Assembly (NCBI GenBank): GCA_947365245.1
Contig: CANAWG010000001.1
Span: 186,001-250,000, forward strand
Direction of reading: 5' to 3'
Origin: an uncultured Oscillibacter sp.
Lineage (GTDB): Bacteria > Bacillota > Clostridia > Oscillospirales > Oscillospiraceae
Length of the DNA: 64,000 nt
The position numbers and the translations under genes were made by a program. Shown piece by piece: positions 1 through 64,000 of the stretch (within the stretch, counting starts at the first letter, position 1; the number at the start of each line of letters is the position of its first letter). The notes under the pieces were generated by a model that saw only the letters and a program-made list of their open reading frames with translations, did no database searches and was not told where the DNA came from.

Positions 1-3
1 GCC

Positions 4-1158
4 ATGAGGGCGGCGGGACACCTGCCCCTCCTGGGGCTTTCGGCGCTGATCTGCCTGCTGGCCCTGTGCGGCTGCACCCAAAGCGCGGAGCAGACCCCGC
101 CGCCGGAGCCGTCGGCCCTCGCCTACGACGCGCTGGAGTACGACCACAGCGCGGAGCTCCTATACGCAGAGCAATTTTCCATCGATTTCTATACAGGTGG
201 CTATATAAAAATTGCCATCGGTGACGGGAATCACTACCTGGCGGTGCCGGAGGGGGCGGAGGTCCCCGCCGGCATCCCGGCGGACGTCACGGTAATCCGC
301 CGGCCCCTGGAGAGCATCTACCTGGTGGCCACCTCCGCCATGGACCTCTTCCGGGGGCTGGACGCCATCGACGCGGTCACCCTGGCGGGACTGGACGCGG
401 AGGGCTGGTACATCCCGGAGGCCCGGGAGGCCATGGAGGCGGGCCGCATGTCCTTTGCCGGCAAGTACGGCGCCCCGGACTACGAGCGGATTCTGGAGCT
501 GAACTGCGATTTGGCGATCGAGTCCACCATGATCTACCACACCCCGGAGGTCAAGGAGCAGCTGGAGCGGCTGGGAGTGCCGGTGCTGGTGGAGCGCTCC
601 AGCTACGAGAGCCACCCCCTGGGCCGCATCGAGTGGATCAAGCTCTACGGCGCGCTGCTGGGGAAAGAGGCGGAGGCGGAGGCGTATTTTGCCGGCCTCA
701 TGGAGCGTCTGACGCCCATTCTGGAACAGGAGAACACGGGGAAGACCGTGGCGTTTTTCTACATCACCTCCGCCGGGGCGGTCAACGTGCGCCGCTCCGG
801 GGACTATATCGCCAGGGCCATCGGCCTGGCCGGGGGCGTCTACGCCTTTCCGGACCTGACGGGGGACGGGGCCAAGGCCACCATGAACATGCAGATGGAG
901 TCTTTCTATGAGGGCGCCCGGAACGCCGATGTGCTGGTGTACAACAGCGCCATCGACGGCGAGCTTGCGGCGGTGGACCAGCTGCTGGAAAAGAGCGCCG
1001 TCCTGGCGGACTTCAAGGCCGTGCGGGAGGGAAACGTCTGGTGTACCGGGCAGAATCTCTTTCAGGAGAGCCTGGGCCTGGGGGATCTGATCGCGGATCT
1101 CCACACCGTCCTCACCGGCGGCAGCGCTCCTCTGACTTACCTGCACCATCTGGACTAA
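4..1158 (+). CDS. ABC transporter substrate-binding lipoprotein (BtuF/FecB type)
   Basis: Extracellular binding lipoprotein of an importer for a corrinoid, or for a metal chelate such as a siderophore. Residues 1-24 form a lipoprotein signal with the lipobox LCGC (Cys24), so the mature protein should be anchored to the outer face of the membrane. The rest fits the two-lobed periplasmic-binding fold of the TroA/BtuF superfamily, with segments such as LNCDLAIE and NADVLVYNS. It is followed after 12 nt by the FecCD-type permease and then the ATPase, and the three lead the cobamide operon. That position favours cobinamide or cobalamin as substrate, but the substrate is inferred. The gene begins 4 nt into the window, so any riboswitch or promoter lies outside. 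A slightly more upstream start cannot be excluded. Confidence 0.85.
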   Translation: MRAAGHLPLLGLSALICLLALCGCTQSAEQTPPPEPSALAYDALEYDHSAELLYAEQFSIDFYTGGYIKIAIGDGNHYLAVPEGAEVPAGIPADVTVIRRPLESIYLVATSAMDLFRGLDAIDAVTLAGLDAEGWYIPEAREAMEAGRMSFAGKYGAPDYERILELNCDLAIESTMIYHTPEVKEQLERLGVPVLVERSSYESHPLGRIEWIKLYGALLGKEAEAEAYFAGLMERLTPILEQENTGKTVAFFYITSAGAVNVRRSGDYIARAIGLAGGVYAFPDLTGDGAKATMNMQMESFYEGARNADVLVYNSAIDGELAAVDQLLEKSAVLADFKAVREGNVWCTGQNLFQESLGLGDLIADLHTVLTGGSAPLTYLHHLD

Positions 1159-1170
1159 GGAGGTAAAACC

Positions 1171-2190
1171 ATGAGGCAAGCCCGCACCCGCTGTCTGGGC
1201 GCCTTCCTCCTGCTGCTGGCGCTGCTGGCGGCGCTGGCGGTGTGGAACATCAACGCCGGCAGCGTTTCACTCTCCGGCGGGGAGATCCTGCGCATTCTGT
1301 GCGGTCCCCCGGACAGCAGCACAGAGTACGGTATCGTGCGCACCCTGCGCCTGCCCCGGATCTGCGCCGCGGTCCTCCTGGGCGGCGCGCTGTCCGTCTC
1401 CGGCTTTCTGCTCCAGACCTTCTTCGCAAACCCCATCGCCGGCCCCTTTGTGCTGGGCATCTCCTCGGGGGCCAAGCTGGCGGTGTCCCTGGTGATGATC
1501 TCGCTTCTGAGCCGGGGGCACACGGCGGGCTCCGGCGTCCTGATCGGCGCGGCTTTCGCCGGGGCCATGGCCTCCATGGGCTTTATCCTGGCGGTCTCCC
1601 AGCGGGTGAAGCGAATGAGCATGCTGGTGGTGTGCGGCGTGATGATCGGATACATCTGCTCCGCCGTCACGGACTTCGCCGTCACGTTCGCCCAGGACTC
1701 CAACATCGTCGACCTCCACAACTGGTCCATGGGGAGCTTTTCCGGCATCTACTGGGACAGCGTGGCGGTGATGGCGGCGGTGGTGGGGGTCTCCATGGTG
1801 CTGGTCTTCCTCCTCTCCAAGCCCATGGGGGCCTACCAGATGGGGGAGGTCTACGCCCGGAATATGGGCGTCAACATCAAGGCCTTCCGTCTGGCGCTGA
1901 TTTTGCTCTCCAGCGTCCTCTCCGCCTGCGTCACGGCCTTTGCCGGGCCCATCTCCTTTGTGGGCATCGCCGTGCCCCACCTGGTGAAGAGCCTCTTTGG
2001 CACCGCCAAGCCCATTTTGATCATCCCCGCCTGCTTTCTGGGGGGCGCGGTGTTCTGCCTGTTCTGCGACCTCATCGCCCGGACGGCTTTCGCTCCCACG
2101 GAGGTGAGCATCAGCTCCGTCACCGCCGTCTTCGGCGCGCCGGTGGTGATCTATATGATGGCCTTTCGACGGGAAAAATCCAGTCTGTAA
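1171..2190 (+). CDS. FecCD/BtuC family ABC transporter permease
   Basis: Integral membrane subunit of the importer, 339 aa, the normal length for BtuC/FecD permeases. About ten hydrophobic segments are visible. Family landmarks are LRLPRICAAVLLGGALSVSG near residues 54-73, the QTFFANPIAGPFVLGISSGA stretch that follows, and the GPISFVGIAVPHLVK coupling segment near residues 258-272. The start ATG follows an AAGGAGG site 8 nt upstream. It lies between the binding lipoprotein and the ATPase with short spacings, so the three are one transcription unit. The substrate is probably a corrinoid, judged only from the operon. Ferric siderophore or haem transport by the same family cannot be excluded by sequence. 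Confidence 0.92.
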   Translation: MRQARTRCLGAFLLLLALLAALAVWNINAGSVSLSGGEILRILCGPPDSSTEYGIVRTLRLPRICAAVLLGGALSVSGFLLQTFFANPIAGPFVLGISSGAKLAVSLVMISLLSRGHTAGSGVLIGAAFAGAMASMGFILAVSQRVKRMSMLVVCGVMIGYICSAVTDFAVTFAQDSNIVDLHNWSMGSFSGIYWDSVAVMAAVVGVSMVLVFLLSKPMGAYQMGEVYARNMGVNIKAFRLALILLSSVLSACVTAFAGPISFVGIAVPHLVKSLFGTAKPILIIPACFLGGAVFCLFCDLIARTAFAPTEVSISSVTAVFGAPVVIYMMAFRREKSSL

Positions 2191-2208
2191 ACGGAGGTGG
2201 CCGCAAAG

Positions 2209-3300
2209 ATGCAGGACTATCTCTATACGGAGAACCTGGCCGTGGGCTACAACGGCCGGATTCTCATCGACGATATCTGTCTTCATTTGCGCCGGGGGGA
2301 GATCATGACCCTCATCGGCCCCAACGGCTCCGGAAAATCCACCATACTGCGCAGCATCATCCGCCAGCTCTCCCCCATCCGGGGTACGGTGTACCTGGAC
2401 GGCAGGCCCATGGAGGGCATGGCGGCCCTGGAGATCGCCCGCCGGCTCTCCGTGCTGATGACGGACCGGGTCCACCCGGAGCTGATGACCTGCCGGGACG
2501 TGGCGGCCACCGGCCGCTACCCCTACACCGGGAAGCTGGGGCTTTTGACCGCGGCGGACTGGGCAAAGGTGGACGAGGCCCTGGAAATGGTCCACGGGGA
2601 GGACCTGGCGGAGCGGGACTTCTCCCGGATCAGCGACGGGCAGCGCCAGCGGGTGCTGCTGGCCCGGGCACTGTGCCAGGAGCCGGAGGTCCTGGTGCTG
2701 GACGAGCCCACCTCCTTTCTGGACATCCGTTACAAGCTGGAGCTGCTGTCCATTTTGAAGGACATGGTGCGCCGCCGGAATCTGGCGGTGCTCATGAGCC
2801 TCCACGAGCTGGACCTGGCCCAGAAAGTCTCCGACTGCGTGGCCTGCGTCGGGGGCGGCGCCGTCACCCTCTGCGGCCCCCCGGAGGAGATCTTCACCGC
2901 CGCGTCCATCCGGGAGCTGTACGGGGCCGCCCGGGGCACCTACAACCCGGACTTCGGCTGTCTGGAGCTGGAGCCCCCCGCGGGGCCGCCCCAGGTGTTC
3001 GTCATCGGCGGCGGCGGCAGCGGTATCCCGGTGTACCGCCGCCTCCAGCGGCAGGGGGTGCCCTTTATCGCCGGGGTGCTCCACGAAAACGACCTGGACT
3101 ACCCCGTGGCCGCCGCCCTGGCGGCGGAGGTGGTCTCCGAGGCCGCTTTCACCCCCATCGGGGAGGAGGCCCTCCAGGCGGCGCGGATGCGGATGGACGC
3201 CTGCGCCCGGGTCCTCTGCCCCCTTGCCGCGTTCGGGCCCATGAACGAAAAAAACCGCCTCCTGCGGACTTTGGCGGAGAAAGCGGGGAAACTGGAATGA
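2209..3300 (+). CDS. ABC transporter ATPase (BtuD/FecE type) with C-terminal extension
   Basis: ATP-hydrolysing subunit of the importer. Walker A is GPNGSGKST, the signature is a divergent ISDGQRQR, and Walker B is VLVLDEPTS followed by the H-loop LHE. I prefer ATG 2209, 8 nt after a GGAGGTGG site, over an in-frame GTG at 2197 that lies inside that site. After the normal ~255-residue ABC domain there is an extra ~105-residue segment beginning VFVIGGGGSGIPVYRRLQ. It looks like a small Rossmann-like nucleotide or ligand domain and does not belong to the core ABC fold. It could sense the cargo or a pathway intermediate, which is inference. The stop overlaps the cbiD start (ATGA), indicating translational coupling. 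Confidence 0.9.
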   Translation: MQDYLYTENLAVGYNGRILIDDICLHLRRGEIMTLIGPNGSGKSTILRSIIRQLSPIRGTVYLDGRPMEGMAALEIARRLSVLMTDRVHPELMTCRDVAATGRYPYTGKLGLLTAADWAKVDEALEMVHGEDLAERDFSRISDGQRQRVLLARALCQEPEVLVLDEPTSFLDIRYKLELLSILKDMVRRRNLAVLMSLHELDLAQKVSDCVACVGGGAVTLCGPPEEIFTAASIRELYGAARGTYNPDFGCLELEPPAGPPQVFVIGGGGSGIPVYRRLQRQGVPFIAGVLHENDLDYPVAAALAAEVVSEAAFTPIGEEALQAARMRMDACARVLCPLAAFGPMNEKNRLLRTLAEKAGKLE

Positions 3301-4436
3301 GCGCCCCATTTGAACACTACGTCCTCTCCGGCGGAAAGAAGCTCCGCTGCGGCTACACCACCGGCACCTGCGCCGCCCTGGCGGCGGCGGGGGCCGTGCG
3401 GCTGCTGCTGACCGGCGCGGCGCCGGACACCGTCTCCCTGGAGACCCCCATGGGGCTCACGGTGGAGGTGCCCCTGGAGGACTGCGCCCTCTCCGGCGGT
3501 GCCGCCTCCTGCGCCGTCCGCAAGGACGGCGGGGACGACATCGACGCCACCGCGGGTCTCTTGATTTTTGTCCGGGCGGAGCGCCGGGAGGGTCCCGGCC
3601 TTTCCATCCAAGGCGGCCCGGGCGTGGGCCGGGTGACGAAGCCGGGGCTGGACCAGCCGGTGGGCGAGGCCGCCGTCAACCGCGTGCCCCGGCAGATGAT
3701 CCGGGAGGCGGCGGAGGCGGTGTGCCGGGAGCTGGGATACGCCGGCGGGCTGACGCTCACCGTCTCCGTCCCCGGCGGCGAAGAGGCCGCGAAGAAGACC
3801 TTCAACCCCTCCCTTGGCATCGAGGGGGGCATCTCCATCCTGGGCACCTCCGGCATCGTGGAGCCCATGAGCCTCCGGGCCCTGGCGGACACGGTGACGC
3901 TGGAGATCCGCCAGGCCGCGGCCCTGGGCGGCCGCCATATCATCCTCACCCCCGGCAACTATGGATCCAGCTTTCTCCGCGCCCGCGGGCTGGACAGGCT
4001 GGGGGTTCCCGTGGTAAAATGTTCTAACTTCATCGGCGAGGCCCTGGACGCCTGCGCCGGGGCCGGGTTTGAGAGCGTGCTGCTGGCGGGCCACATCGGC
4101 AAGCTGGGAAAGCTGGCCGGGGGCGTCATGAACACCCACAGCCGCTATGCCGACTGCCGGACGGAGCTCTTCTGCGCCCACGCGGCGGCGCAGGGGGCCT
4201 CCACCGTGGTGTGCCGCGCCCTGCTTGCCGCCGCCTCCGCCGACGCCTGCATCGCCATTCTGGACGAGGCGGGTATTCGGGAGGCGGTGCTGGAGGGGAT
4301 GCTGGAGGCCATTGACCGCCACCTCTCCCGCCGGGCCGCCGGAGCGTTCCGAGTGGGGGCCATCTTGTTTTCCAACGAATACGGCCCCCTGGGGCAGACA
4401 AAAGGCGTAAAGGAGATCATGGAATCATGGAAGTGA
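3297..4436 (+). CDS. cbiD: Cobalt-precorrin-5B (C1)-methyltransferase CbiD
   Basis: Methylates C1 of the corrin ring in the anaerobic cobamide pathway, using S-adenosylmethionine. The 379-aa length is typical. The N-terminal GYTTGTCAALAA motif is the hallmark of CbiD, and further family segments are KKTFNPSLGIEGGISILGTS and ILTPGNYG. The chosen ATG overlaps the ABC ATPase stop by 4 nt. A much longer open frame extends upstream on the same strand but is only a shadow of the transport genes in another frame. The end overlaps cbiL by 10 nt. CbiD is specific to the early-cobalt-insertion (anaerobic) route, which agrees with the rest of the operon and with an anaerobic host. Confidence 0.96.
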   Translation: MSAPFEHYVLSGGKKLRCGYTTGTCAALAAAGAVRLLLTGAAPDTVSLETPMGLTVEVPLEDCALSGGAASCAVRKDGGDDIDATAGLLIFVRAERREGPGLSIQGGPGVGRVTKPGLDQPVGEAAVNRVPRQMIREAAEAVCRELGYAGGLTLTVSVPGGEEAAKKTFNPSLGIEGGISILGTSGIVEPMSLRALADTVTLEIRQAAALGGRHIILTPGNYGSSFLRARGLDRLGVPVVKCSNFIGEALDACAGAGFESVLLAGHIGKLGKLAGGVMNTHSRYADCRTELFCAHAAAQGASTVVCRALLAAASADACIAILDEAGIREAVLEGMLEAIDRHLSRRAAGAFRVGAILFSNEYGPLGQTKGVKEIMESWK

Positions 4437-5122
4437 AACGCGGCATCTTTTACGGCGTGGGCGTGGGCCCCGGCGACCCGGAGCTGCTGACCGTCAAGGC
4501 CCTCAGGACACTGGAGCGCTGCCCGGTGATCGCGGTCCCCAGGACCCGCAGCGGCGAGACGCTGGCGCTGGACATCGTGCGCCAGGCCGCCCCCCTGGAG
4601 GGCAAGACCATTTTGTACCTGGACTTCACCATGTCCCGGGACCCCGCCGTCCTGCGCTCCTCCCGCCTCCGGGCGGCGGAGGAGGTGGCCGCCCACCTCT
4701 CGGCGGGGCGTGACGTGGCCATGCTGAACCTGGGGGACGTGTCCATCTACGCCACCTTCGGCTATTTGATGGACATCCTCACCGGCCAGGGGTACGAGTC
4801 CGTGATGATCCCCGGCGTGCCCAGCTTCTGCGCCGTGGCGGCCCGGCTGGGTATCAGCCTCACCGCGCCCGACTCCCCCCTGCACATTCTCCCCGGCGGC
4901 GGGGAGCTTCTCGCGGAGCAGCTGGATCTGCCGGGCGCCAAGGTGCTGATGAAATCCGGCAGGCAGCTCCCCCAGGCGGCGGAGCTTCTGCGGCAAAAGG
5001 GACTGCTGGAAAAGGCCGCCATGGTCCGGGACTGCGGCCTGCCCACGGAGCAGGTCTGCCGGAACCTCAGCCGCCTGCCCCAGGACGCGGGGTACTTCGC
5101 CACCGTCATTGTAAAGGAGTAA
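4427..5122 (+). CDS. cbiL: Cobalt-precorrin-2 C20-methyltransferase CbiL
   Basis: Adds a methyl group at C20 of the tetrapyrrole ring. It belongs to the canonical cobamide methyltransferase fold: the N-terminal GVGVGPGDPELLTVKA glycine loop and the later MLNLGDVSIYATFGY and PGVPSFCAVAARL segments are typical of CbiL/CobI. Its length of 231 aa matches the family. The start overlaps the end of cbiD, and the stop is 3 nt before the cbiF start, so it is translated as part of the polycistron. The distinction from other SAM tetrapyrrole methylases rests on the combination of motifs and on the other methylases in the operon already being accounted for. Confidence 0.94.
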   Translation: MEVKRGIFYGVGVGPGDPELLTVKALRTLERCPVIAVPRTRSGETLALDIVRQAAPLEGKTILYLDFTMSRDPAVLRSSRLRAAEEVAAHLSAGRDVAMLNLGDVSIYATFGYLMDILTGQGYESVMIPGVPSFCAVAARLGISLTAPDSPLHILPGGGELLAEQLDLPGAKVLMKSGRQLPQAAELLRQKGLLEKAAMVRDCGLPTEQVCRNLSRLPQDAGYFATVIVKE

Positions 5123-5125
5123 GCT

Positions 5126-5881
5126 ATGGTTCATTTCGTGGGAGCGGGGCCCGGCGCGCCGGACCTCATCACCCTCCGGGGCGCGGAGCTTTTGAAAGCC
5201 GCCGACGTGGTTATCTACGCCGGCAGCCTGGTGAACCCGGCGCTGCTGGCGCTGTGCCGGGGAGACTGCGAGATCCACAACAGCGCGGAGATGACGCTGG
5301 AGCAGGTCCTCTCCGTCATGGAGTCGGCGGAGCAGGCGGGCGAGACCACCGTCCGCCTCCACACAGGCGACCCCTGCCTCTACGGGGCCATCCGGGAGCA
5401 GATGGACGCCCTGGACGTGCTGGGCATCCCATACGACGACACGCCGGGGGTCTCCAGCTTCTGCGGCGCGGCGGCGGCGGCCCGGGCGGAGTACACCCTG
5501 CCGAAGGTGAGCCAGTCGGTGGTCATCACCCGCATGGCGGGGCGCACCCCAGTGCCGGAGGGGGAGTCCATCGCCGCCTGGGCCGGCCACGGGGCCAGCA
5601 TGGTGGTCTTTCTCTCCGCGGGGATGCTGGAGGGGCTCCAGGCGGAGCTCTTAAAGGGGGCCTACACCCCCGCCACCCCGGCGGCCCTGGTGTACAAGGC
5701 CACCTGGCCGGAGGAGAAGGTGGTCCGCTGCACCGTGGGCACCCTGGCGGAAGCGGGCCGGGCCCACGGCATCTCCAAGACGGCCCTGGTGCTGGTGGGG
5801 AATTTCCTGGAGCCGGATTATGAGCGCAGCAAGCTCTATGACCCCACCTTTACCACCCTCTTCCGGGAGGCGTCCCAATGA
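5126..5881 (+). CDS. cbiF: Cobalt-precorrin-4 C11-methyltransferase CbiF
   Basis: SAM-dependent methylation of C11. It opens with VHFVGAGPGAPDLITLRG, contains the TGDPCLYGAIREQM substrate and SAM region and the TPGVSSFCGAAAA segment, and at 251 aa is the standard CbiF/CobM length. The conserved phrase DVVIYAGSLVNPALL is typical of this enzyme. The gene ends with an ATGA overlap to cbiG. CbiF and CbiG usually act in consecutive steps (C11 methylation, then opening of the delta-lactone), and the gene order here keeps that. Confidence 0.96.
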   Translation: MVHFVGAGPGAPDLITLRGAELLKAADVVIYAGSLVNPALLALCRGDCEIHNSAEMTLEQVLSVMESAEQAGETTVRLHTGDPCLYGAIREQMDALDVLGIPYDDTPGVSSFCGAAAAARAEYTLPKVSQSVVITRMAGRTPVPEGESIAAWAGHGASMVVFLSAGMLEGLQAELLKGAYTPATPAALVYKATWPEEKVVRCTVGTLAEAGRAHGISKTALVLVGNFLEPDYERSKLYDPTFTTLFREASQ

Positions 5882-6873
5882 CCCTCCGGCTTCTGGCCTT
5901 TACGGACCGGGGGCTGGAGCTGGCCCGGACGCTGGCGGAGGCCCTGGACGGCGAGGCCGCCCGCTGCGGCGCGCCCCAGGGCCTGGCGGAGTGGACCGCC
6001 GGGGGCTTTTCCCAGGCGGACGCCCTGGTCTTCGTGGGGGCGGCGGGCATCGCCGTGCGGGCCGTCGCCCCCCATGTCCGCCACAAGGCCCAGGACCCGG
6101 CGGTGGTGGTGGTGGACGAGGCGGGCCGCTTTGCGATTCCCATTCTCAGCGGCCACCTGGGCGGGGCCAACGACCTGGCCCGGCGCATCGCCGCCTTTCT
6201 GGGCGGCACCGCGGTGATCACCACCGCCACGGACGTCCGCCGCCTCTTCGCGGTGGACGAGTGGGCCAGGCGGCAGAACTGCCGGGTGGAGAACCCGGAG
6301 GCCATCGTCCGCTTCTCGGCCAAGGTCCTCGCCGGCGAGACCGCCACGATCCGCAGCCCCTGGCCCATCCCGGGCCGGCCGCCGGAGGGCGTGGCCCTGA
6401 CGGCGGAGGGGAACTGCGACGCCCTGCTCACCGTCCGCCGGGAGGCGGGGGACACCCTGCGGCTGATTCCCGCCGTCGCCGTGCTGGGGGTGGGGTGCCG
6501 GAAAGGCACCCCCGCGGCGGCACTGGAGCGGGCTTTTCATGCGCTTCTGGAGCAAAGCGGCCTCCACCCCCTGGCCTTTTCCAAGGCGTGCAGCATCGAC
6601 CTGAAGCGAGACGAGCCGGGGCTCCTGACCTTCTGCCAAAGCCGCGGCCTCGCATTTGAGACGTTTTCCGCCCAGGCCCTGGGGGCCGTGGAGGGGGACT
6701 TCTCCCCCTCGGCTTTCGTCAAAAGCGTCACCGGGGTGGACAACGTGTGCGAGCGCAGCGCGGTGCTGGGCAGCGGCGGGACGCTCATGATAAAAAAACA
6801 GGCGGGAGACGGCGTGACCATGGCGGCGGCCCTGGCGCCCTTCTCCCCGGATTGGAGCTGGCAGGATGACTGA
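5878..6873 (+). CDS. cbiG: Cobalt-precorrin-5A hydrolase CbiG
   Basis: Opens the ring-A lactone and releases the C2 fragment as acetaldehyde in the anaerobic pathway. The 331-aa protein shows the CbiG N-terminal domain with GHLGGANDLARRIA around residues 91-104 and the C-terminal domain starting VLGVGCRKGTP near residue 202. It overlaps cbiF by ATGA. Its TGA stop at 6871-6873 lies exactly at the left end of a MITE-like insertion, so the last residues or the stop itself may have been altered by the insertion. The catalytic domains look complete. Confidence 0.95.
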   Translation: MTLRLLAFTDRGLELARTLAEALDGEAARCGAPQGLAEWTAGGFSQADALVFVGAAGIAVRAVAPHVRHKAQDPAVVVVDEAGRFAIPILSGHLGGANDLARRIAAFLGGTAVITTATDVRRLFAVDEWARRQNCRVENPEAIVRFSAKVLAGETATIRSPWPIPGRPPEGVALTAEGNCDALLTVRREAGDTLRLIPAVAVLGVGCRKGTPAAALERAFHALLEQSGLHPLAFSKACSIDLKRDEPGLLTFCQSRGLAFETFSAQALGAVEGDFSPSAFVKSVTGVDNVCERSAVLGSGGTLMIKKQAGDGVTMAAALAPFSPDWSWQDD

Positions 6874-7765
6874 GAACCTGTATTCACAACCGTTGGACAC
6901 TGTCTTGGCGGATCTTTCCCCGTCACACAGCGTCCATTCCCCTTGCCATACGCCGGTATGGCCGCGGGAAATGTCCTTGTCTGACGATGAAATCCCCTGC
7001 CAATCCAGCATTCCCCGGCCCGTGAATACAGGTTCTAAAGTGTATGTCGTGGGCATCGGTCCCGGCGGGGCGGACTTTCTCACCCCCCAGGCCCGGGCCG
7101 CCATGGACCGTGCGGAGGTGCTGTGCGGCTACCCGGTCTACATCGACCTGGTGCGGCCGCTGTACCCGGACAAGGAGGTCTTCACCACCCCCATGACCCG
7201 GGAGCGGGAGCGGTGCCGCCGGTGCATGGAGATCGCCCGGGAGGGCCGGACGGCGGCCATGCTGTGCAGCGGCGACGCCGGGGTCTACGGCATGGCCGGC
7301 CCCATCCTCCAGCTCTCGCCGGAGTTTCCGGAGGTGGAGGTGGAGGTGGTCCCCGGCGTCACCGCCGCCCTCTCCGGGGCCGCGGCGCTGGGCGCGCCGC
7401 TGATGCACGACTTCTGCGTCATCTCCCTGTCCGACCTGCTGACGCCCTGGGAGACCATTGAAAACCGGCTCCGCTGCGCCGCCCGGGGGGACTTCTCCAT
7501 CTGCCTCTACAACCCCTCCTCCAAAAAGCGGGCGGACTACCTGCGGCGGGCCTGTGACATATTGCTGGCGGAAAAGCGCCCGGAGACGGTGTGCGGCTGG
7601 GTGCGGAACATCGGCCGGGAGGGCCAGAGCCGCCGGGTGCTGACCCTGGGAGAGCTCCGGGACGAGGCGGTGGACATGTTCACCACCGTGTTTGTCGGTA
7701 GCAGCGCCACCCGGGACGTGGGCGGCTGGATGGTCACCCCCCGGGGCTACGAGGCGAAGCCATGA
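6866..7765 (+). CDS. cbiH: Precorrin-3B C17-methyltransferase CbiH with element-encoded N-terminal extension
   Basis: Ring-contracting C17-methyltransferase of the cobamide pathway. The enzyme proper starts around residue 58 with KVYVVGIGPGGADFLTP, where other CbiH/CobJ proteins begin, and continues with CSGDAGVYGMAG, PGVTAALSGAAALGAP and SLYN-like SICLYNPSSKKR. The first ~57 residues have no resemblance to the family and are encoded by the inverted-repeat element at 6873-7036. The frame stays open through that element, so translation coupled to the cbiG stop (ATGACTGA) could read through it. Alternative starts are GTG 7022 and GTG 7040, without a good ribosome-binding site. The enzyme is probably functional, but which start is used is unknown. 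Confidence 0.9.
   Translation: MTENLYSQPLDTVLADLSPSHSVHSPCHTPVWPREMSLSDDEIPCQSSIPRPVNTGSKVYVVGIGPGGADFLTPQARAAMDRAEVLCGYPVYIDLVRPLYPDKEVFTTPMTRERERCRRCMEIAREGRTAAMLCSGDAGVYGMAGPILQLSPEFPEVEVEVVPGVTAALSGAAALGAPLMHDFCVISLSDLLTPWETIENRLRCAARGDFSICLYNPSSKKRADYLRRACDILLAEKRPETVCGWVRNIGREGQSRRVLTLGELRDEAVDMFTTVFVGSSATRDVGGWMVTPRGYEAKP
6873..7036. mobile_element. MITE-like element with 15-bp perfect terminal inverted repeats
   Basis: A 164-bp non-coding element bounded by a 15-bp perfect inverted repeat: AGAACCTGTATTCAC at 6873-6887 and its reverse complement at 7022-7036. The left 15 bases ACCTGTATTCACAAC recur at the left end of a second copy at 62659. Both copies also carry a GGCGG(A/G)TCTTT block at the same offset, about 31-33 nt inside. 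There is no transposase in it or elsewhere in the window. It lies exactly on the cbiG stop and cbiH start. No clear target-site duplication is visible. Confidence 0.75.
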
Positions 7766-8502
7766 GACTGTTGATTTTCGGCGGCACCACCGAGGGCCGC
7801 GTTCTAGCGGAAAAGGCCGCCGCCCTGGGGGCGGAGGTCACCGTCAGCGTGGCCACGCCCCTGGGGGCCGAGGAGCTGGCGGGCCTGGCCGGCGTCCATG
7901 TGCTGACGGGCCGGATGGACCGCGGCGCCATGGAGACCCTGCTCCCCGGCTTTGACGCCTGCGTGGACGCCACCCACCCCTATGCCAAAAGCATCACCGC
8001 CACCGTGCGGAATACCTGTGAGCGGACCGGCACCCCCCTGCGGCGGCTGCTGCGGCCGGAGAGCGGCGCGGAGGGCGTCGTTCGCGTCCCCAGCTGCGCC
8101 GGAGCCGCCGCCTTTCTGGCGGAGCAAAGCGGCAACATCCTGCTGGCCACGGGCTCCAAGGAGCTCTCGGTGTTCTCAGCCCTGCCGCCGGAGCGGCTCT
8201 TCGCCCGGGTGCTCCCCACCCACGAGAGCATCGCCGCCTGCGAATCCCTGGGCCTGCCCCACCGGAATATCCTGGCCCTCCAGGGCCCTTTCAGCCAGAA
8301 GCTGAACGAGGCCATGCTGGAGCAGTACCGCATCGCGTGGCTGGTAACCAAGGACGGCGGCGGCCCCGGCGGCTTTTCCGAAAAGCTCTCCGCCGCGGAG
8401 CGCACCGGCGCCCGTCTGGTGCTGGTGGAGCGCCCCGCCGACGGCGGCGACGATATGGAGACGGTGCTATCCTGGATCAAGGAGGGTCTATCATGCAAGT
8501 GA
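7762..8502 (+). CDS. cbiJ: Precorrin-6A reductase CbiJ/CobK
   Basis: NADPH- or NADH-dependent reduction of the (cobalt-)precorrin-6A macrocycle. The N-terminus LLIFGGTTEGRVLAEKAA is the family nucleotide-binding start. DACVDATHPYAKSIT near residues 64-78 and ILALQGPFSQKLNEAM later are hallmark CbiJ/CobK segments. Its length is 246 aa. It overlaps cbiH by ATGA at the start and cbiET at the end by 10 nt, so it is embedded in the coupled operon. Nothing odd was seen. Confidence 0.95.
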   Translation: MRLLIFGGTTEGRVLAEKAAALGAEVTVSVATPLGAEELAGLAGVHVLTGRMDRGAMETLLPGFDACVDATHPYAKSITATVRNTCERTGTPLRRLLRPESGAEGVVRVPSCAGAAAFLAEQSGNILLATGSKELSVFSALPPERLFARVLPTHESIAACESLGLPHRNILALQGPFSQKLNEAMLEQYRIAWLVTKDGGGPGGFSEKLSAAERTGARLVLVERPADGGDDMETVLSWIKEGLSCK

Positions 8503-9686
8503 CACTGGCGGGCCTGGGCTGCGGAACGGCGGCCACCATCACCGCGGAGGTGCGGCAGGCGCTGGCGGGCGCGGAAGTCCTGGTGGGGGCGGCGCGTCTG
8601 CTGGAATCCCTGCCGGAGATGTTCACCCCCCGGCGGGTGTACGCCGTCAAGCCCCGGGAGATCGTGGAGGCGCTGCAGGCCTCCGGCTGTGAGCATGCCT
8701 GCGTGCTCTACAGCGGAGACAGCGGCTTCTACTCCGGCGCCCGGGTGCTGCTGCCCCTGCTGGCGGAGGAAAACATAGAGGTCCGGGTGCTCCCGGGCGT
8801 CTCCAGCGTGCAGTACCTCTCCGCCAAATTGGGCCGCCCCTGGCAGGACTGGCTCCTCCGCTCCGCCCACGGGGTGGACTGCGACGCCGTGGAGGCGGTG
8901 TGCCGGGGCGCGCCCGTCTGCTTCCTCACCGGCGGCGCCCTGGGCCCCGGCGGCCTCTGCCGCCGGCTGGCGGAGGCGGGGCTGGGGGATCTCCCCGTCA
9001 CTGTGGGGGAGAACCTCTCCTACCCGGAGGAGCGGATTCTCTCCGGCACGGCGTCGGACTTCGCCGGCCGGGAGTTTGCCCCTCTCAGCGTCCTTCTGGC
9101 GGAGGCCGCCCCCACCCATCCCCGCCGCGCCCCTGGCATCCCCGACGGGGAATTTCAGCGGGGCAAGGTCCCCATGACCAAGCAGGAGGTCCGCGCCGCC
9201 ATTCTGGGCAAGCTCTCGGTGGGCCCGGAGGACGTGTGCTGGGACGTGGGCGCGGGCACCGGCGGCGTCAGCGTGGAGCTGGCGCTCCAGGCCCGGTCCG
9301 TCTGGGCCGTGGAGCGAAACCCGGAGGCGCTGGAGCTGCTGCGGGCCAACCGGGAAAAATTTTGCGCCTGGAAGCTGCGGATTGCGGAGGGCCCCGCCCC
9401 GGAGGCGCTTCGGGGCCTCCCGGCCCCCGACGCGGTGTTCGTGGGGGGCAGCGGCGGGGAGCTGTCCAACATCCTGCAAACCGTCCACGACGCAAACCCC
9501 CGGGCCCGGATCTGCGTCTCCGCCATCGCCCTGGAGACGCTGCACACCGCCTCAGAGTGCCTGACGGCCCTGGGGTATGAGACGGAGATCACCCAGATCG
9601 CCGTCAGCCGCTGCCGCCCCGCGGGAACGCTCCACCTGCTGACAGCCCAGAACCCGGTGTTCCTCATCACGGGGGTGGCGCCGTGA
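8493..9686 (+). CDS. cbiET: Fused cobalt-precorrin-7 C5- and C15-methyltransferase CbiET
   Basis: A bifunctional enzyme that methylates C5 and C15 and decarboxylates the C12 acetate chain. Residues 1 to ~195 are the CbiE tetrapyrrole methylase domain (LAGLGCGTAATIT, LYSGDSGFYSGAR, PGVSSVQYLSAKLG). Residues ~205-397 are CbiT, a class I methyltransferase with the SAM motif WDVGAGTGGVSVE. In Salmonella these are two proteins, while the fusion resembles CobL. The start ATG 8493 has a GGAGGG site 7 nt upstream and overlaps the end of cbiJ. An in-frame start at 8337 would overlap cbiJ for 165 nt and was rejected. It ends in an ATGA-type overlap with cbiA. Confidence 0.95.
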   Translation: MQVTLAGLGCGTAATITAEVRQALAGAEVLVGAARLLESLPEMFTPRRVYAVKPREIVEALQASGCEHACVLYSGDSGFYSGARVLLPLLAEENIEVRVLPGVSSVQYLSAKLGRPWQDWLLRSAHGVDCDAVEAVCRGAPVCFLTGGALGPGGLCRRLAEAGLGDLPVTVGENLSYPEERILSGTASDFAGREFAPLSVLLAEAAPTHPRRAPGIPDGEFQRGKVPMTKQEVRAAILGKLSVGPEDVCWDVGAGTGGVSVELALQARSVWAVERNPEALELLRANREKFCAWKLRIAEGPAPEALRGLPAPDAVFVGGSGGELSNILQTVHDANPRARICVSAIALETLHTASECLTALGYETEITQIAVSRCRPAGTLHLLTAQNPVFLITGVAP

Positions 9687-11026
9687 AACAGCTGATGCTC
9701 ACCGCCATGGCCAGCGGCAGCGGCAAGACCACCGTCACCTGCGCCCTGCTGGCAGCGCTGAAAGCCCGCGGCATATCGGTGCAGTCCTTCAAGTGCGGCC
9801 CGGACTACATCGACCCCATGTTCCACACCCGGGTGCTGGGGATCCCCAGCCGGAACCTGGACCTCTTTCTCCAGGGTCCCGACGGCGTCCGGCGCACCCT
9901 GTCCCGCTGCCAGGCGGACTTCGCCCTGCTGGAGGGGGCCATGGGCTACTACGACGGCGTGGGCGGCACGTCGGACGCCAGCGCCTGGCAGACGGCGGAC
10001 ACCGCCAACGTCCCGGCGGTGCTGGTGCTGCGGCCCGGCGGTTCCGCCCTGACCCTGGCGGCCCAGGTGCGGGGGCTTCAATCGTTCCACTCCCCCAGCC
10101 ATCTCAAGGGGCTGCTGCTCAACGGCTGCAAGCCCGGCCTCCACGCCTACCTCCGCCCCATCCTGGAGCGGGAGACGGGCCTGCCGGTGCTGGGATACCT
10201 GCCCCCCATGGAGGAGGCGGTGTTCCCCAGCCGCCACCTGGGGCTCCTGACCGCCGGGGAGATTTCCGACCTCTCCGCCCGGATCGACGCCTTGGCCGCA
10301 CAGCTGGAGCGGACGGCGGACGTCTCCGCCCTGCTGGCTCTGGCGGAGGGCGGCGGCCGGCCCTCCGCCGCCCCCGCTTCCGCCCCGGTCCGCTGCCGCA
10401 TCGCCGTGGCCCGGGACGAGGCCTTCTGCTTCCTCTACGAGGACAATCTGGACGCCCTGCGCCAAAGCGGCGCGGAGCTGGTCTCTTTCAGCCCCCTGCG
10501 GGACAAGTCCCTCCCCCCGGACGTCCACGGGCTGTATCTGGCGGGGGGATACCCGGAGCTCCACGCCCGGGCCCTGAGCGAAAATCGGTCTATGCGGGAG
10601 AGCGTCCGCCGGGCGGTGGAGGCCGGCCTCCCCGCCGTGGCGGAGTGCGGCGGCTTTCTCTACCTCCAAAAGACGCTGGAGGACGACGCCGGCGTCTCCT
10701 GGCCCATGGCCGGGGCCCTGCCGGGGGCGGGCTTCCGGACGGAGCGCCTCCAGCGCTTCGGCTATCTGACGCTGACGGCGGAGGATGACAGTTTGCTGCT
10801 GCGCCGTGGGGAGACGGTCCCCGCCCACGAGTTCCACTACTGGGACTGCACCGAAAACGGCGCATCCCTGACGACCCGAAAGCCGGGCCGGGAGACCGCG
10901 TGGCATTGCGGCTTTGCCGCGCCCACCCTGTACGCCGCCTTTCCCCATCTGCATTTTAACGGCCAGCTGCCCCTGGCCCGCCGCTTCGCGGACCGGGCCG
11001 CCCGCTGGAGGGAGGAGCACACATGA
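9683..11026 (+). CDS. cbiA: Cobyrinate a,c-diamide synthase CbiA
   Basis: Glutamine- and ATP-dependent amidation of the a and c side chains. The N-terminal dethiobiotin-synthetase-like domain has the P-loop MASGSGKTTV (residues ~9-18) and FKCGPDYIDPMFH. The C-terminal glutamine amidotransferase domain has LAGGYPELHA and the nucleophile Cys in AECGGFLYL, with a closing His-containing EFHYWD region. Its length of 447 aa is normal. The initiation codon is GTG and overlaps the end of cbiET. The stop overlaps the cobT start (ATGA). Confidence 0.95.
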   Translation: MKQLMLTAMASGSGKTTVTCALLAALKARGISVQSFKCGPDYIDPMFHTRVLGIPSRNLDLFLQGPDGVRRTLSRCQADFALLEGAMGYYDGVGGTSDASAWQTADTANVPAVLVLRPGGSALTLAAQVRGLQSFHSPSHLKGLLLNGCKPGLHAYLRPILERETGLPVLGYLPPMEEAVFPSRHLGLLTAGEISDLSARIDALAAQLERTADVSALLALAEGGGRPSAAPASAPVRCRIAVARDEAFCFLYEDNLDALRQSGAELVSFSPLRDKSLPPDVHGLYLAGGYPELHARALSENRSMRESVRRAVEAGLPAVAECGGFLYLQKTLEDDAGVSWPMAGALPGAGFRTERLQRFGYLTLTAEDDSLLLRRGETVPAHEFHYWDCTENGASLTTRKPGRETAWHCGFAAPTLYAAFPHLHFNGQLPLARRFADRAARWREEHT

Positions 11027-12081
11027 AAACCCTTTCCGAGATCCTGTCCCAGATCACCGCCCCCGATGAGGCCGCCCGGGCCGCGTGTCTTGGCCGGTGG
11101 GACGGCCTTGCCAAGCCCCTGGGCAGCCTGGGGCTGCTGGAGTCCGCCCTGGCCCGCGTCGCGGCGGTGACCGGGGACGTCGACGTCTCTCTGGACCGCC
11201 GGACGCTGCTGGTGCTGTGCGCCGACAACGGCGTGGTGGCCCAGGGGGTCACCCAGTGCGGCAGCGACGTCACCGCCTCCGTGGCCCGGGCCCTGGCCGC
11301 CGGGGAGAGCACCGTCTGCCACATGGCCAAAACCGCCCGTTGCCGGGTTGTCCCTGTGGACATGGGCATGGCGGACTTCTCCCCCACCCCCGGCGTCTGG
11401 GACTGCCGGGTGCGAAACGGCACGGCGGACATCACCCAGGGCCCCGCCATGACCCGGGCGGAGTGCGTCCGGGCCATCGAGCTGGGGGCGGAGCTGGTGC
11501 GGCGGTGCCGGGAGGAGGGTGCCTCCATCCTCGCCACCGGGGAGATGGGCATCGGCAACACCACCACCTCCAGCGCCCTGGCCGCCGCGCTGCTGGGAGT
11601 CCCCGTGGAATCGGTCACCGGCCGGGGCGCGGGCCTCTCCGACGCGGGGCTGACCCGGAAGATCGCCGCCATCAAGACGGCCATTGCCCTGAACCGTCCG
11701 GACCCGGCGGACCCCATCGACGTCCTGGCCAAGGTGGGCGGGCTGGACATCGCGGGCCTCTGCGGCGTCTTCCTGGGGGGCGCGCTGTACCGCGTCCCCG
11801 TCATCATCGACGGCTTCATCAGCGGCGCGGCGGCGCTGTGCGCCGCCCGGCTGCGGCCGGGGGCGGAGTTCGCCATGCTGGCAAGCCACGTCTCCGCCGA
11901 GCCGGCGGGCGGGCTGATGCTGGAGGCCCTGGGTCTTGCGCCCCTGCTCACCGCCGGGATGCGCCTGGGGGAGGGCAGCGGCGCCGTGGCGCTCCTGCCC
12001 CTGCTGGACATGGCCCTGGCGGTCTACCACAGCGGCCAGACCTTCGGGCGCCTTGGCATCGACGCCTACACCCCCCAGTGA
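11023..12081 (+). CDS. cobT: Nicotinate-nucleotide--dimethylbenzimidazole phosphoribosyltransferase CobT
   Basis: Activates the lower-ligand base as its alpha-riboside phosphate for the nucleotide loop. The 352-aa protein has the family phrases GRWDGLAKPLGSLG, LCADNGVVAQGVTQ and the phosphate-binding GEMGIGNTTTSSA. The likely catalytic Glu is in RLGEGSGAV near the C-terminus. It is translationally coupled to cbiA and followed after 26 nt by cobU. Which base is attached (benzimidazole, purine or phenolic) cannot be told from this sequence. No bza genes were seen. Confidence 0.96.
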   Translation: MKTLSEILSQITAPDEAARAACLGRWDGLAKPLGSLGLLESALARVAAVTGDVDVSLDRRTLLVLCADNGVVAQGVTQCGSDVTASVARALAAGESTVCHMAKTARCRVVPVDMGMADFSPTPGVWDCRVRNGTADITQGPAMTRAECVRAIELGAELVRRCREEGASILATGEMGIGNTTTSSALAAALLGVPVESVTGRGAGLSDAGLTRKIAAIKTAIALNRPDPADPIDVLAKVGGLDIAGLCGVFLGGALYRVPVIIDGFISGAAALCAARLRPGAEFAMLASHVSAEPAGGLMLEALGLAPLLTAGMRLGEGSGAVALLPLLDMALAVYHSGQTFGRLGIDAYTPQ

Positions 12082-12107
12082 CATCCACCGGAGGAGGGAA
12101 AATCGCT

Positions 12108-12623
12108 ATGTTCACACTGGTCATCGGCGGCGCCGCCAGCGGCAAGAGCGAATACGCCGAGGGGCGGGTCCTGGCCCTGCCCGGCCGGCGGATCTATCTC
12201 GCCACCATGCACCCCTGGGACCAGGAGTGCCGCGATCGCATCGCCCGCCACCGCCGTCTCCGGCGGGACAAGGGCTTTGAGACCGTGGAGCGGTACACGG
12301 ACCTGGCGGGGGCGGACATCCCCCCGGGGGCCAACGTGCTGCTGGAGTGCATGAGCAACCTCACCGCCAACGAGCTCTACGACCCCAACGGCGGCGGCGA
12401 GGAGGCCGTCCTCCGGGGCGTGGACGCCCTGCTGTCCCGATGCGGCCACCTGACCGTGGTCACCAACGAGGTCTTCTCCGGCGGCGGCGCCTATGGAGAG
12501 GATACCCTCCCCTACCTGCGCTCCCTGGCCCGGATCAACCGCCGTCTCGCCGCCCGGGCGGACACGGTGGCGGAGATCGTCTGCGGACTTCCCAACTACC
12601 TGAGAGGAGGACCCCTGCCGTGA
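12108..12623 (+). CDS. cobU: Adenosylcobinamide kinase / adenosylcobinamide-phosphate guanylyltransferase CobU
   Basis: Phosphorylates adenosylcobinamide and then transfers GMP to it. The P-loop is GGAASGKSEYAE (residues ~6-17). The RIARHRRLRRD segment contains the His expected to be guanylylated. CMSNLTANELY and VTNEVFSGG follow the family pattern. Its length of 171 aa is normal. ATG 12108 has a GAGGAGGG site upstream. A longer same-frame start at 11085 is inside cobT and was rejected. It overlaps the GTG start of cobS by 4 nt. A second, shorter CobU-like gene lies at 13399. Confidence 0.93.
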   Translation: MFTLVIGGAASGKSEYAEGRVLALPGRRIYLATMHPWDQECRDRIARHRRLRRDKGFETVERYTDLAGADIPPGANVLLECMSNLTANELYDPNGGGEEAVLRGVDALLSRCGHLTVVTNEVFSGGGAYGEDTLPYLRSLARINRRLAARADTVAEIVCGLPNYLRGGPLP

Positions 12624-13402
12624 AAACCCTCCTGGGCGCCGTCGCCATCGCCTTTTCCATGTTCTCCGCCCTGCCGGTCCCCCAGGTGCCATGGGACGAA
12701 AAACACATGCGCTGGATGCTGGCGGCCTTTCCCCTGGTAGGCCTGGTCATCGGCGGCGCCTGCTGGGCCTGGGAGGCTTTGTGCGGCGCTCTCGCCCTGC
12801 CCGCCGTGCTGCGCGGGGCGGGGCTGTGCCTGCTGCCGGTCCTCATCACCGGCGGCGTCCACCTGGACGGCTATGCCGACACCTGGGACGCCCTGGCCAG
12901 CCGCGCCTCGCCGGAGCGGCGGCAGGAGATTTTGAAGGACCCCCGCATGGGGGCTTTCGCCGGCATCCATCTGTGCTGCTATTTCCTGGCCTCTTTCGCC
13001 CTGTGGACGGCCCTGCCCCGGTACGACGGCCCCGCTTTTCTGCTGGCCTTCTGCCTCTCCCGGGCCCTGTCCGGCCTGGCCATCGCCGCCTTTCCCCTGG
13101 CGCGGGATACGGGCCTTGCCCACGCTTTCGCCGCGGCGGCGGACCGGCGGCGGCTCCGCAATGTACTGTCCGTCCTCGCCGCCCTGCTGACGGTGAATCT
13201 CGGCCTGCGGGGCGCGGCGGGCTTCGCCATGGCGGCGGCGGCGCTGATGGTATTTCTCTACTACCGCCGCATGGCCCGGCGGGATTTCGGCGGCGTCTCC
13301 GGGGACCTGGCGGGCTGGTTTTTGCAGACCGCCGAGCTGTGGATGCTGGCCGCCGCCTGCGCCGTGCAGTATCTGGAACCCCTCTGGAGGAATCTGATAT
13401 GA
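12620..13402 (+). CDS. cobS: Adenosylcobinamide-GDP ribazoletransferase CobS
   Basis: Membrane enzyme that joins adenosylcobinamide-GDP to alpha-ribazole, completing the cobamide. The 260-aa sequence has several hydrophobic spans and the family motif GGVHLDGYADTWDAL near residues 74-88, with the Asp residues expected to bind metal, plus KDPRMGAFAG. I chose GTG 12620, which follows GAGAGGAGG and overlaps the cobU stop. The long same-frame start at 12347 lies in cobU and is spurious. It ends overlapping the next gene by 4 nt. Confidence 0.94.
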   Translation: MKTLLGAVAIAFSMFSALPVPQVPWDEKHMRWMLAAFPLVGLVIGGACWAWEALCGALALPAVLRGAGLCLLPVLITGGVHLDGYADTWDALASRASPERRQEILKDPRMGAFAGIHLCCYFLASFALWTALPRYDGPAFLLAFCLSRALSGLAIAAFPLARDTGLAHAFAAAADRRRLRNVLSVLAALLTVNLGLRGAAGFAMAAAALMVFLYYRRMARRDFGGVSGDLAGWFLQTAELWMLAAACAVQYLEPLWRNLI

Positions 13403-13737
13403 TCTTTGTCACAGGCCCGCTGATGGCGGGCAAACGGGAATACATCCGCGCCGCCCTGGGCCTCTCGCCGGAGGAGTTCGCCCGGCGGGCCGTGTGGGAC
13501 GTGCAAAACCTTGCGGCGGAGGCCCCGGACCTCAGCGCCCTGGCGGACGCCCTCTCTCAGCGGGAGATCGTTATCGCCACGGAGACCGGCGGCGGCCTGG
13601 TGCCGGTGGACCCGGCGGAGCGGGCGGCCCGGGAGGCCGCGGGGCGGCTGGCCTGCCTGCTGGCGCAGCGGGCGGACACGGTGATCCGGGTCTGCTGCGG
13701 GCTGCCCCAGGCGCTGAAAGGGCGGCTGCCATGCTGA
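13399..13737 (+). CDS. Short CobU-like protein
   Basis: A 112-aa protein related to CobU but missing its middle. The N-terminus FVTGPLMAGKREY is a P-loop-like start. The C-terminal half (ETGGGLVPVDPAERAAREAA followed by a RL..LAQRADTV and CGLPQALKG region) matches the end of CobU proteins. The RxxH..R segment that carries the guanylylated His is absent. It starts by overlapping cobS (ATGA) after AGGAAT and overlaps cobC by 7 nt. It may be a kinase-only or accessory version, since a full CobU is encoded 1 kb upstream. Similar short proteins probably occur in related cobamide operons, but I cannot check. Function is inferred. Confidence 0.75.
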   Translation: MIFVTGPLMAGKREYIRAALGLSPEEFARRAVWDVQNLAAEAPDLSALADALSQREIVIATETGGGLVPVDPAERAAREAAGRLACLLAQRADTVIRVCCGLPQALKGRLPC

Positions 13738-14321
13738 TCTATCTTCTGCGCCACGGCGCCACGGCCTATACCGCCTCCGGCCGCTACCAGGGCCGGCGGG
13801 ACGTCCCCCTGTCTCCGGCGGGCCGGGCGGCCCTGAGGCCGGCGGACTTCTCCCCGGAGACTGTCCACGTCTCCCCCCTCTCCCGGGCCGTGGAGACCGC
13901 CGCCATCCTCTTCCCCCAGGCGGAGCGGATTCTCGTCCCGGACCTGGTGGAGCTGGACTTCGGCGTCTTCGAGGGCCGGAGCTGCCGGGAGATGGAGGAC
14001 GACGGGGATTACCGCGCCTGGGTGGAGGGCGGGTGCCTTGGCCGGTGTCCCGGCGGCGAGAGCCGGGAGGAGTTCACCCGCCGGGTCTGCGCCGCTGTCG
14101 CCCGCCTGGTGGACGAGGCCCTCGCCTCTGAGGCGGAGCGGCTGGTGATCGTGGCCCACGGCGGCGTCCTGATGGCGTCGCTGGAGCGCTTCGCCCTGCC
14201 CCACCGGGACTATTTCGACTGGCAGGTCCCCTGCGGCGGCGGCTTTCTGCTGGACAGCACCCCCTGGGCCGCCCGCCGCAAGCTGGCGCTGGTGCGGGGA
14301 ATACGGTATGCAAAGGATTGA
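13731..14321 (+). CDS. cobC: Histidine phosphatase family protein, probable alpha-ribazole phosphatase CobC
   Basis: Removes the 5'-phosphate from alpha-ribazole phosphate or adenosylcobalamin phosphate. This is a 196-aa histidine phosphatase with the catalytic RHG in YLLRHGATAYT (residues ~4-14), the SPLSRAVETA segment, the acid ELDFGVFEG region and the second catalytic His in IVAHGGVLMA. ATG 13731 is the first methionine before the RHG motif and overlaps the previous gene. The same fold serves phosphoglycerate mutases, but the operon supports the cobamide role. Confidence 0.88.
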   Translation: MLIYLLRHGATAYTASGRYQGRRDVPLSPAGRAALRPADFSPETVHVSPLSRAVETAAILFPQAERILVPDLVELDFGVFEGRSCREMEDDGDYRAWVEGGCLGRCPGGESREEFTRRVCAAVARLVDEALASEAERLVIVAHGGVLMASLERFALPHRDYFDWQVPCGGGFLLDSTPWAARRKLALVRGIRYAKD

Positions 14322-15306
14322 TCCCATGGAAATCGTCTGCGCCGCCCTGGGCGGCTTCTTGCTGGACCTTCTGTTGGGGGACCCGGCCTGGATGCCCCAC
14401 CCGGTGGTGGGGATGGGCCGGTGCATCTCCTCTCTGGAGCCCCGCCTCCGGGCCCGTTTTCCCAAGACGCCCCGGGGAGAGCGGGCCGCCGGGGCCGTTC
14501 TGGCGGCGGCGCTGCCCCTGGGGACGCTGGCCCTCTCCCTGGGTCTGCTCCTCCTCTGCCGCCTGGTCCACCCCGCCCTGGCCTTTGCCCTAGAGACCGT
14601 CTGGTGCTGGCAGGCGCTGGCCGTGCGGGGCCTGGCGGCGGAGAGCGAGAACGTCCGCCGCTGTCTCGCCGGCGGCACGCTGGCCGAGGCCCGCCTGGCG
14701 GTGGGCCGCATCGTGGGGCGGGACACCGCCGCCCTCACCTGCCAGGGCGTGACCCGGGCGGCGGTGGAGACCGTGGCGGAGAACTTCGCCGACGGCGTGG
14801 CCGCCCCCCTGTTCTATATGCTCCTGGGCGGCGCGCCGCTGGCCCTTTGCTGCAAGGCCGTCAACACCATGGACAGCATGGTGGGCTACAAAAACGAACG
14901 GTATCTCCACTTCGGCCGGACCGCGGCCAGGCTGGACGATGCCGCAAACTACCTCCCCGCCCGGCTGGCGGCGCTGCTGCTGATCCTCTCCGCGGGCCTC
15001 ACCGGGGAGAGCCTCTCCGGCGCATGGCGGATCTGGCGGCGGGACCGCCGCCGCCACGCCAGCCCCAACTCCGCCCAGACAGAGGCCGCCATGGCCGGGG
15101 CCCTGGGCATTCAGCTGGCGGGACCGGCGTCCTACTTCGGCGTAGTCCACCAAAAGCCCGCCATCGGCGACAGTCTGCGGGAGGCGGAGCCCGGCGACAT
15201 CCGCCGGGCAAACCGGATGCTGTACACCGCTTCCATTTTGTGCCTCGCGCTGCTGTGCGCGCTGCGGATTGTGATAATTGTGATGATTAAGGGGGTGAGC
15301 ACATGA
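14308..15306 (+). CDS. cbiB: Adenosylcobinamide-phosphate synthase CbiB
   Basis: Membrane enzyme that attaches aminopropanol or its phosphate to adenosylcobyric acid. Family marks are LLLGDPAWMPHPVVGMGR near residues 19-36, TVAENFADGVAAPLFY and KAVNTMDSMVGYKN. The 332-aa length and four to five hydrophobic spans fit. ATG 14308 follows GCGGGGAAT at a usable distance, and ATG 14326 is a possible alternative. It overlaps cobC by 14 nt and cobD by 4 nt. CobD immediately downstream supplies its aminopropanol phosphate substrate. Confidence 0.94.
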   Translation: MQRIDPMEIVCAALGGFLLDLLLGDPAWMPHPVVGMGRCISSLEPRLRARFPKTPRGERAAGAVLAAALPLGTLALSLGLLLLCRLVHPALAFALETVWCWQALAVRGLAAESENVRRCLAGGTLAEARLAVGRIVGRDTAALTCQGVTRAAVETVAENFADGVAAPLFYMLLGGAPLALCCKAVNTMDSMVGYKNERYLHFGRTAARLDDAANYLPARLAALLLILSAGLTGESLSGAWRIWRRDRRRHASPNSAQTEAAMAGALGIQLAGPASYFGVVHQKPAIGDSLREAEPGDIRRANRMLYTASILCLALLCALRIVIIVMIKGVST

Positions 15307-16352
15307 CGGACCACGGCGGCGACTGGGCCGGCTTTCAGAAGACCTACGGCGTCCCGCCCCTGGACTTCTCCGCCAACGTCAGCCCCCTGGGGATGCCGGA
15401 GGCCATCCGGCGGGCGGCGGAGGCGGCCCTGGCGGAGGCGGACCGGTATCCGGACCCCCTGTGCCGGGAGCTCCGGGAGAAGCTGGCGGCCCGCCACGGC
15501 CTCCCGGCGGAGTGGATTCTCTGCGGCAGCGGGGCGGCGGACCTGATCTACCGCCTGGCGGCGGCCCGGAGGCCCGAACGGGCCCTGGTCACCGCCCCCA
15601 CCTTCTCCGAGTACGAAAACGCCCTGGACCTCTGGGGCTGCCGGGTCTCCCGGTTCCCCCTGTCCGAGGAAACCGGCTTCGCCGTCACGGAGGACATTCT
15701 CTCCGCCGTCACGCGGTCGGTGGAGGTGGTCTTCCTCTGCGAGCCCAACAACCCCACGGGCCGCACCACGGACCGCGCTCTGCTGGAGCGGATCCTGGAG
15801 CGCTGCGATGATTGCGGCACGCTGCTGGCGGTGGATGAGTGCTTCAACGATCTTCTGGACGACCCGGCGGCCCACACCCTGCTCCCACTCCTCCAAAGCC
15901 ATGAAAACCTCCTGATCCTGCGGGCTTTTACCAAGAGCCACGGCCTGGCGGGGCTGCGGCTGGGCTACGCCCTCACGAAAAACGCCCCCCTGCTGTCGGC
16001 CATGGCCCGCGGCGGCCCTCCCTGGGCTGTGTCCGCTCCCGCCCAGGCGGCGGGCGCGGCCGCCCTGGAGCAAAGCGGCGGCCTGGAGCCCCTCCGGCGG
16101 CTGATCCGGCGGGAGCGGCCCCGGCTGGCGGCGGGGCTTGCGTCCCTGGGCTGCCGGGTCTGCCCCGGGGAGGCCAACTACCTGCTGTTCTTCCACGGCA
16201 CGCCGGACCTGGGCCGGCGTCTTGCAGAGCGGGGCGTCTTGATCCGGGACTGCTCCAACTACCACGGCCTGGAAAGCGGCTGGTATCGCGCGGCGGTGCG
16301 CACAGAGGCGGAAAACACGCGATTCTTGGAAATTTTCAAGGAGGTGCTGTAA
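15303..16352 (+). CDS. cobD: Threonine-phosphate decarboxylase CobD (PLP-dependent)
   Basis: Class II aminotransferase-fold enzyme that would make (R)-1-amino-2-propanol phosphate. The 349-aa protein shows DFSANVSPLG near the N-terminus, LCEPNNPTGR, VDECFNDL and the PLP lysine in RAFTKSHGLAGLRLGYA. Histidinol-phosphate aminotransferases share these motifs, but the position between cbiB and cbiP makes CobD far more likely. I see no C-terminal Cys-rich extension of the kind found in some archaeal or Rhodobacter CobD proteins. Confidence 0.92.
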   Translation: MTDHGGDWAGFQKTYGVPPLDFSANVSPLGMPEAIRRAAEAALAEADRYPDPLCRELREKLAARHGLPAEWILCGSGAADLIYRLAAARRPERALVTAPTFSEYENALDLWGCRVSRFPLSEETGFAVTEDILSAVTRSVEVVFLCEPNNPTGRTTDRALLERILERCDDCGTLLAVDECFNDLLDDPAAHTLLPLLQSHENLLILRAFTKSHGLAGLRLGYALTKNAPLLSAMARGGPPWAVSAPAQAAGAAALEQSGGLEPLRRLIRRERPRLAAGLASLGCRVCPGEANYLLFFHGTPDLGRRLAERGVLIRDCSNYHGLESGWYRAAVRTEAENTRFLEIFKEVL

Positions 16353-17834
16353 ATGGCCCGGTGCATTATGGTGCAGGGCACCATGTCCGGCGCGGGGAAG
16401 AGTCTGCTGGCGGCGGCGCTGTGCCGCATCTTCCGCCAGGACGGCTGGCGGGCGGCTCCCTTTAAGGGCCAGAACATGGCCCTGAACAGCTACATCACCC
16501 GGGACGGCCTGGAGATGGGCCGGGCTCAGGTGGTCCAGGCCCAGGCGGCGGGCGTCGAGCCGGACGTGCGGATGAACCCCGTGCTCCTGAAGCCCTCCAG
16601 CGACACCGGCAGCCAGCTGATCGTCCTGGGGGAGGTGCGGGGCCAGTACGAGGCCGCCGGCTACTTCCGCATGAAACGGGATCTGATCCCGGAGGTGCTG
16701 GGGGCCTACGAGAGCCTGGCGGCGGAGTATGACATCATCGTCATCGAGGGGGCCGGCAGCCCCGCGGAGATCAATCTGCGTCAGGCGGACGCCTTTGTGA
16801 ACATGGGCCTTGCCGAGCTGGTGAACGCCCCGGTGCTGCTGGTGGGGGATATCGACCGGGGCGGCGTGTTCGCCCAGCTGTACGGCACCGCGGCGCTGCT
16901 GGAGCCTCACGAGCGGCAGCGGATCGCGGGCCTGGTCATCAACAAGTTCCGGGGGGACCCGGCGCTGCTGGAGCCGGGCCTTGCCATGCTGGAGGAGAAG
17001 ACCGGCATCCCGGTGCTGGGGGTGGTGCCCTACACCCGCGCCGACATCGACGACGAGGACAGTCTCGCCCCCCGGCTGGGGGAGACCCGGGCCCGCCGGG
17101 CGGTGGACATCGCCGTGATCCGCCTGCCCCGCATCTCCAACTTCACGGACTTCTCCCCTCTGGAGAGCCACAGCGCCCTGGGGGTGCGGTACGCGGACAG
17201 CGCCGCCGCCCTGGGCACGCCGGACCTTGTGATCCTCCCCGGCACCAAGAGCACCATGGAGGACCTCCTCTGGATGCGGCAAAACGGCCTGGAGGCCGCC
17301 GTCTTAAAGCTGGCCGCCGCCGGCGTTCCGGTGCTGGGCATCTGCGGGGGCTATCAGATGCTGGGGGAACACCTCTCCGACCCGGAGGGGGTGGAGCGCA
17401 GCGGGGAGCTGCGGGGCATGGGTCTGCTCCCCTGCGAGACCGCCTTCTCCCCCCAAAAGACCCGCACCCGGGTCACCGCCGCCGTCACGGCGGAGCCCTT
17501 TGCCGGGGCGGAGGCGGAGGGCTACGAGATCCACATGGGCCTCACCCGCCGCACCGGCGGCGTCCCTTTCTGCCGCCTCTCCGACGGGCAGGAGGACGGC
17601 GCCGCCGCGGGGAATGTCTTCGGCACCTATCTCCACGGCCTCTTTGACAGCGGAGAGGTGACGGAGCGTCTGGCGTCCTGGCTCCTGGGGCGCAAGGGCC
17701 TCACGCCGTCGGAGGCGGCGGTGGAGAGCCATCGGGCCTATCAGGAGCGGCAGTACGACCTGCTGGCGTCGGACGTGCGGGCCCACCTGGACATGGCCGC
17801 GGTCTACGACGCCATGGACCGCTATGCCCGGTAG
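16353..17834 (+). CDS. cbiP: Cobyric acid synthase CbiP
   Basis: Amidates side chains b, d, e and g using glutamine and ATP. The 493-aa protein opens with MVQGTMSGAGKSLL (P-loop, residues ~5-18). FKGQNMALNSYITRDG, VIEGAGSPAEINL and GDIDRGGVFA follow. The glutamine amidotransferase half has the nucleophile in GICGGYQMLG and a late His in TYLHGLFD. The start codon directly abuts the stop of cobD. It is followed 22 nt later by cbiC. Confidence 0.96.
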   Translation: MARCIMVQGTMSGAGKSLLAAALCRIFRQDGWRAAPFKGQNMALNSYITRDGLEMGRAQVVQAQAAGVEPDVRMNPVLLKPSSDTGSQLIVLGEVRGQYEAAGYFRMKRDLIPEVLGAYESLAAEYDIIVIEGAGSPAEINLRQADAFVNMGLAELVNAPVLLVGDIDRGGVFAQLYGTAALLEPHERQRIAGLVINKFRGDPALLEPGLAMLEEKTGIPVLGVVPYTRADIDDEDSLAPRLGETRARRAVDIAVIRLPRISNFTDFSPLESHSALGVRYADSAAALGTPDLVILPGTKSTMEDLLWMRQNGLEAAVLKLAAAGVPVLGICGGYQMLGEHLSDPEGVERSGELRGMGLLPCETAFSPQKTRTRVTAAVTAEPFAGAEAEGYEIHMGLTRRTGGVPFCRLSDGQEDGAAAGNVFGTYLHGLFDSGEVTERLASWLLGRKGLTPSEAAVESHRAYQERQYDLLASDVRAHLDMAAVYDAMDRYAR

Positions 17835-17856
17835 TAACGAAGGAGGACAAATCGCC

Positions 17857-18528
17857 ATGAAAACACGTCACACCCTGCCCGGGGACATCGAGCGGACCAG
17901 CATGTCCATCATCGCCGCGGAGCTTGCCGAGCGGGGCATCGCGCTGCCGCCGGAGCACGAGGCGGTGGTGAAGCGGGTCATCCACACCACCGCGGACTTC
18001 GACTACGCCGAAAATCTCCGCTTCACCCCCGGGGCGGCGGAGCGGGGCCAGGCGGCGCTCCGCCGGGGCGTCCCCATCGTCACGGACACCAACATGGCCA
18101 AGGCCGGCGTCAGCCGCCCCAGTCTTGAGAAGCTGGGCTGCGCGCTCCACTGCTTCATGGCCGAGCCGGAGGTGGCGCGCCTGGCGAAAGAGCGGGGCCT
18201 CACCCGGGCGGCGGTGTCCATGGAAAAGGCGGCCCGGGAGTGCCCCGGGGCCGTCCTTGCCGTCGGCAACGCCCCCACGGCGCTGCTGCGGATCACGGAG
18301 CTGATGGAGGAGGGCCTGCGGCCCGCCCTGGTCATCGCCGTGCCGGTGGGCTTTGTCAACGTGGTGGAGAGCAAGGAGATTCTTCTCGCCGCCTGCGAGG
18401 CACATGACGTCCCCGCCATCGCGGCCATGGGCCGCAAGGGCGGCAGCAACGTGGCCGCCGCCGTATGCAACGCGCTGCTGTACGCCGCCACGGAGACCCT
18501 GGACCCCGTCGCCCGGGGGTGGCAGTGA
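17857..18528 (+). CDS. cbiC: Cobalt-precorrin-8 methylmutase CbiC
   Basis: Moves the methyl group from C11 to C12 to form cobyrinate. The 223-aa protein contains RVIHTTADFDYAENLRF with the expected catalytic His (in IHTT), TDTNMAKAGVS and AVGNAPTALLRI, all hallmarks of CbiC/CobH. ATG 17857 is preceded by AAGGAGGAC at good spacing, so the in-frame ATG 17824 inside cbiP is unlikely. It is the last gene of the operon, followed by a probable terminator hairpin at 18600-18638. Confidence 0.96.
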   Translation: MKTRHTLPGDIERTSMSIIAAELAERGIALPPEHEAVVKRVIHTTADFDYAENLRFTPGAAERGQAALRRGVPIVTDTNMAKAGVSRPSLEKLGCALHCFMAEPEVARLAKERGLTRAAVSMEKAARECPGAVLAVGNAPTALLRITELMEEGLRPALVIAVPVGFVNVVESKEILLAACEAHDVPAIAAMGRKGGSNVAAAVCNALLYAATETLDPVARGWQ

Positions 18529-18599
18529 CCCGGTTTCCCCAGAGAGGCCGCAGTCCCAGGTCCGTCAAAGCGCCCTCCATCCCAGAAATCACAGGCAAG

Positions 18600-18638
18600 C
18601 ACCCCCTGATGCAGGAAAACAGACTGCACCAGGGGGTG
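18600..18638. terminator. Hairpin between convergent cbiC and TSUP gene
   Basis: CACCCCCTGATGCAG at 18600-18614 pairs with CTGCACCAGGGGGTG at 18624-18638 (one mismatch, 9-nt loop). It lies between two convergent genes, so it may end both transcripts. There is no long T run, so termination efficiency is uncertain. The surrounding 142 nt hold nothing else. Confidence 0.55.
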
Positions 18639-18670
18639 TTCTATGTCCGGCCCGCCGCAGCGGATGTTCG

Positions 18671-19459
18671 CTATCCCTGCGAGATGAACCGAAAAACGTT
18701 GTAGAGATCCACGGCCGTAATGAAGAGCACAAGGAGCTTCAAAATCCTCTCCACGCCGCTGTTGTCCAGCTTTCGGGAGATCGCCGCGCCCAGCAGGGCG
18801 CCTCCGATCCCGCCGGCGATCATGCTGGCGAGATGAAGCGGAGCAAAGGCGGGGACAGAACCGGCCGCGGCTGCGAAAGCAATGCTGGAGGCCTGGGAAA
18901 GTGCGATGACGTAGAGGGAGTTCTTTGCGGCGGTCTTGGCGTCCATAGAGAAGAAAAAGAACAGCGCGGCCACATTGTAGGGTCCTCCGCCGATCCCGAG
19001 AAAGGAGGATGTCAAACCGAGGCCCAGGCCAATCGCCGAAATTGCAAAGAGGTTCTCTATGTGTTTCGACGGCAGCCTGTCTTTCTCGCAGATATAGAGC
19101 ATCACAAGGAGCATGACGGCCGTCAAGAGGGCCGCCTGAATCGCGCCCAGAACATTCTCCCGGGCAAAGCTGGTGCGGACCAGCCCAAAGAGCCACTGCC
19201 CCAGCAGTCCTCCCAAAATCGCGCCGCCAGCCAGCGGAGTGCTGACACGGAGCTGAAGCCTGACGCCGCTGTTCCGGGTGCGGACCAGGGAGCTCACCGC
19301 CATACAGAATACGGTGCAGCTGCTGCAGAAGCTGGCAGTTGAGACCGGCAGCAGGCCGAAGAGATCCAAAACGGGCTTAATGATGACGCCTCCTCCGGCG
19401 CCGACGACTGCGCCGACTGCGGAGGCACACAGGCAGATGAAAAACAGGATGACAGGCAT
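18671..19459 (-). CDS. TauE/SafE (TSUP) family membrane permease
   Basis: 262-aa membrane protein with about eight hydrophobic spans and the paired glycine-rich family motifs VGAVVGAGGGVIIKPVLD near the N-terminus and SSFLGIGGGPYNVAALFF near the middle. TSUP proteins move sulfite, sulfoacetate, sulfur-containing or other small organic anions. It follows two sulfatase genes on the same strand with 27 nt between, and GGAGGA precedes its ATG. I infer that it exports sulfate- or sulfite-type waste from the sulfatase reactions, or imports a sulfonated substrate. The direction and substrate are not shown by sequence. Confidence 0.88.
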   Translation of the reverse strand: MPVILFFICLCASAVGAVVGAGGGVIIKPVLDLFGLLPVSTASFCSSCTVFCMAVSSLVRTRNSGVRLQLRVSTPLAGGAILGGLLGQWLFGLVRTSFARENVLGAIQAALLTAVMLLVMLYICEKDRLPSKHIENLFAISAIGLGLGLTSSFLGIGGGPYNVAALFFFFSMDAKTAAKNSLYVIALSQASSIAFAAAAGSVPAFAPLHLASMIAGGIGGALLGAAISRKLDNSGVERILKLLVLFITAVDLYNVFRFISQG

Positions 19460-19486
19460 GGCAGTTCCTCCACGGCAAAGCGTCCG

Positions 19487-20917
19487 TTAAAGGTCAATCG
19501 TATACCCGGCCGGAATGCGGGCACGCTCCTCCGCCTGCCGCATCAGATGATCCGCCCGTTTCGGACCGTAGGGGAAACGGCTGATCCCGGAGACATCGTC
19601 CGCTGTCGCAGCCTGGCCGGGGTCGCAGCGGTCGCCGGCTATGTAGTCAAGCAGCCGCTTCTTCAGCTCCCTGACGCGCGGAGACGCCTCGTCATACTTG
19701 TTGGTGTCCTCGGGAATGGTATCGAAGTAAAAGAATTGATCCGCGGCGACCATATAGATCAGGCGGTCATAGCTGCTTGCAGCCATGTAGGCGCCGGTCT
19801 TCCCGGTCCCGTATTGGGAGAACACCACATCGTGATGCTGCGAGGAGAGGAGGTCTACACCGTCAAAGGCCCCTTCGCCGCCGGAGATGTCCGCATACCG
19901 GAGCAGCGTCGGTGCAATATCCACCAGGGAGCACACGTCGTGGCGCAGCTGCGCCTCTCCTCCCGGCACCCGGAGCAGAAGCGGAATCCGCGCGGCGGCG
20001 TCCAGCATGGAGCGCTTCCCCATGGTGCCGAAGTCCCCCAGCATCTCACCGTGGTCAGATGAGAAGACAATCACCGTGTTGTCGTAGAGCCCCCGTCTCT
20101 TCAGGGCGTCTATGATCCTGCCGACCTGGTAATCCACAAAGGAGACGCAGGCGTAATAGCTGCTCCGGAGCAGAGACAGATCCTGCCGGCTGATGCCGAT
20201 TTTCTCACAGGTGAAGCGGTCGCTGAGAAACAGCGCAAATTCCTCTGGATCCTCCGGCACATAGGGGTCCTCCGAGACCGTGCGGTAGAGCTTGTTCCAG
20301 GGCGCGGGCGGGGCAAAGGGCGGATGGGGATGGATGAAAGAGGACATCAGGAAGAACGGTCTGTCCTCCGGGACGCTCTCCAGGAAGTCCAGGCTCCTGT
20401 CCGCCACCCACTGGGTGGGATGATACTCTATGGGCAGCTGGGAGACCTGCGGGATGTAGTACATCTCCGAGCGCTGTCCGTTGTAGTCAAAGACATTGCG
20501 GTAGGGAGAGTCCATCAGAAAACGGGTGTAGTCGTCCTGCGGGTGGGACAGCTCCTCCTGCGTGAACCGCCGCTCAAAGCCCATTGCGCCGTACAAGTCC
20601 TTGGCGTGGTGCATCTTCCCCACGCAGCAGGTGCTGTAGCCGGCCTGTGTGAAAGCATGGTAAAAGCCCTCCCCCGTATACCGGGAAGCCCCGTTGTTGT
20701 TGCAGCACCCGGAGTGGGCGCAGTACAGCCCGGAGAACATGGAGAATCTGGCCGGTACGCAGACCGGCGCCGGCGTGTAGCACCGGTCGAACACCATGGA
20801 CGATGCGGCGAGGGCGTCGAGATTGGGCGTTTGGATTCTGCCGCACCCAAGCGCGTGGATTGTGTCATAGCGCTGCTGGTCTGTAAAAAGAACCAGAAAA
20901 TTCGGTTGATTGCTCAT
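19487..20917 (-). CDS. Sulfatase, Cys-type, cytoplasmic (sulfatase A)
   Basis: Sulfate-ester hydrolase of the alkaline phosphatase/arylsulfatase fold, 476 aa. It begins MSNQPNFLVLFTDQQRYD, giving the first metal-binding Asp pair (TDQQ). The signature is CVPAR, whose Cys should be converted to formylglycine. Later metal and substrate residues are visible in FSSDHGEMLGDFGTMGKRS. ATG 20917 has GGAGAG 5 nt upstream, so a longer frame to 20977 was rejected. There is no signal peptide, so it should act in the cytoplasm. The Cys-type signature requires the radical-SAM maturase encoded at 33471. The substrate is unknown. Confidence 0.92.
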   Translation of the reverse strand: MSNQPNFLVLFTDQQRYDTIHALGCGRIQTPNLDALAASSMVFDRCYTPAPVCVPARFSMFSGLYCAHSGCCNNNGASRYTGEGFYHAFTQAGYSTCCVGKMHHAKDLYGAMGFERRFTQEELSHPQDDYTRFLMDSPYRNVFDYNGQRSEMYYIPQVSQLPIEYHPTQWVADRSLDFLESVPEDRPFFLMSSFIHPHPPFAPPAPWNKLYRTVSEDPYVPEDPEEFALFLSDRFTCEKIGISRQDLSLLRSSYYACVSFVDYQVGRIIDALKRRGLYDNTVIVFSSDHGEMLGDFGTMGKRSMLDAAARIPLLLRVPGGEAQLRHDVCSLVDIAPTLLRYADISGGEGAFDGVDLLSSQHHDVVFSQYGTGKTGAYMAASSYDRLIYMVAADQFFYFDTIPEDTNKYDEASPRVRELKKRLLDYIAGDRCDPGQAATADDVSGISRFPYGPKRADHLMRQAEERARIPAGYTIDL

Positions 20918-20989
20918 ATTTCTCTCCAATCTTTCCCACAGTGTGCACCTGCAGGGGATCCTCTGTGCCGGGGACATTCCACATGAATG

Positions 20990-22474
20990 TTATGGTTTAT
21001 CCGTTCCCCAATCTTTAATCTGCTCCGCCATATTGGCGCCCTTGGGCTTTCCAACGCCGTGCACGACGGCCTCATCGTATTGCCGCCACTGCCGCCAGTA
21101 CTGCTGTCCGAAGACGGTGGACTCGTCATCCCACTGATCCCGCAATGCGAACAGCCTGCCCCGCAGATACTCTGTGACCGCCTCGTATCCCGCGATGTCG
21201 TAGAAATTGTTTCTCTCCCAGGGGTCGCTCTCCAGATCGAACAGCTGCGTCAGCTTCAAATCCTCCGTCCGGTACTCCACCAGCTTGTAGCGCTCATCCA
21301 TTACGCCGCGGATGCGGGACTGAAACGCCAGATACAGCTCGCGCCTGGTCTTATAGCCCGGGTCCCGGAACATGGGTGCAAAGCTGATCCCCTCCACCGA
21401 GGCGGGAATGTCAATACCGCAGAGCTCGCAGAGGGTGGGAAAGATGTCCAGGAGATACACCAGGTGATCCCTGCGCTGCTCCGCTCCGATGCCGGGACCG
21501 CATATCACCAGGGGAACATGGATGCTGTGTTCGTATATGTTCTGCTTTCCCATCAGGCCGTGCTGGCCGATGGCCAGGCCGTTGTCGCCTGTGAAAATGA
21601 TGATGGTATTTTCCATCAATCCCCTTTGCTCCAATGCGTCCAGCACTCTGCCGATGCTCCGGTCGATATGGCTGATCATCGCGTAGTAATCCGCAATATG
21701 CTTTCGGATTGCCTCAGGCCGCCGGGGATATGGGGCGGTGTTTTCATCCCTGCCCCGATTGGACCAGCCGCAGTTCACCGCGGGCATCTGCGCGAAGTTG
21801 GGCGGCAGGGAAATCGTCTCCGGGTCGTACATCTCCCGAAACTCCTCCGGCATGGTGCGCGGGTCGTGGGGCGCAAGATAGGACAGATAGAGGAAGAACG
21901 GCTCCTGGCCGTCGTATTCCCGGATATAATCCACCGCCGCCCCGGAGAACAGCTCCGTAGAGTGGGCGCCGGCGTGAATCCTGTCGGCGAGAACCGTGAC
22001 CGGTTCGCTGTTCGCCGAGAAATTGGGCGTGAAGCGGATCCGGGCATCGTAAACTCCGTCCCCGTGAAAATCGCTTACGGGCACATTCCAGTGGTCCCAC
22101 ATCCCGCCGAAAAAGATGTCGGCGCCGCCGTCAAAGCTGCGGGAGAAGCTCTCGGTGCCGTTGTGCCATTTTCCGATCCCCGCGGCGTGGTACCCATTCT
22201 CCAAAAAGCACTGGCCCATGGTGACGTCGCAGGACGGAATGTTCTGTCCGGAGTTTTCCAGGTGAAACAGCGTCTTTCCGGTGTTGAGCATGGCGCGGCT
22301 GGGCATACAGACGGCGGAGGCCGTCCCTCCGGGGATGTACGCGCGGGTGAACACGGTTCCCATCCGCACCAGGCGGTCCATGTTGGGGGTCTGAATCTCC
22401 GGATTGCCAAGAGCGTGAATCGTCCCCGCCCGCTGGTCGTCCGTCAGAATCAAAAGGACGTTTGGTCTGTCCAT
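20990..22474 (-). CDS. Sulfatase, Cys-type, cytoplasmic (sulfatase B)
   Basis: 494-aa sulfatase-fold protein. RPNVLLILTDDQRAGTIHAL at the N-terminus gives the Asp pair, CMPSR is the formylglycine signature, and FTGDNGLAIGQHGLMGKQN supplies the second metal and Lys site. No signal peptide is present. ATG 22474 is 8 nt after AAGGAG, whereas ATG 22480 is too close. It is first in a three-gene strand group (sulfatase B, sulfatase A, TSUP) and diverges from the DeoR regulator. It differs clearly from sulfatase A, so it probably acts on a different position or substrate. Confidence 0.92.
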   Translation of the reverse strand: MDRPNVLLILTDDQRAGTIHALGNPEIQTPNMDRLVRMGTVFTRAYIPGGTASAVCMPSRAMLNTGKTLFHLENSGQNIPSCDVTMGQCFLENGYHAAGIGKWHNGTESFSRSFDGGADIFFGGMWDHWNVPVSDFHGDGVYDARIRFTPNFSANSEPVTVLADRIHAGAHSTELFSGAAVDYIREYDGQEPFFLYLSYLAPHDPRTMPEEFREMYDPETISLPPNFAQMPAVNCGWSNRGRDENTAPYPRRPEAIRKHIADYYAMISHIDRSIGRVLDALEQRGLMENTIIIFTGDNGLAIGQHGLMGKQNIYEHSIHVPLVICGPGIGAEQRRDHLVYLLDIFPTLCELCGIDIPASVEGISFAPMFRDPGYKTRRELYLAFQSRIRGVMDERYKLVEYRTEDLKLTQLFDLESDPWERNNFYDIAGYEAVTEYLRGRLFALRDQWDDESTVFGQQYWRQWRQYDEAVVHGVGKPKGANMAEQIKDWGTDKP

Positions 22475-22519
22475 CGTCATCTCTCCTTCTGGTCAGAGTC
22501 TGATTTCCTTCGTGTGCGC

Positions 22520-22548
22520 TTGCAAAAACCCTTGGAGTATGGTAGAAT
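22520..22548 (+). promoter_or_regulatory. Promoter of the DeoR-type regulator
   Basis: TTGCAA at 22520-22525 and TAGAAT at 22543-22548 are separated by 17 nt, a good sigma-A type promoter. It points to the regulator at 22589, in the AT-rich gap between that gene and the divergent sulfatase B. Confidence 0.65.
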
Positions 22549-22569
22549 TAAATTACAAAAATTTGATAT

Positions 22570-22577
22570 AAATGAAA
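22570..22577. promoter_or_regulatory. TTTCATTT box, possible DeoR operator
   Basis: AAATGAAA on the + strand (TTTCATTT on the - strand), between the regulator promoter and its start codon. It resembles the TTTCGTTT boxes at 31640 and 31908. Assignment as an operator of the adjacent DeoR protein is inference. Confidence 0.35.
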
Positions 22578-22588
22578 GAACTGCCAAC

Positions 22589-23341
22589 ATGAATAAGAGA
22601 AGACAGGCCATCGCCGATATCGTCAATCAGCTTGGCGAAATCCATATCCGTGAATTGAAGAGTATGTTTCCCAGCGTCTCCGAGGTCACGCTGCGCAAGG
22701 ACCTGCAGGTCCTTGACGAGGGAAATCAGCTCGTCCGCATACACGGCGGAGCGCGTTCGATTGACGATGTCACATTGAAAAACAGCAATTTCAATACGAG
22801 GACCCTCCTCCACCAGAGTGAGAAAGCGTGCATCGGAGAAAAAGCGGCCAAGCTGCTCAGGGCCGGAATGTCCGCCTATATCTCCTCCGGCAGCACCTGC
22901 GCCGAGCTGGCAAAGCGGCTTCCCCAGGGGCCCCTGCAGATTTTTACGGACGGGATCTCCATCGCGCTGGAGACGCCGGTCTCCCCGGATATCGCAGTGG
23001 AGCTGCTGGGCGGCGTCGTCAACCGCAATCTCATGCGTCTGACCGGTCCGTCGGTGCTGGCGGCGCTGGATACGCTGTATTTTGACTTTGCCTTTTTCGG
23101 CACCATGGGCTTCAATAAGCAGGTGGGCTTCTCTCTCGCCACTCCGGCGATTGCCGCCTCCTGCTTCAAGGCCATTGAGCACAGCCGGCAGGCCGTTATC
23201 CTGATGGACTCCTCCAAGGTCAACCACATGTGTACGGCCCGCAACATCCCGTTCAAATCTGTGGACATTGTGGTCTCGGACGGAAACCTGCCGGACGATG
23301 TGGCCGCGTTTCTCCGGGATAATGACATTACGGTTTTATAA
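22589..23341 (+). CDS. DeoR/GlpR family transcriptional regulator
   Basis: 250-aa regulator. The N-terminal winged helix (residues ~1-55) has RRQAIADIVNQLGEIHIREL and SEVTLRKDLQVLDEGNQLVRIHGGA, typical of DeoR proteins. The C-terminal sugar-phosphate sensor domain shows YISSGSTCAELAKRL, LLGGVVNRNLM and the FFGTMGFN region. DeoR regulators usually respond to phosphorylated sugars. It diverges from sulfatase B and lies inside the sulfatase locus, so it probably controls it, with a kinase product as likely effector. A same-frame extension to 20987 is antisense to sulfatase B and was rejected. A terminator follows at 23355. Confidence 0.92.
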   Translation: MNKRRQAIADIVNQLGEIHIRELKSMFPSVSEVTLRKDLQVLDEGNQLVRIHGGARSIDDVTLKNSNFNTRTLLHQSEKACIGEKAAKLLRAGMSAYISSGSTCAELAKRLPQGPLQIFTDGISIALETPVSPDIAVELLGGVVNRNLMRLTGPSVLAALDTLYFDFAFFGTMGFNKQVGFSLATPAIAASCFKAIEHSRQAVILMDSSKVNHMCTARNIPFKSVDIVVSDGNLPDDVAAFLRDNDITVL

Positions 23342-23354
23342 GGTAAATATCTCT

Positions 23355-23400
23355 CCGCCTGCGGCGTCCGTGTGGAACGGAACCGCAGGCGGCTTTTTTT
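23355..23400 (+). terminator. Terminator after the DeoR-type regulator
   Basis: CCGCCTGCGG at 23355-23364 pairs with CCGCAGGCGG at 23383-23392 and is followed by CTTTTTTT. This is a clear rho-independent terminator for the + strand regulator. Confidence 0.85.
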
Positions 23401-23419
23401 GCGCCTGCCGGAACGCCGC

Positions 23420-24865
23420 CTACTCAAGCGGTACACAGCGGCTGAACAGGCCGCTCTCCTCCGGGAGGGAAATCTGCAGCGGAGATGGGGAGAGCCGGTT
23501 ATTCTCCGCCACCGTGCGCAAAAGGCGGTCCCGCAGCAGTGCGTCAATCTCCCGGTACTCCGGCATTGCGGCCAGATTCCGGCACTCCCGCGGGTCTTTT
23601 TCCTCATCGAAGAGAAGATAGGTCTCTCCCCGGCGGTTCAGCGCAATCTTCCACTTTCCGTCATAGAGCATCAGCTCCCCGGCGTACTCCCCCAGGAGGA
23701 CATCCCTGTGCCTGCGGGCGGGAGAGGCGGCACAGCCGCACAGGGATCGGCCGAACTGCTCATACTCCAGCCCGACGCCTGCAAATTCCGCCAGTGTGGG
23801 ACCCACATCCAGCAGGCTCACCAGCGCATCGCTCACATTTCCCCCGCATCCGGCGGTGTCCGGTGTGCGGAGAAGCAGAGGAATGTTCATGGCGGAGCGG
23901 AAGAAATTCCGCTTGTGGACAAAGCCGTGATCCCCGTTCATCTCACCGTGGTCCGATGTAAACAGCACCACCGTGTTGTCCCACTCGCCCCGCTGCCGGA
24001 CCGTCCGGAGCAGGGCCCCGATCTGTTCGTCGATCAATGTGACGCTCCCGCAGTAATTGGCCTGGATTTCCCGGGATTCCCTGTCGGTGCAGCGGATGAC
24101 GGGATTTTGCATCAGCCGGTCATACTCTCCCCGGGGCCGCTCCGGGGCGCCCTCCGCCGTGGGGGGGAGGGGCGGCGGCATGTCCTCCGGAGCGTACAGG
24201 CCGGCGTAGGGTTCGGGCGCGTCCCACGGCTCATGGGGACCCGGGAAGCTGACATGGCAGAACCAGGGGCGGTCCCCGCTGTACTGCTCCAGATACTCAC
24301 GGGCTTTCCGCCCCACATAGGCGTCATAGTAATCCCCGGCGGGCAGAGGAGAGGGCTTTGCGGCGGGACCTTTTGAGCGAGACAGCATATCGGCGCGGAA
24401 ATCCTCCCACAGCCCCTTTGCCCGCCACTCCTCAGACATGTATGTGCGCGTTTGACAGGTGGAGCGGGGACCGCTCACCTCGTTCACCGTCTCAAAGCCG
24501 TATCCGTTTACCAGATTCTCCCGCCGGATAAAGTCGCCGTAGTCCGTGTGGAGATGCAGCTTTCCAAATACCGCTGTCGCATATCCGCTGTCACGGATTG
24601 CCCTGACCCAGAGATTCGCCTGGGGGGAGAGCACATAGCTGGCGTTTTTCCAGACACTTGTGGTATGGGGATACAGTCCGGTCATCATACTGACGCGGGC
24701 GGGGACGCAGAGCGGAGAGACTGTATGGCACTGGGAAAACCGGACGCCCTCCGCGGCCAGACTGTCCAGCGCAGGAGTCCGTGCGCGCCCGCCCGCGCAC
24801 CCCATTGCGTCCCCGCGGAACTGGTCCGCCATGATGAAGAGAATATTGGGTCTTGTGTCTTTCAT
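23420..24865 (-). CDS. Sulfatase, Cys-type, cytoplasmic (sulfatase C)
   Basis: 481-aa sulfatase-fold protein with RPNILFIMADQFRGDAMGCA at the N-terminus, the CVPAR signature in SPLCVPARVSMMTGLYPH, and FTSDHGEMNGDHGFVHKRN near the middle. There is no signal peptide, so it should be cytoplasmic. It is the last gene of the - strand group tctC-tctB-tctA-sulfatase D-kinase-kinase-sulfatase C, 78 nt after the second kinase. Activation would need the maturase at 33471. The substrate is not deducible from the sequence alone. Confidence 0.92.
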   Translation of the reverse strand: MKDTRPNILFIMADQFRGDAMGCAGGRARTPALDSLAAEGVRFSQCHTVSPLCVPARVSMMTGLYPHTTSVWKNASYVLSPQANLWVRAIRDSGYATAVFGKLHLHTDYGDFIRRENLVNGYGFETVNEVSGPRSTCQTRTYMSEEWRAKGLWEDFRADMLSRSKGPAAKPSPLPAGDYYDAYVGRKAREYLEQYSGDRPWFCHVSFPGPHEPWDAPEPYAGLYAPEDMPPPLPPTAEGAPERPRGEYDRLMQNPVIRCTDRESREIQANYCGSVTLIDEQIGALLRTVRQRGEWDNTVVLFTSDHGEMNGDHGFVHKRNFFRSAMNIPLLLRTPDTAGCGGNVSDALVSLLDVGPTLAEFAGVGLEYEQFGRSLCGCAASPARRHRDVLLGEYAGELMLYDGKWKIALNRRGETYLLFDEEKDPRECRNLAAMPEYREIDALLRDRLLRTVAENNRLSPSPLQISLPEESGLFSRCVPLE

Positions 24866-24943
24866 TGCCGTCGCCCTTTCGTTGTGTTATGGCCGGCGCG
24901 GCCGAAAAAGGGCTGAGATTCCTCTTCAGCCGGAGATCCCGGG

Positions 24944-25882
24944 TCATTCCGCAGTGTGGGCGAAGCTGTCGAGAAACCGCCGGCGCGTCTCACTGTCCGC
25001 CGTGACGCCGCCCTGCCAGAGCGCCTCAACGACGGCGCCGTAGATGGCGGGGACATCCGCCAGGATCATATTGGCGGCGGACGCCGCCTTTTTCCGCACC
25101 GCCTCCGCGTAGTGGGGATAGGCCCGAAAGATGCCGCCGTTCATCACGACGGTGAACGCGCCGCCGAAGTGTTTCGCGGCGGCATAGGTCAGCTCCGCCA
25201 GCCGGGAGGAGCCGTCCTCCAAAAGGGAGAGGCTGACTGTGTCTCCGGCCGCCGCACATGCAAAGACCACATGGGCAAGGGAGGCGATAAAGGGCCGGCC
25301 CCCCTGGTAGATATCGGCGAACGCGCTTTTGAGATCCTTGTGAAGAGCCTCTGAAAAGCCCTCCGTCAAAAGCGTCGCCTCTCCCCTGCCGTCCAGATGA
25401 CGGTAGGCCTGCTTGAGGCCGTCCCGCGCCAGCTCAAAGCCGCTTCCGCCGGTGTCGATCAGATATCCCAGACCGCCGATGTGGACCAGCGGCTCTCCTT
25501 CAATCCGCGCAAACAGAGAGGACCCCGTTCCGCAGACCATGCCGCAGCCGTCCCTGTGACCCAGCATGCCGGAGATCATGTTGCAGCCGTCGTCCTCGGT
25601 GCGGATCAGCGGGATCTCCGTGCGGGCGCGGAGAAAGGGGTCCAGCCCGACGTCGATGCGGTCCAATCCGGCGATACCGCCGTACAGGGACACAGGGGTC
25701 TGCGGCGCGGAGGCCGAGAGCTCCCTGACCAGGGACAAGATCTGTTCTCTCACCGCCGGGATCCCGATATCCATCGGGTTGCAGCCCGGCTGTCTGCGCC
25801 TGCGGAGAACGCGGCCGGTCTCGTCGGTGAGTACCGCCTCTGTCTTGGTGCCGCCTGCGTCAATGCCGATGTAGTAGTCCAT
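24944..25882 (-). CDS. BadF/BadG/BcrA/BcrD ATPase family sugar-kinase-like protein (2)
   Basis: 312-aa member of the ASKHA fold family that includes N-acetylglucosamine kinase. DYYIGIDAGGTKTEAVLTDE is the first phosphate loop, CNPMDIG and SLYGGIAGLDRID follow, and GMVCGTGSSLF is the second phosphate loop, with GGLGYLIDTGGSGFELAR after it. ATG 25882 lies 1 nt after the stop of the preceding kinase, with GGAGGCGGG upstream. It is clearly related to the first kinase but strongly diverged, so the two may phosphorylate different desulfated products. It contains no radical-enzyme-activator Fe-S cysteines, so a kinase role is favoured. Confidence 0.87.
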   Translation of the reverse strand: MDYYIGIDAGGTKTEAVLTDETGRVLRRRRQPGCNPMDIGIPAVREQILSLVRELSASAPQTPVSLYGGIAGLDRIDVGLDPFLRARTEIPLIRTEDDGCNMISGMLGHRDGCGMVCGTGSSLFARIEGEPLVHIGGLGYLIDTGGSGFELARDGLKQAYRHLDGRGEATLLTEGFSEALHKDLKSAFADIYQGGRPFIASLAHVVFACAAAGDTVSLSLLEDGSSRLAELTYAAAKHFGGAFTVVMNGGIFRAYPHYAEAVRKKAASAANMILADVPAIYGAVVEALWQGGVTADSETRRRFLDSFAHTAE

Positions 25883-25883
25883 C

Positions 25884-26879
25884 TTACCCGCCTCCGTTTG
25901 TTTGTCTGACAGCCTCTCCCCCCGCATCGCCGACGGCTGTCAGGGCCCGAAGATCCCGGGTGAACGTATCCCGAAATCCGTCGGGGAGCTCCAGACCGCT
26001 GCGGTGCATCGCCTCCACCGCCCCGCCGAATACAGGGGGAGCGGATGCCAGAACCAGCTTCGCCTGCTCCGGGCATTTCAGCCGGATCCGCTCCAGATAG
26101 TCCGGGTAGGCGGTGACGATTCCGCCGCCGGCCACCACGGTAAACGCACCGCCGTCAAAGTGGGGCGCCGCCGCCCAGATCAGCTCGGAGAGCCTTGCGG
26201 CGCCGGTCTCAACGATATCATGGCAAACCCTGTCTCCCAGGCGCCGCCCCTCAAAGACCAGATGCGCCAGAGAGGCGAACCGGGCCCTGCCGCCGGCGTA
26301 CAGCGCCGGAAGCACGGAGAGCAGGGGGCCTCCGGTCTCCGCCTCCAGCAGCTCCGTCAGCACGGTGGCCGGTCCTCTTCCGTCGTGGGCGAGACACACG
26401 GCGCGCAGCGCCTCCCGTCCCAGAGAGTAGCCGCTGCCCAGGGTGTCCACGAGATATCCCCAGCCGCCCACATGGAAGATGTCCCGCTCCCGCTTCCTCC
26501 GAATCCATGTCCCGCAGCCCGTCCCGACAATCAGACAGCAGCCGTCCTCGCCGCGGACCAGCTCACTGGAGATCAGGTTCCGTCCGTCCGTCTCAATCGT
26601 GAAGTCTCCGGCGCCGAACATCCCGCGGACATCTTGGGGGAAAAAGTCCTCAAAATATACAAGACCGGCGACGCCGGCGTAGATGGCGCTCAGCTTCCCG
26701 GGGGCATGTCCGGCGGCGGAGCCAATGGCACGAAGCAGCCGCTTTCGGGACTCCTCCACGCCGATGTCCAGCGGATTCGTCCCGGGGTCGGACCGGCAGA
26801 ACAGGATCTGTCCGTCTTCCTGAAAGAGCACGGTGAGGGTCTTTGTCCCGCCGCCGTCGATTGCGATCATATAGCGCAT
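25884..26879 (-). CDS. BadF/BadG/BcrA/BcrD ATPase family sugar-kinase-like protein (1)
   Basis: 331-aa ASKHA-fold protein with MIAIDGGGTKTLTVLFQEDG (first phosphate loop), TNPLDIG, AIYAGVAGLVYF and CLIVGTGCGTWI (second phosphate loop), then GGWGYLVDTLGSGYSLGREA. These are the landmarks of the N-acetylglucosamine-kinase-like branch. ATG 26879 is placed 7 nt after GGGAGGT. It follows sulfatase D after 28 nt and is followed immediately by the second kinase. I infer it phosphorylates a desulfated (amino)sugar or polyol, giving the phosphate ester that the DeoR regulator may sense. Confidence 0.87.
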   Translation of the reverse strand: MRYMIAIDGGGTKTLTVLFQEDGQILFCRSDPGTNPLDIGVEESRKRLLRAIGSAAGHAPGKLSAIYAGVAGLVYFEDFFPQDVRGMFGAGDFTIETDGRNLISSELVRGEDGCCLIVGTGCGTWIRRKRERDIFHVGGWGYLVDTLGSGYSLGREALRAVCLAHDGRGPATVLTELLEAETGGPLLSVLPALYAGGRARFASLAHLVFEGRRLGDRVCHDIVETGAARLSELIWAAAPHFDGGAFTVVAGGGIVTAYPDYLERIRLKCPEQAKLVLASAPPVFGGAVEAMHRSGLELPDGFRDTFTRDLRALTAVGDAGGEAVRQTNGGG

Positions 26880-26907
26880 GCACATACCTCCCGTCCGGTC
26901 GTTTCCC

Positions 26908-28512
26908 TCAGGCGTGGCAGTACTGATCCGGAAACCGGCTGGCCGTACTCATCAGCAGGTGGAGCAGCTTGGCGCGGTATTCGTTCAGGAGCTCCGGATT
27001 CTGACCGTCCGCCAGGAGATTGACATTTTCCTCCGGGTCGTGTCTCCGGTCCGTCATCTCGTATTCGCCCCTCTGGTCCTGGCTGAACTTATAGTCCTCG
27101 TCCACATAGACCAGGGTGTAATCGTCGTTGGACAGATAGCCGTTCCGGTACTCGATCAAGCATTCCGTCCGGGTGCTGACGCCGGAGTAGGCCGGCAGCT
27201 GTGAAACGCCGTCGCAGCGGTAGGGCACGGGGACGCCCAGCAGCTCGCAGCAGGTGGGAAAGACATCCACAGAGGAGGCCAGAACCTGCGTCTCCGCGCC
27301 GCCGCGGCCCGGGGCCCGGATCAGCAGAGGCGTTTTCACGAGTCCGTCGTAGAAGAACGGTCCTTTCAGCCAGGTGCCATGGTCGCCCATCAGCTCCCCG
27401 TGGTCGGAGAGGAAGACAATGACCGTGTTCTCCAGCTCTCCGGACTCCTCCAGCGCCGCGAGGATTCTGCCCACCCCCTGGTCGATCAGGTCGATCATGG
27501 CGTAGGTGTTGCGGATGCGCTGGTCCCGCTCATGGGGGGAGACGGCACTGGGCGCTGATTTTGCCGCGTTGCTGTTTCCGTGGGTCTCAAGCCCCAGTCC
27601 CGCCAGGATTTTGGGGTCCATGAATGCGGCGATCATGTCCGCGCACTGTCCGCACCTGGCCATGTCCTCCGGAGGCATCCCCTCCATGGGCTGGAGCAGT
27701 CCCGCCCGGTGCCATACGCCGTACTTTTGGTAGCGGTAGCGCCTCGGGCGGTCGAGAAGCTCGTCATCCTCGCTGACAGGGAGCTTGACCGGCGCGTTTT
27801 GATAGCGCCTCGCCGTCTCCAGCGGAGGCTGGAACGGATGGTGCGGGTCCGGAAAGCTGGCGACCAGGAAGAACGGCTCTTCTCCGCCGGCATGCTCCCG
27901 GATATAGTCGGCACTGCGCTCTCCGATAAAGATGGAGTCATGCAGGCGCTCAGGCATGGTGGTCACGGGGCATGCGTCAAAGCCCTCCACCGCCTGGGCC
28001 GCCGCCCACTCATCCTTTCCGCCGTGCTCGTGATACCACTTGCCGTAATGGGCGATGGGCGCGGTGGAGTGTCCGACCGTCAGCTCCACATGCTGGTAGC
28101 CCCAGTAGGGGCCGTACCAGTCGATATTGTCGCCGGTCTCCCGCCAGAGCCGGTGGTCCTCCATGGAGATGCGGGGGGCGTTTTCTCCGCAGTCCGTGCA
28201 CTGGAAGTGGATCTTCCCGATGCTCGCCGTGGTGTAGCCGTTCACCGCCAGATGGTCCGCCAGAGTGGGGAGCGGATGCTCCAGCTGGCTGCCGTTGGTC
28301 CACTGGTTGTGGTTGTGGGGGTAGAGCCCCGTAAAGATGGACATCCGGTTGGGCATGCAGATGGGATTGTTGACAAAGCAGTTGTCAAAGCGCAGCGCCT
28401 GGGAGGCGATCCGGTCAATATTCGGCGTGCGGACCACATCGTTGCCGTAGCAGCCCAGGTAGTCGCTGCGCAGCTGGTCGCACATGATGATGACGAGATT
28501 TTGTTTTTTCAT
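26908..28512 (-). CDS. Sulfatase, Cys-type, cytoplasmic (sulfatase D)
   Basis: The longest sulfatase here, 534 aa. NLVIIMCDQLRSDYLGCYGN is at the N-terminus. The signature CMPNR lies in NPICMPNRMSIFTGLYPHNH. FLSDHGELMGDHGTWLKGPF holds later metal and Lys residues. There is no signal peptide. Its ATG overlaps the stop of tctA (ATGA), so it is translated with the transporter, which strongly suggests that it acts on the imported compound. Extra length relative to its neighbours lies mainly in the middle (residues ~130-320). Confidence 0.92.
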   Translation of the reverse strand: MKKQNLVIIMCDQLRSDYLGCYGNDVVRTPNIDRIASQALRFDNCFVNNPICMPNRMSIFTGLYPHNHNQWTNGSQLEHPLPTLADHLAVNGYTTASIGKIHFQCTDCGENAPRISMEDHRLWRETGDNIDWYGPYWGYQHVELTVGHSTAPIAHYGKWYHEHGGKDEWAAAQAVEGFDACPVTTMPERLHDSIFIGERSADYIREHAGGEEPFFLVASFPDPHHPFQPPLETARRYQNAPVKLPVSEDDELLDRPRRYRYQKYGVWHRAGLLQPMEGMPPEDMARCGQCADMIAAFMDPKILAGLGLETHGNSNAAKSAPSAVSPHERDQRIRNTYAMIDLIDQGVGRILAALEESGELENTVIVFLSDHGELMGDHGTWLKGPFFYDGLVKTPLLIRAPGRGGAETQVLASSVDVFPTCCELLGVPVPYRCDGVSQLPAYSGVSTRTECLIEYRNGYLSNDDYTLVYVDEDYKFSQDQRGEYEMTDRRHDPEENVNLLADGQNPELLNEYRAKLLHLLMSTASRFPDQYCHA

Positions 28513-29975
28513 GATTTGCGTCCCTGCCTTACTTTTTTGATGAGGGGCATACAGAGCATCACAAGGGAGATGAGAATAATCGCGAGACTGATGGGCCGGG
28601 TGAAAAAGATTGTGGGACCGCCGATCATCATACTGCGGCGCAGATTGACCTCCGCGATCTCACCCAGGACAAGGCCGATCACAAAGGGGGAAATCGGGAA
28701 GTTCAGACAGCGCAGAACGTAGCCGATCAGGCCGAAAGCGATCATCACAAAGACGTCAAACGTGGTGTTGGCGATGGCAAAGGAGCCCATGACTGTCGCC
28801 ACCACGATGCAGGGCAGCAGGACGATGATGGGGACCTTGGTGACGTTGACGAAGAGGCGGATGAAAAGCTGCCCCTGGAGGAACATAAAGATGTTGATGA
28901 CCAGCAGCCCCAGCATGATGGCCCAAACCCAGGTGGAGCCGTCGTTGAAGAGGGCGAAGCCGGGCGTGATGCCCTGCATCGTCAGCGCTCCCAGGAGAAC
29001 GGCAACAGCGGCGTCGCCCGGAATCCCCAGCGTCAGCAGGGGGATCAGCGTCGCGCCTGTGACGGCGTTGTTTCCGCTCTCCGGCGCGAGGATCCCCTCA
29101 ATGGAGCCGTGTCCGAACTCCTCCGGGTGCTTGGACATCCGCCTCGCCGTGTCATAGGAGAACATCGCCGACAGGGCGCCTCCCGTGCCGGGGACCGCGC
29201 CGATGATGATGCCGATGAGGGAGGACAGGGAGATGACCTTCCAGTGCTTGAGGATGTCCAGCGTGCGGAGATGGGATTTTTCAAATTTCGTGTCGATGGA
29301 TGTGATGTCATCTTTAGAGAGGCCGCGCAGCTTGATTAAAACCTCGCTGATGGCGAATACGCCCAGCATGACGGTCGCCTGGCGGAAACCGGCCAGCAGA
29401 TTTTGGCTGCCGAACGTAAAGCGGGAGGTGCCGTCCAGCATGGAGATGCCCACCGTGGACAGGGACATCCCGGCAAACGCCATGATAATGCCCTTGAAGA
29501 TATCCTTTCCGGAGATGCCGATCACACAGCAAACGCCGAAAAGACAGAGGGCGAAGTACTCCGGAGAGGCAATGTGATAGGCGATCTTCGCGATTTTCGG
29601 CGCGAAGAAAATCAGTGCGAAACAGCTGAGGATCCCGCCGGCGGTGGACCCCACCAGCGCCGCCTTCAGCGCGTCGCCCGCCCTGCCCCTCTGGGCCAGA
29701 GGGTAGCCGTCAAAGGTGGTGGCGGCGGCGTTTGGCGTCCCCGGAGTGTTGATCAGGATGGCGGTGATGGAACCGCCGTAGGTCGCGCCGCAGTAGGAGG
29801 CCAGCATCAGATACATGCCGGCCAGGGAATCCATGCCGAAGGTCAGCGGCAGCAGAATCGCAATGGCAAAAATGACGTTCAGGCCGGGCATTGCGCCGAT
29901 CACGGTGCCGGCGGCCATCCCGATATTCATCATGATGATATTCGGAAGCGTAAAGATCTCCCGCAGGACTTCCAT
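28509..29975 (-). CDS. Tripartite tricarboxylate transporter large permease TctA
   Basis: 488-aa permease with about twelve membrane spans. Family landmarks are GTVIGAMPGLNVIFAIAILL near the N-terminus, YGGSITAILINTPGTPNAAA and GAVPGTGGALSAMFSYD in the middle and GNNAVTGATLIPLLTLGIPG later. ATG 29975 is chosen; GTG 29981 is an alternative. TTT systems import carboxylates and some sugar acids driven by ion gradients and use a separate binding protein. All three parts are present here. Its fusion by overlap to a sulfatase suggests a sulfated substrate, which would be unusual for the family. Confidence 0.93.
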   Translation of the reverse strand: MEVLREIFTLPNIIMMNIGMAAGTVIGAMPGLNVIFAIAILLPLTFGMDSLAGMYLMLASYCGATYGGSITAILINTPGTPNAAATTFDGYPLAQRGRAGDALKAALVGSTAGGILSCFALIFFAPKIAKIAYHIASPEYFALCLFGVCCVIGISGKDIFKGIIMAFAGMSLSTVGISMLDGTSRFTFGSQNLLAGFRQATVMLGVFAISEVLIKLRGLSKDDITSIDTKFEKSHLRTLDILKHWKVISLSSLIGIIIGAVPGTGGALSAMFSYDTARRMSKHPEEFGHGSIEGILAPESGNNAVTGATLIPLLTLGIPGDAAVAVLLGALTMQGITPGFALFNDGSTWVWAIMLGLLVINIFMFLQGQLFIRLFVNVTKVPIIVLLPCIVVATVMGSFAIANTTFDVFVMIAFGLIGYVLRCLNFPISPFVIGLVLGEIAEVNLRRSMMIGGPTIFFTRPISLAIILISLVMLCMPLIKKVRQGRKS

Positions 29976-29999
29976 ACTCACTTCACCCTGCCTCCTTTC

Positions 30000-30488
30000 T
30001 CATCGAAGCGCAACTTTCAAAATGAATCTGAAAATCAGATACATCGCCGCCGCGAAAGAGTAGGCGGCCGCGTAGTATCTCCAGTTTTTACAGCGGAGCA
30101 GCAGCAAAAACGCAGGGATGAAGAGCGCCGTCGCCAGGAGAAAGCTGTATCCGCGCCAGCGGATCCCAGCAAAGTGAAAGATCAGCCCATAGACCAGCAC
30201 CACCAGAAAACCCAGGAGGGGCAGCAGCCTGCCGCGCAGGTCAGGCCTTTCGGGCTCTGTCTCCGAGGCGCTGTTTTGACGCGCTCTCCGGTAGCGGACA
30301 AGCGCCTCCAAAAAACCCGCGGCGGACGCGGCGAAAATCACCGCCATGGTGAATTTTGGAAATGTGCGGTTGGTAAAACCGGTGTTCGACGACAGCTTGA
30401 TCTGCGCCGGAATAAACACCAGATAAACGGCCGCGCTCAAAATCATAAAAACCAGCATCACGGCCATATCCTGCTTCGATTTCTTCAT
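30000..30488 (-). CDS. Tripartite tricarboxylate transporter small permease TctB
   Basis: 162-aa protein with four hydrophobic segments, the usual size and topology of TctB. A charged stretch (RYRRARQNSASETEPERPD) separates the two halves. ATG 30488 follows GAGGGGG, so the 9 codons upstream to 30515 are unlikely to be used. It lies between tctC and tctA, 24 nt from tctA. TctB sequences are poorly conserved, so the assignment relies on size, topology and context. Confidence 0.87.
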   Translation of the reverse strand: MKKSKQDMAVMLVFMILSAAVYLVFIPAQIKLSSNTGFTNRTFPKFTMAVIFAASAAGFLEALVRYRRARQNSASETEPERPDLRGRLLPLLGFLVVLVYGLIFHFAGIRWRGYSFLLATALFIPAFLLLLRCKNWRYYAAAYSFAAAMYLIFRFILKVALR

Positions 30489-30516
30489 GGAATCCCCCCT
30501 CGCAATGTGAGACAAA

Positions 30517-30551
30517 AAGGCAGTACATGGGCAATGCCCACATACTGCCTT
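30517..30551 (-). terminator. Attenuating hairpin between tctC and tctB
   Basis: Arms at 30517-30533 and 30535-30551 pair over 17 nt with two mismatches, and on the - strand the stem is followed by TTTTT. It lies just after the binding-protein gene, so it probably ends most transcripts there and lets a fraction continue into tctB-tctA and the enzymes. Confidence 0.7.
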
Positions 30552-30562
30552 AAAAGTCAGGC

Positions 30563-31591
30563 TTAGATCATACCCGTCTTTTCCATAACAGCCTTGTAAA
30601 CAGTGCCGGCGCTTTCCACAATGTCTGTGACTTCCTCCTCGGTCATCACCTCAAAGGTTCCGCCCTCCGGCAGGAAGCCCATAGTCACCAGATATTCCTG
30701 ATACTCCTGAGAGGCGATTGCCGCGCCCAGCTGCTCCTTGAGAAAATCGACAATTTCCTCCGGGGTATCAGCGCGGACGGCAATCCATTTCAGCCCGGTA
30801 ATCACGTGCAGGTCGTTGACGCCGTATTCGCTCAGTACGGGCACATCCGGCAGAATGGGGCAGGCCTCGGAGTCAAAGATTGCAACCACGTCCAGCTCGT
30901 CCAGGTGCTTGACGGCGTCGGTGGCGTCGGTGCAGGAGAAGAGCGCCTCACCGTTGAGCACAGCGGTAATCGCGCCGTTGGACCCGTCATAGACCATTTT
31001 TGTGCCCTTGTCCGTGCCCAACTGATCCAGCGCGGTGGCGGCGGCGATGTCCGCGTATCCGCCGGCGTTGGGCAGCGCATAGACAAACGGATTGGCCTTG
31101 ATATACTCCAGGAACTGATCGATGTCAGCCAGGTCGGACCCTTTCTTGACGCATATAGTGGCCTGGACACTGGGAGTCAGCATGGTCAAAAACCGGAAAT
31201 CTTCCAGCGAGTAGGACAGCTCCGCATTTAAAATGGGCTGTGAGATGCCGCAGGCGTTTGCCATGGTCAGCAGCGTAAGGCCGTCCGGATCGCGGGCCGC
31301 CGCCTCGGCGGTGCCCAGCGTCTGGTTTGCGCCGGCAATGTTTTCCACCACCACCGTGCCGAAAGTCAGCAGGTCCGCGCAGGCGCGGGTGGGCAGGTCT
31401 ACGGCGGCGCCGGCGGCCACCGGCGCGATCCAGGTCACGGTGTCGGAGGGATACCCGGACAGCTTGTCAACTGTCTCAGGCTGCGGCTCGCTGTCTTTCT
31501 CAGGCTCCTCTCCGGCCGGGGAACCACATGCGGCAAGTGCCACTGCCATGGTAAGCGCAAGGACCAGTGCCAGTAACTTTTTCATTTTCAT
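30563..31591 (-). CDS. Tripartite tricarboxylate transporter substrate-binding lipoprotein TctC
   Basis: 342-aa binding protein. The signal peptide has the lipobox LAAC (Cys22), giving a lipoprotein on the outer face of the membrane. The mature part shows the Bug/TctC fold: YPSDTVTWIAPVAAGAAVDL near residues 47-66, VVVENIAGANQTLGTAEAA, YALPNAGGYADIAAA and LGAAIASQEYQEYLVTMGF near the end. It is first in the operon behind a near-consensus promoter and is followed by an attenuating hairpin. The ligand is not known. TctC proteins usually bind carboxylates. Confidence 0.92.
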   Translation of the reverse strand: MKMKKLLALVLALTMAVALAACGSPAGEEPEKDSEPQPETVDKLSGYPSDTVTWIAPVAAGAAVDLPTRACADLLTFGTVVVENIAGANQTLGTAEAAARDPDGLTLLTMANACGISQPILNAELSYSLEDFRFLTMLTPSVQATICVKKGSDLADIDQFLEYIKANPFVYALPNAGGYADIAAATALDQLGTDKGTKMVYDGSNGAITAVLNGEALFSCTDATDAVKHLDELDVVAIFDSEACPILPDVPVLSEYGVNDLHVITGLKWIAVRADTPEEIVDFLKEQLGAAIASQEYQEYLVTMGFLPEGGTFEVMTEEEVTDIVESAGTVYKAVMEKTGMI

Positions 31592-31639
31592 CGCCCTTTC
31601 TCGAATTTTGTTTTAAAATACTATTTTGTAAAAAATAGA

Positions 31640-31647
31640 TTTCGTTT
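31640..31647. promoter_or_regulatory. TTTCGTTT box next to the tctC promoter
   Basis: TTTCGTTT (+ strand) begins 2 nt downstream of the tctC -10 element, at the expected transcription start. The same word in the other orientation lies at 31908-31915 beside the divergent promoter. Proposed operator of the DeoR regulator. Confidence 0.45.
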
Positions 31648-31649
31648 TG

Positions 31650-31678
31650 ATTATACAAGACCGTGAAAAAGAAGTCAA
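31650..31678 (-). promoter_or_regulatory. Promoter of the tctC-sulfatase C operon
   Basis: On the - strand TTGACT (31678-31673), a 17-nt spacer and TATAAT (31655-31650) give a near-consensus sigma-A promoter about 60 nt before the tctC start. Confidence 0.85.
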
Positions 31679-31870
31679 GAGAGAATTCGTCTTTTTCTGT
31701 CAAAGAATTGAATAAATCAGTGAAGTTTGTACAAATCACAGTGCAAACTTCCGACTATCTCGTGACAATTTCAACATTATTGAACGGAAAATTTCATAAT
31801 TAATGGTTTACCTCAGAAGAAAATCCGATTTTTCAGGACCCGTTTTCTCCTTGCTTTTGATATTTTTCTC

Positions 31871-31899
31871 TTGACTCCAACAAAAAAATGCGCTACGAT
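31871..31899 (+). promoter_or_regulatory. Promoter of the glycerol-1-phosphate-dehydrogenase-like gene
   Basis: TTGACT at 31871-31876, a 17-nt spacer and TACGAT at 31894-31899 form a good sigma-A promoter, about 64 nt before the start codon. Confidence 0.75.
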
Positions 31900-31902
31900 T
31901 TG

Positions 31903-31915
31903 TTTCGAAACGAAA
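31903..31915. promoter_or_regulatory. Palindrome TTTCGAAACGAAA, possible operator
   Basis: An inverted repeat TTTCG-AAA-CGAAA starting 3 nt after the -10 element, containing AAACGAAA as at the divergent promoter. Read on the - strand the region is CTTTGCTTTCGTTTCG, a run of TTTCG-like repeats such as some DeoR sugar regulators recognise. Confidence 0.45.
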
Positions 31916-31962
31916 GCAAAGTGGCGTGCCTTTGAAAAATCCGGAGAAGGAGACGAAAAGAG

Positions 31963-33324
31963 ATGAATATGCCAGCCGTTCCACAGGAGATATCCGCCTA
32001 TCTGGATATCCCCCTCACCTGTTCCTGCGGTCATGAGCATTATGCCCCGCTCAAGCGTGTCAGTATCCGCAGCGGGGCGCTGCATGATCTCCCAAAGTTT
32101 GCCGGAGAGCTGGGGTTCCGTAGCCCCTACCTGATCTGCGACGCGGTCACCTATGAGATTGCCGGGAGGCGCTGCATGGAAATCTTGAAAGCGGCGGGAA
32201 TCCCCGCCGCGGTGAGAGTTCTGGAGCATACCGGCTTTGACGAGGCCACCGTGGGGGAGCTTCTCTTTTATATGCCCCGGAGCTGTGATCTGATGGTGGC
32301 GGTGGGGACCGGGGCCGTCAACGACATGACGCGCTTTTTGAGCTTCCGGATGGGGCGGCCTTTCTTTACGGTCGCCACCGCGGCGCCGATGGACGGCTTT
32401 GCCTCGGCGCTGGCCGTATTGAATATCGGCCACCTGAAGACCTCTGTCGACGCGCAGACTCCCGCCGCCATCATCGGTGACCTGGAGATTCTGAAGAACG
32501 CGCCGTATCCGATGATCGCCGCCGGCCTGGGCGACCTCCTGGGAAAGTTCACCTGCCTCTGTGACTGGAAGCTGTCCCGGATCATCAATCAGGAGCACTA
32601 CTGCGGTCACATCGCGGAGCTGGTGGAGGCCTGTGTCCGGCAGGTACTGGATCAGGCCGGGCAGGTCAGGGAGCGGGAGCCGAAGGTCCTGGGAAAAATT
32701 ATGGAGGGACTGGTGCTGGCAGGAGTTGCCATGAGCCTCTACGGGAGTTCCCGCCCCGCCTCCGGCTGCGAGCACCATATCTCCCACTACTGGGAGATGA
32801 TGCTGGAGCAGGCGGGGCGGCAGCCGATCCCCCACGGGGCGCAGGTCGGCGTGGGCACGGTTCTGATCCTCAAGCTGACGGAGGCGCTCCAGCGGACGGC
32901 CGTGGATTTTGACGCGGCCCGGGCCGCTGCCCGCGCGTACCGTTCCCAGGTATGGGAGGCGGAGATCCTCGGCGCATACGGGGCCGCCGCTCCGGGGATC
33001 ATTGACCTGGAGCGGAAGACGGGGAAAAATGACACAGAGGGACGTCTCAGGCGGATCGACGCCATGGAGATCCACTGGGGGGAGATTCTGCCGCTGCTGG
33101 CCGCTCTCCCCCGGTCCGAGGACCTGGCCGCGATCCTGCACTCGCTGGGCGCTCCCGCCTCGCCGGCGGAGATTGGGATTGATGCGGAACTTCTGCGAAC
33201 AACGCTCCTCTATTGCAAGGAGGTCCGCCCGCGCTATACGATCCTCCAGATGCTGTGGGATCTAGACGTACTCGCCCCCCTCGTTGACGCGCTGGTAAAG
33301 GCGGAGGGAGATCTGGCCTCGTAA
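31963..33324 (+). CDS. sn-Glycerol-1-phosphate dehydrogenase-like protein (EgsA/AraM family)
   Basis: 453-aa NAD(P)- and metal-dependent dehydrogenase of the iron-containing alcohol dehydrogenase superfamily. The nucleotide loop is AVGTGAVNDMTRF, followed by VATAAPMDGFAS. Metal ligands are likely the Asp in AGLGDLLGKF, the His in SGCEHHISHYWE and the His in PHGAQVGVGT. In Bacillus, AraM makes glycerol 1-phosphate for minor lipids. Here the gene is inside a sulfatase locus, divergent from the transporter operon and sharing an operator-like box. That suggests oxidation or reduction of a sugar- or polyol-phosphate made by the kinases. The C-terminal ~100 residues extend beyond the metal site, as in AraM. 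Confidence 0.87.
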   Translation: MNMPAVPQEISAYLDIPLTCSCGHEHYAPLKRVSIRSGALHDLPKFAGELGFRSPYLICDAVTYEIAGRRCMEILKAAGIPAAVRVLEHTGFDEATVGELLFYMPRSCDLMVAVGTGAVNDMTRFLSFRMGRPFFTVATAAPMDGFASALAVLNIGHLKTSVDAQTPAAIIGDLEILKNAPYPMIAAGLGDLLGKFTCLCDWKLSRIINQEHYCGHIAELVEACVRQVLDQAGQVREREPKVLGKIMEGLVLAGVAMSLYGSSRPASGCEHHISHYWEMMLEQAGRQPIPHGAQVGVGTVLILKLTEALQRTAVDFDAARAAARAYRSQVWEAEILGAYGAAAPGIIDLERKTGKNDTEGRLRRIDAMEIHWGEILPLLAALPRSEDLAAILHSLGAPASPAEIGIDAELLRTTLLYCKEVRPRYTILQMLWDLDVLAPLVDALVKAEGDLAS

Positions 33325-33359
33325 GCGGCGTTTTTTGGGGAGGAACACTCGGCAATTCC

Positions 33360-33388
33360 TTGCCAGTACGCAGATTTTGTACTATAAT
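33360..33388 (+). promoter_or_regulatory. Promoter of the sulfatase maturase gene
   Basis: TTGCCA at 33360-33365, 17 nt, then TATAAT at 33383-33388, about 82 nt before the maturase ATG. It lies in the 146-nt gap after the dehydrogenase gene, so the maturase can be expressed on its own. Confidence 0.7.
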
Positions 33389-33470
33389 GACGGCGTGGAC
33401 TGCGCTTTGGATGCGGCGTAGAACGGACTGCCCGCCGGCTCGGCCGGCCGCAGGGAAAGAAGAGGTCGGT

Positions 33471-34625
33471 ATGCCCCCTGTTCATATCATGCTCAAGCCC
33501 GCCTCGGGTCTTTGCAATATGCGCTGCCGCTACTGTTTTTACGCGGATGAAATGAAAAACCGGGCCGTATCCTCCTACGGGCTGATGTCGGAGGATACCC
33601 TGGAGGCCATTGTCCGAAAGGCGGAGGAGGCTGCCGACGGAACGTGTACGTTCGGTCTTCAGGGCGGCGAGCCGACGCTGGCGGGACTGGATTTTTTCAG
33701 GACACTGACGGCACTTCAGAAAAAGTACAACACCAAGGGCCTTGTGATTCACAATGCGCTGCAGACCAATGGCTTTCTCATTGATGAGCGCTGGGCGGAG
33801 TTCTTCGCGGAAAACGGGTATCTCGTGGGGATCTCTCTGGACGGCACCCGCGGTCTTCACGATCTCTACCGCCGGGACGCGGAGGACCGGGGAACTTTCG
33901 ACCGGGTGATGCGCTCCATCTCGCTGCTGGAGCGGTACGGGGTGGAGTACAACATCCTCACGGTCGTGACAGCCCAGACAGCGAAGCACATCGGGGAGGT
34001 GTATCGGTTCTTTGCGCGGAAAAACCTCCGCTATCAGCAGTACATCCCCTGCCTGGACCCGCTGGGGGCGGTACGGGGAGAGCGGCGGTATTCCCTGACG
34101 CCTGAGCTGTACGGGCGGTTTCTGACAAAGCTCTTTGATCTGTGGTATGAGGACGTGGTCCACGGACGTTTTATCTACATCCGCTATTTTGAGAATCTGC
34201 TGGGTATGATGCTGGGCAGAGCGCCGGAGAGCTGCGGCGTCAGCGGCGTCTGCTCCCGGCAGTACGTGGTCGAGTCCGACGGGAGCGTGTACCCCTGCGA
34301 CTTCTATATGCTGGACGAATACCGGCTTGGGTCTCTGGTGACGGACAGCTTTGAACAGCTGGAACAGCGCAGGGCGGAGCTTCACTTCATAGAGGACTCG
34401 GCGGTCTGGCCCCGGAAGTGCAGGGACTGCCGCTGGGCCGGCGTCTGCCGCGACGGCTGCCGCCGGGACCGTGTCCCGGACACGGACCAGACCTCCGGCC
34501 TGAATTACTTCTGTTCTGCCTATCAGTCCTTTTTCTCCTACGCAATGCCCCGATTGAGCAGTATGCGCAGGGAGATTCTGAGGAACACCAGCGCAGGGCG
34601 GACGGATGCACCGCCGGTCCGCTGA
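33471..34625 (+). CDS. Anaerobic sulfatase-maturating enzyme (radical SAM/SPASM)
   Basis: 384-aa radical SAM enzyme that would oxidise the active-site Cys of sulfatases to formylglycine without oxygen. The N-terminus MPPVHIMLKPASGLCNMRCR is the classic start of this family, with the CxxxCxxC cluster in CNMRCRYCFY. FGLQGGEPTLAG and LQTNGFLIDERW follow. The C-terminal SPASM region has Cys in CGVSGVCSRQYV, VYPCDFYMLDEYRLG and the KCRDCRWAGVCRDGCRRD stretch, for two extra 4Fe-4S clusters. ATG 33471 matches the family start, so ATG 33360 was rejected. It is the only maturase in the window and should serve all four Cys-type sulfatases. Confidence 0.93.
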   Translation: MPPVHIMLKPASGLCNMRCRYCFYADEMKNRAVSSYGLMSEDTLEAIVRKAEEAADGTCTFGLQGGEPTLAGLDFFRTLTALQKKYNTKGLVIHNALQTNGFLIDERWAEFFAENGYLVGISLDGTRGLHDLYRRDAEDRGTFDRVMRSISLLERYGVEYNILTVVTAQTAKHIGEVYRFFARKNLRYQQYIPCLDPLGAVRGERRYSLTPELYGRFLTKLFDLWYEDVVHGRFIYIRYFENLLGMMLGRAPESCGVSGVCSRQYVVESDGSVYPCDFYMLDEYRLGSLVTDSFEQLEQRRAELHFIEDSAVWPRKCRDCRWAGVCRDGCRRDRVPDTDQTSGLNYFCSAYQSFFSYAMPRLSSMRREILRNTSAGRTDAPPVR

Positions 34626-34629
34626 CCCG

Positions 34630-34680
34630 AAAAGAGAGAATGTCCGCCGGAGCAATGCTCCGGCGGACATTCTCTCTTTT
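34630..34680. terminator. Bidirectional terminator after the maturase gene
   Basis: A perfect 24-bp inverted repeat with a 3-nt loop (arms 34630-34653 and 34657-34680). The outer ends are AAAAGAGAG and CTCTCTTTT, giving U-rich tails on both strands. It closes the sulfatase locus and could also stop the - strand EFR1 transcript. Confidence 0.85.
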
Positions 34681-34769
34681 CAAACTGCCGGCAAAGTCCT
34701 GACGGACTTTCCGGGCAGGGCTGCGTCCGGCTTCACCGCGGATGCCTGCGGGCCGCTGGTCCCGCCGCA

Positions 34770-35585
34770 TCACAAAAACACCTGATTCTCTTTCGGCTCC
34801 TGAAAATCCCGCTCCAGCATCGCCACGTGGGACAAAAACGCCGGGTCGTCGAAGTACTTGGCCCCCCGGGTACACTTGCGCACGCAGCTCTGGCACTTGA
34901 TGCACGTCCCCGGCACCTGGGAGGCGTCGGCGGCGTCGATGGCCCCCATGGGGCAGGCCCGGACACAGGCCCCGCAGTGATTGCACCTGCTCAGATCCGT
35001 CTTCGGCTTGGCCTTCAAAAACTTCGCCGGCTCCCCGTCCAGCCCCTTGGGGACGTAGTAGGGCGCCGCCGGATCCCCGGGCACCTGCACCGGGGAGAGG
35101 TCTCCCGCCAGCACTTTCTCCGCAATCCGTCCGGCGAAGTCCCTGATCTCCTTGAGGTCGCTCCAGCCGGGGCGGCCGTAGGCCAGCTCGTCCGTAAAGG
35201 CGTGGCGACCCACAAAGGCCCCCGCCGCGATGGGCCGGAAGCCGTCCGACTCCAGCACCGACAGCAGCTCCGCCAGGGAGTTGTCGAAAGCGCGGTTGCC
35301 AAAGAGCACCACCGGCACCGCCAGCGTCTCCTCTCCCCGGAGCTTTTCCCGGAAGTCCGGCAATATCTTGTTGGGCAGCTTCCCCGCGTAGGTGGGAGAG
35401 CCCGCCACCACGATGTCTCCCGCCGTGAAGCGCAGCGTCTCCGCCCGCTGGCCGGGCCGGGTGAAACTCCGCTCCTCCATGGGCAGCCCCAGCTTCTCCG
35501 CCAGGGCCTCCGCCGCGGTGCGGACCACCTTGGCCGTGGTCCCCGTGGCGCTGTAATACACCGCCCAGACCTTCCTCAGCTCCAT
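34770..35585 (-). CDS. EFR1-type flavodoxin-ferredoxin fusion
   Basis: 271-aa two-domain redox protein. Residues ~1-170 are flavodoxin-like, with the FMN phosphate loop YSATGTTAKVV and VAGSPTYAGKLPN. The C-terminal ~85 residues have two 4Fe-4S motifs, CNHCGACVRACP and CIKCQSCVRKC. This EFR1-family arrangement is common in anaerobic Firmicutes and probably carries electrons between donors such as PFOR-reduced ferredoxin and unknown partners. It follows the small Cys-rich gene after 42 nt. The physiological partner is unknown. Confidence 0.87.
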   Translation of the reverse strand: MELRKVWAVYYSATGTTAKVVRTAAEALAEKLGLPMEERSFTRPGQRAETLRFTAGDIVVAGSPTYAGKLPNKILPDFREKLRGEETLAVPVVLFGNRAFDNSLAELLSVLESDGFRPIAAGAFVGRHAFTDELAYGRPGWSDLKEIRDFAGRIAEKVLAGDLSPVQVPGDPAAPYYVPKGLDGEPAKFLKAKPKTDLSRCNHCGACVRACPMGAIDAADASQVPGTCIKCQSCVRKCTRGAKYFDDPAFLSHVAMLERDFQEPKENQVFL

Positions 35586-35627
35586 CGCGCTTTCTCCTCT
35601 CTCCCTCCTGCGGGGCCGCCGGACAGT

Positions 35628-35837
35628 TTACAGGCTGAAATCCTCCGGCTTCAGCCGCGCCGTCTCCAGCGCCGCCGGCCGGGGCGGCACCCGTTTCAGG
35701 GGGTCGTACTGAAAGGCCCGGCAGCTGCTCTCCAAGGGCACAATGCCCCGCTTGACGCAGGCCGCCTCCCGGTCGCTAATCTGCTGGCCCCGCCGGCAGT
35801 AGGCGCACCGGGGGTCCATATCCTTCCGAAACAGCAT
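35628..35837 (-). CDS. Small Cys-containing protein of unknown function
   Basis: 69 aa with four Cys residues (CAYC near residues 11-14, then single Cys in AACVKRG and SSCRAFQ), which may bind a metal. The C-terminal part is Pro- and Arg-rich (DPLKRVPPRPAALETARLKP). It sits 27 nt after clpE on the same strand and just before the EFR1 gene, so it is probably in one transcript with them. I do not recognise a named family. Confidence 0.7.
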   Translation of the reverse strand: MLFRKDMDPRCAYCRRGQQISDREAACVKRGIVPLESSCRAFQYDPLKRVPPRPAALETARLKPEDFSL

Positions 35838-35864
35838 CCGCTCGTCTCCTTACAAAACAGAAAA

Positions 35865-38174
35865 TTACAGACAGTACAGCTTGACCTCGCCGTCCTCCGC
35901 CGTGGCCTTGATCTGGGTAATGGGGCTCTCGTAGCTGTCGATGATCCTGGTGGCCATGGGGTCCTCCAGCTCTTTCTGGATGGTCCGCCGGAGGTTCCGG
36001 GCCCCGTAGGTCCGGGAGTAGGACTTGTGGGTCAGCAGCTCCACCAGGGCGTCGTCGTAGGTGAACGTGACGGCCTTTTCCTTCAGCGAGGCGGAGAGCT
36101 CCTCCAGCATGATCCGGGCGATGGACTGGAAGTGCTCCTCCGTCAGGCGGTTGAACGTGATGACCGCATCCACCCGGTTGATGAACTCCGGTCGCAGGAA
36201 TTGCTGGAGGGCCTTCATGGCCCGGTCGGCGTCCTGCTCCTGCTGGGTGCGGCCGAAGCCCACGGTGCCCTCCTTGGTGGCGCTGCCGGCGTTGGAGGTC
36301 ATGACGATGATGGTGTTCTCGAAGTTCACCTTCCGCCCGTGGGCGTCGGTGATCTCGCCGTCGTCCAGGATCTGCAAAAGGACGTTCAGCACGTCCGGGT
36401 GGGCCTTTTCGATCTCGTCGAAGAGCACCACGGCGTAGGGCTTGCGGCGGATCTTCTCCGTCAGCTGGCCCGCCTCGTCGTACCCCACATAACCGGGGGG
36501 AGACCCCACGATGCGGGAGACGGAGTGCTTTTCCATAAACTCGGACATATCCAGCCGGATCAACGCGTCCGGCGTGTTGAAGAGGTCGCTGGCCAGCTGC
36601 TTGACAAGCTCCGTCTTGCCCACGCCCGTGGGCCCCACGAAGATGAAGCTGACGGGCTTGTGCTTGGGGGAGATGCCCACCCGGTTGCGCCGCACGGCGG
36701 CGGACACGGCGGCCACCGCCTCGTCCTGGCCGATGATGTGGCCCTTGAGCCGCTGCTCCAGCTGGCTCAGGCGCTGGAACTCCTGCTCCCGGATGCGGGA
36801 GGCGGGGATCTTGGTCCAAAGCTCGATGACGTGGGCCAGGTTCTCCATGGACAGCTGGGGGTCGCCCTTCTCGCACAGGGCCGTCAGCTCCGTGTTCAGC
36901 TGCAGCTCCCGGCTCTTCAGCTCCGCCATGCGGGCGTAGTCGTCCTCGGCCTTCTCCTCTTTCTCCTCCAGCATGGAGCGCTCTTTCTCGTAGTCCTCCA
37001 GCTCCCGCTGGATCTGCATTCTGCGGGAGATGTCCGGGTCCTTCAGGTTCAGGTCGGAGCAGGCCTCGTCGATGAGGTCGATGGCCTTGTCCGGCAGAAA
37101 GCGGTCGGTGATGTACCGCTCGCTGAGCACCACCGCCTGGCGGAGGATGCCGTCGGAGATCTTCACGCCGTGGAACTTCTCATAGTTGGGGGCCAGGCCC
37201 CTCAGGATCTCCACAGAGTCCTCGATGGAGGGCTCGTTCACCGTCACCGGCTGGAAGCGCCGCTCCAGAGCGGTGTCCTTTTCGATGGACTTGCGGTACT
37301 CGTTGAACGTGGTGGCGCCGATGACCTGAATCTCCCCCCGGGAGAGGGCGGGCTTGAGGATGTTGGCGGCGTTCATGCTGCCCTCGGCGTCGCCGGCGCC
37401 CACGATGCTGTGGACCTCGTCGATCATGAGGATGATGTTCCCCAGCCGCTTCACCTCGTCGATGAGGCCCTTCATGCGGCTTTCAAACTGGCCCCGGAAC
37501 TGGGTGCCGGCCACCAGCGCGGTGAGATCCAGGAGATAGACCTCCTTTTCCCGCAGCTTAAAGGGCACGTCCCCCGCGGCGATCCGCTGGGCCAGCCCCT
37601 CGGCGATGGCGGTCTTGCCAACGCCCGGCTCGCCGATGAGGCAGGGGTTGTTCTTCTGGCGGCGGTTCAGGATCTGCACCACCCGCTCGATCTCCTGGGC
37701 CCGTCCGATCACGGGGTCCAGCTTGCCCTCCCTGGCCTTGTCGCTGAGGGAGATGCAGTAGCTGCCAAGGTACTTCCGCTTGCCGCCTTTGGCGTCCTTC
37801 TTCTCCCGGCCGCCCCGGCCGCCGCTCTCCTCGGCGGACTCCTCCCGGGCGGGCTTCTCGCCGGAGGAGAAGAGGCGGTTTAAAAACGGGAATGTGGCGG
37901 TCTTGCCGTCCTCCTCCTCGCCGGCGTCCTCGCCGCCGGGCAGGTCCTCGATATTCTCCACGCCGTCAAAGGCCTGCATCATCTCCGTGTTGATGGTCTC
38001 CAGGTCCTCGTCGGAGATGCCCATGCGCTTCATCATCTCGTCCACCTGGGGCAGTCCCAGGTCCTTGGCGCACTTGAGGCACAGTCCCTCGTTGACCGGC
38101 TTGTCGCCGTCCAGCTTGGAGATGAACACCACCGCGACGTTTTTCTTGCATCTTGAACAAAGTGTAGGCTGCAT
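35865..38174 (-). CDS. clpE: ATP-dependent Clp protease ATP-binding subunit ClpE-like
   Basis: 769-aa Hsp100 unfoldase. The N-terminal zinc finger CSRCKKN...CLKCAKD (residues ~6-36) is typical of ClpE and absent from ClpC N-domains. The first AAA+ module has Walker [14 protein letters not shown], a coiled-coil with many Glu/Lys follows, and the second module has [15 protein letters not shown] 38174 follows GGAGG. The 22 codons upstream to 38240 are Arg-rich and unlikely to be translated. It would deliver misfolded proteins to ClpP. No ClpP gene is nearby. Confidence 0.92.
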
Positions 38175-38264
38175 CGTATACCTCCAGAAAATCCAGCGGC
38201 CCCGCCGCTGAGATCGGAGCCCGCGCCGCTCGCGCCGCACCCGGGCCCCCGAAAGCGCCGCCGG

Positions 38265-38894
38265 TCACAGCCGGGACGCAAAGTTCAATAAGTAGCTCCC
38301 CTCCGGGGAGACGCCAAGTCTGCGCAGCAAGAGCGCCAGCAGCCAGACGGCCAGCGCGCCCTCGATCAGGCCCGCCGCCGCTCCGCCCAGGGCGTTGGCC
38401 CCGTGGAGCACCGGCAGCCTCAGCGCCAGGTCCATGGCCTTTGCCGCCAGATTCAGCAAAACCGCCAGCAGCAAAAAGGCCAGCACCTCGATGGCCCCGT
38501 AGAGGAAAGACTCCGTCACGCTCCGGGCCACGGCGGTCAAAATGTCCGCCCCGGTCTCCCGGACGCTCTCCCGGGCCCGGTCCGCCAGGTCCTCCATGCG
38601 GACGCCGGCGACGCCCAGCAGCTCCAGCAGCTCCTCCGGGAGGAGCTCCTCCGCCGCTCCCTCCTCCGGCAGCGCCTCGTCCAGCCGCTTTTCGATGTAC
38701 CGCTGAATGGCGGGCTCCGCCCACTTTGCCGCCGGCGGCGCCAGGGCGTTTGCCGCGAAGCGGGCTCCCGCCAGGGCCAGCACGACGATCAGCAGCCCCG
38801 CCAGGGCCCGGAACAGCCCCCGCCGCGCCCCGCAGATCGTAAGGCCGACAAGCAGAGATACCGCAATGATGTCTATTATAACAGGTTGCGTCAC
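38265..38894 (-). CDS. CvpA family membrane protein
   Basis: 209-aa protein with four hydrophobic segments. The start VIIDIIAVSLLVGLTICGAR followed by RGLFRALAG matches the CvpA pattern (a first helix, then a Gly-Arg-rich turn). The later FLLLAVLLNLAAKAMDLAL and LGGAAAGLIEGALAVWLLAL helices carry the Gly pattern of the family. CvpA was named for colicin V production in E. coli, but its general role is unclear. It lies between clpE and the DUF5711-like gene on the same strand. Confidence 0.8.
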   Translation of the reverse strand: MTQPVIIDIIAVSLLVGLTICGARRGLFRALAGLLIVVLALAGARFAANALAPPAAKWAEPAIQRYIEKRLDEALPEEGAAEELLPEELLELLGVAGVRMEDLADRARESVRETGADILTAVARSVTESFLYGAIEVLAFLLLAVLLNLAAKAMDLALRLPVLHGANALGGAAAGLIEGALAVWLLALLLRRLGVSPEGSYLLNFASRL

Positions 38895-38952
38895 ATTTTC
38901 CTACCTTTCACGCTGTAAACGTTTTGTGAACTCCCCCAAAAAAATTTCGCTT

Positions 38953-40146
38953 TTAAGGGAGGAACTGGCTGGCGGAGTCCGTCCCGATCAGCAGCGCCGA
39001 ACCGTCGGTGCGCATCAGCGCCTGGGAGATGCCGTTGATTCCCCGCAGGGAGGCATAGACCTGCAGGCTCTCGTTGTACACCACCAGCCGGTCCGTGTAC
39101 AGCACCGCCAGATACCGCCCCGCCGCGGAGAGTCCCCTGACCTCCTCGTGGATCTCCAGGCTCCCCAGCTCCGCGCCCTCGGCGTCCAGCGTCACCAGCC
39201 GCCCCACGTTGCCGGCCCGGTAGCGGTTCAGCAGCAGCGCGGTGAAGTTCTCCCCCAGGCTGTAGCTGCGAAGATACGCCCCGCCGCAGTCGTAGGAGGC
39301 CTCCGCCTTTCCGGCGCAGGAGGCGGAGACCACGCAGGTGTCCGCCACCGTCACCAGCCTCCCGCCCTGCTGCCCGGTGGACAGCGCCAGGCCGTCCGGG
39401 ATGCTGTGCTCCGCGAAAGGGGTCTTCTCCCCCGCCTCCCGCAGGTCATAAAGCACCACGCTGCTGATGAACACGCCGTCCTGCTGCCCCAGCCGTACCG
39501 CCGCCAGGGTGCTCCCGTCGTCGCTGACCCGGGCCTCCGTGACAAAGCGCTCGCCGGAGGTCATGTCAAACACCACCCGGGTCATGTCCGCGCTGTAGGC
39601 GTAGACGGCCCCCTTGGCGTTTGGCCGCTGGGCCGTCACCGTCAGGATCCCCTTGCCGTTCAGCGTGGCGGAGATCAGCGTCTCGTCCTCCTCCGTCTCC
39701 AGATGGAACACCTCGCCGTGCTGGTCCAGGACGTACAGCGTCCTGCCGCCCACGTCGTAGGCCGCCACTCTGCCGCCGCCCTGGCACAAGGCCGGGGCGC
39801 TCATCTTCACCTGGGTGGACCAGGTCTCCCCGCCGTCCCGGTTCAAAAGCTGCAGCGTGTTGTCCGACAGCACCACCAGCTGGTCCCCCAGCGCCGCGAA
39901 GCGGTTGCTGGAGGAGCTTTCGTAGCGGTAGCGCTCCTCGCCGGAGCCTCCGTAGTTCAAATACCGCCGCAGCGCGTCAAAGCCGGTGCCGTCCCGGTAG
40001 GCCGCCGCCAGCACCACCGCCAGCACCGCCATGAGCGCCAGGGCGAACACCGCGAAGCGCCGCAGGCGGCCGGAGCGTTTTTCCGCCCGCTTCGCCTCTC
40101 CCGCGCCGTCGTCGTCATTCCAGATGTCTCGTTTCTTCTCAGCCAT
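38953..40146 (-). CDS. Membrane-anchored beta-propeller protein, DUF5711-like
   Basis: 397-aa protein. A charged cytoplasmic N-terminus (residues ~1-30) is followed by one membrane helix (VFALALMAVLAVVLAAAY). The large outer domain is built from repeated beta segments such as LGDQLVVLSDNTLQLLNRDG and DVGGRTLYVLDQHGEVFHLE, as in WD or PQQ propellers. ATG 40146 overlaps the truA stop (ATGGCTGA), so it is coupled to truA. Proteins like this are widespread next to CvpA in related Firmicutes, to my knowledge. The function is unknown. Confidence 0.75.
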   Translation of the reverse strand: MAEKKRDIWNDDDGAGEAKRAEKRSGRLRRFAVFALALMAVLAVVLAAAYRDGTGFDALRRYLNYGGSGEERYRYESSSSNRFAALGDQLVVLSDNTLQLLNRDGGETWSTQVKMSAPALCQGGGRVAAYDVGGRTLYVLDQHGEVFHLETEEDETLISATLNGKGILTVTAQRPNAKGAVYAYSADMTRVVFDMTSGERFVTEARVSDDGSTLAAVRLGQQDGVFISSVVLYDLREAGEKTPFAEHSIPDGLALSTGQQGGRLVTVADTCVVSASCAGKAEASYDCGGAYLRSYSLGENFTALLLNRYRAGNVGRLVTLDAEGAELGSLEIHEEVRGLSAAGRYLAVLYTDRLVVYNESLQVYASLRGINGISQALMRTDGSALLIGTDSASQFLP

Positions 40147-40894
40147 TGAGCCGCTCATCCTCATACCAAAGTCTCGTGAGGTACAGTCCCCCCGGCGGCG
40201 CCGTGGGCCCCGCCAGAGTCCGGTCGCCGCTCTCTAAGATCGCGGGGATGTCCTCCGGGGTGAATTTCCCCTCCGCCGCGTAGAGCACGGTGCCGGTGAT
40301 GGCCCGTACCATGTTATACAAAAACCCGTTGGCGCAGACCTTTAATTCCAAAAGCTCCCCGCTGCGGGCTACGTCGCAGTAGTAGATGGTGCGGACGGTG
40401 GACTTCGTCTCCGTCCCCACGGAGCGCACCGCCCGGAAGTCGTGGGTGCCCACGAACTGATGGGCCGCCCGGTTCAGAAACTCCTCGTCCAGGTGCTTGG
40501 GGTAGAAGTAGGCCCGGTTGACATAAAACGGGTTCTTCACCCGGGAGTTGTAGATGCGGTAGGTGTACTCCTTTTTGAGGCACGAGCCGATGGCGTTGAA
40601 GCCCTCGTCCACCTCAAAGGCCGATTCCACGGCGATGTCCTCCGGCGTGTGGGTGTTGACGGCGAAGGGGAGGCGCTCCGTTGGGATGCGGCTCTCGGTG
40701 CGGAAGTTGGCCACGTAGCGCTCCGCGTGGACGCCGGCGTCGGTCCGCCCGCAGCCGGTGAGGTGCACCGGGGCGGCGGTGATCTTCTCCAGGGCCCTTT
40801 GCAGCGTCTCGCAGACGGAGGCGGCGTTTTTCTGCACCTGCCAGCCGTGGTAGGCGGTGCCGTTGTACATGAGCTTCAGGGCGATGTTTCGCAT
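40139..40894 (-). CDS. truA: tRNA pseudouridine(38-40) synthase TruA
   Basis: 251-aa pseudouridine synthase acting on the tRNA anticodon stem-loop. The N-terminus has NIALKLMYNGTAYHGWQVQ, and the catalytic Asp is in TGCGRTDAGVHAERYVANF (residues ~47-65). It ends with the VRAITGTVLYAAEG and GLYLTRLWYEDER segments of the family. In many Firmicutes truA directly follows ecfT. Here about 900 nt of repeats and two small genes separate them. Confidence 0.95.
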   Translation of the reverse strand: MRNIALKLMYNGTAYHGWQVQKNAASVCETLQRALEKITAAPVHLTGCGRTDAGVHAERYVANFRTESRIPTERLPFAVNTHTPEDIAVESAFEVDEGFNAIGSCLKKEYTYRIYNSRVKNPFYVNRAYFYPKHLDEEFLNRAAHQFVGTHDFRAVRSVGTETKSTVRTIYYCDVARSGELLELKVCANGFLYNMVRAITGTVLYAAEGKFTPEDIPAILESGDRTLAGPTAPPGGLYLTRLWYEDERLNG

Positions 40895-40939
40895 AGGCGT
40901 CTCCTGATTTTTCGGGGTTCCCGGGGGAATCCGACCCCC

Positions 40940-40967
40940 GCTTTTCTTTTTCGCGAAAAAGAAAAGC
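40940..40967. repeat. 28-bp perfect palindrome upstream of truA
   Basis: GCTTTTCTTTTTCG at 40940-40953 is followed immediately by its exact reverse complement to 40967. It lies in the 287-nt gap between truA and the small HTH gene, in a GC-rich stretch with several further short inverted repeats and no gene. It may be a dispersed repeat of this genome or a terminator for the - strand HTH gene. Confidence 0.6.
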
Positions 40968-41181
40968 TGCTGTCGGCCGGTGGGAAAAGAAAAAGACTGC
41001 GGCGGGTCGGTCCGCGCCGGCGCGTACCGCCTTCCGCCGGCGGGGGATGGTTGGCTGTTCCGCCCGGGAGCAAGGCAAAAACGCGGCAGCCTTGGGGAGC
41101 CCTGGGGCCCGGGGAGGTCCCGGATGCTCTCCGCCTCTCTCCCCGCTGCCGCTCCCCCGGCGCTTGGGGCGGCGGGTCTTT

Positions 41182-41409
41182 CTAGCGGTTGATATCCGGG
41201 TTGTCCGTGCGGCCCAACAGATAGTCCACGGAGCAGTCCAGATAGTCGGCGATCCGGGCAAGGGCAATGCAGGACATCTGCTTGCCCTTTGCAAACTCCG
41301 AAATCGCGTTGACTCCCATATTCAAATCAGAGAGCATGTCCTTGGCACGGACGTGCTTGAATTTAAGGCGTAGTTTAATGCGGTCAGCAATGTCTTGTGT
41401 CATATACAT
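41182..41409 (-). CDS. Small XRE-type helix-turn-helix protein
   Basis: 75-aa DNA-binding protein. It starts with MYMTQDIADRIKLRLKFKHV and has a helix-turn-helix around DMLSDLNMGVNAISEFAKGK, ending with SVDYLLGRTD, the usual end of XRE domains. ATG 41409 lies 10 nt after AGGGAG, and a longer frame to 41478 crosses an operator-like palindrome and is less likely. It is more AT-rich than its neighbours and diverges from the small gene at 41564. It may repress itself and that gene. Confidence 0.75.
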   Translation of the reverse strand: MYMTQDIADRIKLRLKFKHVRAKDMLSDLNMGVNAISEFAKGKQMSCIALARIADYLDCSVDYLLGRTDNPDINR

Positions 41410-41445
41410 CCGTGGAATACTCCCTTTTGTGCAATTCGCAGAAAT

Positions 41446-41489
41446 CATGTTAAAACGTGATTTTCTATTGATATTCACGCTATAACATG
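41446..41489. promoter_or_regulatory. Operator-like inverted repeat between the HTH gene and the small + strand gene
   Basis: CATGTTAAAACGTGA at 41446-41460 and TCACGCTATAACATG at 41475-41489 form 15-bp arms with two mismatches around a 14-nt AT-rich spacer. The position upstream of the HTH gene suggests an autoregulatory site. A stem-loop role is the alternative. Confidence 0.5.
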
Positions 41490-41563
41490 ATAAATTACTG
41501 GTAGTCTCATTTCATATCACAAGCATAACCATAAAACAACGCACTTGTAAAGGAGGAATTTTC

Positions 41564-41809
41564 ATGGAATCCCTGTTTGAGAAGCTGTTTGACACCTACG
41601 GCGACACGGTCCTGCGGGAACAGGGCGTGTACGACGAGGCGGAGGTCCTGGCGGCTCTGGGCCAGCTGCCCCTGGACCAAGGGGTCCAGTTCGACGTCTG
41701 CGATCTCCTGTCCGGCTATTACCTCCGCTGGTCCACGGCGGCGTTCTCCGCCGGGCTCTGCCTGGGGCTCTCTCTGCTGCAGGCCCTCCATCAGCCCCCG
41801 CGGGACTGA
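41564..41809 (+). CDS. Small hypothetical protein (DUF6809-like?)
   Basis: 81 aa, preceded by a strong AAAGGAGG site 8 nt before ATG. It is acidic in the first half (LFEKLFDTYGDTVLREQGVY) and ends in a moderately hydrophobic stretch (FSAGLCLGLSLLQAL). The ESLFEKLF start and the AFxxGxxLG ending recall DUF6809 proteins, but the match is weak and made from memory. It diverges from the HTH gene and is convergent with ecfT, 5 nt apart. The function is unknown. Confidence 0.65.
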   Translation: MESLFEKLFDTYGDTVLREQGVYDEAEVLAALGQLPLDQGVQFDVCDLLSGYYLRWSTAAFSAGLCLGLSLLQALHQPPRD

Positions 41810-41814
41810 GACGC

Positions 41815-42621
41815 TCAAATCCCAAACCGCCCCAGGGCGATGACGCACGCCAAGATCACGGCCCCGATGGCCAGCGCCACATAGTCCCGCCCCTGGTACT
41901 TGAGCACATGGAGCTTCGTCCGCCCCTCGCCGCCGTGGTAGCACCGGCACTCCATGGCGGTGGCCAGCTCGTCCGCCCGGCGGAAAGCGCTGATAAAGAG
42001 GGGCACCAGAATGGGGATCAACGCCCTGGCCTTTTGGATGAGGTTCCCGCTCTCAAAGTCGGCTCCTCGGGCCTTCTGGGCGGACATGATCTTGTCCGTC
42101 TCCTCGATCAGCGTGGGGATAAACCGCAATGCGATGGACATCATCATGGCCAGCTCGTGGACCGGCATACGGAGCTTTTTCAATCCGTTCAGCAGCCGCT
42201 CCAGCCCGTCGGTGAGGCTGATGGGGCTGGTGGTGTAGGTCATGAGGAACGTCCCCATGATGAGGAGCATAATTCTCAAAACCATGAAAATAGCGGTGCG
42301 GACGCCGGTGTCGGAGATGTGCACCGGCCCCCACTCCACCAAGTTCCGGGTGCCCGGCGTGAAGAACAGATTCAAAAGCCCGGTGAAGAGGATGATGAAC
42401 AGCACCGGCTTGAGGCCCCGCACCAGCGCCTTGATCCCCACCTTGGAGATGCGGACGCACACCGCCAGCGTCAGGGCCAGCAGGCCGTAGCCCGCCGCGC
42501 CCTTGGCGCAGAACAGGGCGATGATGTAGAGCAGCACCAGCAAAATCTTCGTCCTGGGGTCCAGCCGGTGGGCCGCGGTGTCGCCGGGGAAGTACTGGCC
42601 CAGGGTGATGTCCTTCAGCAT
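41815..42621 (-). CDS. ecfT: Energy-coupling factor transporter transmembrane protein EcfT
   Basis: 268-aa membrane scaffold of a group II ECF importer, which pairs with changing vitamin- or metal-binding S components. The start LKDITLGQYFPGDTAAHRLD followed by PRTKI is diagnostic. The two Ala-Arg-Gly coupling motifs appear as SAQKARGADF and AMECRCYHGG. Five to six hydrophobic spans are visible. It overlaps ecfA2 by 7 nt. No S component is in the window. A cobalt-specific CbiQ role is less likely, because two ATPases are present and CbiM/CbiN are absent. Confidence 0.93.
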   Translation of the reverse strand: MLKDITLGQYFPGDTAAHRLDPRTKILLVLLYIIALFCAKGAAGYGLLALTLAVCVRISKVGIKALVRGLKPVLFIILFTGLLNLFFTPGTRNLVEWGPVHISDTGVRTAIFMVLRIMLLIMGTFLMTYTTSPISLTDGLERLLNGLKKLRMPVHELAMMMSIALRFIPTLIEETDKIMSAQKARGADFESGNLIQKARALIPILVPLFISAFRRADELATAMECRCYHGGEGRTKLHVLKYQGRDYVALAIGAVILACVIALGRFGI

Positions 42622-43523
42622 GACGCGCCCCCCTTTCGCAGGGCCAAGAGCTGCCGCTCCAGGTCCTCCACGGTGTACACCGCCGGGTCCACGTCCACGC
42701 CCCGCTCCCGGAGCGCCATGGCCACCCGCGTCACCTGGGGCACGTCCAGCCCCGCCTCCAGCAGGGCGTCCGCCCGGGCGAACACCTCCGCCGGCGTGCC
42801 GTCCATGAGGATATGGGCGCTTTTCAGCACCAGAATCCGGTCCACGTTCTGGGCGATCTCGTCCATACTGTGGCTCACCAAAATCACGGTGGTGCGGCGG
42901 TTTCTATGGAAGTCCCGGATGTTGGCCATCAGGTTCTCCCGGCCCGCCGGGTCCAGGCCCGCCGTGGGCTCGTCCAGCACCAGCACCTCCGGCTCCATGG
43001 CCAGCACGCCGGCCAGGGCCACCCGGCGCTTCTGCCCACCGGAGAGCTCAAAGGGGGACTTGGCCAGCTGGTCGTCCCGGATGCCCACCAGCCGTGCGGC
43101 CTCCCGCACGGCGTGGTCCAGCTCCGCCCCGGTCTTTCCCTGATTCATGGGGCCGAAGGAGATGTCCTTGTACACGGTCTCCTCAAAGAGCTGGTACTCC
43201 GGGTACTGGAACACCAGCCCCACCCGGAACCGCACGTCCCGGATCTTCCTGGGCTCCGCCCATATATCCCGGCCATTCAGAAGCACCTGTCCGGAGGTGG
43301 GCCGCAGCAGGCCGTTGAGGTGCTGGATCAGGGTGGACTTCCCGGAGCCGGTGTGGCCGATGATGCCCAAAAACTCCCCGGGCTGAACATCAAAGCTCAT
43401 GTCCTCCACCGCGCTGCGCTGAAAGGGGGTGCCAACGCCGTAGGTGTGGGTCAGGTTCTTCACTTGTAGGATGGGTTCCAGGTTTTTCAAATTCTCTTCG
43501 TTCCTTCCCGGTTGGTTCTCCAT
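42615..43523 (-). CDS. ecfA2: Energy-coupling factor ATPase EcfA2
   Basis: 302-aa ABC ATPase of the ECF module. Walker A is GHTGSGKSTLIQH, the Q-loop is QYPEYQLFEETV, the signature is LSGGQKRR and Walker B is VLVLDEPTAGLDP. The FQYPEYQLFE phrase and the order before ecfT identify it as EcfA2 (EcfA'). The first ~17 residues (ENQPGRNEENLKNLEP) are an unusual lead before the normal start near ILQVKNLTHTY. No ribosome-binding site is seen before ATG 43523. The upstream 485 nt are palindromic repeats, so the 5' end may have been rebuilt by the repeat insertion. Confidence 0.92.
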   Translation of the reverse strand: MENQPGRNEENLKNLEPILQVKNLTHTYGVGTPFQRSAVEDMSFDVQPGEFLGIIGHTGSGKSTLIQHLNGLLRPTSGQVLLNGRDIWAEPRKIRDVRFRVGLVFQYPEYQLFEETVYKDISFGPMNQGKTGAELDHAVREAARLVGIRDDQLAKSPFELSGGQKRRVALAGVLAMEPEVLVLDEPTAGLDPAGRENLMANIRDFHRNRRTTVILVSHSMDEIAQNVDRILVLKSAHILMDGTPAEVFARADALLEAGLDVPQVTRVAMALRERGVDVDPAVYTVEDLERQLLALRKGGASC

Positions 43524-44008
43524 GTAACGTGAAGCGCCAATAAAGCTTTTTGGTCAAACTTTTTCTCGAATAGTAGGGGCCCCCGCGCGAGCCCAGCGGA
43601 GCGGGTCGCGTGGGGAGAGGAGGAAGAAATGGCGCGAGTGGAGTTTTCGCCGTCAGGCGGAAACGGAACAGAGCAGAATTTCTTCCGACGAGGGGTCCAG
43701 GGGCAAAGCCCCTGCTCGCGGCGCGCACGCCGCGAAATTCTGAATGCGAAGCGCAAAAACACCCCGCAAGTGAGAGCGTCTTCGCCGCAGGCGAACAGCG
43801 TCCCCCTGACACCGGCTTCTCACCCCTCAACTCGTGCGCGCAGCGGGCCTTTATCAGAAGTGCTCCGAACCGCATCGGCTCCGCCCCGCGGTCTTCGGAG
43901 GCGTTTCGCCCGGCTTCGCCGGGCAGCCCCAGGGGGCGCCGCCCCCTGGACCCCCGGCAGGGTCTCCGCCCCTGCACCCCGCCACCTTTGAAAAGGTGGA
44001 CGAAACTT
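43524..44008. repeat. Compound palindromic repeat region between ecfA1 and ecfA2
   Basis: 485 nt without a gene, filled with short perfect inverted repeats. Examples are CAGGGGC-AAA-GCCCCTG (43698-43714), CCAGGGGGC-GCC-GCCCCCTGG (43929-43949) and CCACCTTT-GA-AAAGGTGG (43982-43999), plus CGGCTTCGCCG-type hairpins. Edges resemble AAAGTTTGACC and GACGAAACTTT. It interrupts two genes that normally overlap or abut. Open frames on both strands here have no recognisable protein. Confidence 0.7.
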
Positions 44009-44857
44009 TTAACGCCGCATCGCCCCCGCGATGGCGTCGGCACAGGCCTCCACCGTCAGCGCGTCCAGGGGCACGTCCAATCCGTCCCGCCGCAGGCGGT
44101 CCAGCAGGTCCACGGTGTCCGGCACCGTCAAGCCCATGTGCCGCAGCTCCGCCACCTGGGTGAAGACCTCCGCCGGCGTGCCGTCCATGGCTGCTTTTCC
44201 GTCGTCCATCACCACCACCCGGTCCGCCTCCTCGGCCTCGTTCATGTGGTGGGTGATGAGCACCACGGTGATGCCCTTCTCCCGATTCAGCCGGTGAACG
44301 GTGGAGAGCACCTCCTGCCGCCCCACGGGGTCCAGCATGGCGGTGGCCTCGTCCAGCACGATGCACTTGGGCTCCATGGCCAGCACGCCGGCGATGGCGA
44401 TGCGCTGCTTCTGCCCGCCGGAGAGCAGGTGGGGCGCGTGGCGCACAAAGTCGTACATCCCAACGGTTTTCAGCGCGTCGTCCACCCGCCTTCGGATCTC
44501 CTCCGGGGGGACCCCCAGGTTCTCCGGGGCGAACGCCACGTCCTCCTCCACCACGTTGGCCACGATCTGGTTGTCCGGGTTCTGGAACACCATGCCCACC
44601 CGCTGCCGGATGGCCAGCAGGAGCGTTTCGTCCAGGGTGTCCATCCCCTCCACGTAGACCTTGCCCCCCGCCGGCAGCAGCACGGCGTTGAACGTCTTGG
44701 CCAGGGTGGACTTCCCGGAGCCGTTGTGCCCCAGGACCACCACAAAGCTGCCCTTCTCGATGGTCAGGTCCACGCCCCGCAGGGCGAAGACCGGCTCTCC
44801 GCCCTCCTCCGCCGGGTAGGCGAACCGCAGCCTCTCCGTCTCGATCATCTCATTCAT
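44009..44857 (-). CDS. ecfA1: Energy-coupling factor ATPase EcfA1
   Basis: 282-aa ABC ATPase. Walker A is GHNGSGKSTLAKT, the Q-loop region is QNPDNQIVANVVEEDVAFAP, the signature is LSGGQKQR and Walker B is CIVLDEATAMLDP, whose Ala in place of the usual Pro is typical of EcfA1. The C-terminus carries the family pattern PDTVDLLDRLRRDGLDVP. ATG 44857 follows GGAG. It overlaps the VanZ-like gene by 4 nt. Together with EcfA2 and EcfT it forms a shared energising module for vitamin uptake. Confidence 0.93.
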   Translation of the reverse strand: MNEMIETERLRFAYPAEEGGEPVFALRGVDLTIEKGSFVVVLGHNGSGKSTLAKTFNAVLLPAGGKVYVEGMDTLDETLLLAIRQRVGMVFQNPDNQIVANVVEEDVAFAPENLGVPPEEIRRRVDDALKTVGMYDFVRHAPHLLSGGQKQRIAIAGVLAMEPKCIVLDEATAMLDPVGRQEVLSTVHRLNREKGITVVLITHHMNEAEEADRVVVMDDGKAAMDGTPAEVFTQVAELRHMGLTVPDTVDLLDRLRRDGLDVPLDALTVEACADAIAGAMRR

Positions 44858-45453
44858 TGTGTCTCCTCGTCTCTCCGGACATGAAATCTCCCCGCGAAAT
44901 CAGGGATCAGCGCCCGCAGCGCCAGCCACAGCCAAAAGCCCCCCAGCACCCCCAGGGTGTTCAGCCAGAGGTCGTCCACATCGAACGCCCTGCCTACCAG
45001 CAGCTGCCAGGATTCAATAAAACCCGTGACGCACACTCCCGCGGCAAGGGCGCGCTTCCAGGTGTATCCCCGCCACAAAAGAGGCGGGAAAAAGCCGAAA
45101 GGCAGGAACATGACAATGTTGCCCAGCAGCGTATACAGCGGGACCCCGCTGAGGACAAATGTCTGAAAGGGAATCAGATTTATCTCCCCCAACTGAAGAA
45201 ACGGCCCCGTCCAGCCCCAGCGCAGCACGGAGAACAGGTCAAAGCCCCACGGCGTCAGCGTCAGCGCCGCCATACCGCCGCCAAACATCCAAAACAGCGC
45301 CAGCAGACACTCCCGCGGCCGGGGACTGGTCAGGCCCGCCGCCCGCAGTCTTCTCCGCCGCCCCGGGTACAGACAGACGTACAGCCCCAGCGCCGCCAGC
45401 GCGCCGGGCAGCATCTGAGTCAGATACCGCCAGGTCATCCAAACATACCGCAT
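44854..45453 (-). CDS. VanZ family membrane protein
   Basis: 199-aa protein with five hydrophobic segments. The VanZ pattern is visible in INLIPFQTF, GNIVMFLPFGFFPPLLW and GFIESWQLLVGRAFDVDDLWLN (family form NxxxFxPxG ... ExxQ ... R..D..D...N). VanZ confers low teicoplanin resistance in enterococci, but most homologues have no known function. ATG 45453 is 10 nt after CAGGAGG. The 10 codons upstream overlap the methyltransferase gene. It sits between that gene and ecfA1. Confidence 0.88.
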   Translation of the reverse strand: MRYVWMTWRYLTQMLPGALAALGLYVCLYPGRRRRLRAAGLTSPRPRECLLALFWMFGGGMAALTLTPWGFDLFSVLRWGWTGPFLQLGEINLIPFQTFVLSGVPLYTLLGNIVMFLPFGFFPPLLWRGYTWKRALAAGVCVTGFIESWQLLVGRAFDVDDLWLNTLGVLGGFWLWLALRALIPDFAGRFHVRRDEETQ

Positions 45454-45475
45454 CCTATGGCGTCCTCCTGAGCCA

Positions 45476-46339
45476 TCACTCACTGAACCATCTTCCCGCG
45501 GCCCCGCAGGGCAGGGCCAGCCCCGTCTCCGTCACGGGCAGCCCCAGCTCGTCCCAGGCGCACCTGCCGCCGTACTTCTCCGTCACCAGAATGTTCAAGA
45601 GGTATCCCAGCACCGACGGGGCCAGCCCCGTGGTGTAGGAGTTGATGAGCACGAAGAGGGGCCTGTCCGACAGCACCCCGGCGCACAGCTTCACAAAGGA
45701 GTACAGGTTCTCCTCCAGCTTCCACACCTCGCCGCCGGGCCCCCGGCCGTAGCTGGGCGGGTCCATGATGATGGCGTCATACCGCCGCCCCCGGCGGATC
45801 TCCCGCTCCACGAACTTGGCGCAGTCGTCCACAATCCAGCGGATGGGGGCCTCCTCCAGACCGGAGAGCTTCGCGTTCTCTTTCGCCCAGGCCACCATGC
45901 CCTTGGCGGCGTCCACGTGGCACACGCTGGCCCCGGCCCTGGCGCAGGCCACGGTGGCCCCGCCGGTGTAGGCGAAGAGGTTCAGCACCCGCACGGGCCG
46001 TCCGGCGGAGCGGATCTTGTCCATCACAAAGTCCCAGTTGGCCGCCTGCTCCGGAAAGAGGCCGGTGTGTTTGAAGTTCATGGGCTTGACCTGGAACGTC
46101 AGATCCCCGTAGCAAATTCTCCAGTTCTCCGGCAGGGCGCTTTTTTCCCAGTGGCCGCCGCCGGTGTGGGAGCGGAGATACCGCCCGTCCGCCTTTTTCC
46201 AGGCAGGGTTCCTCCGGGGCGTCTCCCAGATGGCCTGGGGGTCCGGGCGCACCAGCACCTGGCTGTCCCAGCGCTCCAGCCGCTCGCCGCCGCCGCAGTC
46301 CAGCAGCTCATAGTCCTCCCACTTGTCCGCAATCCACAT
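45476..46339 (-). CDS. Class I SAM-dependent RNA methyltransferase (RlmI-like)
   Basis: 287-aa methyltransferase. The SAM motif is VRVLNLFAYTGGATVACARA, motif II is VCHVDAAKGMVAWAKENA and the catalytic motif IV is IIMDPPSYGRG. FKHTGLFPEQAANWDF is a strong signature of the RlmI/SAM-methyltransferase family acting on 23S rRNA cytosine C5. I chose ATG 46339 with GAGAGG upstream. The extra 48 codons up to 46483 cross the malQ terminator and are not credible. An N-terminal PUA domain, present in E. coli RlmI, is missing, so the exact target is uncertain. Confidence 0.87.
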   Translation of the reverse strand: MWIADKWEDYELLDCGGGERLERWDSQVLVRPDPQAIWETPRRNPAWKKADGRYLRSHTGGGHWEKSALPENWRICYGDLTFQVKPMNFKHTGLFPEQAANWDFVMDKIRSAGRPVRVLNLFAYTGGATVACARAGASVCHVDAAKGMVAWAKENAKLSGLEEAPIRWIVDDCAKFVEREIRRGRRYDAIIMDPPSYGRGPGGEVWKLEENLYSFVKLCAGVLSDRPLFVLINSYTTGLAPSVLGYLLNILVTEKYGGRCAWDELGLPVTETGLALPCGAAGRWFSE

Positions 46340-46437
46340 AACCGTGTTTCCTCTCTCTCCCGCCGTCCCGCTGGGTGCGGCAGACCTGTTGACATAGCAA
46401 ATCATGTTATTATACCGCCAATCCCCCGCCCCGTCAA

Positions 46438-46475
46438 CAAAAAAACGACCCGGCTCTCCCTGGGAAAGCCGGGCC
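46438..46475 (-). terminator. Terminator after malQ
   Basis: On the - strand a GC-rich stem (GGCCCGGCTTTCCC paired with GGGAGAGCCGGGTC, mismatched in places) is followed by GTTTTTT. It lies just after the malQ stop codon and before the methyltransferase gene. Confidence 0.75.
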
Positions 46476-46486
46476 GTCTTCATCGT

Positions 46487-47977
46487 TCACATCTCCGGGA
46501 GCCGCTGGTAGACCTCCATCTCCCGCCGCAGCCGCCGGGCCAGCTCCTCGCCGTAGGTCCCCGGCAGCGTCCGCCAGCGCCAGTTGTTGCCCCCCAGGGT
46601 GGAGGGGATGTTCATCCTGGCCTCGCTGCCCAGGCCCAGCAGGTCCTGGAACTGCATCACCGCCAGATCCGCCGCGGAGGCCCAGGCGGAGCGCATCATG
46701 CCCCAGTGGTATCCCTCCTGCTCGTTGAGCCGCAGGTAGTGCTTCGCCAGCGCCGCGTCCTCCGCCGGGGCGGAGGCCATCCAGCCCTGGATGGTGTCGT
46801 TGTCGTGGGTGCCGGTGTAGGCCACGCAGTGGGGGGTGTAGCAGTGGGGCAGGTATCCCCCGCCGGTGTCCCGGCTGTCAAAGGCAAACTCCAGCACCTT
46901 CATCCCCGGGTAGCCCGTCTCCGCCAGGAGCTGCCGCACGGAGTCCGTGAGGAAGCCCAGGTCCTCGGCGATGATGTCCCGGGGTCCCAGGGCCCGCTCC
47001 ACCGCCTGGAAGAACCGGACGCCGGGGCCGGGCCGCCAGCGGCCGTTCCGGGCGTTGGTATCCCCGCAGGGGATGGCGTAGTAGGCGTCGAACCCCCGGA
47101 AGTGGTCGATGCGCAGCGTGTCGTAGATGCGGAACTGGAACGCGATGCGGCGGATCCACCACTGGTAGCCGTCCGCCTCCATCCGCTCCCAGTCAAAGAG
47201 GGGATTCCCCCACAGCTGACCGTCGGCGGAGAAGCCGTCCGGCGGGCAGCCCGCCACCTCGATGGGCCGGCCCTCTCCGTCCAGCTGGAACTGCCCGGGG
47301 TTGGCCCACACGTCGGCGCTGTCGGCGGAGACGTAGATGGGCAGGTCCCCGATGATGGAGATGCCCCGGCTGTTGGTGTACTCCTTCAAGCGCTTCCACT
47401 GGCGGAAGAACAGGTACTGCACCGCCCGCCAAAAGGCGGTCTCCCCCGCTAAGTTCTCCCGGGCGGCGGAGAGGGCCTCGGGGCGGCGCAGCCGCTCCCC
47501 CTCCGGCCACTGGAACCAGGACGCGCCGCCGTGGCGCTCTTTCAGCGCCATGAACAGCGCGTAGTCCTCCAGCCAGTCCCCGTGCTCCCGGCAGAACCGG
47601 GCAAAGTCCGGCGGGTCCTGGGCCAGCAGGCGGCCGCAGGCCTTGCGCAGCACGCCGTAGCGGGTCCTGTACAGCAGTCCGTAGTCCACATGTCCGGGGT
47701 CGTCCCCCCAGTTCAGCTCCCGAAATTCCCCGGGCTCCAGCAGTCCCTCCGCCGCCAGGTCCTCCAGGTCGATGAAGTAGGGGTTCCCGGCGTAGGAGGA
47801 GAAGGACTGGTAGGGGGAGTCTCCGAAGCTGGTGGGGCACACCGGCAGGATCTGCCAGCAGGACTGCCCGCCTTTCGCCAGGAAGTCCGCGAACTCCCGG
47901 GCCGCCGCCCCCATGGTTCCGATCCCGTAGGGGGCGGGCAGGGCGGATATGGGCATCAGGATTCCGGCTCTTCTCAC
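46487..47977 (-). CDS. malQ: 4-alpha-glucanotransferase MalQ
   Basis: 496-aa GH77 amylomaltase that disproportionates maltodextrins. The N-terminus RRAGILMPISALPAPYGIG is the classic start, and CPTSFGDSPYQSFSSYAGNP and RIDHFRGFDAYYAIP follow. The catalytic nucleophile Asp is in the RIDHF motif, the acid Glu in DIIAEDLGFLT and the late Asp in YTGTHDNDTIQGW. I place the start at GTG 47977, 8 nt after AAAGGGGA. ATG 48001 is possible. It follows the LacI regulator after 28 nt and is probably co-transcribed with it. Confidence 0.94.
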   Translation of the reverse strand: MRRAGILMPISALPAPYGIGTMGAAAREFADFLAKGGQSCWQILPVCPTSFGDSPYQSFSSYAGNPYFIDLEDLAAEGLLEPGEFRELNWGDDPGHVDYGLLYRTRYGVLRKACGRLLAQDPPDFARFCREHGDWLEDYALFMALKERHGGASWFQWPEGERLRRPEALSAARENLAGETAFWRAVQYLFFRQWKRLKEYTNSRGISIIGDLPIYVSADSADVWANPGQFQLDGEGRPIEVAGCPPDGFSADGQLWGNPLFDWERMEADGYQWWIRRIAFQFRIYDTLRIDHFRGFDAYYAIPCGDTNARNGRWRPGPGVRFFQAVERALGPRDIIAEDLGFLTDSVRQLLAETGYPGMKVLEFAFDSRDTGGGYLPHCYTPHCVAYTGTHDNDTIQGWMASAPAEDAALAKHYLRLNEQEGYHWGMMRSAWASAADLAVMQFQDLLGLGSEARMNIPSTLGGNNWRWRTLPGTYGEELARRLRREMEVYQRLPEM

Positions 47978-48005
47978 GTTGGAATCCCCTTTCTCAATCA
48001 TAGAA

Positions 48006-49031
48006 TCAGACGGCGGACCGCGCCGCCTCCAGCTGGGCGACGCTCTCGCCGGCAATCAGCTGAAAGGGCACCACCTCGTGGACGGGGTGGTTTTTCCGCT
48101 CGATGTTGTGGAGCAAAACGTCCACCCCCCGCTCCGCCAGGCGCTGGGTATCCTGGCGGACGGTGGTGAGCCGGGGCACGGAGTAGCGGGCCATGGAGAT
48201 GCCGTCGAAGCCCATCACGGAGATGTCCTCCGGCACCCGCTTGCCCAGATCCCGCAGGGCCCGGATGGTGCCCATGGCCATCACGTCGCTCATGGCGAAG
48301 ATGGCGGTCAGGTCCGGGCAGCGGCTCAGCAGCCGCAGCGTGGCGGCGTAGGCCTCCGCCATGGAGTAGCGGCAGGGCTCGCACTGGCGGTCCTGGTCAA
48401 AGGGCAGGCCCAGCCGCCGGAACGTCCGCTCACACCCCTCCAGGCGGCGGCAGCTGATCTGGGAGGAGAGCCGGTTGCCCCCCAAAACCCCGATACGCCG
48501 GTGGCCCCGCTCCGCCAGGTACGCGATCACCTGGGCGGCGGCCTCGCCGTCGTCGGTGGTGAAAGAGGAGAGGTTCTCAAACTCCAGCTCCGCGGCGGTG
48601 TTGGTCAGCAGCACGCAGGGCACGCTGATGCCGTAGAACTCCACCCCGAACATCTCCACGTCGCCGCCCAGGAACAAGATGCCCACGGGCTTGCGCTCCC
48701 GGCACAGCTGGAGGGCGTAGCCCACCTCGTCGGCGTCCTCGTCCAGGTAGTAGACCACGGCCTCCCGGTTGTTCTCCTGCAGGCGCGTCTGCACCCGCTC
48801 CACCAGGTCCGCGAAGAGCATATTCTGGGTGCCTTTCACCAAAATGATGATGCCGTTTCCCCCCCGCTGCTTCAGGTGCTTGGCGTTGTTGTTGGGCTGA
48901 AAGCCGTACTCCTCGATCACCGCCATCACTTTCCGGCGGGTCTCCTCGCTGACGTCGGGGTGCTGGTTCAGCACCCGGGACACGGTGGCCACGCCGCACC
49001 CGGACAGCCGGGCAATATCCTTGATGGTCAC
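48006..49031 (-). CDS. LacI family transcriptional regulator (maltodextrin-type)
   Basis: 341-aa repressor. The DNA-binding domain starts VTIKDIARLSGCGVATVSRV and includes the hinge NNNAKHLKQR. A periplasmic-binding-like sensor domain follows, with segments PVGILFLGGDV and SVMGFDGISMARYSVPRLTT. GTG 49031 follows GAGAGGGGGA, while ATG 49055 lacks a ribosome-binding site. It lies between malQ and the sugar ABC genes, so the effector is probably a maltodextrin-type sugar. A LacI-type operator is present at 52371 and a weaker palindrome at 49121. Confidence 0.92.
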   Translation of the reverse strand: MTIKDIARLSGCGVATVSRVLNQHPDVSEETRRKVMAVIEEYGFQPNNNAKHLKQRGGNGIIILVKGTQNMLFADLVERVQTRLQENNREAVVYYLDEDADEVGYALQLCRERKPVGILFLGGDVEMFGVEFYGISVPCVLLTNTAAELEFENLSSFTTDDGEAAAQVIAYLAERGHRRIGVLGGNRLSSQISCRRLEGCERTFRRLGLPFDQDRQCEPCRYSMAEAYAATLRLLSRCPDLTAIFAMSDVMAMGTIRALRDLGKRVPEDISVMGFDGISMARYSVPRLTTVRQDTQRLAERGVDVLLHNIERKNHPVHEVVPFQLIAGESVAQLEAARSAV

Positions 49032-49072
49032 GCAGCATCCCCCTCTCCCCGCCATGCGGGCAATTGCGCGGT

Positions 49073-49101
49073 ATCATAGCACACCGGCAGTCAAAACGCA
49101 A
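49073..49101 (-). promoter_or_regulatory. Promoter of the lacI-malQ unit
   Basis: On the - strand TTGCGT (49101-49096), 17 nt, then TATGAT (49078-49073), 42 nt before the GTG start. Confidence 0.6.
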
Positions 49102-49120
49102 GTCTTTATACTAATTCTTC

Positions 49121-49143
49121 ATAAAACGATGGAATCGCTTTAT
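49121..49143. promoter_or_regulatory. LacI-type palindrome upstream of the regulator
   Basis: ATAAAACGAT-GGA-ATCGCTTTAT has 10-bp arms with one mismatch, about 20 nt upstream of the -35 element. It shares the AAACG half-site with the operator at 52371. A role as operator is inference. Confidence 0.4.
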
Positions 49144-49218
49144 AGGGCCGCGTTCTGCGGCGCGGCGGCGTTTTAGGCCGCTATAAAAATCTTTTTAAGA
49201 TTTTATCAAGAGGCAGTA

Positions 49219-50055
49219 TTATCCCTTGACGGCGCCGGCGGCCACGCCCTTGATGATGTACTTCTGGCAGCTGAGATAGAAGATGATGATGGGGATCACG
49301 GCCAGCACCAGCGAGGCCATGATGGCGCCCATGTCCACCCGGCCGTAGGAGCCCTGCATCCGCTGGATGACGATGGAGATGGTGCTGAACTTGTTCAGAT
49401 CCAGCGTCAGGTAGGGCAGCAGAAAGTCGTTCCAGATCCACATGGTCTCCAGAATGCCCACGGAGATATAGGTGGGCTTCATGATGGGCAGCACCACGGA
49501 GAAGAACGTCCGAAGAGGCGAGCAGCCGTCGATCATGGCCGCCTCCTCGATCTCGATGGGGATGGACTTGACGAACCCGCAGAACATGAATACCGCAAGG
49601 CCCGCGCCAAAGCCCAGGTAGATGATGATGAGGCCCCAGGGGGTGTTCAGCCGCAGCCGGTCGGTGACAAGGGAGAGGGTGAACATCACCATCTGGAAAG
49701 GCACCACCATGGAGAACACGCACAGGGTGTAAAGGCCCCTGGTGGTCCGGTTGTTCACCCGGGTGATGAACCAGGCGAACATGGACGTGCAGATCAGAAT
49801 CACCACCACGGAGCCCACGGTGATGACCAGCGTCCACAGCACGGCCTTCAAAAAGCCGTAGTCGTTGATGGCGTTTGCGTAGTTCTCCCCGCCGATCCAA
49901 GTCTTCTCGCTGGGCAGCTTGAAAGGCTCCAGGTTGATAAAGGCCTTTTTCTTAAAGGAGTTCATCAGCACGATGAGCAGCGGCGAGACATAGAAGACCG
50001 CCACGATGGTGAGGATCGCCGTGGCGAACCAGCCTTTTCTCTTGGTTTTCATCAC
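49219..50055 (-). CDS. Sugar ABC transporter permease, MalG type
   Basis: 278-aa inner permease subunit of a CUT1 sugar importer with six membrane spans. The EAA loop that contacts the ATPase is EIEEAAMIDGCSPLRTFFSV near residues 185-204. The N-terminus WFATAILTIVAVFYVSPLLI is the usual first helix. It overlaps the MalF-type gene by 4 nt and ends shortly before a weak AAAATCTT...AAGATTTT hairpin at 49186-49205. No cognate ATPase is in the cluster, so a shared MsmX-like ATPase elsewhere is expected. Confidence 0.92.
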   Translation of the reverse strand: MMKTKRKGWFATAILTIVAVFYVSPLLIVLMNSFKKKAFINLEPFKLPSEKTWIGGENYANAINDYGFLKAVLWTLVITVGSVVVILICTSMFAWFITRVNNRTTRGLYTLCVFSMVVPFQMVMFTLSLVTDRLRLNTPWGLIIIYLGFGAGLAVFMFCGFVKSIPIEIEEAAMIDGCSPLRTFFSVVLPIMKPTYISVGILETMWIWNDFLLPYLTLDLNKFSTISIVIQRMQGSYGRVDMGAIMASLVLAVIPIIIFYLSCQKYIIKGVAAGAVKG

Positions 50056-50894
50056 TGCTGCACCTCCTTGGAGCGGGTCATCCGCAGCTGGAGCAGGCCC
50101 AGGCCCACCACCAGGATGAAGAACACCACGGCCTTGGCCTGGCCCACGCCCTGCCAGCCCACACGGGTGTAGAACGTGTTGAAGATGTTCAGCGCCAGTC
50201 CCTCGGTCTGCTTCATGGGCTCGCCGGCGGTGAGGGACAGGTTCTGGTCAAAGAGCTTGAAGCCGTTGGTCAGCGTCAGGAACGTGCATATCGTGATGGA
50301 GGGCATCATGTTGGGAATGGTCACGTTCCACAGCCGCTGCCAGGCGTTGGCGCCGTCGATCTGGGCGGCCTCGTTCAAATCCCCGGGGATGGACTGGAGC
50401 CCGGCGATGTAGATGATCATCATGTAGCCGATCTGCTGCCAGCACAGCACGATCACAAGACCCCAGAAGCCGTACTTGGCGCTGATCTTCAGCGCCAGGT
50501 CGTACCGGGCCAGAACGCCGTTGAAGATCAGCTGCCAGATGTAGCCCAGCACGATGCCGCCGATGAGGTTGGGCATGAAGAACGTGGTGCGGAAGATGTT
50601 GGTGCCGGGGATGTTCTGGGTCAGCACCATGGCCACGGCGAAGGCGATGACGTTGATCAGCACCACCGTCACCGCGGTGAACGCGGCGGTAAAGAGAAAG
50701 GCGTGGAGAAACTCCGCGTCCTGAAAGGCCCTGGCGAAGTTGGAAAGGCCCACGAATTTGGCGTCCGTCACCGCGCGGAAATCGCACAGCGACAGGTACA
50801 GTCCCATGATGAAAGGAACGATAAAGCCAATGATGAACGCCAGGAACGTGGGCCCAAGGAAGACGGGGAAATATCGCTTGATGGATTTTTCCAT
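50052..50894 (-). CDS. Sugar ABC transporter permease, MalF type
   Basis: 280-aa CUT1 permease with six spans. The EAA loop is DLNEAAQIDGANAWQRLWNV near residues 182-201. VPFIMGLYLSLCDFRAVTDA follows the first helix. ATG 50894 has AAGGAGG upstream, and the 20 codons above it to 50954 are not plausible. It follows the binding-protein gene by about 90 nt and overlaps the MalG-type gene. Substrate specificity (maltodextrin) is inferred from MalQ nearby. Confidence 0.92.
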   Translation of the reverse strand: MEKSIKRYFPVFLGPTFLAFIIGFIVPFIMGLYLSLCDFRAVTDAKFVGLSNFARAFQDAEFLHAFLFTAAFTAVTVVLINVIAFAVAMVLTQNIPGTNIFRTTFFMPNLIGGIVLGYIWQLIFNGVLARYDLALKISAKYGFWGLVIVLCWQQIGYMMIIYIAGLQSIPGDLNEAAQIDGANAWQRLWNVTIPNMMPSITICTFLTLTNGFKLFDQNLSLTAGEPMKQTEGLALNIFNTFYTRVGWQGVGQAKAVVFFILVVGLGLLQLRMTRSKEVQQ

Positions 50895-50987
50895 ATCTGA
50901 GCCTCCTTGACGGCAAGATTGAAAGGTGAAAAAGTGCCGGGACGGGCGGAGCACTTCCGTCCGCCCCGGTATGGGGTTGCCTCTTGC

Positions 50988-52326
50988 TTAAACGGTCGGA
51001 TTGGCCTTCTCTTTGGCCCAGTTGTCCACGAAAGCGGCCCGCACGGTCTCCCAGTTGGCGTCGGTCTGATCTGCGGCATAGGTGGTCAGGGCGGAGCCCA
51101 GGACGTTCTTCCACTCCTCAGAGGGCATGGTGGGGAAGCACCACTTGATGCTGGTCTTGCCCTGGGCCACGTAGTCGTTGGCGATGTTCACCAGGGCGTT
51201 GGTGGACTCCAGGTTGCCCTTGAAGGGGATCACAAAGCCCATCTTGCCCTCGTCGCCGGAGCACATATAGTCCAGGCCGGTCTCGGAGGTGACGCACCAG
51301 TACATGAAGTCCAGCGTGGCCTGAATATCCTCGGGGGCGGCGTTCTTGTTCACGCACCAGTAGTTCTCGGTGCCGGTGCACAGGCCCTGGTTGGCCTCGT
51401 CGCCCACGCCGATGTAGATGGGCAGCATGCCCAGGTTCTCGTCGCCCACGTCGGCCACGTCGCCGTAGGCCCAGGTGCCGTTCTGGTAGAACACGGCCTG
51501 CTCGGTGACGAACTCCGCCACGGAGTCATCGCCGGTCTTGGCGGAGAGGAGGGTGGGGGCGCAGGTGCAGTTGTTGATGTACAGGTCCCATACGGCCCGG
51601 TAGTTGTCCAGGTAGGTGCCCTTGATGGCCTCGGTGTCGCCGATGCCGTCGGCCTCATACTCGAAGTAGATGGGGAGGTTGGCCAGGTGGGTCTTGAAGC
51701 GCCAGTCGGAGGAGCCGTCCATGCCGGCGGAGGTGAACGCGGAGAAGCCCAGCTCGCCGGAGCGGGCAGTGATGTCCTCAGCCACTTTCTTCAGGTCGGC
51801 AAAGGACTTGATGTCGTCCAGGGTATAGCCGGCGTCGCCCAGCAGCTTGGTGTTGACAATGATGCCGTAGGTCTCGATAACATAGGCGATGCCGGGCATC
51901 TCACCGCCGTCCATCAGGGCGAAGTCGTCGCTGCTCAGCTCGCCGGCGATCTTGGAGCCGGTGAGGTCATAGCAGTAATCCCGCCAGTTCTTCAGGCCCA
52001 CGGGGCCGTTGACCTGGAACAGCGTGGGGGCCTCGGTCTTGGCGATCTCGCTCATGAGGGTGGCCTCGTACTGGCCGGAGGCGGCGGTCTGGACCTTCAC
52101 CTCCACGCCGGTCTCGGCGGTGTAGGCCTTGGCCAGCTCCTGCCAGGCGGCGTCGGCCTCGGGCTTGAAGTTCAGATAGTACACGGAGCCGGCGGCGGCG
52201 TTGTCGCCGGAGCCGCTGCCGGTGCCCGCGGGAGCGCTGGCCGCCGCCGCTGTTTCCGCCGCCGCAGGCGGCCAGGGACAGCGCCATGGCGCCGCACAGG
52301 GCCAGGGTCAAGAGTCTCTTCTTCAT
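50988..52326 (-). CDS. Extracellular sugar-binding lipoprotein with apparent 1-nt frameshift
   Basis: Binding protein of the sugar ABC importer. From ATG 52326 the signal peptide MKKRLLTLALCGAMALSLAA and lipid Cys21 are followed by a Gly/Ser linker, and then the frame is lost. The mature family-1 binding domain continues in the next frame (SVYYLNFKPEADAAWQELAK, later WCFPTMPSEEWKNVLG) to the stop at 50988. Removing one base at 52239-52240 restores one 445-codon gene. A GTG at 52184 could only give a form without secretion signal. The shift may be a sequencing error, a real mutation or a phase-variable site. Promoter, operator and AGGAGG site are intact. Confidence 0.8.
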
Positions 52327-52370
52327 TTCATGTTCCTCCTACTAAATTTTAATGGGCTGCGTCTTGTTCT

Positions 52371-52394
52371 GGAAACGTTACTGGTAACGTTTCC
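52371..52394. promoter_or_regulatory. LacI-type operator upstream of the sugar ABC operon
   Basis: GGAAACGTTAC-TG-GTAACGTTTCC, 11-bp perfect arms, located 13 nt downstream of the -10 element of the binding-protein promoter. This is the classic form and position of a LacI-family repressor site. The regulator at 48006 is the obvious candidate, although a CcpA-type protein could also bind. Confidence 0.8.
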
Positions 52395-52407
52395 AATCCT
52401 CGTGGGT

Positions 52408-52436
52408 ATCATATCGCATTTTACCGTGAGATGCAA
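52408..52436 (-). promoter_or_regulatory. Promoter of the sugar ABC operon
   Basis: On the - strand TTGCAT (52436-52431), 17 nt, TATGAT (52413-52408). The operator at 52371 lies just downstream. Confidence 0.75.
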
Positions 52437-52580
52437 GGAAAACTTGAGCGTTTTCCCCAAATTCGGAGAATCGGAGAAAACAGGCCCGTCTGTTTTGTAC
52501 AATTTACCGAGATTTGCGCAGCCGATCTGGAAAGGGGGCAAATTTCTCCGGACATTTTAAAAAGCCAGTCATTTTTCCTC

Positions 52581-52609
52581 TTGACAGTATGATGTCAGAC
52601 TGCCATAAT
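52581..52609 (+). promoter_or_regulatory. Promoter of the pyruvate:ferredoxin oxidoreductase gene
   Basis: TTGACA at 52581-52586, 17 nt, CATAAT at 52604-52609. It is about 60 nt before the ATG, in the divergent 342-nt gap with the sugar operon. The stretch 52437-52580 holds nothing else I can name. Confidence 0.8.
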
Positions 52610-52668
52610 AGATGTATGATAACACCGCCCGCCGACGAGAGGCGGAAAAACGGAACAGGGGGAGTATT

Positions 52669-55600
52669 ATGAAACGCAAGACGATGGACGGCAACGAGGC
52701 CGCCGCCTACGCCAGCTATGCCTTTACCGAGGTGGCGACCATCTATCCCATCACGCCTTCCAGCCCCATGGCGGAGCACGTGGACACCTGGGCCGCCAAC
52801 GGCATGAAGAACATCTTCGGCCAGAGCGTGAAGCTGATGGAGATGCAGAGCGAGGCCGGCGCCTGCGGAGCCATGCACGGGTCGCTGGAGGCCGGCGCCC
52901 TCACCACCAGCTACACCGCCAGCCAGGGCCTGATGCTGATGGTGCCGCCGCTGTACCGCATCGCGGGGCAGCTGCTGCCCGGCGTCATCCACGTGGCGGC
53001 CCGGACCGTGGGCACCAGCGCTTTTTCCATCTTCGGCGACCACTCCGACGTGATGGCCTGCCGCCAGACGGGCTTTGCCCAGCTGGCCTCCTCCTGCGTG
53101 CAGGAGTGCATGGACCTGGCCGCCGTGGCCCACCTCTCCGCCGTCAAGTCCCGGGTGCCGTTTATGCACTTCTTCGACGGCTTCCGCACCTCCCATGAGA
53201 TCCAGAAGATCGACGTGCTGGACTACGCCGACCTCGCCAAGATGGTGGACCGGGACGCCCTGGCCCGCTTCCGGGGCAACGCCTTGAACAGCGAGCACCC
53301 CCTCATGCGCTCCACCGTCATCAACCCGGACACGGCTTTCCAGCTGCGGGAGGCGGTGAACCCCTACTACGAGGCCGTCCCCGGCATCGTGGAGGACTAC
53401 ATGGCCCGGATGTCCGCCCTGACAGGCCGGGACTACCAGCTCTTCAACTACTACGGCGCCCCCAACGCGGAGCAGGTGGTGGTGGCCATGGGCAGCGTCT
53501 CCGGGTGCCTCCAGGAGGTGGTCCGGTATCTGAACGACCGGGGCCGGAGGGTGGGCTTTTTGCAGGTGCGGCTGTACCGCCCCTTCAGCGCCAAACACTT
53601 CCTGGCGGCCCTGCCGGGCAGCTGCAAGCTCCTCACCGTGCTGGACCGCACCAAGGAGCCCGGCGCCGGCGGCGAGCCCCTCTACAAGGACGTCTGCTCC
53701 GTCCTCCAGCACGGCAGCCGCCAGGTGCAGGTGCTGGGCGGGCGGTATGGCCTCTCCAGCAAGGACGTCACCCCCGCCCAGATGATCGCCGTCTACGACA
53801 ACATGGCCGGGGAGCAGAAAGACCACTTCACCGTGGGCATCACCGACGATGTGACTTTCCACTCCCTGCCCGTGGGGGAGAACGTGGTCACGGCGGACGA
53901 GCGCACCATCAGCTGCAAGTTCTGGGGCCTGGGGTCCGACGGCACCGTGGGCGCCAACAAGAACTCCATCAAGATCATCGGCGACAACACGGACCAGTAC
54001 GTCCAGGCCTACTTTGAGTACGACACCAAGAAGTCCGGCGGCGTCACCAAGAGCCACCTGCGCTTCGGCCACACCCCCATCCTCTCCACATACTATGTCA
54101 CCATGGCGGACTTCATCGCCTGCCACAACCAGAGCTACATCGGAAAATACGATATTGTAAACGAGCTGAAAGAGGGCGGCACGTTCCTCCTGAACTGCAA
54201 TTGGTCCCAGGCGGACCTGGAGACCCACCTCCCCAACAAGGTCAAGCGCCTCCTGGCGGAGCGGAAGGCGAAGTTCTACACCATCGACGCCAATGACGCC
54301 GCCGAGGCCATCGGCCTTGGGAACCGCACCAACAGCGTTCTCCAGGCGGCGTTCTTCAAGCTCAGCGGCGTGCTGCCGGTGGACCAGGCCGTGGACTACA
54401 TGAAAGCCGCCATCCAAAAGACTTACGGCCGCAAGGGCGACAAGGTGGTCAGCATGAACTGCGCCGCCGTGGACGCGGGCCTCACCGGCCTCCACGAGAT
54501 TCCCGTCCCCGCCGCCTGGGCGGACCTCCCCGATGAGCCGGAACAGCAGGATACCACCTCCCCCTGGTACGTCCGCACGGTGATGCGGGCCGTCAACGCC
54601 CAAAAGGGCGACAGCCTGCCGGTCAGCGTCTTCAAGGACGCGGCGGACGGCAGCGTGCCCATGGCCACCTCGAAATACGAAAAGCGGGGCTTTGCCTCCC
54701 ATGTGGCCAGCTGGATTCCGGACAGCTGCATCGGCTGCAACCTCTGTTCCCTCCTGTGCCCCCACGCCGCCATCCGCCCCTTCCTCCTGAACGAGGGGGA
54801 GGTCCAAAGGGCCCCGGCGGGCTACATGACGAAGGAGGCCAAGGGGGGCAAGGGCTTCGAGGGCCTGCGCTACCGCATCCAGGTGGACCCCCTGGACTGC
54901 ACCGGCTGCGGCACCTGCGCCGCGGTGTGCCCCGCCAAGGAAAAGGCCATCGTCATGAAGCCCATCGAGGAGGAGATGCCCCAGCAGCCGAACTGGGACT
55001 ACAGCCTCTCCCTCTCCCCCAAGGAAAACCCCATGAGCAAGTTCACCGTCAGGGGCAGTCAGTACGAGCAGCCCCTGCTGGAGTTCTCCGGGGCCTGCGC
55101 CGGCTGCGGCGAGACGCCCTACATGAAGCTCCTCACCCAGCTCTTCGGCGAGCGGATGGTGGTGGCCAACGCCACCGGCTGCACCCAGGCCTGGGGCTTC
55201 AGCGTCCCCAGCTACCCCTACACCACCAAGCCCAACGGGCGGGGGCCGGCCCTGTCCAACTCCCTCTTCGAAAACAACGCCGAGTACTCCCTGGGCATGG
55301 TGCTCAGCGTCCGCCAGCAGCGGCTGCGGCTGAGAGGCGAGGTCCAGACCCTGCTGGAGGAGACGCGGGACGAGGCGCTGAAAGCGGCCCTCTCCGCTTG
55401 GCTCGCGGGCTTCGAGGACAAGGAGCGGACCATTGAATTGAGCGACGCGGTGATGGAGGCCCTGAAAAACACCTCCGAGACCGGGGAGACCCTCGAGGCC
55501 GTCCGGAGAGCCCAGGACCAGCTGGTGAAAAAGAGCATGTGGATGTACGGCGGCGACGGCTGGGCCTACGACATCGGCTACGGCGGGCTGGACCACGTGC

Positions 55601-56244
55601 TGGCCTCCGGGGAGGACGTGAACATCCTGGTGGTGGACACGGAGGTCTACTCCAACACCGGCGGGCAGTCCTCCAAGGCCACGCCCTTCGGCGCGGTGGC
55701 CCAGTTCGCCGCCGCGGGCAAGCGGACGGAGAAGAAGGATCTGGGGATGCTGGCCACCCAGTACCAGAACGTGTATGTGGCGTCCGTGGCCCTGGGGGCG
55801 GACCCCGTCCAGTACATCAAGGCCCTGCGGGAGGCGGAGGCCCACGACGGGCCGTCGCTGATCGTGGCCTACGCCCCCTGCATCAACCACGGCATCGTCA
55901 AGGGCATGGCCTGGGCCCAGGAGGAGGCGAAGCTGGCGGTAAAGAGCGGCTACTGGGTGCTCTACCGCTACGACCCCAAGCTGAAGGCGGAGGGCAAAAA
56001 TCCCTTTATCCTGGACTTCAAGGAGCCCAGGTACGACCTGCGGGAGTTCTTCATGGGAGAGGTGCGGTTCAACTCCCTCCAGCGGACCTTCCCGGAGGCG
56101 GCGGAGGCCCTGCTGGCGGAGGCCCGGAACCAGTGCCGCAGCCGCTGGGCCCGGTACACCCATCTGGCGGCCCAGGACTACTCCCACCTGCTGGACGTGC
56201 TGGAGGACTACCCCATCCAGGCGCAGGAAAAGGGCGCGGAGTGA
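52669..56244 (+). CDS. nifJ: Pyruvate:ferredoxin (flavodoxin) oxidoreductase
   Basis: 1191-aa single-chain enzyme that converts pyruvate and CoA to acetyl-CoA, CO2 and reduced ferredoxin. Domains in order are: N-terminal thiamine-diphosphate domain (YAFTEVATIYPITPSSPMAE), the gamma domain (GLGSDGTVGANKNSIKII), a two-cluster ferredoxin insert with CIGCNLCSLLCPHAA and CTGCGTCAAVCPAKE, and the C-terminal pyrimidine/diphosphate domain with CAGCGETPYMKLL, NATGCTQAWG and VVDTEVYSNTGGQ. ATG 52669 follows GGGGGAG, so a 19-codon extension to 52612 was rejected. It is monocistronic with its own promoter and terminator, as expected for a central fermentation enzyme. Confidence 0.97.
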   Translation: MKRKTMDGNEAAAYASYAFTEVATIYPITPSSPMAEHVDTWAANGMKNIFGQSVKLMEMQSEAGACGAMHGSLEAGALTTSYTASQGLMLMVPPLYRIAGQLLPGVIHVAARTVGTSAFSIFGDHSDVMACRQTGFAQLASSCVQECMDLAAVAHLSAVKSRVPFMHFFDGFRTSHEIQKIDVLDYADLAKMVDRDALARFRGNALNSEHPLMRSTVINPDTAFQLREAVNPYYEAVPGIVEDYMARMSALTGRDYQLFNYYGAPNAEQVVVAMGSVSGCLQEVVRYLNDRGRRVGFLQVRLYRPFSAKHFLAALPGSCKLLTVLDRTKEPGAGGEPLYKDVCSVLQHGSRQVQVLGGRYGLSSKDVTPAQMIAVYDNMAGEQKDHFTVGITDDVTFHSLPVGENVVTADERTISCKFWGLGSDGTVGANKNSIKIIGDNTDQYVQAYFEYDTKKSGGVTKSHLRFGHTPILSTYYVTMADFIACHNQSYIGKYDIVNELKEGGTFLLNCNWSQADLETHLPNKVKRLLAERKAKFYTIDANDAAEAIGLGNRTNSVLQAAFFKLSGVLPVDQAVDYMKAAIQKTYGRKGDKVVSMNCAAVDAGLTGLHEIPVPAAWADLPDEPEQQDTTSPWYVRTVMRAVNAQKGDSLPVSVFKDAADGSVPMATSKYEKRGFASHVASWIPDSCIGCNLCSLLCPHAAIRPFLLNEGEVQRAPAGYMTKEAKGGKGFEGLRYRIQVDPLDCTGCGTCAAVCPAKEKAIVMKPIEEEMPQQPNWDYSLSLSPKENPMSKFTVRGSQYEQPLLEFSGACAGCGETPYMKLLTQLFGERMVVANATGCTQAWGFSVPSYPYTTKPNGRGPALSNSLFENNAEYSLGMVLSVRQQRLRLRGEVQTLLEETRDEALKAALSAWLAGFEDKERTIELSDAVMEALKNTSETGETLEAVRRAQDQLVKKSMWMYGGDGWAYDIGYGGLDHVLASGEDVNILVVDTEVYSNTGGQSSKATPFGAVAQFAAAGKRTEKKDLGMLATQYQNVYVASVALGADPVQYIKALREAEAHDGPSLIVAYAPCINHGIVKGMAWAQEEAKLAVKSGYWVLYRYDPKLKAEGKNPFILDFKEPRYDLREFFMGEVRFNSLQRTFPEAAEALLAEARNQCRSRWARYTHLAAQDYSHLLDVLEDYPIQAQEKGAE

Positions 56245-56261
56245 GTATAGGAGAAAAAAGC

Positions 56262-56293
56262 GGGCGGGCCGGCTGCTGCCGGCCCGCCCTTTT
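56262..56293 (+). terminator. Terminator after the PFOR gene
   Basis: GGGCGGGCCGGC at 56262-56273 pairs with GCCGGCCCGCCC at 56278-56289 and is followed by TTTT. It separates nifJ from the convergent recombinase gene. Confidence 0.85.
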
Positions 56294-56307
56294 GTTCCAG
56301 CGGGAAG

Positions 56308-58005
56308 TTACAGGGACTTCTCGTAGGACTCAATCATCTTCTTGAACGTGTGACCCGTACAACCCGCGCTCTCCCCAAGCGGGCGGGAGGCCGCGCGCAG
56401 GTTCTCCAGGTATTTCTCCGTGCTCTCCCCGGTGAAGATCTTGATCTCCAGCCGCAGTGAGCCGTCCTCCTCCGGGGTGGCGAGAATCTTGTCGATATAC
56501 CGGTCCACAAACTCCTTGCTGATGAGCCCCCGGGCGGCGTCCCGCTCCGCCTCCCGCAGCACCCGGCGGATCGTCTCGGCCTGCCTGCGGAACTCCTCCC
56601 CGGACAGCTGCCGCTGCTCCAGGCCGCAGATCTGCCGCTCCGCCTGGGCGATCTCCCGGTCGCAGTCCTTGTTCATGGCCAGGAAGTCCCGGTCCGACAG
56701 CTGGCCCTCCGCGTTGTAGCCCAGGAGCTTGCTCTTTTTCTTCCGCGCCAGCTCCGCCTGACGGCGCAGCGTCTCGATCTGCGCCGCCGCGTCCGTCCCC
56801 TCCCCAATGGATCGATACATCTCAATGTATTCCTCAATCAGGGCCTCCGCGTCCGCCTCCGTCTCCCGGAACACCTCGAAGAGCAGCGGTTTCAGCTCCT
56901 CCTCGTAGATGGGGAAGGAGGGACAGCTGTCCGCGCCGTTTTTGATCTTGCCGGAGCAGACCCACTTGCTGTTCCTGCGCCCCTGCCGGTCCACCGACTC
57001 CCGGCGGTAGTAGGCCGCGCCGCAGCGGGTGCAATAGAGCTTGCCGGTCAGGAGATTGGCGTGGCTGCAGATCCCTCGGCGGCCCTTTACGTCCTCGCTG
57101 CGGCGCTTCAGAATCTCGTTGGCCCGGTCCCACAGCGCCTCCTCCACGATGGCCGGGACGATCTCGCCGGTCTCGTCCTTGAACATCACCCACTCCTCCG
57201 GCGGGAGGAATTTCTGCTTCTTGGTGAAGAGGTCGACCACCTTCACCTTGTTGCCCACGTAGTAGCCCTTGTACTTGGGGTTGGCGATGAGGCCCGACAT
57301 GGTGGTGTGGGCGATTTTGTTGCCGTTGCGGTTGCGGTAGCCCTTTTCCCAGAACAGCGTCTCGAGCTGCTTCATGGAGTAGTCCCCGGTGGCGTACAGC
57401 TGGAACAGCTCCCGCACCATGGGGGCCTCGGCGGGGTCGATCACCAGGCGGCCGCTGTCCTTGACATAGCCGAAGATGCGGCTGTTGCCCAGCACCACGC
57501 GCTTTTTGATGGCCTGGGCGTGGCCGAATTTCACCCGGCTGGAGAGCTTGCGCAGCTCGTCCTGGGCGATGCCGGACATGATGGTCAGCCGCAGCTCGCT
57601 GTCCTCGTCGAAGGTGTTGATGTTGTCGTTTTGAAAGAACACCCCCACCCCGGCGCCCAGCAGCTCCCGGGTGTAGAGGATGGAGTCCAGCGTGTTGCGG
57701 GCAAAGCGGGTGATCTCCTTGGTGATGATGAGGTCGAAGAGGCCCGCCCTGCCGTCCTCCACCATGCGGTGGAAGTCCTCCCGCCGCCTGGTGGTGGCGG
57801 CGGAGAGGCCCTCGTCCACGTAGCCCGGCACGTACTCCCAGGCGGCGTTTTTGCGGATGAAGTCCTGGTAGTAGCTGACCTGGTTGCCCAGGGAGTTCAG
57901 CTGCTCGTCGCTCTCGGAGGACACCCGGGCGTAGAAGGTCACCCGCAGGGGGATGTCGTAGATGGATCTGGTCCGCAGGGCCTGGCGGATGCTGTGGATG
58001 TCCAT
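56308..58005 (-). CDS. Large serine recombinase family protein
   Basis: 565-aa site-specific recombinase. The catalytic domain has the nucleophile Ser in VTFYARVSSESDEQLNS, then LIITKEITRFARNTLDS and LRLTIMSGIAQDELRKLSSR. A recombinase domain (GNSRIFGYVKDSGRL, NPKYKGYYVGNKVKV) and a zinc ribbon (LYCTRCGAAYYRR ... CSGKIKNG...CP) follow, then a coiled-coil rich in Arg/Glu/Gln. ATG 58005 follows AAGGAG, and the frame above it to 58074 was rejected. No phage, transposon cargo or attachment sites were recognised nearby. It may be a relic of an integrated element or a chromosomal inversion enzyme. Confidence 0.92.
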   Translation of the reverse strand: MDIHSIRQALRTRSIYDIPLRVTFYARVSSESDEQLNSLGNQVSYYQDFIRKNAAWEYVPGYVDEGLSAATTRRREDFHRMVEDGRAGLFDLIITKEITRFARNTLDSILYTRELLGAGVGVFFQNDNINTFDEDSELRLTIMSGIAQDELRKLSSRVKFGHAQAIKKRVVLGNSRIFGYVKDSGRLVIDPAEAPMVRELFQLYATGDYSMKQLETLFWEKGYRNRNGNKIAHTTMSGLIANPKYKGYYVGNKVKVVDLFTKKQKFLPPEEWVMFKDETGEIVPAIVEEALWDRANEILKRRSEDVKGRRGICSHANLLTGKLYCTRCGAAYYRRESVDRQGRRNSKWVCSGKIKNGADSCPSFPIYEEELKPLLFEVFRETEADAEALIEEYIEMYRSIGEGTDAAAQIETLRRQAELARKKKSKLLGYNAEGQLSDRDFLAMNKDCDREIAQAERQICGLEQRQLSGEEFRRQAETIRRVLREAERDAARGLISKEFVDRYIDKILATPEEDGSLRLEIKIFTGESTEKYLENLRAASRPLGESAGCTGHTFKKMIESYEKSL

Positions 58006-58045
58006 GGATCGTCTCCTTTTGTTCGTTTTATCATGTTCTATTTGC

Positions 58046-58074
58046 AGTCTATCACAAAATATGAATAAAAGCAA
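58046..58074 (-). promoter_or_regulatory. Possible promoter of the recombinase gene
   Basis: On the - strand TTGCTT (58074-58069), 17 nt, TAGACT (58051-58046). A moderate match. Confidence 0.45.
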
Positions 58075-58098
58075 GGAGCCGCGGACCTCCGCGGCTCC
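58075..58098 (-). terminator. Hairpin between the SHOCT-like gene and the recombinase
   Basis: GGAGCCGCGG and CCGCGGCTCC are perfect 10-bp arms with a 4-nt loop, followed on the - strand by TTGCTTTT. Probably ends the small upstream gene. Confidence 0.7.
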
Positions 58099-58109
58099 CC
58101 CGGTCTTTG

Positions 58110-58307
58110 TCAGGGCGTCCGGCGGCGGGCGATCTTCTGCGCCATGCGGCTGTACTCCCGCTCCGTAATGAGCCCCCGCCGGTACAAAAGGCGGTTGTAG
58201 TAATCAAGCCAGATCTGATCCGCCGCCTCCGCCCGGCGCTGCCGGCTGGATTTCCTCTCCGATGGGACCGCCTCCTCTCCCTGGAGAGGATTTCCTCTTT
58301 TTCCCAA
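58110..58307 (-). CDS. Small SHOCT-like protein
   Basis: Up to 65 aa. The recognisable part is the C-terminal half, DYYNRLLYRRGLITEREYSR, which resembles the short SHOCT motif (a helix, Gly-Leu-Ile-Thr/Ser turn, then an acidic helix) often placed at the ends of bacterial proteins. The annotated frame begins with a TTG without a ribosome-binding site, so the true start is uncertain. It is just upstream of the recombinase gene on the same strand but separated from it by a hairpin. The function is unknown. Confidence 0.55.
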   Translation of the reverse strand: MGKRGNPLQGEEAVPSERKSSRQRRAEAADQIWLDYYNRLLYRRGLITEREYSRMAQKIARRRTP

Positions 58308-58330
58308 ATCTATACGGCGGCGGGAGCGGA

Positions 58331-58365
58331 AAAAAACCCGGCCGGTCTCAAAAGGACCGGCCGGG
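58331..58365 (-). terminator. Terminator after rubrerythrin
   Basis: CCCGGCCGGTC at 58337-58347 pairs with GACCGGCCGGG at 58355-58365, and on the - strand the stem is followed by TTTTTT. Confidence 0.85.
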
Positions 58366-58384
58366 GCCGCGGGGCGCTCCCCGA

Positions 58385-58921
58385 TCAGTAGTTCTTCGCG
58401 TGAATCTCAAAATACGCCTGGGGATGGGCGCAGACGGGGCAGATCTCCGGGGCCTTCTCCCCCACGACGATATGGCCGCAGTTCCGGCACTCCCAGACCT
58501 TGACCTCGCTCTTTTTGAAGACCTCCTGGGCCTCCACATTGTGGAGCAGGGCGCGGTAGCGCTCCTCGTGGTGCTTTTCGATGGCGGCCACCATGCGGAA
58601 CTTGGCGGCCAGCTCCGGGAAGCCCTCCTTTTCGGCGGTGTCGGCGAAGTCGGCGTACATATCCGTCCACTCGTAGTTCTCCCCGGCGGCGGCAGCGGCC
58701 AGGTTCTCGGCGGTGGAGCCGATGCCCTGGAGCTCCTTGAACCACATCTTGGCGTGCTCCTTCTCGTTGTCGGCGGTCTTGAGGAACAGCGCCGCGATCT
58801 GCTCGAAGCCCTCCTTCTTGGCCTTGGAGGCAAAGTAGGTGTACTTGTTCCGGGCCTGGGACTCCCCGGCAAAAGCCGCCTCCAGATTCTTCTCGGTCTG
58901 CGTTCCTGTGTACTTGTTCAT
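58385..58921 (-). CDS. Rubrerythrin
   Basis: 178-aa peroxide-reducing protein of anaerobes. The N-terminal four-helix di-iron domain shows [29 protein letters not shown] and [13 protein letters not shown], with the Glu and His ligands. The C-terminal rubredoxin-like domain has [10 protein letters not shown] and [11 protein letters not shown]. The length is normal. It lies 80 nt downstream of the PerR-type gene on the same strand, so peroxide would probably induce both together. Electrons would come from rubredoxin or NADH systems not present here. Confidence 0.96.
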
Positions 58922-59001
58922 ACGATCTCATCCTTTCCAGCGCGTCTGCGTCTATGGTTTCCAGCGGCGGCGGGGAATCCGCCGCCTGTTTGGAGCGATT
59001 T

Positions 59002-59382
59002 TCAGCGCCCCTCCCCGGGGCGGGCGGCCGCCCGGCAGGCCGGGCAGAGGTAGAACACCTTCAAATCGTAGCGCAAAAAGCCCTCCCCCACCGCCTCCCG
59101 CAAGGAGGCGGTCAGGTCCGCAAAGGCCGCGTCGGACAGATTGCCGCAGCGGCCGCACACCAGGTGGTCGTGCTTTCGGACCGCGTCGTACCGGTCCGGG
59201 AAGCCCGCCACGGACACCCGGCGGATCAGGCCGTTCTCACAGAGCTTGTTGACGTTGTTGTACACCGTGGCGAGGGCCACTCCCGGGTGGGTCCTCCGCA
59301 GGCGGGCGTAGAGCTGCTGGACGGTCAGGTGCTCCCGGGAGGCGTTGACGAGTTCGTAAACCGCCCGCTCGTATGTGGTCAT
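59002..59382 (-). CDS. perR: Fur family peroxide-responsive regulator, PerR-like
   Basis: 126-aa Fur-family repressor. The winged helix contains LTVQQLYARLRRTHPGVALA followed by TVYNNVNKL. The C-terminal half has HDHLVCGRCGNLSD and YLCPACRAAA, giving two CxxC pairs for structural zinc, and an HDH metal site. Linkage to rubrerythrin and two PerR-box-like sites in its own promoter favour PerR over Fur or Zur. It is a little shorter than Bacillus PerR at the N-terminus. Probably autoregulated. Confidence 0.88.
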   Translation of the reverse strand: MTTYERAVYELVNASREHLTVQQLYARLRRTHPGVALATVYNNVNKLCENGLIRRVSVAGFPDRYDAVRKHDHLVCGRCGNLSDAAFADLTASLREAVGEGFLRYDLKVFYLCPACRAAARPGEGR

Positions 59383-59405
59383 GCGTGAGGCCTCCCCGCT
59401 CTCAG

Positions 59406-59423
59406 ATTAGAATTATTCTTAAT
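59406..59423. promoter_or_regulatory. PerR box
   Basis: TTAGAAT-T-ATTCTTAA is a 7-1-7 inverted repeat close to the Bacillus PerR/Fur consensus, just downstream of the perR -10 element. Confidence 0.7.
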
Positions 59424-59427
59424 ATTT

Positions 59428-59463
59428 TGGAATCATTCTACCAAAATTTGGCCGGGTTGTCAA
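59428..59463 (-). promoter_or_regulatory. perR promoter overlapped by a second PerR-like box
   Basis: On the - strand TTGACA (59463-59458), 17 nt, TAGAAT (59440-59435). The -10 lies within TGGAAT-C-ATTCTA (59428-59440), another 6-1-6 box, so a bound repressor would block the promoter. Confidence 0.75.
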
Positions 59464-59767
59464 GGGCTTTTCACGCCGCTCCGGATTTTCCGAAGTCCCT
59501 TTAAAATAAGTGTTGCTGGGTATAAACTCCGGCGATTTCACAAAAGTCCCCAACACCTATTAATAATCGGGGTGAAATCAATTCTGGCTCAGTTCTTGTC
59601 CTTGCAATAGGCAAGGAAATATTATATTGTAATAGTAAAAATGTAGGTGTTTCAAAATTGCTCCAGCATTGCTACCGCTAGTTGCGCAAATGTTCAGTGG
59701 ACTATATAGAGGTCAATCAAGGATTCTAGTATTATTTTAGTATCATAACAAGGAGGGTATAAGACCT
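59464..59767. other. AT-rich intergenic stretch before the XRE gene
   Basis: About 300 nt of AT-rich sequence with no gene that I can support. It contains GATTTCAC (59534) and its inverse GTGAAATC (59572) as a loose repeat pair, and a good AAGGAGGG site at its end. Base composition differs sharply from the flanking chromosome, suggesting acquired DNA. Confidence 0.5.
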
Positions 59768-60097
59768 ATGAATTTTTCAGAAAAGCTTTTGACCTTGCGG
59801 AAGGCTAAAGGCATGACACAGGAGCAGTTAGCCGAGAAACTTGATGTTTCAAGACAATCTATTTCCAAATGGGAAAGCGGTCAGGCCGTTCCTGAATTGG
59901 AAAAGATTATAGCATTGAGTACAATTTTTGATGTTACAACTGATTATCTGCTGAAGTCATCTGAAATTGATGATTTATCCATGAAAACTGAAATGTTGGA
60001 AAAGCAACAACAGCAGATGCTTGTCCGTGAACAACGGCAACACCAGTCTGAAAAGGGATTTTCCGAATTGGAAATTGCAAGCGCGGGGCAAATGTGA
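59768..60097 (+). CDS. XRE family regulator, short and possibly truncated
   Basis: 109 aa. Residues ~1-65 are a clear XRE helix-turn-helix domain ([47 protein letters not shown]). A short Gln-rich coiled region follows ([15 protein letters not shown]). Many Firmicutes proteins with this N-terminus continue into a longer C-terminal or membrane domain, while here the frame stops where GC content returns to normal near 60085. The gene is much more AT-rich than its neighbours. It is probably the remnant of an acquired gene but may still make a DNA-binding protein. Confidence 0.75.
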
Positions 60098-60135
60098 TAG
60101 AATTGCCTTGACCGCAGAGCAAAAGGGGGATCGGT

Positions 60136-60792
60136 ATGGATGTACAGAGCTGCTTTCCCGTGTGGGATCAGCTGACGGAGGACCAGCGGGCCCGGATCCT
60201 GGACCACGCGGCGAGCCGGTCTGTAAAAAAGGGGACCGTGCTCCACAGCGGCGGGGACTGCACCGGGCTGCTGGCGGTGCGCTCCGGCCAGCTGCGGGCC
60301 TACATGCTGTCGGAGGAGGGGCGGGAGATCACCCTCTACCGCCTGTTTGAGCGGGATCTGTGCCTGTTTTCCGCCTCCTGCATGATGCAGAGCATCCAGT
60401 TTGACATCACCATCCAGGCGGAGAAGGACACGGAGCTCTGGGTGATTCCGGCGGAGATCTACCGGCAGATCATGGAGGAGTCCGCCCCCCTCTCCAACTA
60501 CACCAATGAGATCATGGCGGGGCGGTTCTCGGAGGTCATGTGGCTGATGGAGCAGATCATGTGGAAGAGCATGGACCGGCGGATCGCCGCCTTTTTGCTG
60601 GAGGAGACCGCCATCGAGGGCGTCCGCTCCCTGCATCTCACCCACGAGACCATCGCCAACCACCTGGGCACCCACCGGGAGGTGGTCACCCGGATGCTGC
60701 GCTACTTCCAAAACGAGGGCATGGTCCGCCTGTCCCGGGGGGCCGTGGAGGTGCTGGACGAGGAGCGGCTGAAATCGCTGCGGGACGGGTGA
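60136..60792 (+). CDS. Crp/Fnr family transcriptional regulator
   Basis: 218-aa regulator. The N-terminal cyclic-nucleotide-binding-like barrel (residues ~15-125) includes VLHSGGDCTGLLAVRSGQLR and ITLYRLFERDLCLFSASCMM. The C-terminal HTH is HETIANHLGTHREVVTRMLR, followed by the wing MVRLSRGAVEV. The Cys residues in LCLFSASC are interesting, but the four-Cys Fe-S pattern of Fnr is not present, so the signal is unknown. GGGGGA precedes ATG. MutT follows after about 70 nt. Confidence 0.9.
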   Translation: MDVQSCFPVWDQLTEDQRARILDHAASRSVKKGTVLHSGGDCTGLLAVRSGQLRAYMLSEEGREITLYRLFERDLCLFSASCMMQSIQFDITIQAEKDTELWVIPAEIYRQIMEESAPLSNYTNEIMAGRFSEVMWLMEQIMWKSMDRRIAAFLLEETAIEGVRSLHLTHETIANHLGTHREVVTRMLRYFQNEGMVRLSRGAVEVLDEERLKSLRDG

Positions 60793-60861
60793 GGCGCGCC
60801 CGGGGGCCGGGCGCAGGAACACGCCGCCCCGCGGCCGAAACCGAAATTGGAGGCAGTGTCT

Positions 60862-61248
60862 ATGACAGAAGTTGTCGCGGCCCTGATCTGGGAGAAAAAC
60901 CGATTCATGATCTGCCAGCGCCCGCCCCACAAGGCCCGCGGCCTCCTGTGGGAGTTCGTGGGCGGCAAGGTGGAGCCGGGAGAGACCCTGGAGCAGGCCC
61001 TGGTCCGGGAGTGCCGGGAGGAGCTGGGCGTCTCGCTGGAGGTGGGCGAGGTGTTCATGGACGTGACCCACGCCTACCCGGACCTCACCGTCCACCTGAC
61101 GCTGTTCCACGCCTCCATCCGGGAGGGGCGGCCGCAGAAATTGGAGCACAACGACATCCGCTGGATCACGGCGGCGGAGATCGACGGGTATGATTTCTGC
61201 CCGGCGGACGAGGAGATCCTAAAGCGGCTGAAAGCCTGTTACTCATAA
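60862..61248 (+). CDS. NUDIX hydrolase, MutT-type (8-oxo-dGTP diphosphatase)
   Basis: 128-aa NUDIX protein. The NUDIX box is GGKVEPGETLEQALVRECRE followed by ELGV, with the metal-binding REcREEL Glu residues. The start VVAALIWEKNRFMICQRPPH and LWEFVGGKVE are typical of MutT/CTP pyrophosphohydrolases that clear oxidised nucleotides. ATG 60862 follows TTGGAGG, and the five codons upstream to 60847 are not needed. A strong terminator follows. Confidence 0.92.
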   Translation: MTEVVAALIWEKNRFMICQRPPHKARGLLWEFVGGKVEPGETLEQALVRECREELGVSLEVGEVFMDVTHAYPDLTVHLTLFHASIREGRPQKLEHNDIRWITAAEIDGYDFCPADEEILKRLKACYS

Positions 61249-61252
61249 CCGG

Positions 61253-61297
61253 GAAATGCCGGAGGGACGGGAAGCATTCCCGTCCCTCCGGCATTTC
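61253..61297. terminator. Bidirectional terminator between mutT and the MerR-AKR gene
   Basis: A perfect 20-bp inverted repeat (61253-61272 and 61278-61297) with a 5-nt loop between two convergent genes. Its outer ends are GAAATG and CATTTC, so the U-tract is weak. Confidence 0.65.
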
Positions 61298-61318
61298 TCA
61301 CTCATTGAATACGGACTT

Positions 61319-62557
61319 CTACTCCGTCTCGTACTGCGGCCGCCAGCCCGCGAAGCCGGCCAGCTGCTGGTCGGTGCGGTTGTAGTAGCGCACGCCCTTG
61401 TTCAGCGATGCGACGGCGGCCATCTCCTCCTGGGTCAGCGAGAAGTCCAGGATATTCAGATTGTCCCGGATGTGGTCCACGCTCCTGCTGCCGGGAATCA
61501 CCGCGAAGCCCATCTGGATGTGCCAGCGGAGGATCACCTGGGCGCTGGTCTTGCCGTACTTTCGGGCGAGATCCGCGAAGACCGGCTCCTCCATCAGCGC
61601 CCTGTCCCCGTGGCCCAGGGGATACCAGGCCATCAGCCTGACGCCGTATTTGTCCAGAGTTTTGCGCAGCTCGTCCTGGGGAAAGTAGGGGTGGGCCTCC
61701 GCCTGGATGAACTGGGGGACGATCTCCCACCGGGTCTCCAGCTCCGCCAAGTACCGGCCCTCGAAGTTGGACACGCCGATGGACCTCGCCCTGCCCTCCC
61801 GGCAGGCCCGCTCCAGCAGCCGGTAGCCCGCCGGCCAGTTCCCCGCGGGCTGGTGGAGATACAGCAGGTCCACGTAGTCCGTGCCCAGGCGCTCCAGGGT
61901 CTCGTCCACGGCGCGGTCGTTTTCATAGTCGCAGGGCCACAGCTTCGTGGAGAGGAACACGTCCTCCCGCCTCACCCCGCTCTGGCGCATCCCCCGGCCC
62001 ACGGCCCGCTCGTTGCAGTAGGCCGCGGCGGTGTCCACGCAGCGATATCCCATCCTCAGCGCCTCCCGGACGCTGCTCTCCGCCTCGGCGGGGGTCAGCA
62101 TGAAAGTGCCGATCCCGACGGCCGGGCACTTTTGGCCGTTATTCAGGGTAATCCATTCCATGTTTCCGCTCCTCTCCTCCGGCGCGTCCCAGGTGAGGAC
62201 GCCCGTCTTCATCGCCTCGTCATACCGGGAGATTTTATAATCCAGCTTCTCCAGGGTCTCCCGGCACTTCTCCAGCTGGGCGGCAAGGTCCGCTCTCGCC
62301 CCCGCCAGCAGCGCCCGCCGCGCGGGAACGGTGCCGTCGCCCTCCTGGAACAGGCGGACGTACTCCGCCAGCGTCTCCACGGACAGCCCCGCGCCGCGCA
62401 TACAGATAGCGTTTTCCACCCAGCTGATGTCCTGTTCCGTGTAGTCCCGGATGCCGCCCCCGGTGCGCCCCACCGGCGGGATCACGCCGGTGCGCTCGTA
62501 GTACCGGAGGGTATCCGCGGAAATGCCGTACCGCTCACAGACCTCTTTGATAGTCAT
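61319..62557 (-). CDS. MerR-type regulator fused to an aldo/keto reductase
   Basis: 412-aa two-part protein in one uninterrupted frame. Residues ~1-120 are a MerR regulator (TIKEVCERYGISADTLRYYE, then GVIPPVGRTGGGIRDYTEQD and a coiled-coil dimer helix). Residues ~132-412 are a complete aldo/keto reductase starting MEWITLNNGQKCPAVGIGTF. It has the catalytic Asp and Tyr in DTAAAYCNE, Lys in LSTKLWPCD, His in LLYLHQPAG, and the NADP-binding IPGSRSVDHIRDNL. Both normally occur as separate proteins. An internal ATG with a GGAG-type site could also give the reductase alone. The fusion suggests a regulator that reads its own substrate or cofactor, which is inference. Confidence 0.88.
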   Translation of the reverse strand: MTIKEVCERYGISADTLRYYERTGVIPPVGRTGGGIRDYTEQDISWVENAICMRGAGLSVETLAEYVRLFQEGDGTVPARRALLAGARADLAAQLEKCRETLEKLDYKISRYDEAMKTGVLTWDAPEERSGNMEWITLNNGQKCPAVGIGTFMLTPAEAESSVREALRMGYRCVDTAAAYCNERAVGRGMRQSGVRREDVFLSTKLWPCDYENDRAVDETLERLGTDYVDLLYLHQPAGNWPAGYRLLERACREGRARSIGVSNFEGRYLAELETRWEIVPQFIQAEAHPYFPQDELRKTLDKYGVRLMAWYPLGHGDRALMEEPVFADLARKYGKTSAQVILRWHIQMGFAVIPGSRSVDHIRDNLNILDFSLTQEEMAAVASLNKGVRYYNRTDQQLAGFAGWRPQYETE

Positions 62558-62657
62558 AGACAGCCTCCTCCCCTCTCCGACGTGCGTCTGCGGTCATTAT
62601 ACAATTTGGAGCCGGCTCCAGGTCAATGGGGCGTTTTTGAATTTTCTGTGAATTAAG

Positions 62658-62738
62658 GACCTGTATTCACAACTTCAAACGCCGCCGGGGCGGGTCTTTT
62701 TTTCGCCCAGCCAACATTTTCGACTATGAATACAGGTC
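62658..62738. mobile_element. MITE-like element, short copy
   Basis: 81 bp bounded by a perfect 12-bp inverted repeat GACCTGTATTCA (62658-62669) and its reverse complement (62727-62738). Its left 15 bases ACCTGTATTCACAAC are identical to those of the 6873-7036 element, and the GGCGGGTCTTT block lies at the same offset. TTAA flanks it on both sides (62653-62656 and 62739-62742), perhaps a target-site duplication. It has no coding capacity. Confidence 0.75.
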
Positions 62739-62754
62739 TTAAGACGCCTCCCCG

Positions 62755-62791
62755 CAAAAAACACCGGAGAGCCGCAGACGGCTCTCCGGTG
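62755..62791 (-). terminator. Terminator after the NagD-type gene
   Basis: CACCGGAGAGCCG and CGGCTCTCCGGTG are perfect arms (62762-62774 and 62779-62791), followed on the - strand by TTTTTT. Confidence 0.85.
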
Positions 62792-62799
62792 CTGTCTCT

Positions 62800-63576
62800 T
62801 CAATTCCCCGGCACCTCGCCCACGCCCTTGAGGATGATGTCCGGGCGGTAGGGGTACTCCTCACAGGTCTCCCGGGTGGAGACGCCGGAGAGCACCAGCA
62901 CGGTGGTCAGGCCCGACTCGATGCCGGCGATGATGTCCGTGTCCATGCGGTCGCCGATCATGGCGGCGTTCTCCGAGTGGACGCCCAGCATCCGAAGACC
63001 CGTTCGCATCATCAATGGGTTGGGCTTGCCCACGAAGTAGGCGTGCTTCTCCGTTGCCAGCTCGATGGGGGCGATCAGCGCCCGGCAGGCCGGCACGATG
63101 CCCGCCTCCGCCGGGGCCGTCAGGTCCGGGTTGGTGCCGATGAGCTTGGCCCCGGCGTTCACCAGGCGGATGGCCCGGGTGATCTGGTCCAGGTTGTAGG
63201 CGGAGGACTCCCCCACCACCACGTAGTCGGGGTTCACGTCGTTGTAGGTGATGCCCTTGTCGTAGAGGGCGTTGGTGAGGCCGTGCTCCCCCACCACGTA
63301 GGCGCTGCACCCCGGGGCCTGGCTGTCCAGGAAGCAGGCCGTGGCCAGGGCGCTGGTGTAGAAGTGGGTCTCGTCCACGTCCAGCCCCATGCGCCCCAGC
63401 TTCTGCTGGAGCTCCCTGGGGGTGTACTGGCTGGAGTTTGTGAGGAAGAGGAAGTTCTTCCTCTCCCTGTTCAGCCAGTCCACAAACTTCTTCACACCCG
63501 GCAGCAGCTGGTTGCCGTGGTAGATGACGCCGTCCATATCGCAGATAAAGCCCTGCTTGTTTTTCAATACGTCCAT
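62800..63576 (-). CDS. HAD-IIA family hydrolase, NagD-like
   Basis: 258-aa phosphatase of the NagD/4-nitrophenylphosphatase family. The catalytic motif I DxD is in GFICDMDGVIYHGNQ, motif II is FLTNSSQYTPREL, and the late PLMMRTGLRMLGVHSENAAM and GDRMDTDIIAGIESGLTTVL supply motifs III and IV. ATG 63576 follows AGGAG at 7 nt. The frame extends 82 codons upstream, but that part crosses the promoter. NagD-type enzymes dephosphorylate small sugar or nucleotide phosphates in the cytoplasm. The substrate is unknown. Confidence 0.93.
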   Translation of the reverse strand: MDVLKNKQGFICDMDGVIYHGNQLLPGVKKFVDWLNRERKNFLFLTNSSQYTPRELQQKLGRMGLDVDETHFYTSALATACFLDSQAPGCSAYVVGEHGLTNALYDKGITYNDVNPDYVVVGESSAYNLDQITRAIRLVNAGAKLIGTNPDLTAPAEAGIVPACRALIAPIELATEKHAYFVGKPNPLMMRTGLRMLGVHSENAAMIGDRMDTDIIAGIESGLTTVLVLSGVSTRETCEEYPYRPDIILKGVGEVPGN

Positions 63577-63645
63577 AGAATGACTCCTATCCATTCCGGG
63601 CCCGGGGCCCGTGTGCCGCCCTGGGGCGGTATTTTGGTTTAATAG

Positions 63646-63674
63646 AGTATCCCACATTCCGGCGGATTTGTCAA
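63646..63674 (-). promoter_or_regulatory. Promoter of the NagD-type gene
   Basis: On the - strand TTGACA (63674-63669), 17 nt, GATACT (63651-63646), about 70 nt before the start codon. Its presence supports the shorter start at 63576. Confidence 0.7.
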
Positions 63675-63828
63675 AGGGTTCCATATCATCGTCCCTCCAC
63701 GGATTTTTAACATGAGATACGGCGCAGGGGCGCACAATGCGCGTCCCTGCAAAGAGCGGGAATACAGAGGCAAGCCGAGGCGGAAAGACGGTTCCCATGA
63801 AGAGCTCCGGCAGCTTTACCAAAAGCGA

Positions 63829-63857
63829 TTGAATTAGAGAATTTCTCGTGATAAAAT
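63829..63857 (+). promoter_or_regulatory. Promoter of the terminal membrane-protein gene
   Basis: TTGAAT at 63829-63834, 17 nt, TAAAAT at 63852-63857, followed 36 nt later by the ATG. Confidence 0.65.
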
Positions 63858-63893
63858 TAAAGGGATAAACAGTGATTTGATGAGAGGTATTTT

Positions 63894-64000
63894 ATGAAAA
63901 AAGCAATCATTGCCGCATTGATGACCGTCCTTATTGGGTGGTTCTTTGCCGACTGGCTCTATCAGCTGCCAGAGGCGGGCGTTATTATTGCAATTGCCGT
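63894..64000 (+). CDS. Small membrane protein, partial (runs off the window)
   Basis: The first 35 codons of a gene that continues beyond the window. It starts MKKAIIAALMTVLIGWFFAD after GAGAGG and is hydrophobic, with one helix visible and a second beginning (EAGVIIAIAV). It could be a membrane protein or a protein with an uncleaved signal. A family cannot be named from this fragment. It has its own promoter and is more AT-rich than its neighbours. Confidence 0.6.
   Translation, partial: MKKAIIAALMTVLIGWFFADWLYQLPEAGVIIAIA

Follow-up and report, generated by a model that had tools for sequence, protein, structure and literature searches.

A predicted module for the catabolism of small sulfate esters taken up whole in an Oscillibacter genome

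Within the window (the whole 64,000-nucleotide stretch of Oscillibacter sp. contig CANAWG010000001.1 that was analysed), 13 genes with Pfam scores all above the gathering cut-offs lie between positions 18671 and 34625 (Table 1): four CxPxR sulfatases, two BadF-type kinases, the TctCBA importer, a TSUP permease, a DeoR regulator, a glycerol-1-phosphate-dehydrogenase-like (G1PDH-like) enzyme and an anaerobic sulfatase maturase. A sequence-only reading of this DNA had named the same genes, each of which was confirmed by Pfam or NCBIfam, and had given the locus as 18671-34680; the gene set stands but the end does not, as the last gene stops at 34625 and the inverted repeat follows. The overlap it described between the tctA stop and a sulfatase start amounts to 4 bases (tctA 28509-29981, Sulf4 start 28512), and the absence of glycosidases that it reported was borne out, 0 of the 13 genes matching a glycosidase family. 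The combination that marks a polysaccharide locus, a glycosidase or lyase together with SusCD, was likewise not found among these 13 genes. The G1PDH-maturase pair lies on the strand opposite the tct-sulfatase operon. GC content is 0.53-0.65 within the locus, 0.70-0.73 in the left flank and about 0.65 in the right flank, and in the nine sister genomes examined the genes that come after a conserved ClpC and ferredoxin-domain pair are absent from the window's locus; together, GC content and variable neighbours suggest an accessory site.

Table 1. Genes and repeat of the sulfatase locus, with positions in the window.
Feature	Position	Strand	Family and score
TSUP (TauE/SafE) permease, presumed sulfate/sulfite exporter	18671..19459	-	PF01925, 106.3 bits
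Sulf1, Cys-type sulfatase, CVPAR	19487..20977	-	PF00884, 178.2 bits
Sulf2, Cys-type sulfatase, CMPSR	20990..22480	-	PF00884, 162.8 bits
DeoR-family regulator	22589..23341	+	PF00455/PF08220; HTH 45.1, sensor 104.3 bits
Sulf3, Cys-type sulfatase, CVPAR	23420..24865	-	PF00884, 170 bits
BadF1, BadF/NagK-type sugar kinase	24944..25927	-	PF01869, 75.1 bits
BadF2, second BadF kinase	25884..26885	-	PF01869, 62.8 bits
Sulf4, Cys-type sulfatase, CMPNR	26908..28512	-	PF00884, 158.9 bits
TctA, large TTT permease subunit	28509..29981	-	PF01970, 476.8 bits
TctB, small TTT permease subunit	30000..30515	-	PF07331, 44.9 bits
TctC, solute-binding lipoprotein	30563..31591	-	PF03401, 63.1 bits
G1PDH-like oxidoreductase, 453 aa	31963..33324	+	PF13685 (Fe-ADH_2), 105.2 bits
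anSME, anaerobic sulfatase maturase	33471..34625	+	Radical_SAM 75.3 + SPASM 32.0 bits
Perfect inverted repeat, 26-base, 1-base gap; probable terminator at locus end	34629..34681	.	

The four sulfatases score 158.9-178.2 bits against a PF00884 cut-off of 25 bits, and this domain together with the Cys-type nucleophile motifs read in their translations makes them type I (formylglycine) sulfatases of predicted activity. None has a signal peptide visible by eye, in keeping with the sequence-only reading: the core strand starts no more than 7 residues from the start codon, aside from a non-hydrophobic 20-residue N-terminal extension of Sulf1, whose start is probably mis-set (true start M21, about 20917). 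A signal-peptide motif survey of relatives matched just 14 sulfatases, of which 3 belong to the window, and so was not used to characterise the relatives. The genome holds seven PF00884 matches, and chance does not account for the clustering, as the four strongest (E <1e-45) all sit in this locus. The remaining matches are weaker (three, E 6.5e-26 to 2.9e-8) and lie in frames of 612-642 aa, comparable to LtaS-like proteins in length alone. The maturase exceeded the cut-offs of two anSME families (NF010321, 483.5 against 441 bits; TIGR03942, 402.9 against 349.45 bits), with its start set at an ATG; a TTG lies at 33360. None of the four sulfatases reached the 433.45 bits of the choline sulfatase family TIGR03417 (188.1, 163.4, 213.1 and 193.5 bits). 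Their best matches of known structure include choline sulfatases and, for Sulf2, a mucin-desulfating sulfatase; these matches do not discriminate between substrates and were set aside as a guide. Sulf4 was also discarded as a locus marker, with only two others at E <1e-40 (37-38% identity; L002, L003) among 300 family genomes.

TctA, TctB and TctC are encoded side by side and TctC carries a lipobox (LAAC) in its translation, as expected of a TTT system. TctC matches BugD in the PDB (8.9e-21), and its closest relatives in the genus are two proteins of a single genome (G1141) at 40-41% identity, the rest of the 65 matches listed being at 34% or below. Inspected by eye, a comparison of 13 rows, 3 left out as wrong-frame (L126, L129, L131), shows loop motifs common to TctC and these two but lacking in the other genus proteins. 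One of the two (L135) has no adjoining sulfatase, the nearest being 11.6 kb away. TSUP relatives at 38-45% identity occur in ten other fetched sulfatase loci (L035, L054, L138, L141, L144, L148, L149, L150, L154, L156), and DeoR relatives at 43-60% in L110, L113/L114 (one shared gene), L115, L140 and L151; the regulator itself falls below the AgaR and GlpR equivalog cut-offs (120.6 and 120.8 against 260 and 300 bits).

Both kinases pass the gathering score of the BadF/BadG ATPase superfamily (PF01869, 31.5 bits), are 41% identical, and score 73.3 and 73.8 bits against the 370-bit cut-off of NagK (NF046058). In the PDB, BadF1 matches a hexokinase (4.2e-20) and BadF2 a MurNAc/GlcNAc kinase (1.2e-16). 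The dehydrogenase matches G1PDH in the PDB (2.6e-51) and stays under the glycerol-1-phosphate dehydrogenase equivalog cut-off (NF002022; 202.7 against 413 bits). In alignments its Fe-ADH_2 domain shares GDLLGK, SRPASGxEHHISH and HG motifs with solved enzymes, which we take to be metal-binding.

The sequence-only reading had staked its pathway on these neighbours staying together in relatives, and the enzyme set does recur: across 86 genus genomes, five other loci from three genomes/species (L109, L110, L113, L114, L115) unite a sulfatase, a BadF kinase and a G1PDH-like gene. Gene order differs, and all five carry an SsuA/NMT1-type ABC importer, not TctABC, so that the importer appears exchangeable and TctABC loses the central place it had been given; no locus but the window's was seen to combine TctABC with the kinase and the G1PDH-like gene. 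The pathway looks real because relatives keep the enzymes while swapping the importer. BadF1-type kinases have ten matches in the 86 genomes, nine of them at 41-100% identity, and eight of these nine (two in the window) adjoin a sulfatase; the ninth (L140) lies on a 3.8-kb contig with a DeoR gene and a partial binding-protein gene. A G1PDH-like gene is present in 5/5 genomes with a kinase at ≥41% identity, compared with 6/81 others (Fisher 1.3e-5), or in 5/6 and 6/80 (7e-5) when the weak 30% kinase match of G1098 is included. Kinases group by sulfatase type, with 67-82% identity within the Sulf2 type, 75% within the L110/L115 type and 41-51% between these types, for which descent of whole loci could be a simple cause.

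Relatives of Sulf1, Sulf2 and Sulf3 are found singly elsewhere. Sulf1 has a 52% relative that is the sole sulfatase of L114, accompanied by a kinase, ABC importer and G1PDH-like gene; 76-77% relatives of Sulf2 adjoin BadF and SsuA-type ABC genes in L109, L113 and L139; and a 65% relative of Sulf3 in L151 is convergent with a 60% DeoR, an arrangement as in the window. For this reason the locus resembles a merger of several single-sulfatase modules, and several singly sulfated, related substrates would suffice.

Sulfatase clusters of the genus were counted from PF00884 matches at E <1e-30 in open frames <600 aa (47 matches, 20 genomes, 36 clusters), which omits longer frames, LtaS-size proteins included; two clusters (G1108:C42, G1138:C60) were counted, their surroundings not fetched. 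TctA adjoins 6/36 clusters against 0.29 expected; the corresponding Poisson value of 6e-7 presupposes even placement and takes no account of relatedness (L148 and L149 are one locus in two species). In L149 the tctA and sulfatase genes are separated by a 2-base gap. Most genus TctA genes (108/114) lie more than 6 kb from any counted cluster. SsuA-type permeases adjoin 18/36 clusters: the ten closest all lie ≤4.9 kb from a sulfatase and account for 12 of the 18, two permeases each serving two clusters, while the other six clusters have a weaker relative (26-27%). Among the 41 weaker permease matches listed, 35 have no counted sulfatase adjoining. Neither importer was found within 6 kb of 12/36 clusters, three of which begin <500 bases from a contig end. 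A kinase is present at only 7/36 clusters, which implies that most genus sulfatases work without a BadF kinase.

The G1PDH-like gene is distributed more broadly. At E <1e-50 it occurs in 97/394 genomes of the order, window included, of which only two others reach 50% identity. One (G333, another family) has a sulfatase and TSUP beside the gene and no BadF match; the other (G618) has transketolase, RpiA and a HAD protein nearby and no sulfatase match. At E <1e-90 the gene was found in 2/87 genomes of G333's family and in 10/391 of the class, window included, and nine fetched stretches around class-level copies contained no sulfatase match. In all, it was seen in 11 loci without any sulfatase, and six genomes in which it was seen only away from sulfatases have no kinase match. 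Sulfatase-linked copies form no supported clade in a tree whose inner forks are mostly unresolved. The enzyme may be a shared helper; in other families of Clostridia it is joined, judged by eye, to a NagD-like HAD domain, which could mean that it works reductively.

Beyond the genus, 6 of the best 15 plasmid matches place TctABC next to a sulfatase, three with sugar-acid-type genes nearby. A Paracoccus plasmid combines a sulfatase and TctCBA with an L-threonate dehydrogenase, 3-oxo-tetronate kinase, aldolase and TIM barrel, and in Polaromonas an L-rhamnonate dehydratase adjoins TctC and a sulfatase. The TctABC-sulfatase pairing is thus more widespread than the window's locus. No description of TctABC with sulfatases, or of the window's gene set, was found in the literature searched, in which subscription papers were thinly covered.

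Taken together, we consider it reasonably probable that the locus serves the catabolism of small sulfate esters imported intact, as predicted from its genes. TctC would bind the sulfated molecule for import by TctAB; the neighbouring anaerobic maturase would activate the four sulfatases, which would strip sulfate in the cytoplasm, each probably acting at its own sulfate position or on a related substrate; a BadF-type kinase would phosphorylate the freed molecule; and the G1PDH-like dehydrogenase would oxidise the carbon next to the phosphate, giving a keto-phosphate near central metabolism. Sulfate would leave through TSUP, and DeoR would control the gene set. Gene content, sulfatases with no visible export signal, the maturase's identity and the repeated linkage of sulfatase, kinase, dehydrogenase and anion-type importer are directly seen, and from these we infer the direction and order of the steps and the roles of TSUP and DeoR. 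Import, cytoplasmic desulfation and phosphorylation, as originally proposed, followed by oxidation, fit the genes and the recurring set, but the locus does not call for one substrate with several sulfate groups. As substrate, a sulfated sugar acid or polyol appears to fit best. A bolder version, which we hold to be quite improbable, treats TctABC and the SsuA-type ABC clade as interchangeable importers of one sulfate-ester uptake system, so far undescribed, in Clostridia and Proteobacteria; in this genus the kinase version would carry a four-carbon sugar acid in sulfated form, or something similar. BadF would then make a 4-phosphate, the G1PDH-like enzyme would oxidise the adjacent C3, and the 3-oxo acid would lose CO2 to give dihydroxyacetone phosphate. 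Tetronate routes run kinase then dehydrogenase (DtnK, PdxA2); if true, this route would parallel them with unrelated enzymes.

We judged it rather unlikely that the cargo is instead sulfated aldoses, such as sulfated hexosamines or galactose that other microbes release from mucin or glycosaminoglycans; these would enter hexose catabolism after desulfation and BadF phosphorylation and leave the G1PDH-like enzyme a side role. The hexokinase and MurNAc/GlcNAc kinase structures related to BadF, the mucin-desulfating match of Sulf2, AgaR among DeoR's best (below cut-off) matches and an aldose epimerase beside related sulfatases in L143 and L155 all speak for it, but both kinases fall far short of NagK (about 73-74 against 370 bits), no NagA/NagB-type gene is among the 13 locus genes, the G1PDH-like gene accompanies the kinase across genomes, and carboxylates are the main known cargo of TTT systems.

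By analogy with the Pseudomonas ats system, the goal could be sulfate rather than carbon, scavenged from assorted esters. Sulfatases without export signals beside SsuA-type importers, as in the sister loci, reproduce that architecture (SsuA_fam 67.6 bits, under its 163.5 cut-off); yet the accompanying kinase and dehydrogenase, a TSUP that as an exporter would discard the sulfate, and the lack of any sulfate-assimilation gene among the 13 genes make this highly unlikely. That the two strands' gene groups are unrelated neighbours, joined by chance or recent insertion, draws on their opposite orientation and on the variable site after the ClpC/ferredoxin-domain pair in nine sister genomes, but we give it hardly any credence, given that the same genes lie together in different order in five other loci and that kinase and G1PDH-like gene co-occur across genomes.

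Research on bacterial sulfatases has mostly dealt with secreted enzymes whose substrates are polymers. Polysaccharide utilisation loci share clustered sulfatases and a maturase with the window, which differs in having no glycosidase, SusCD or visible sulfatase export signals. The catabolic module proposed here suggests that small sulfated compounds form a pool from which some bacteria import molecules intact; the importers' binding proteins might serve to identify these ligands, and the module offers a testable gene set with an orphan kinase-dehydrogenase pair. Choline-O-sulfatase (BetC) systems likewise import a small ester and cleave it with a Cys-type sulfatase, but the window's sulfatases score 163-213 bits against their 433 equivalog cut-off and no betaine genes are present. 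G1PDH and the AraL-AraM pair of Bacillus share the dehydrogenase superfamily of the G1PDH-like enzyme, whose distant relatives include the NagD-like HAD fusion; unlike these, the window's enzyme is under the G1PDH cut-off and is partnered by kinase and sulfatase. Pseudomonas AtsRBC/AtsA, in which an SsuA-type ABC importer and an intracellular sulfatase supply sulfur from sulfate esters, resembles the five sister loci, but has no kinase or dehydrogenase, and the window's locus has no such ABC importer. In annotated Proteobacteria plasmid loci (Sulfitobacter, Paracoccus, Roseibium, Polaromonas), TTT genes adjoin a sulfatase 30-34% identical to Sulf4. A maturase, the aerobic FGE where the window's is anaerobic, is present in 2/6, and sugar-acid or hydroxy-acid enzymes stand where the window has BadF and G1PDH-like genes; Sulfitobacter sp. 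SK012 shows the same 4-base overlap of tctA stop and sulfatase start as the window.

The locus lies in a genome of 2.82 Mb in 53 contigs (the window being positions 186001-250000 of contig 1), and the gene set recognised by the sequence-only reading was borne out, with 13 genes present and family assignments made. On the minus strand, starting from tctC, the order is tctC, tctB, tctA, Sulf4, BadF2, BadF1, Sulf3, Sulf2, Sulf1 and TSUP (Sulf, sulfatase; BadF, BadF/NagK-type kinase; TSUP, TauE/SafE permease), with a 4-base overlap between tctA and Sulf4. All four sulfatases carry the Cys-type motif, and the proteins start at the fold core with no signal peptide visible. The other genes encode a DeoR regulator, a glycerol-1-phosphate-dehydrogenase-like (G1PDH-like) oxidoreductase and an anaerobic sulfatase maturase, and the inverted repeat that follows is a probable terminator.

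Features of the locus and its flanks
Feature	Position in the window	Strand	Description
Left flank	15303-18528		cobalamin-type genes (CobQ/CobB-like, CbiC)
DeoR gene	between Sulf2 and Sulf3	plus	
G1PDH-like and maturase genes		plus	directed away from tctC
Inverted repeat	34629-34681		perfect, 26 bases, 1-base gap; directly 3' of the maturase stop
Ferredoxin/ClpC-like pair	34770-38240		ferredoxin-domain protein and ClpC-like ATPase

GC content is ~70% in the left-flank cobalamin DNA versus 53-65% in the locus. The ferredoxin/ClpC-like pair is kept in 9/9 sister genomes opened; the genes following it there are absent from the window's locus, and the site beside the pair is thus variable, with one neighbour gene common to 5/9.

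A search of 86 genomes of the genus (matches counted at E < 1e-60) gave 16 more G1PDH-like genes, 62-69% identical and spread over 10 other genomes. The surroundings of all 16 were retrieved (L-numbers; G-numbers denote genomes) and are of two kinds, five being sulfatase-linked and 11 showing no sulfatase in the stretch retrieved (for L108 and L121, a contig of only 3.7 kb). Each sulfatase-linked locus (L109, L110, L113, L114 and L115, from three genomes) has, besides the G1PDH-like gene, a single sulfatase gene, a single BadF kinase gene and five genes for an ABC importer with an NMT1/SsuA-like (SsuA-type) binding protein. Maturase and DeoR genes also occur in L110 and L115, and TSUP in L115; one DeoR is common to L113 and L114, the G1PDH-like gene of L114 is broken into two frames, and a DctM relative lies near L110. 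In a sixth genome (G1113), a Sulf2 relative, kinase and ABC genes share contig L139, and the G1PDH-like gene is on a separate contig, L121. This recurrence of the enzyme set upholds the core of the earlier proposal (import, cytoplasmic desulfation, phosphorylation and a redox step), but not its placing of TctABC at the centre of the locus, as the sister loci use the SsuA-type importer instead. Nor was one multiply sulfated substrate upheld, since relatives of Sulf1 (52%, L114), Sulf2 (76-77%, L109, L113 and L139) and Sulf3 (65%, L151, convergent there as here with a DeoR gene, 60%) stand elsewhere as lone sulfatases. Judged by these single occurrences, the window appears to combine several modules served by one TctABC importer. 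In G1109 the L113 and L114 modules are neighbours, and the tree gives a distance of zero between the compared portions of their G1PDH-like sequences; by sequence, this pair would be a recent duplication or conversion.

BadF1-type kinases gave 10 matches in the same 86 genomes (E < 1e-25), eight of which adjoin a sulfatase, two of these in the window. The ninth shares a 3.8-kb contig (L140) with DeoR and a partial binding-protein gene; for the tenth, a weak match (30%, G1098), no sulfatase was found in the 9.2 kb fetched. The G1PDH-like gene is present in 5/5 genomes with a kinase of >= 41% identity versus 6/81 others (Fisher 1.3e-5; 7e-5 with G1098 counted). The converse fails, such a kinase occurring at only 7/36 sulfatase clusters (PF00884 matches at E < 1e-30, frames < 600 aa). 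Kinase identity is 67-82% among loci with Sulf2 relatives, 75% between L110 and L115, and 41-51% between these types, while the L114 and L140 kinases form another pair (57% identical). This grouping by sulfatase type is expected under a shared substrate, and also under simple descent of the whole locus.

The simplest route would lead from import through desulfation, phosphorylation and oxidation to sulfate export, the dehydrogenase substrate being a phosphorylated compound made by the kinase after desulfation. That the kinase is present where sulfatase and G1PDH-like genes co-occur, and unmatched in the six genomes where the G1PDH-like gene was found only in other surroundings, suggests such a role for the dehydrogenase. 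G1PDH oxidises the carbon beside CH2-O-phosphate, so a sugar acid or polyol would require no extra local enzyme. The locus proteins fall short of both the G1PDH and NagK equivalog cut-offs, and no description of this module was found in the literature, coverage of which was incomplete.

Against this pathway stand the other gene settings of the G1PDH-like dehydrogenase, its NagD-like HAD fusion in distant Clostridia (by eye), and the BadF relatives with structures, which are hexose-type kinases. Among the other settings, L112, L118, L119 and L120 place the gene with a LacI regulator, a PHP/CehA-like hydrolase and TRAP components (DctP and DctM in all four, DctQ in L118, L119 and L120); these loci may encode a second, undescribed pathway that employs this dehydrogenase. 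L117 has a sugar-type binding protein, a xylose-isomerase-like barrel and a HisJ-family PHP protein, L111 PTS enzyme I and a PHP relative, and L108 a HAD protein; the rest of the 11 have neighbours without family assignment, or regulators only. Outside the family, a sulfatase and TSUP adjoin a 50% G1PDH-like gene in G333, with PTS nearby and no BadF match found near it. In the tree, the genus copies form one clade (100/99), its inner forks mostly unresolved and the sulfatase-linked copies not united. The HAD domain is fused to the G1PDH-like C-terminus in L074, L075 and L076, in a single frame of ~730-745 aa.

Importers were counted from 114 TctA genes of the genus and the 36 sulfatase clusters, with TctA scored within 6 kb. 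TctA was found at six clusters (window, L134, L136, L148, L149 and L158) versus 0.29 expected, and an SsuA-type permease at 18, 12 with one of ten close relatives and six with a weaker one; all ten close permeases lie <= 4.9 kb from a sulfatase. Neither was found at 12/36, among which L151 has sugar-type ABC permeases and L144 and L162 have Opp-type matches. In L148 and L149, a sulfatase follows the TctA stop by 2 bases; both loci also have maturase, TSUP and GntR regulator genes, and candidate TctC and TctB genes identified by position. In L134, TctA and sulfatase are separated by a xylose-isomerase-like barrel, and a LacI regulator is present. TSUP occurs in 10/34 cluster surroundings fetched (window, L115, L138, L141, L144, L148, L149, L150, L154 and L156). 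In L145, L157 and L160, two genes (~610-627 and 490-500 aa), perhaps a candidate two-component system, precede the SsuA-type importer and sulfatases in the same order.

Sulf4, the TctA-linked sulfatase, matched in 651 plasmid records, of which the best 15 by similarity were opened (H-numbers). TTT genes adjoin the sulfatase in six of these 15 (Polaromonas, Roseibium, Paracoccus (H4), two Sulfitobacter SK012 plasmids and S. mediterraneus), and ABC genes or an ABC binding protein in five (H5, H6, H14 and the near-identical H8 and H9). In H2, H10 and H11 neither type is immediately adjacent; most H2 neighbours are hypothetical, and H10 has a phosphate transporter plus ABC genes at greater distance. 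H13 is a record without annotation. In two of three Sulfitobacter TTT-sulfatase cassettes (L164, L166, L177), TctA and sulfatase are separated by a universal stress protein gene. In Paracoccus, L-threonate dehydrogenase, 3-oxo-tetronate kinase, an aldolase and a TIM-barrel protein adjoin the sulfatase and TctCBA; the Polaromonas stretch has L-rhamnonate dehydratase, the Roseibium stretch a mandelate-racemase-family protein, and one Sulfitobacter plasmid an alpha-hydroxy-acid oxidase. These enzymes suggest that TTT-linked sulfatases act on sulfated sugar acids or hydroxy acids, in agreement with TTT systems being carboxylate importers.
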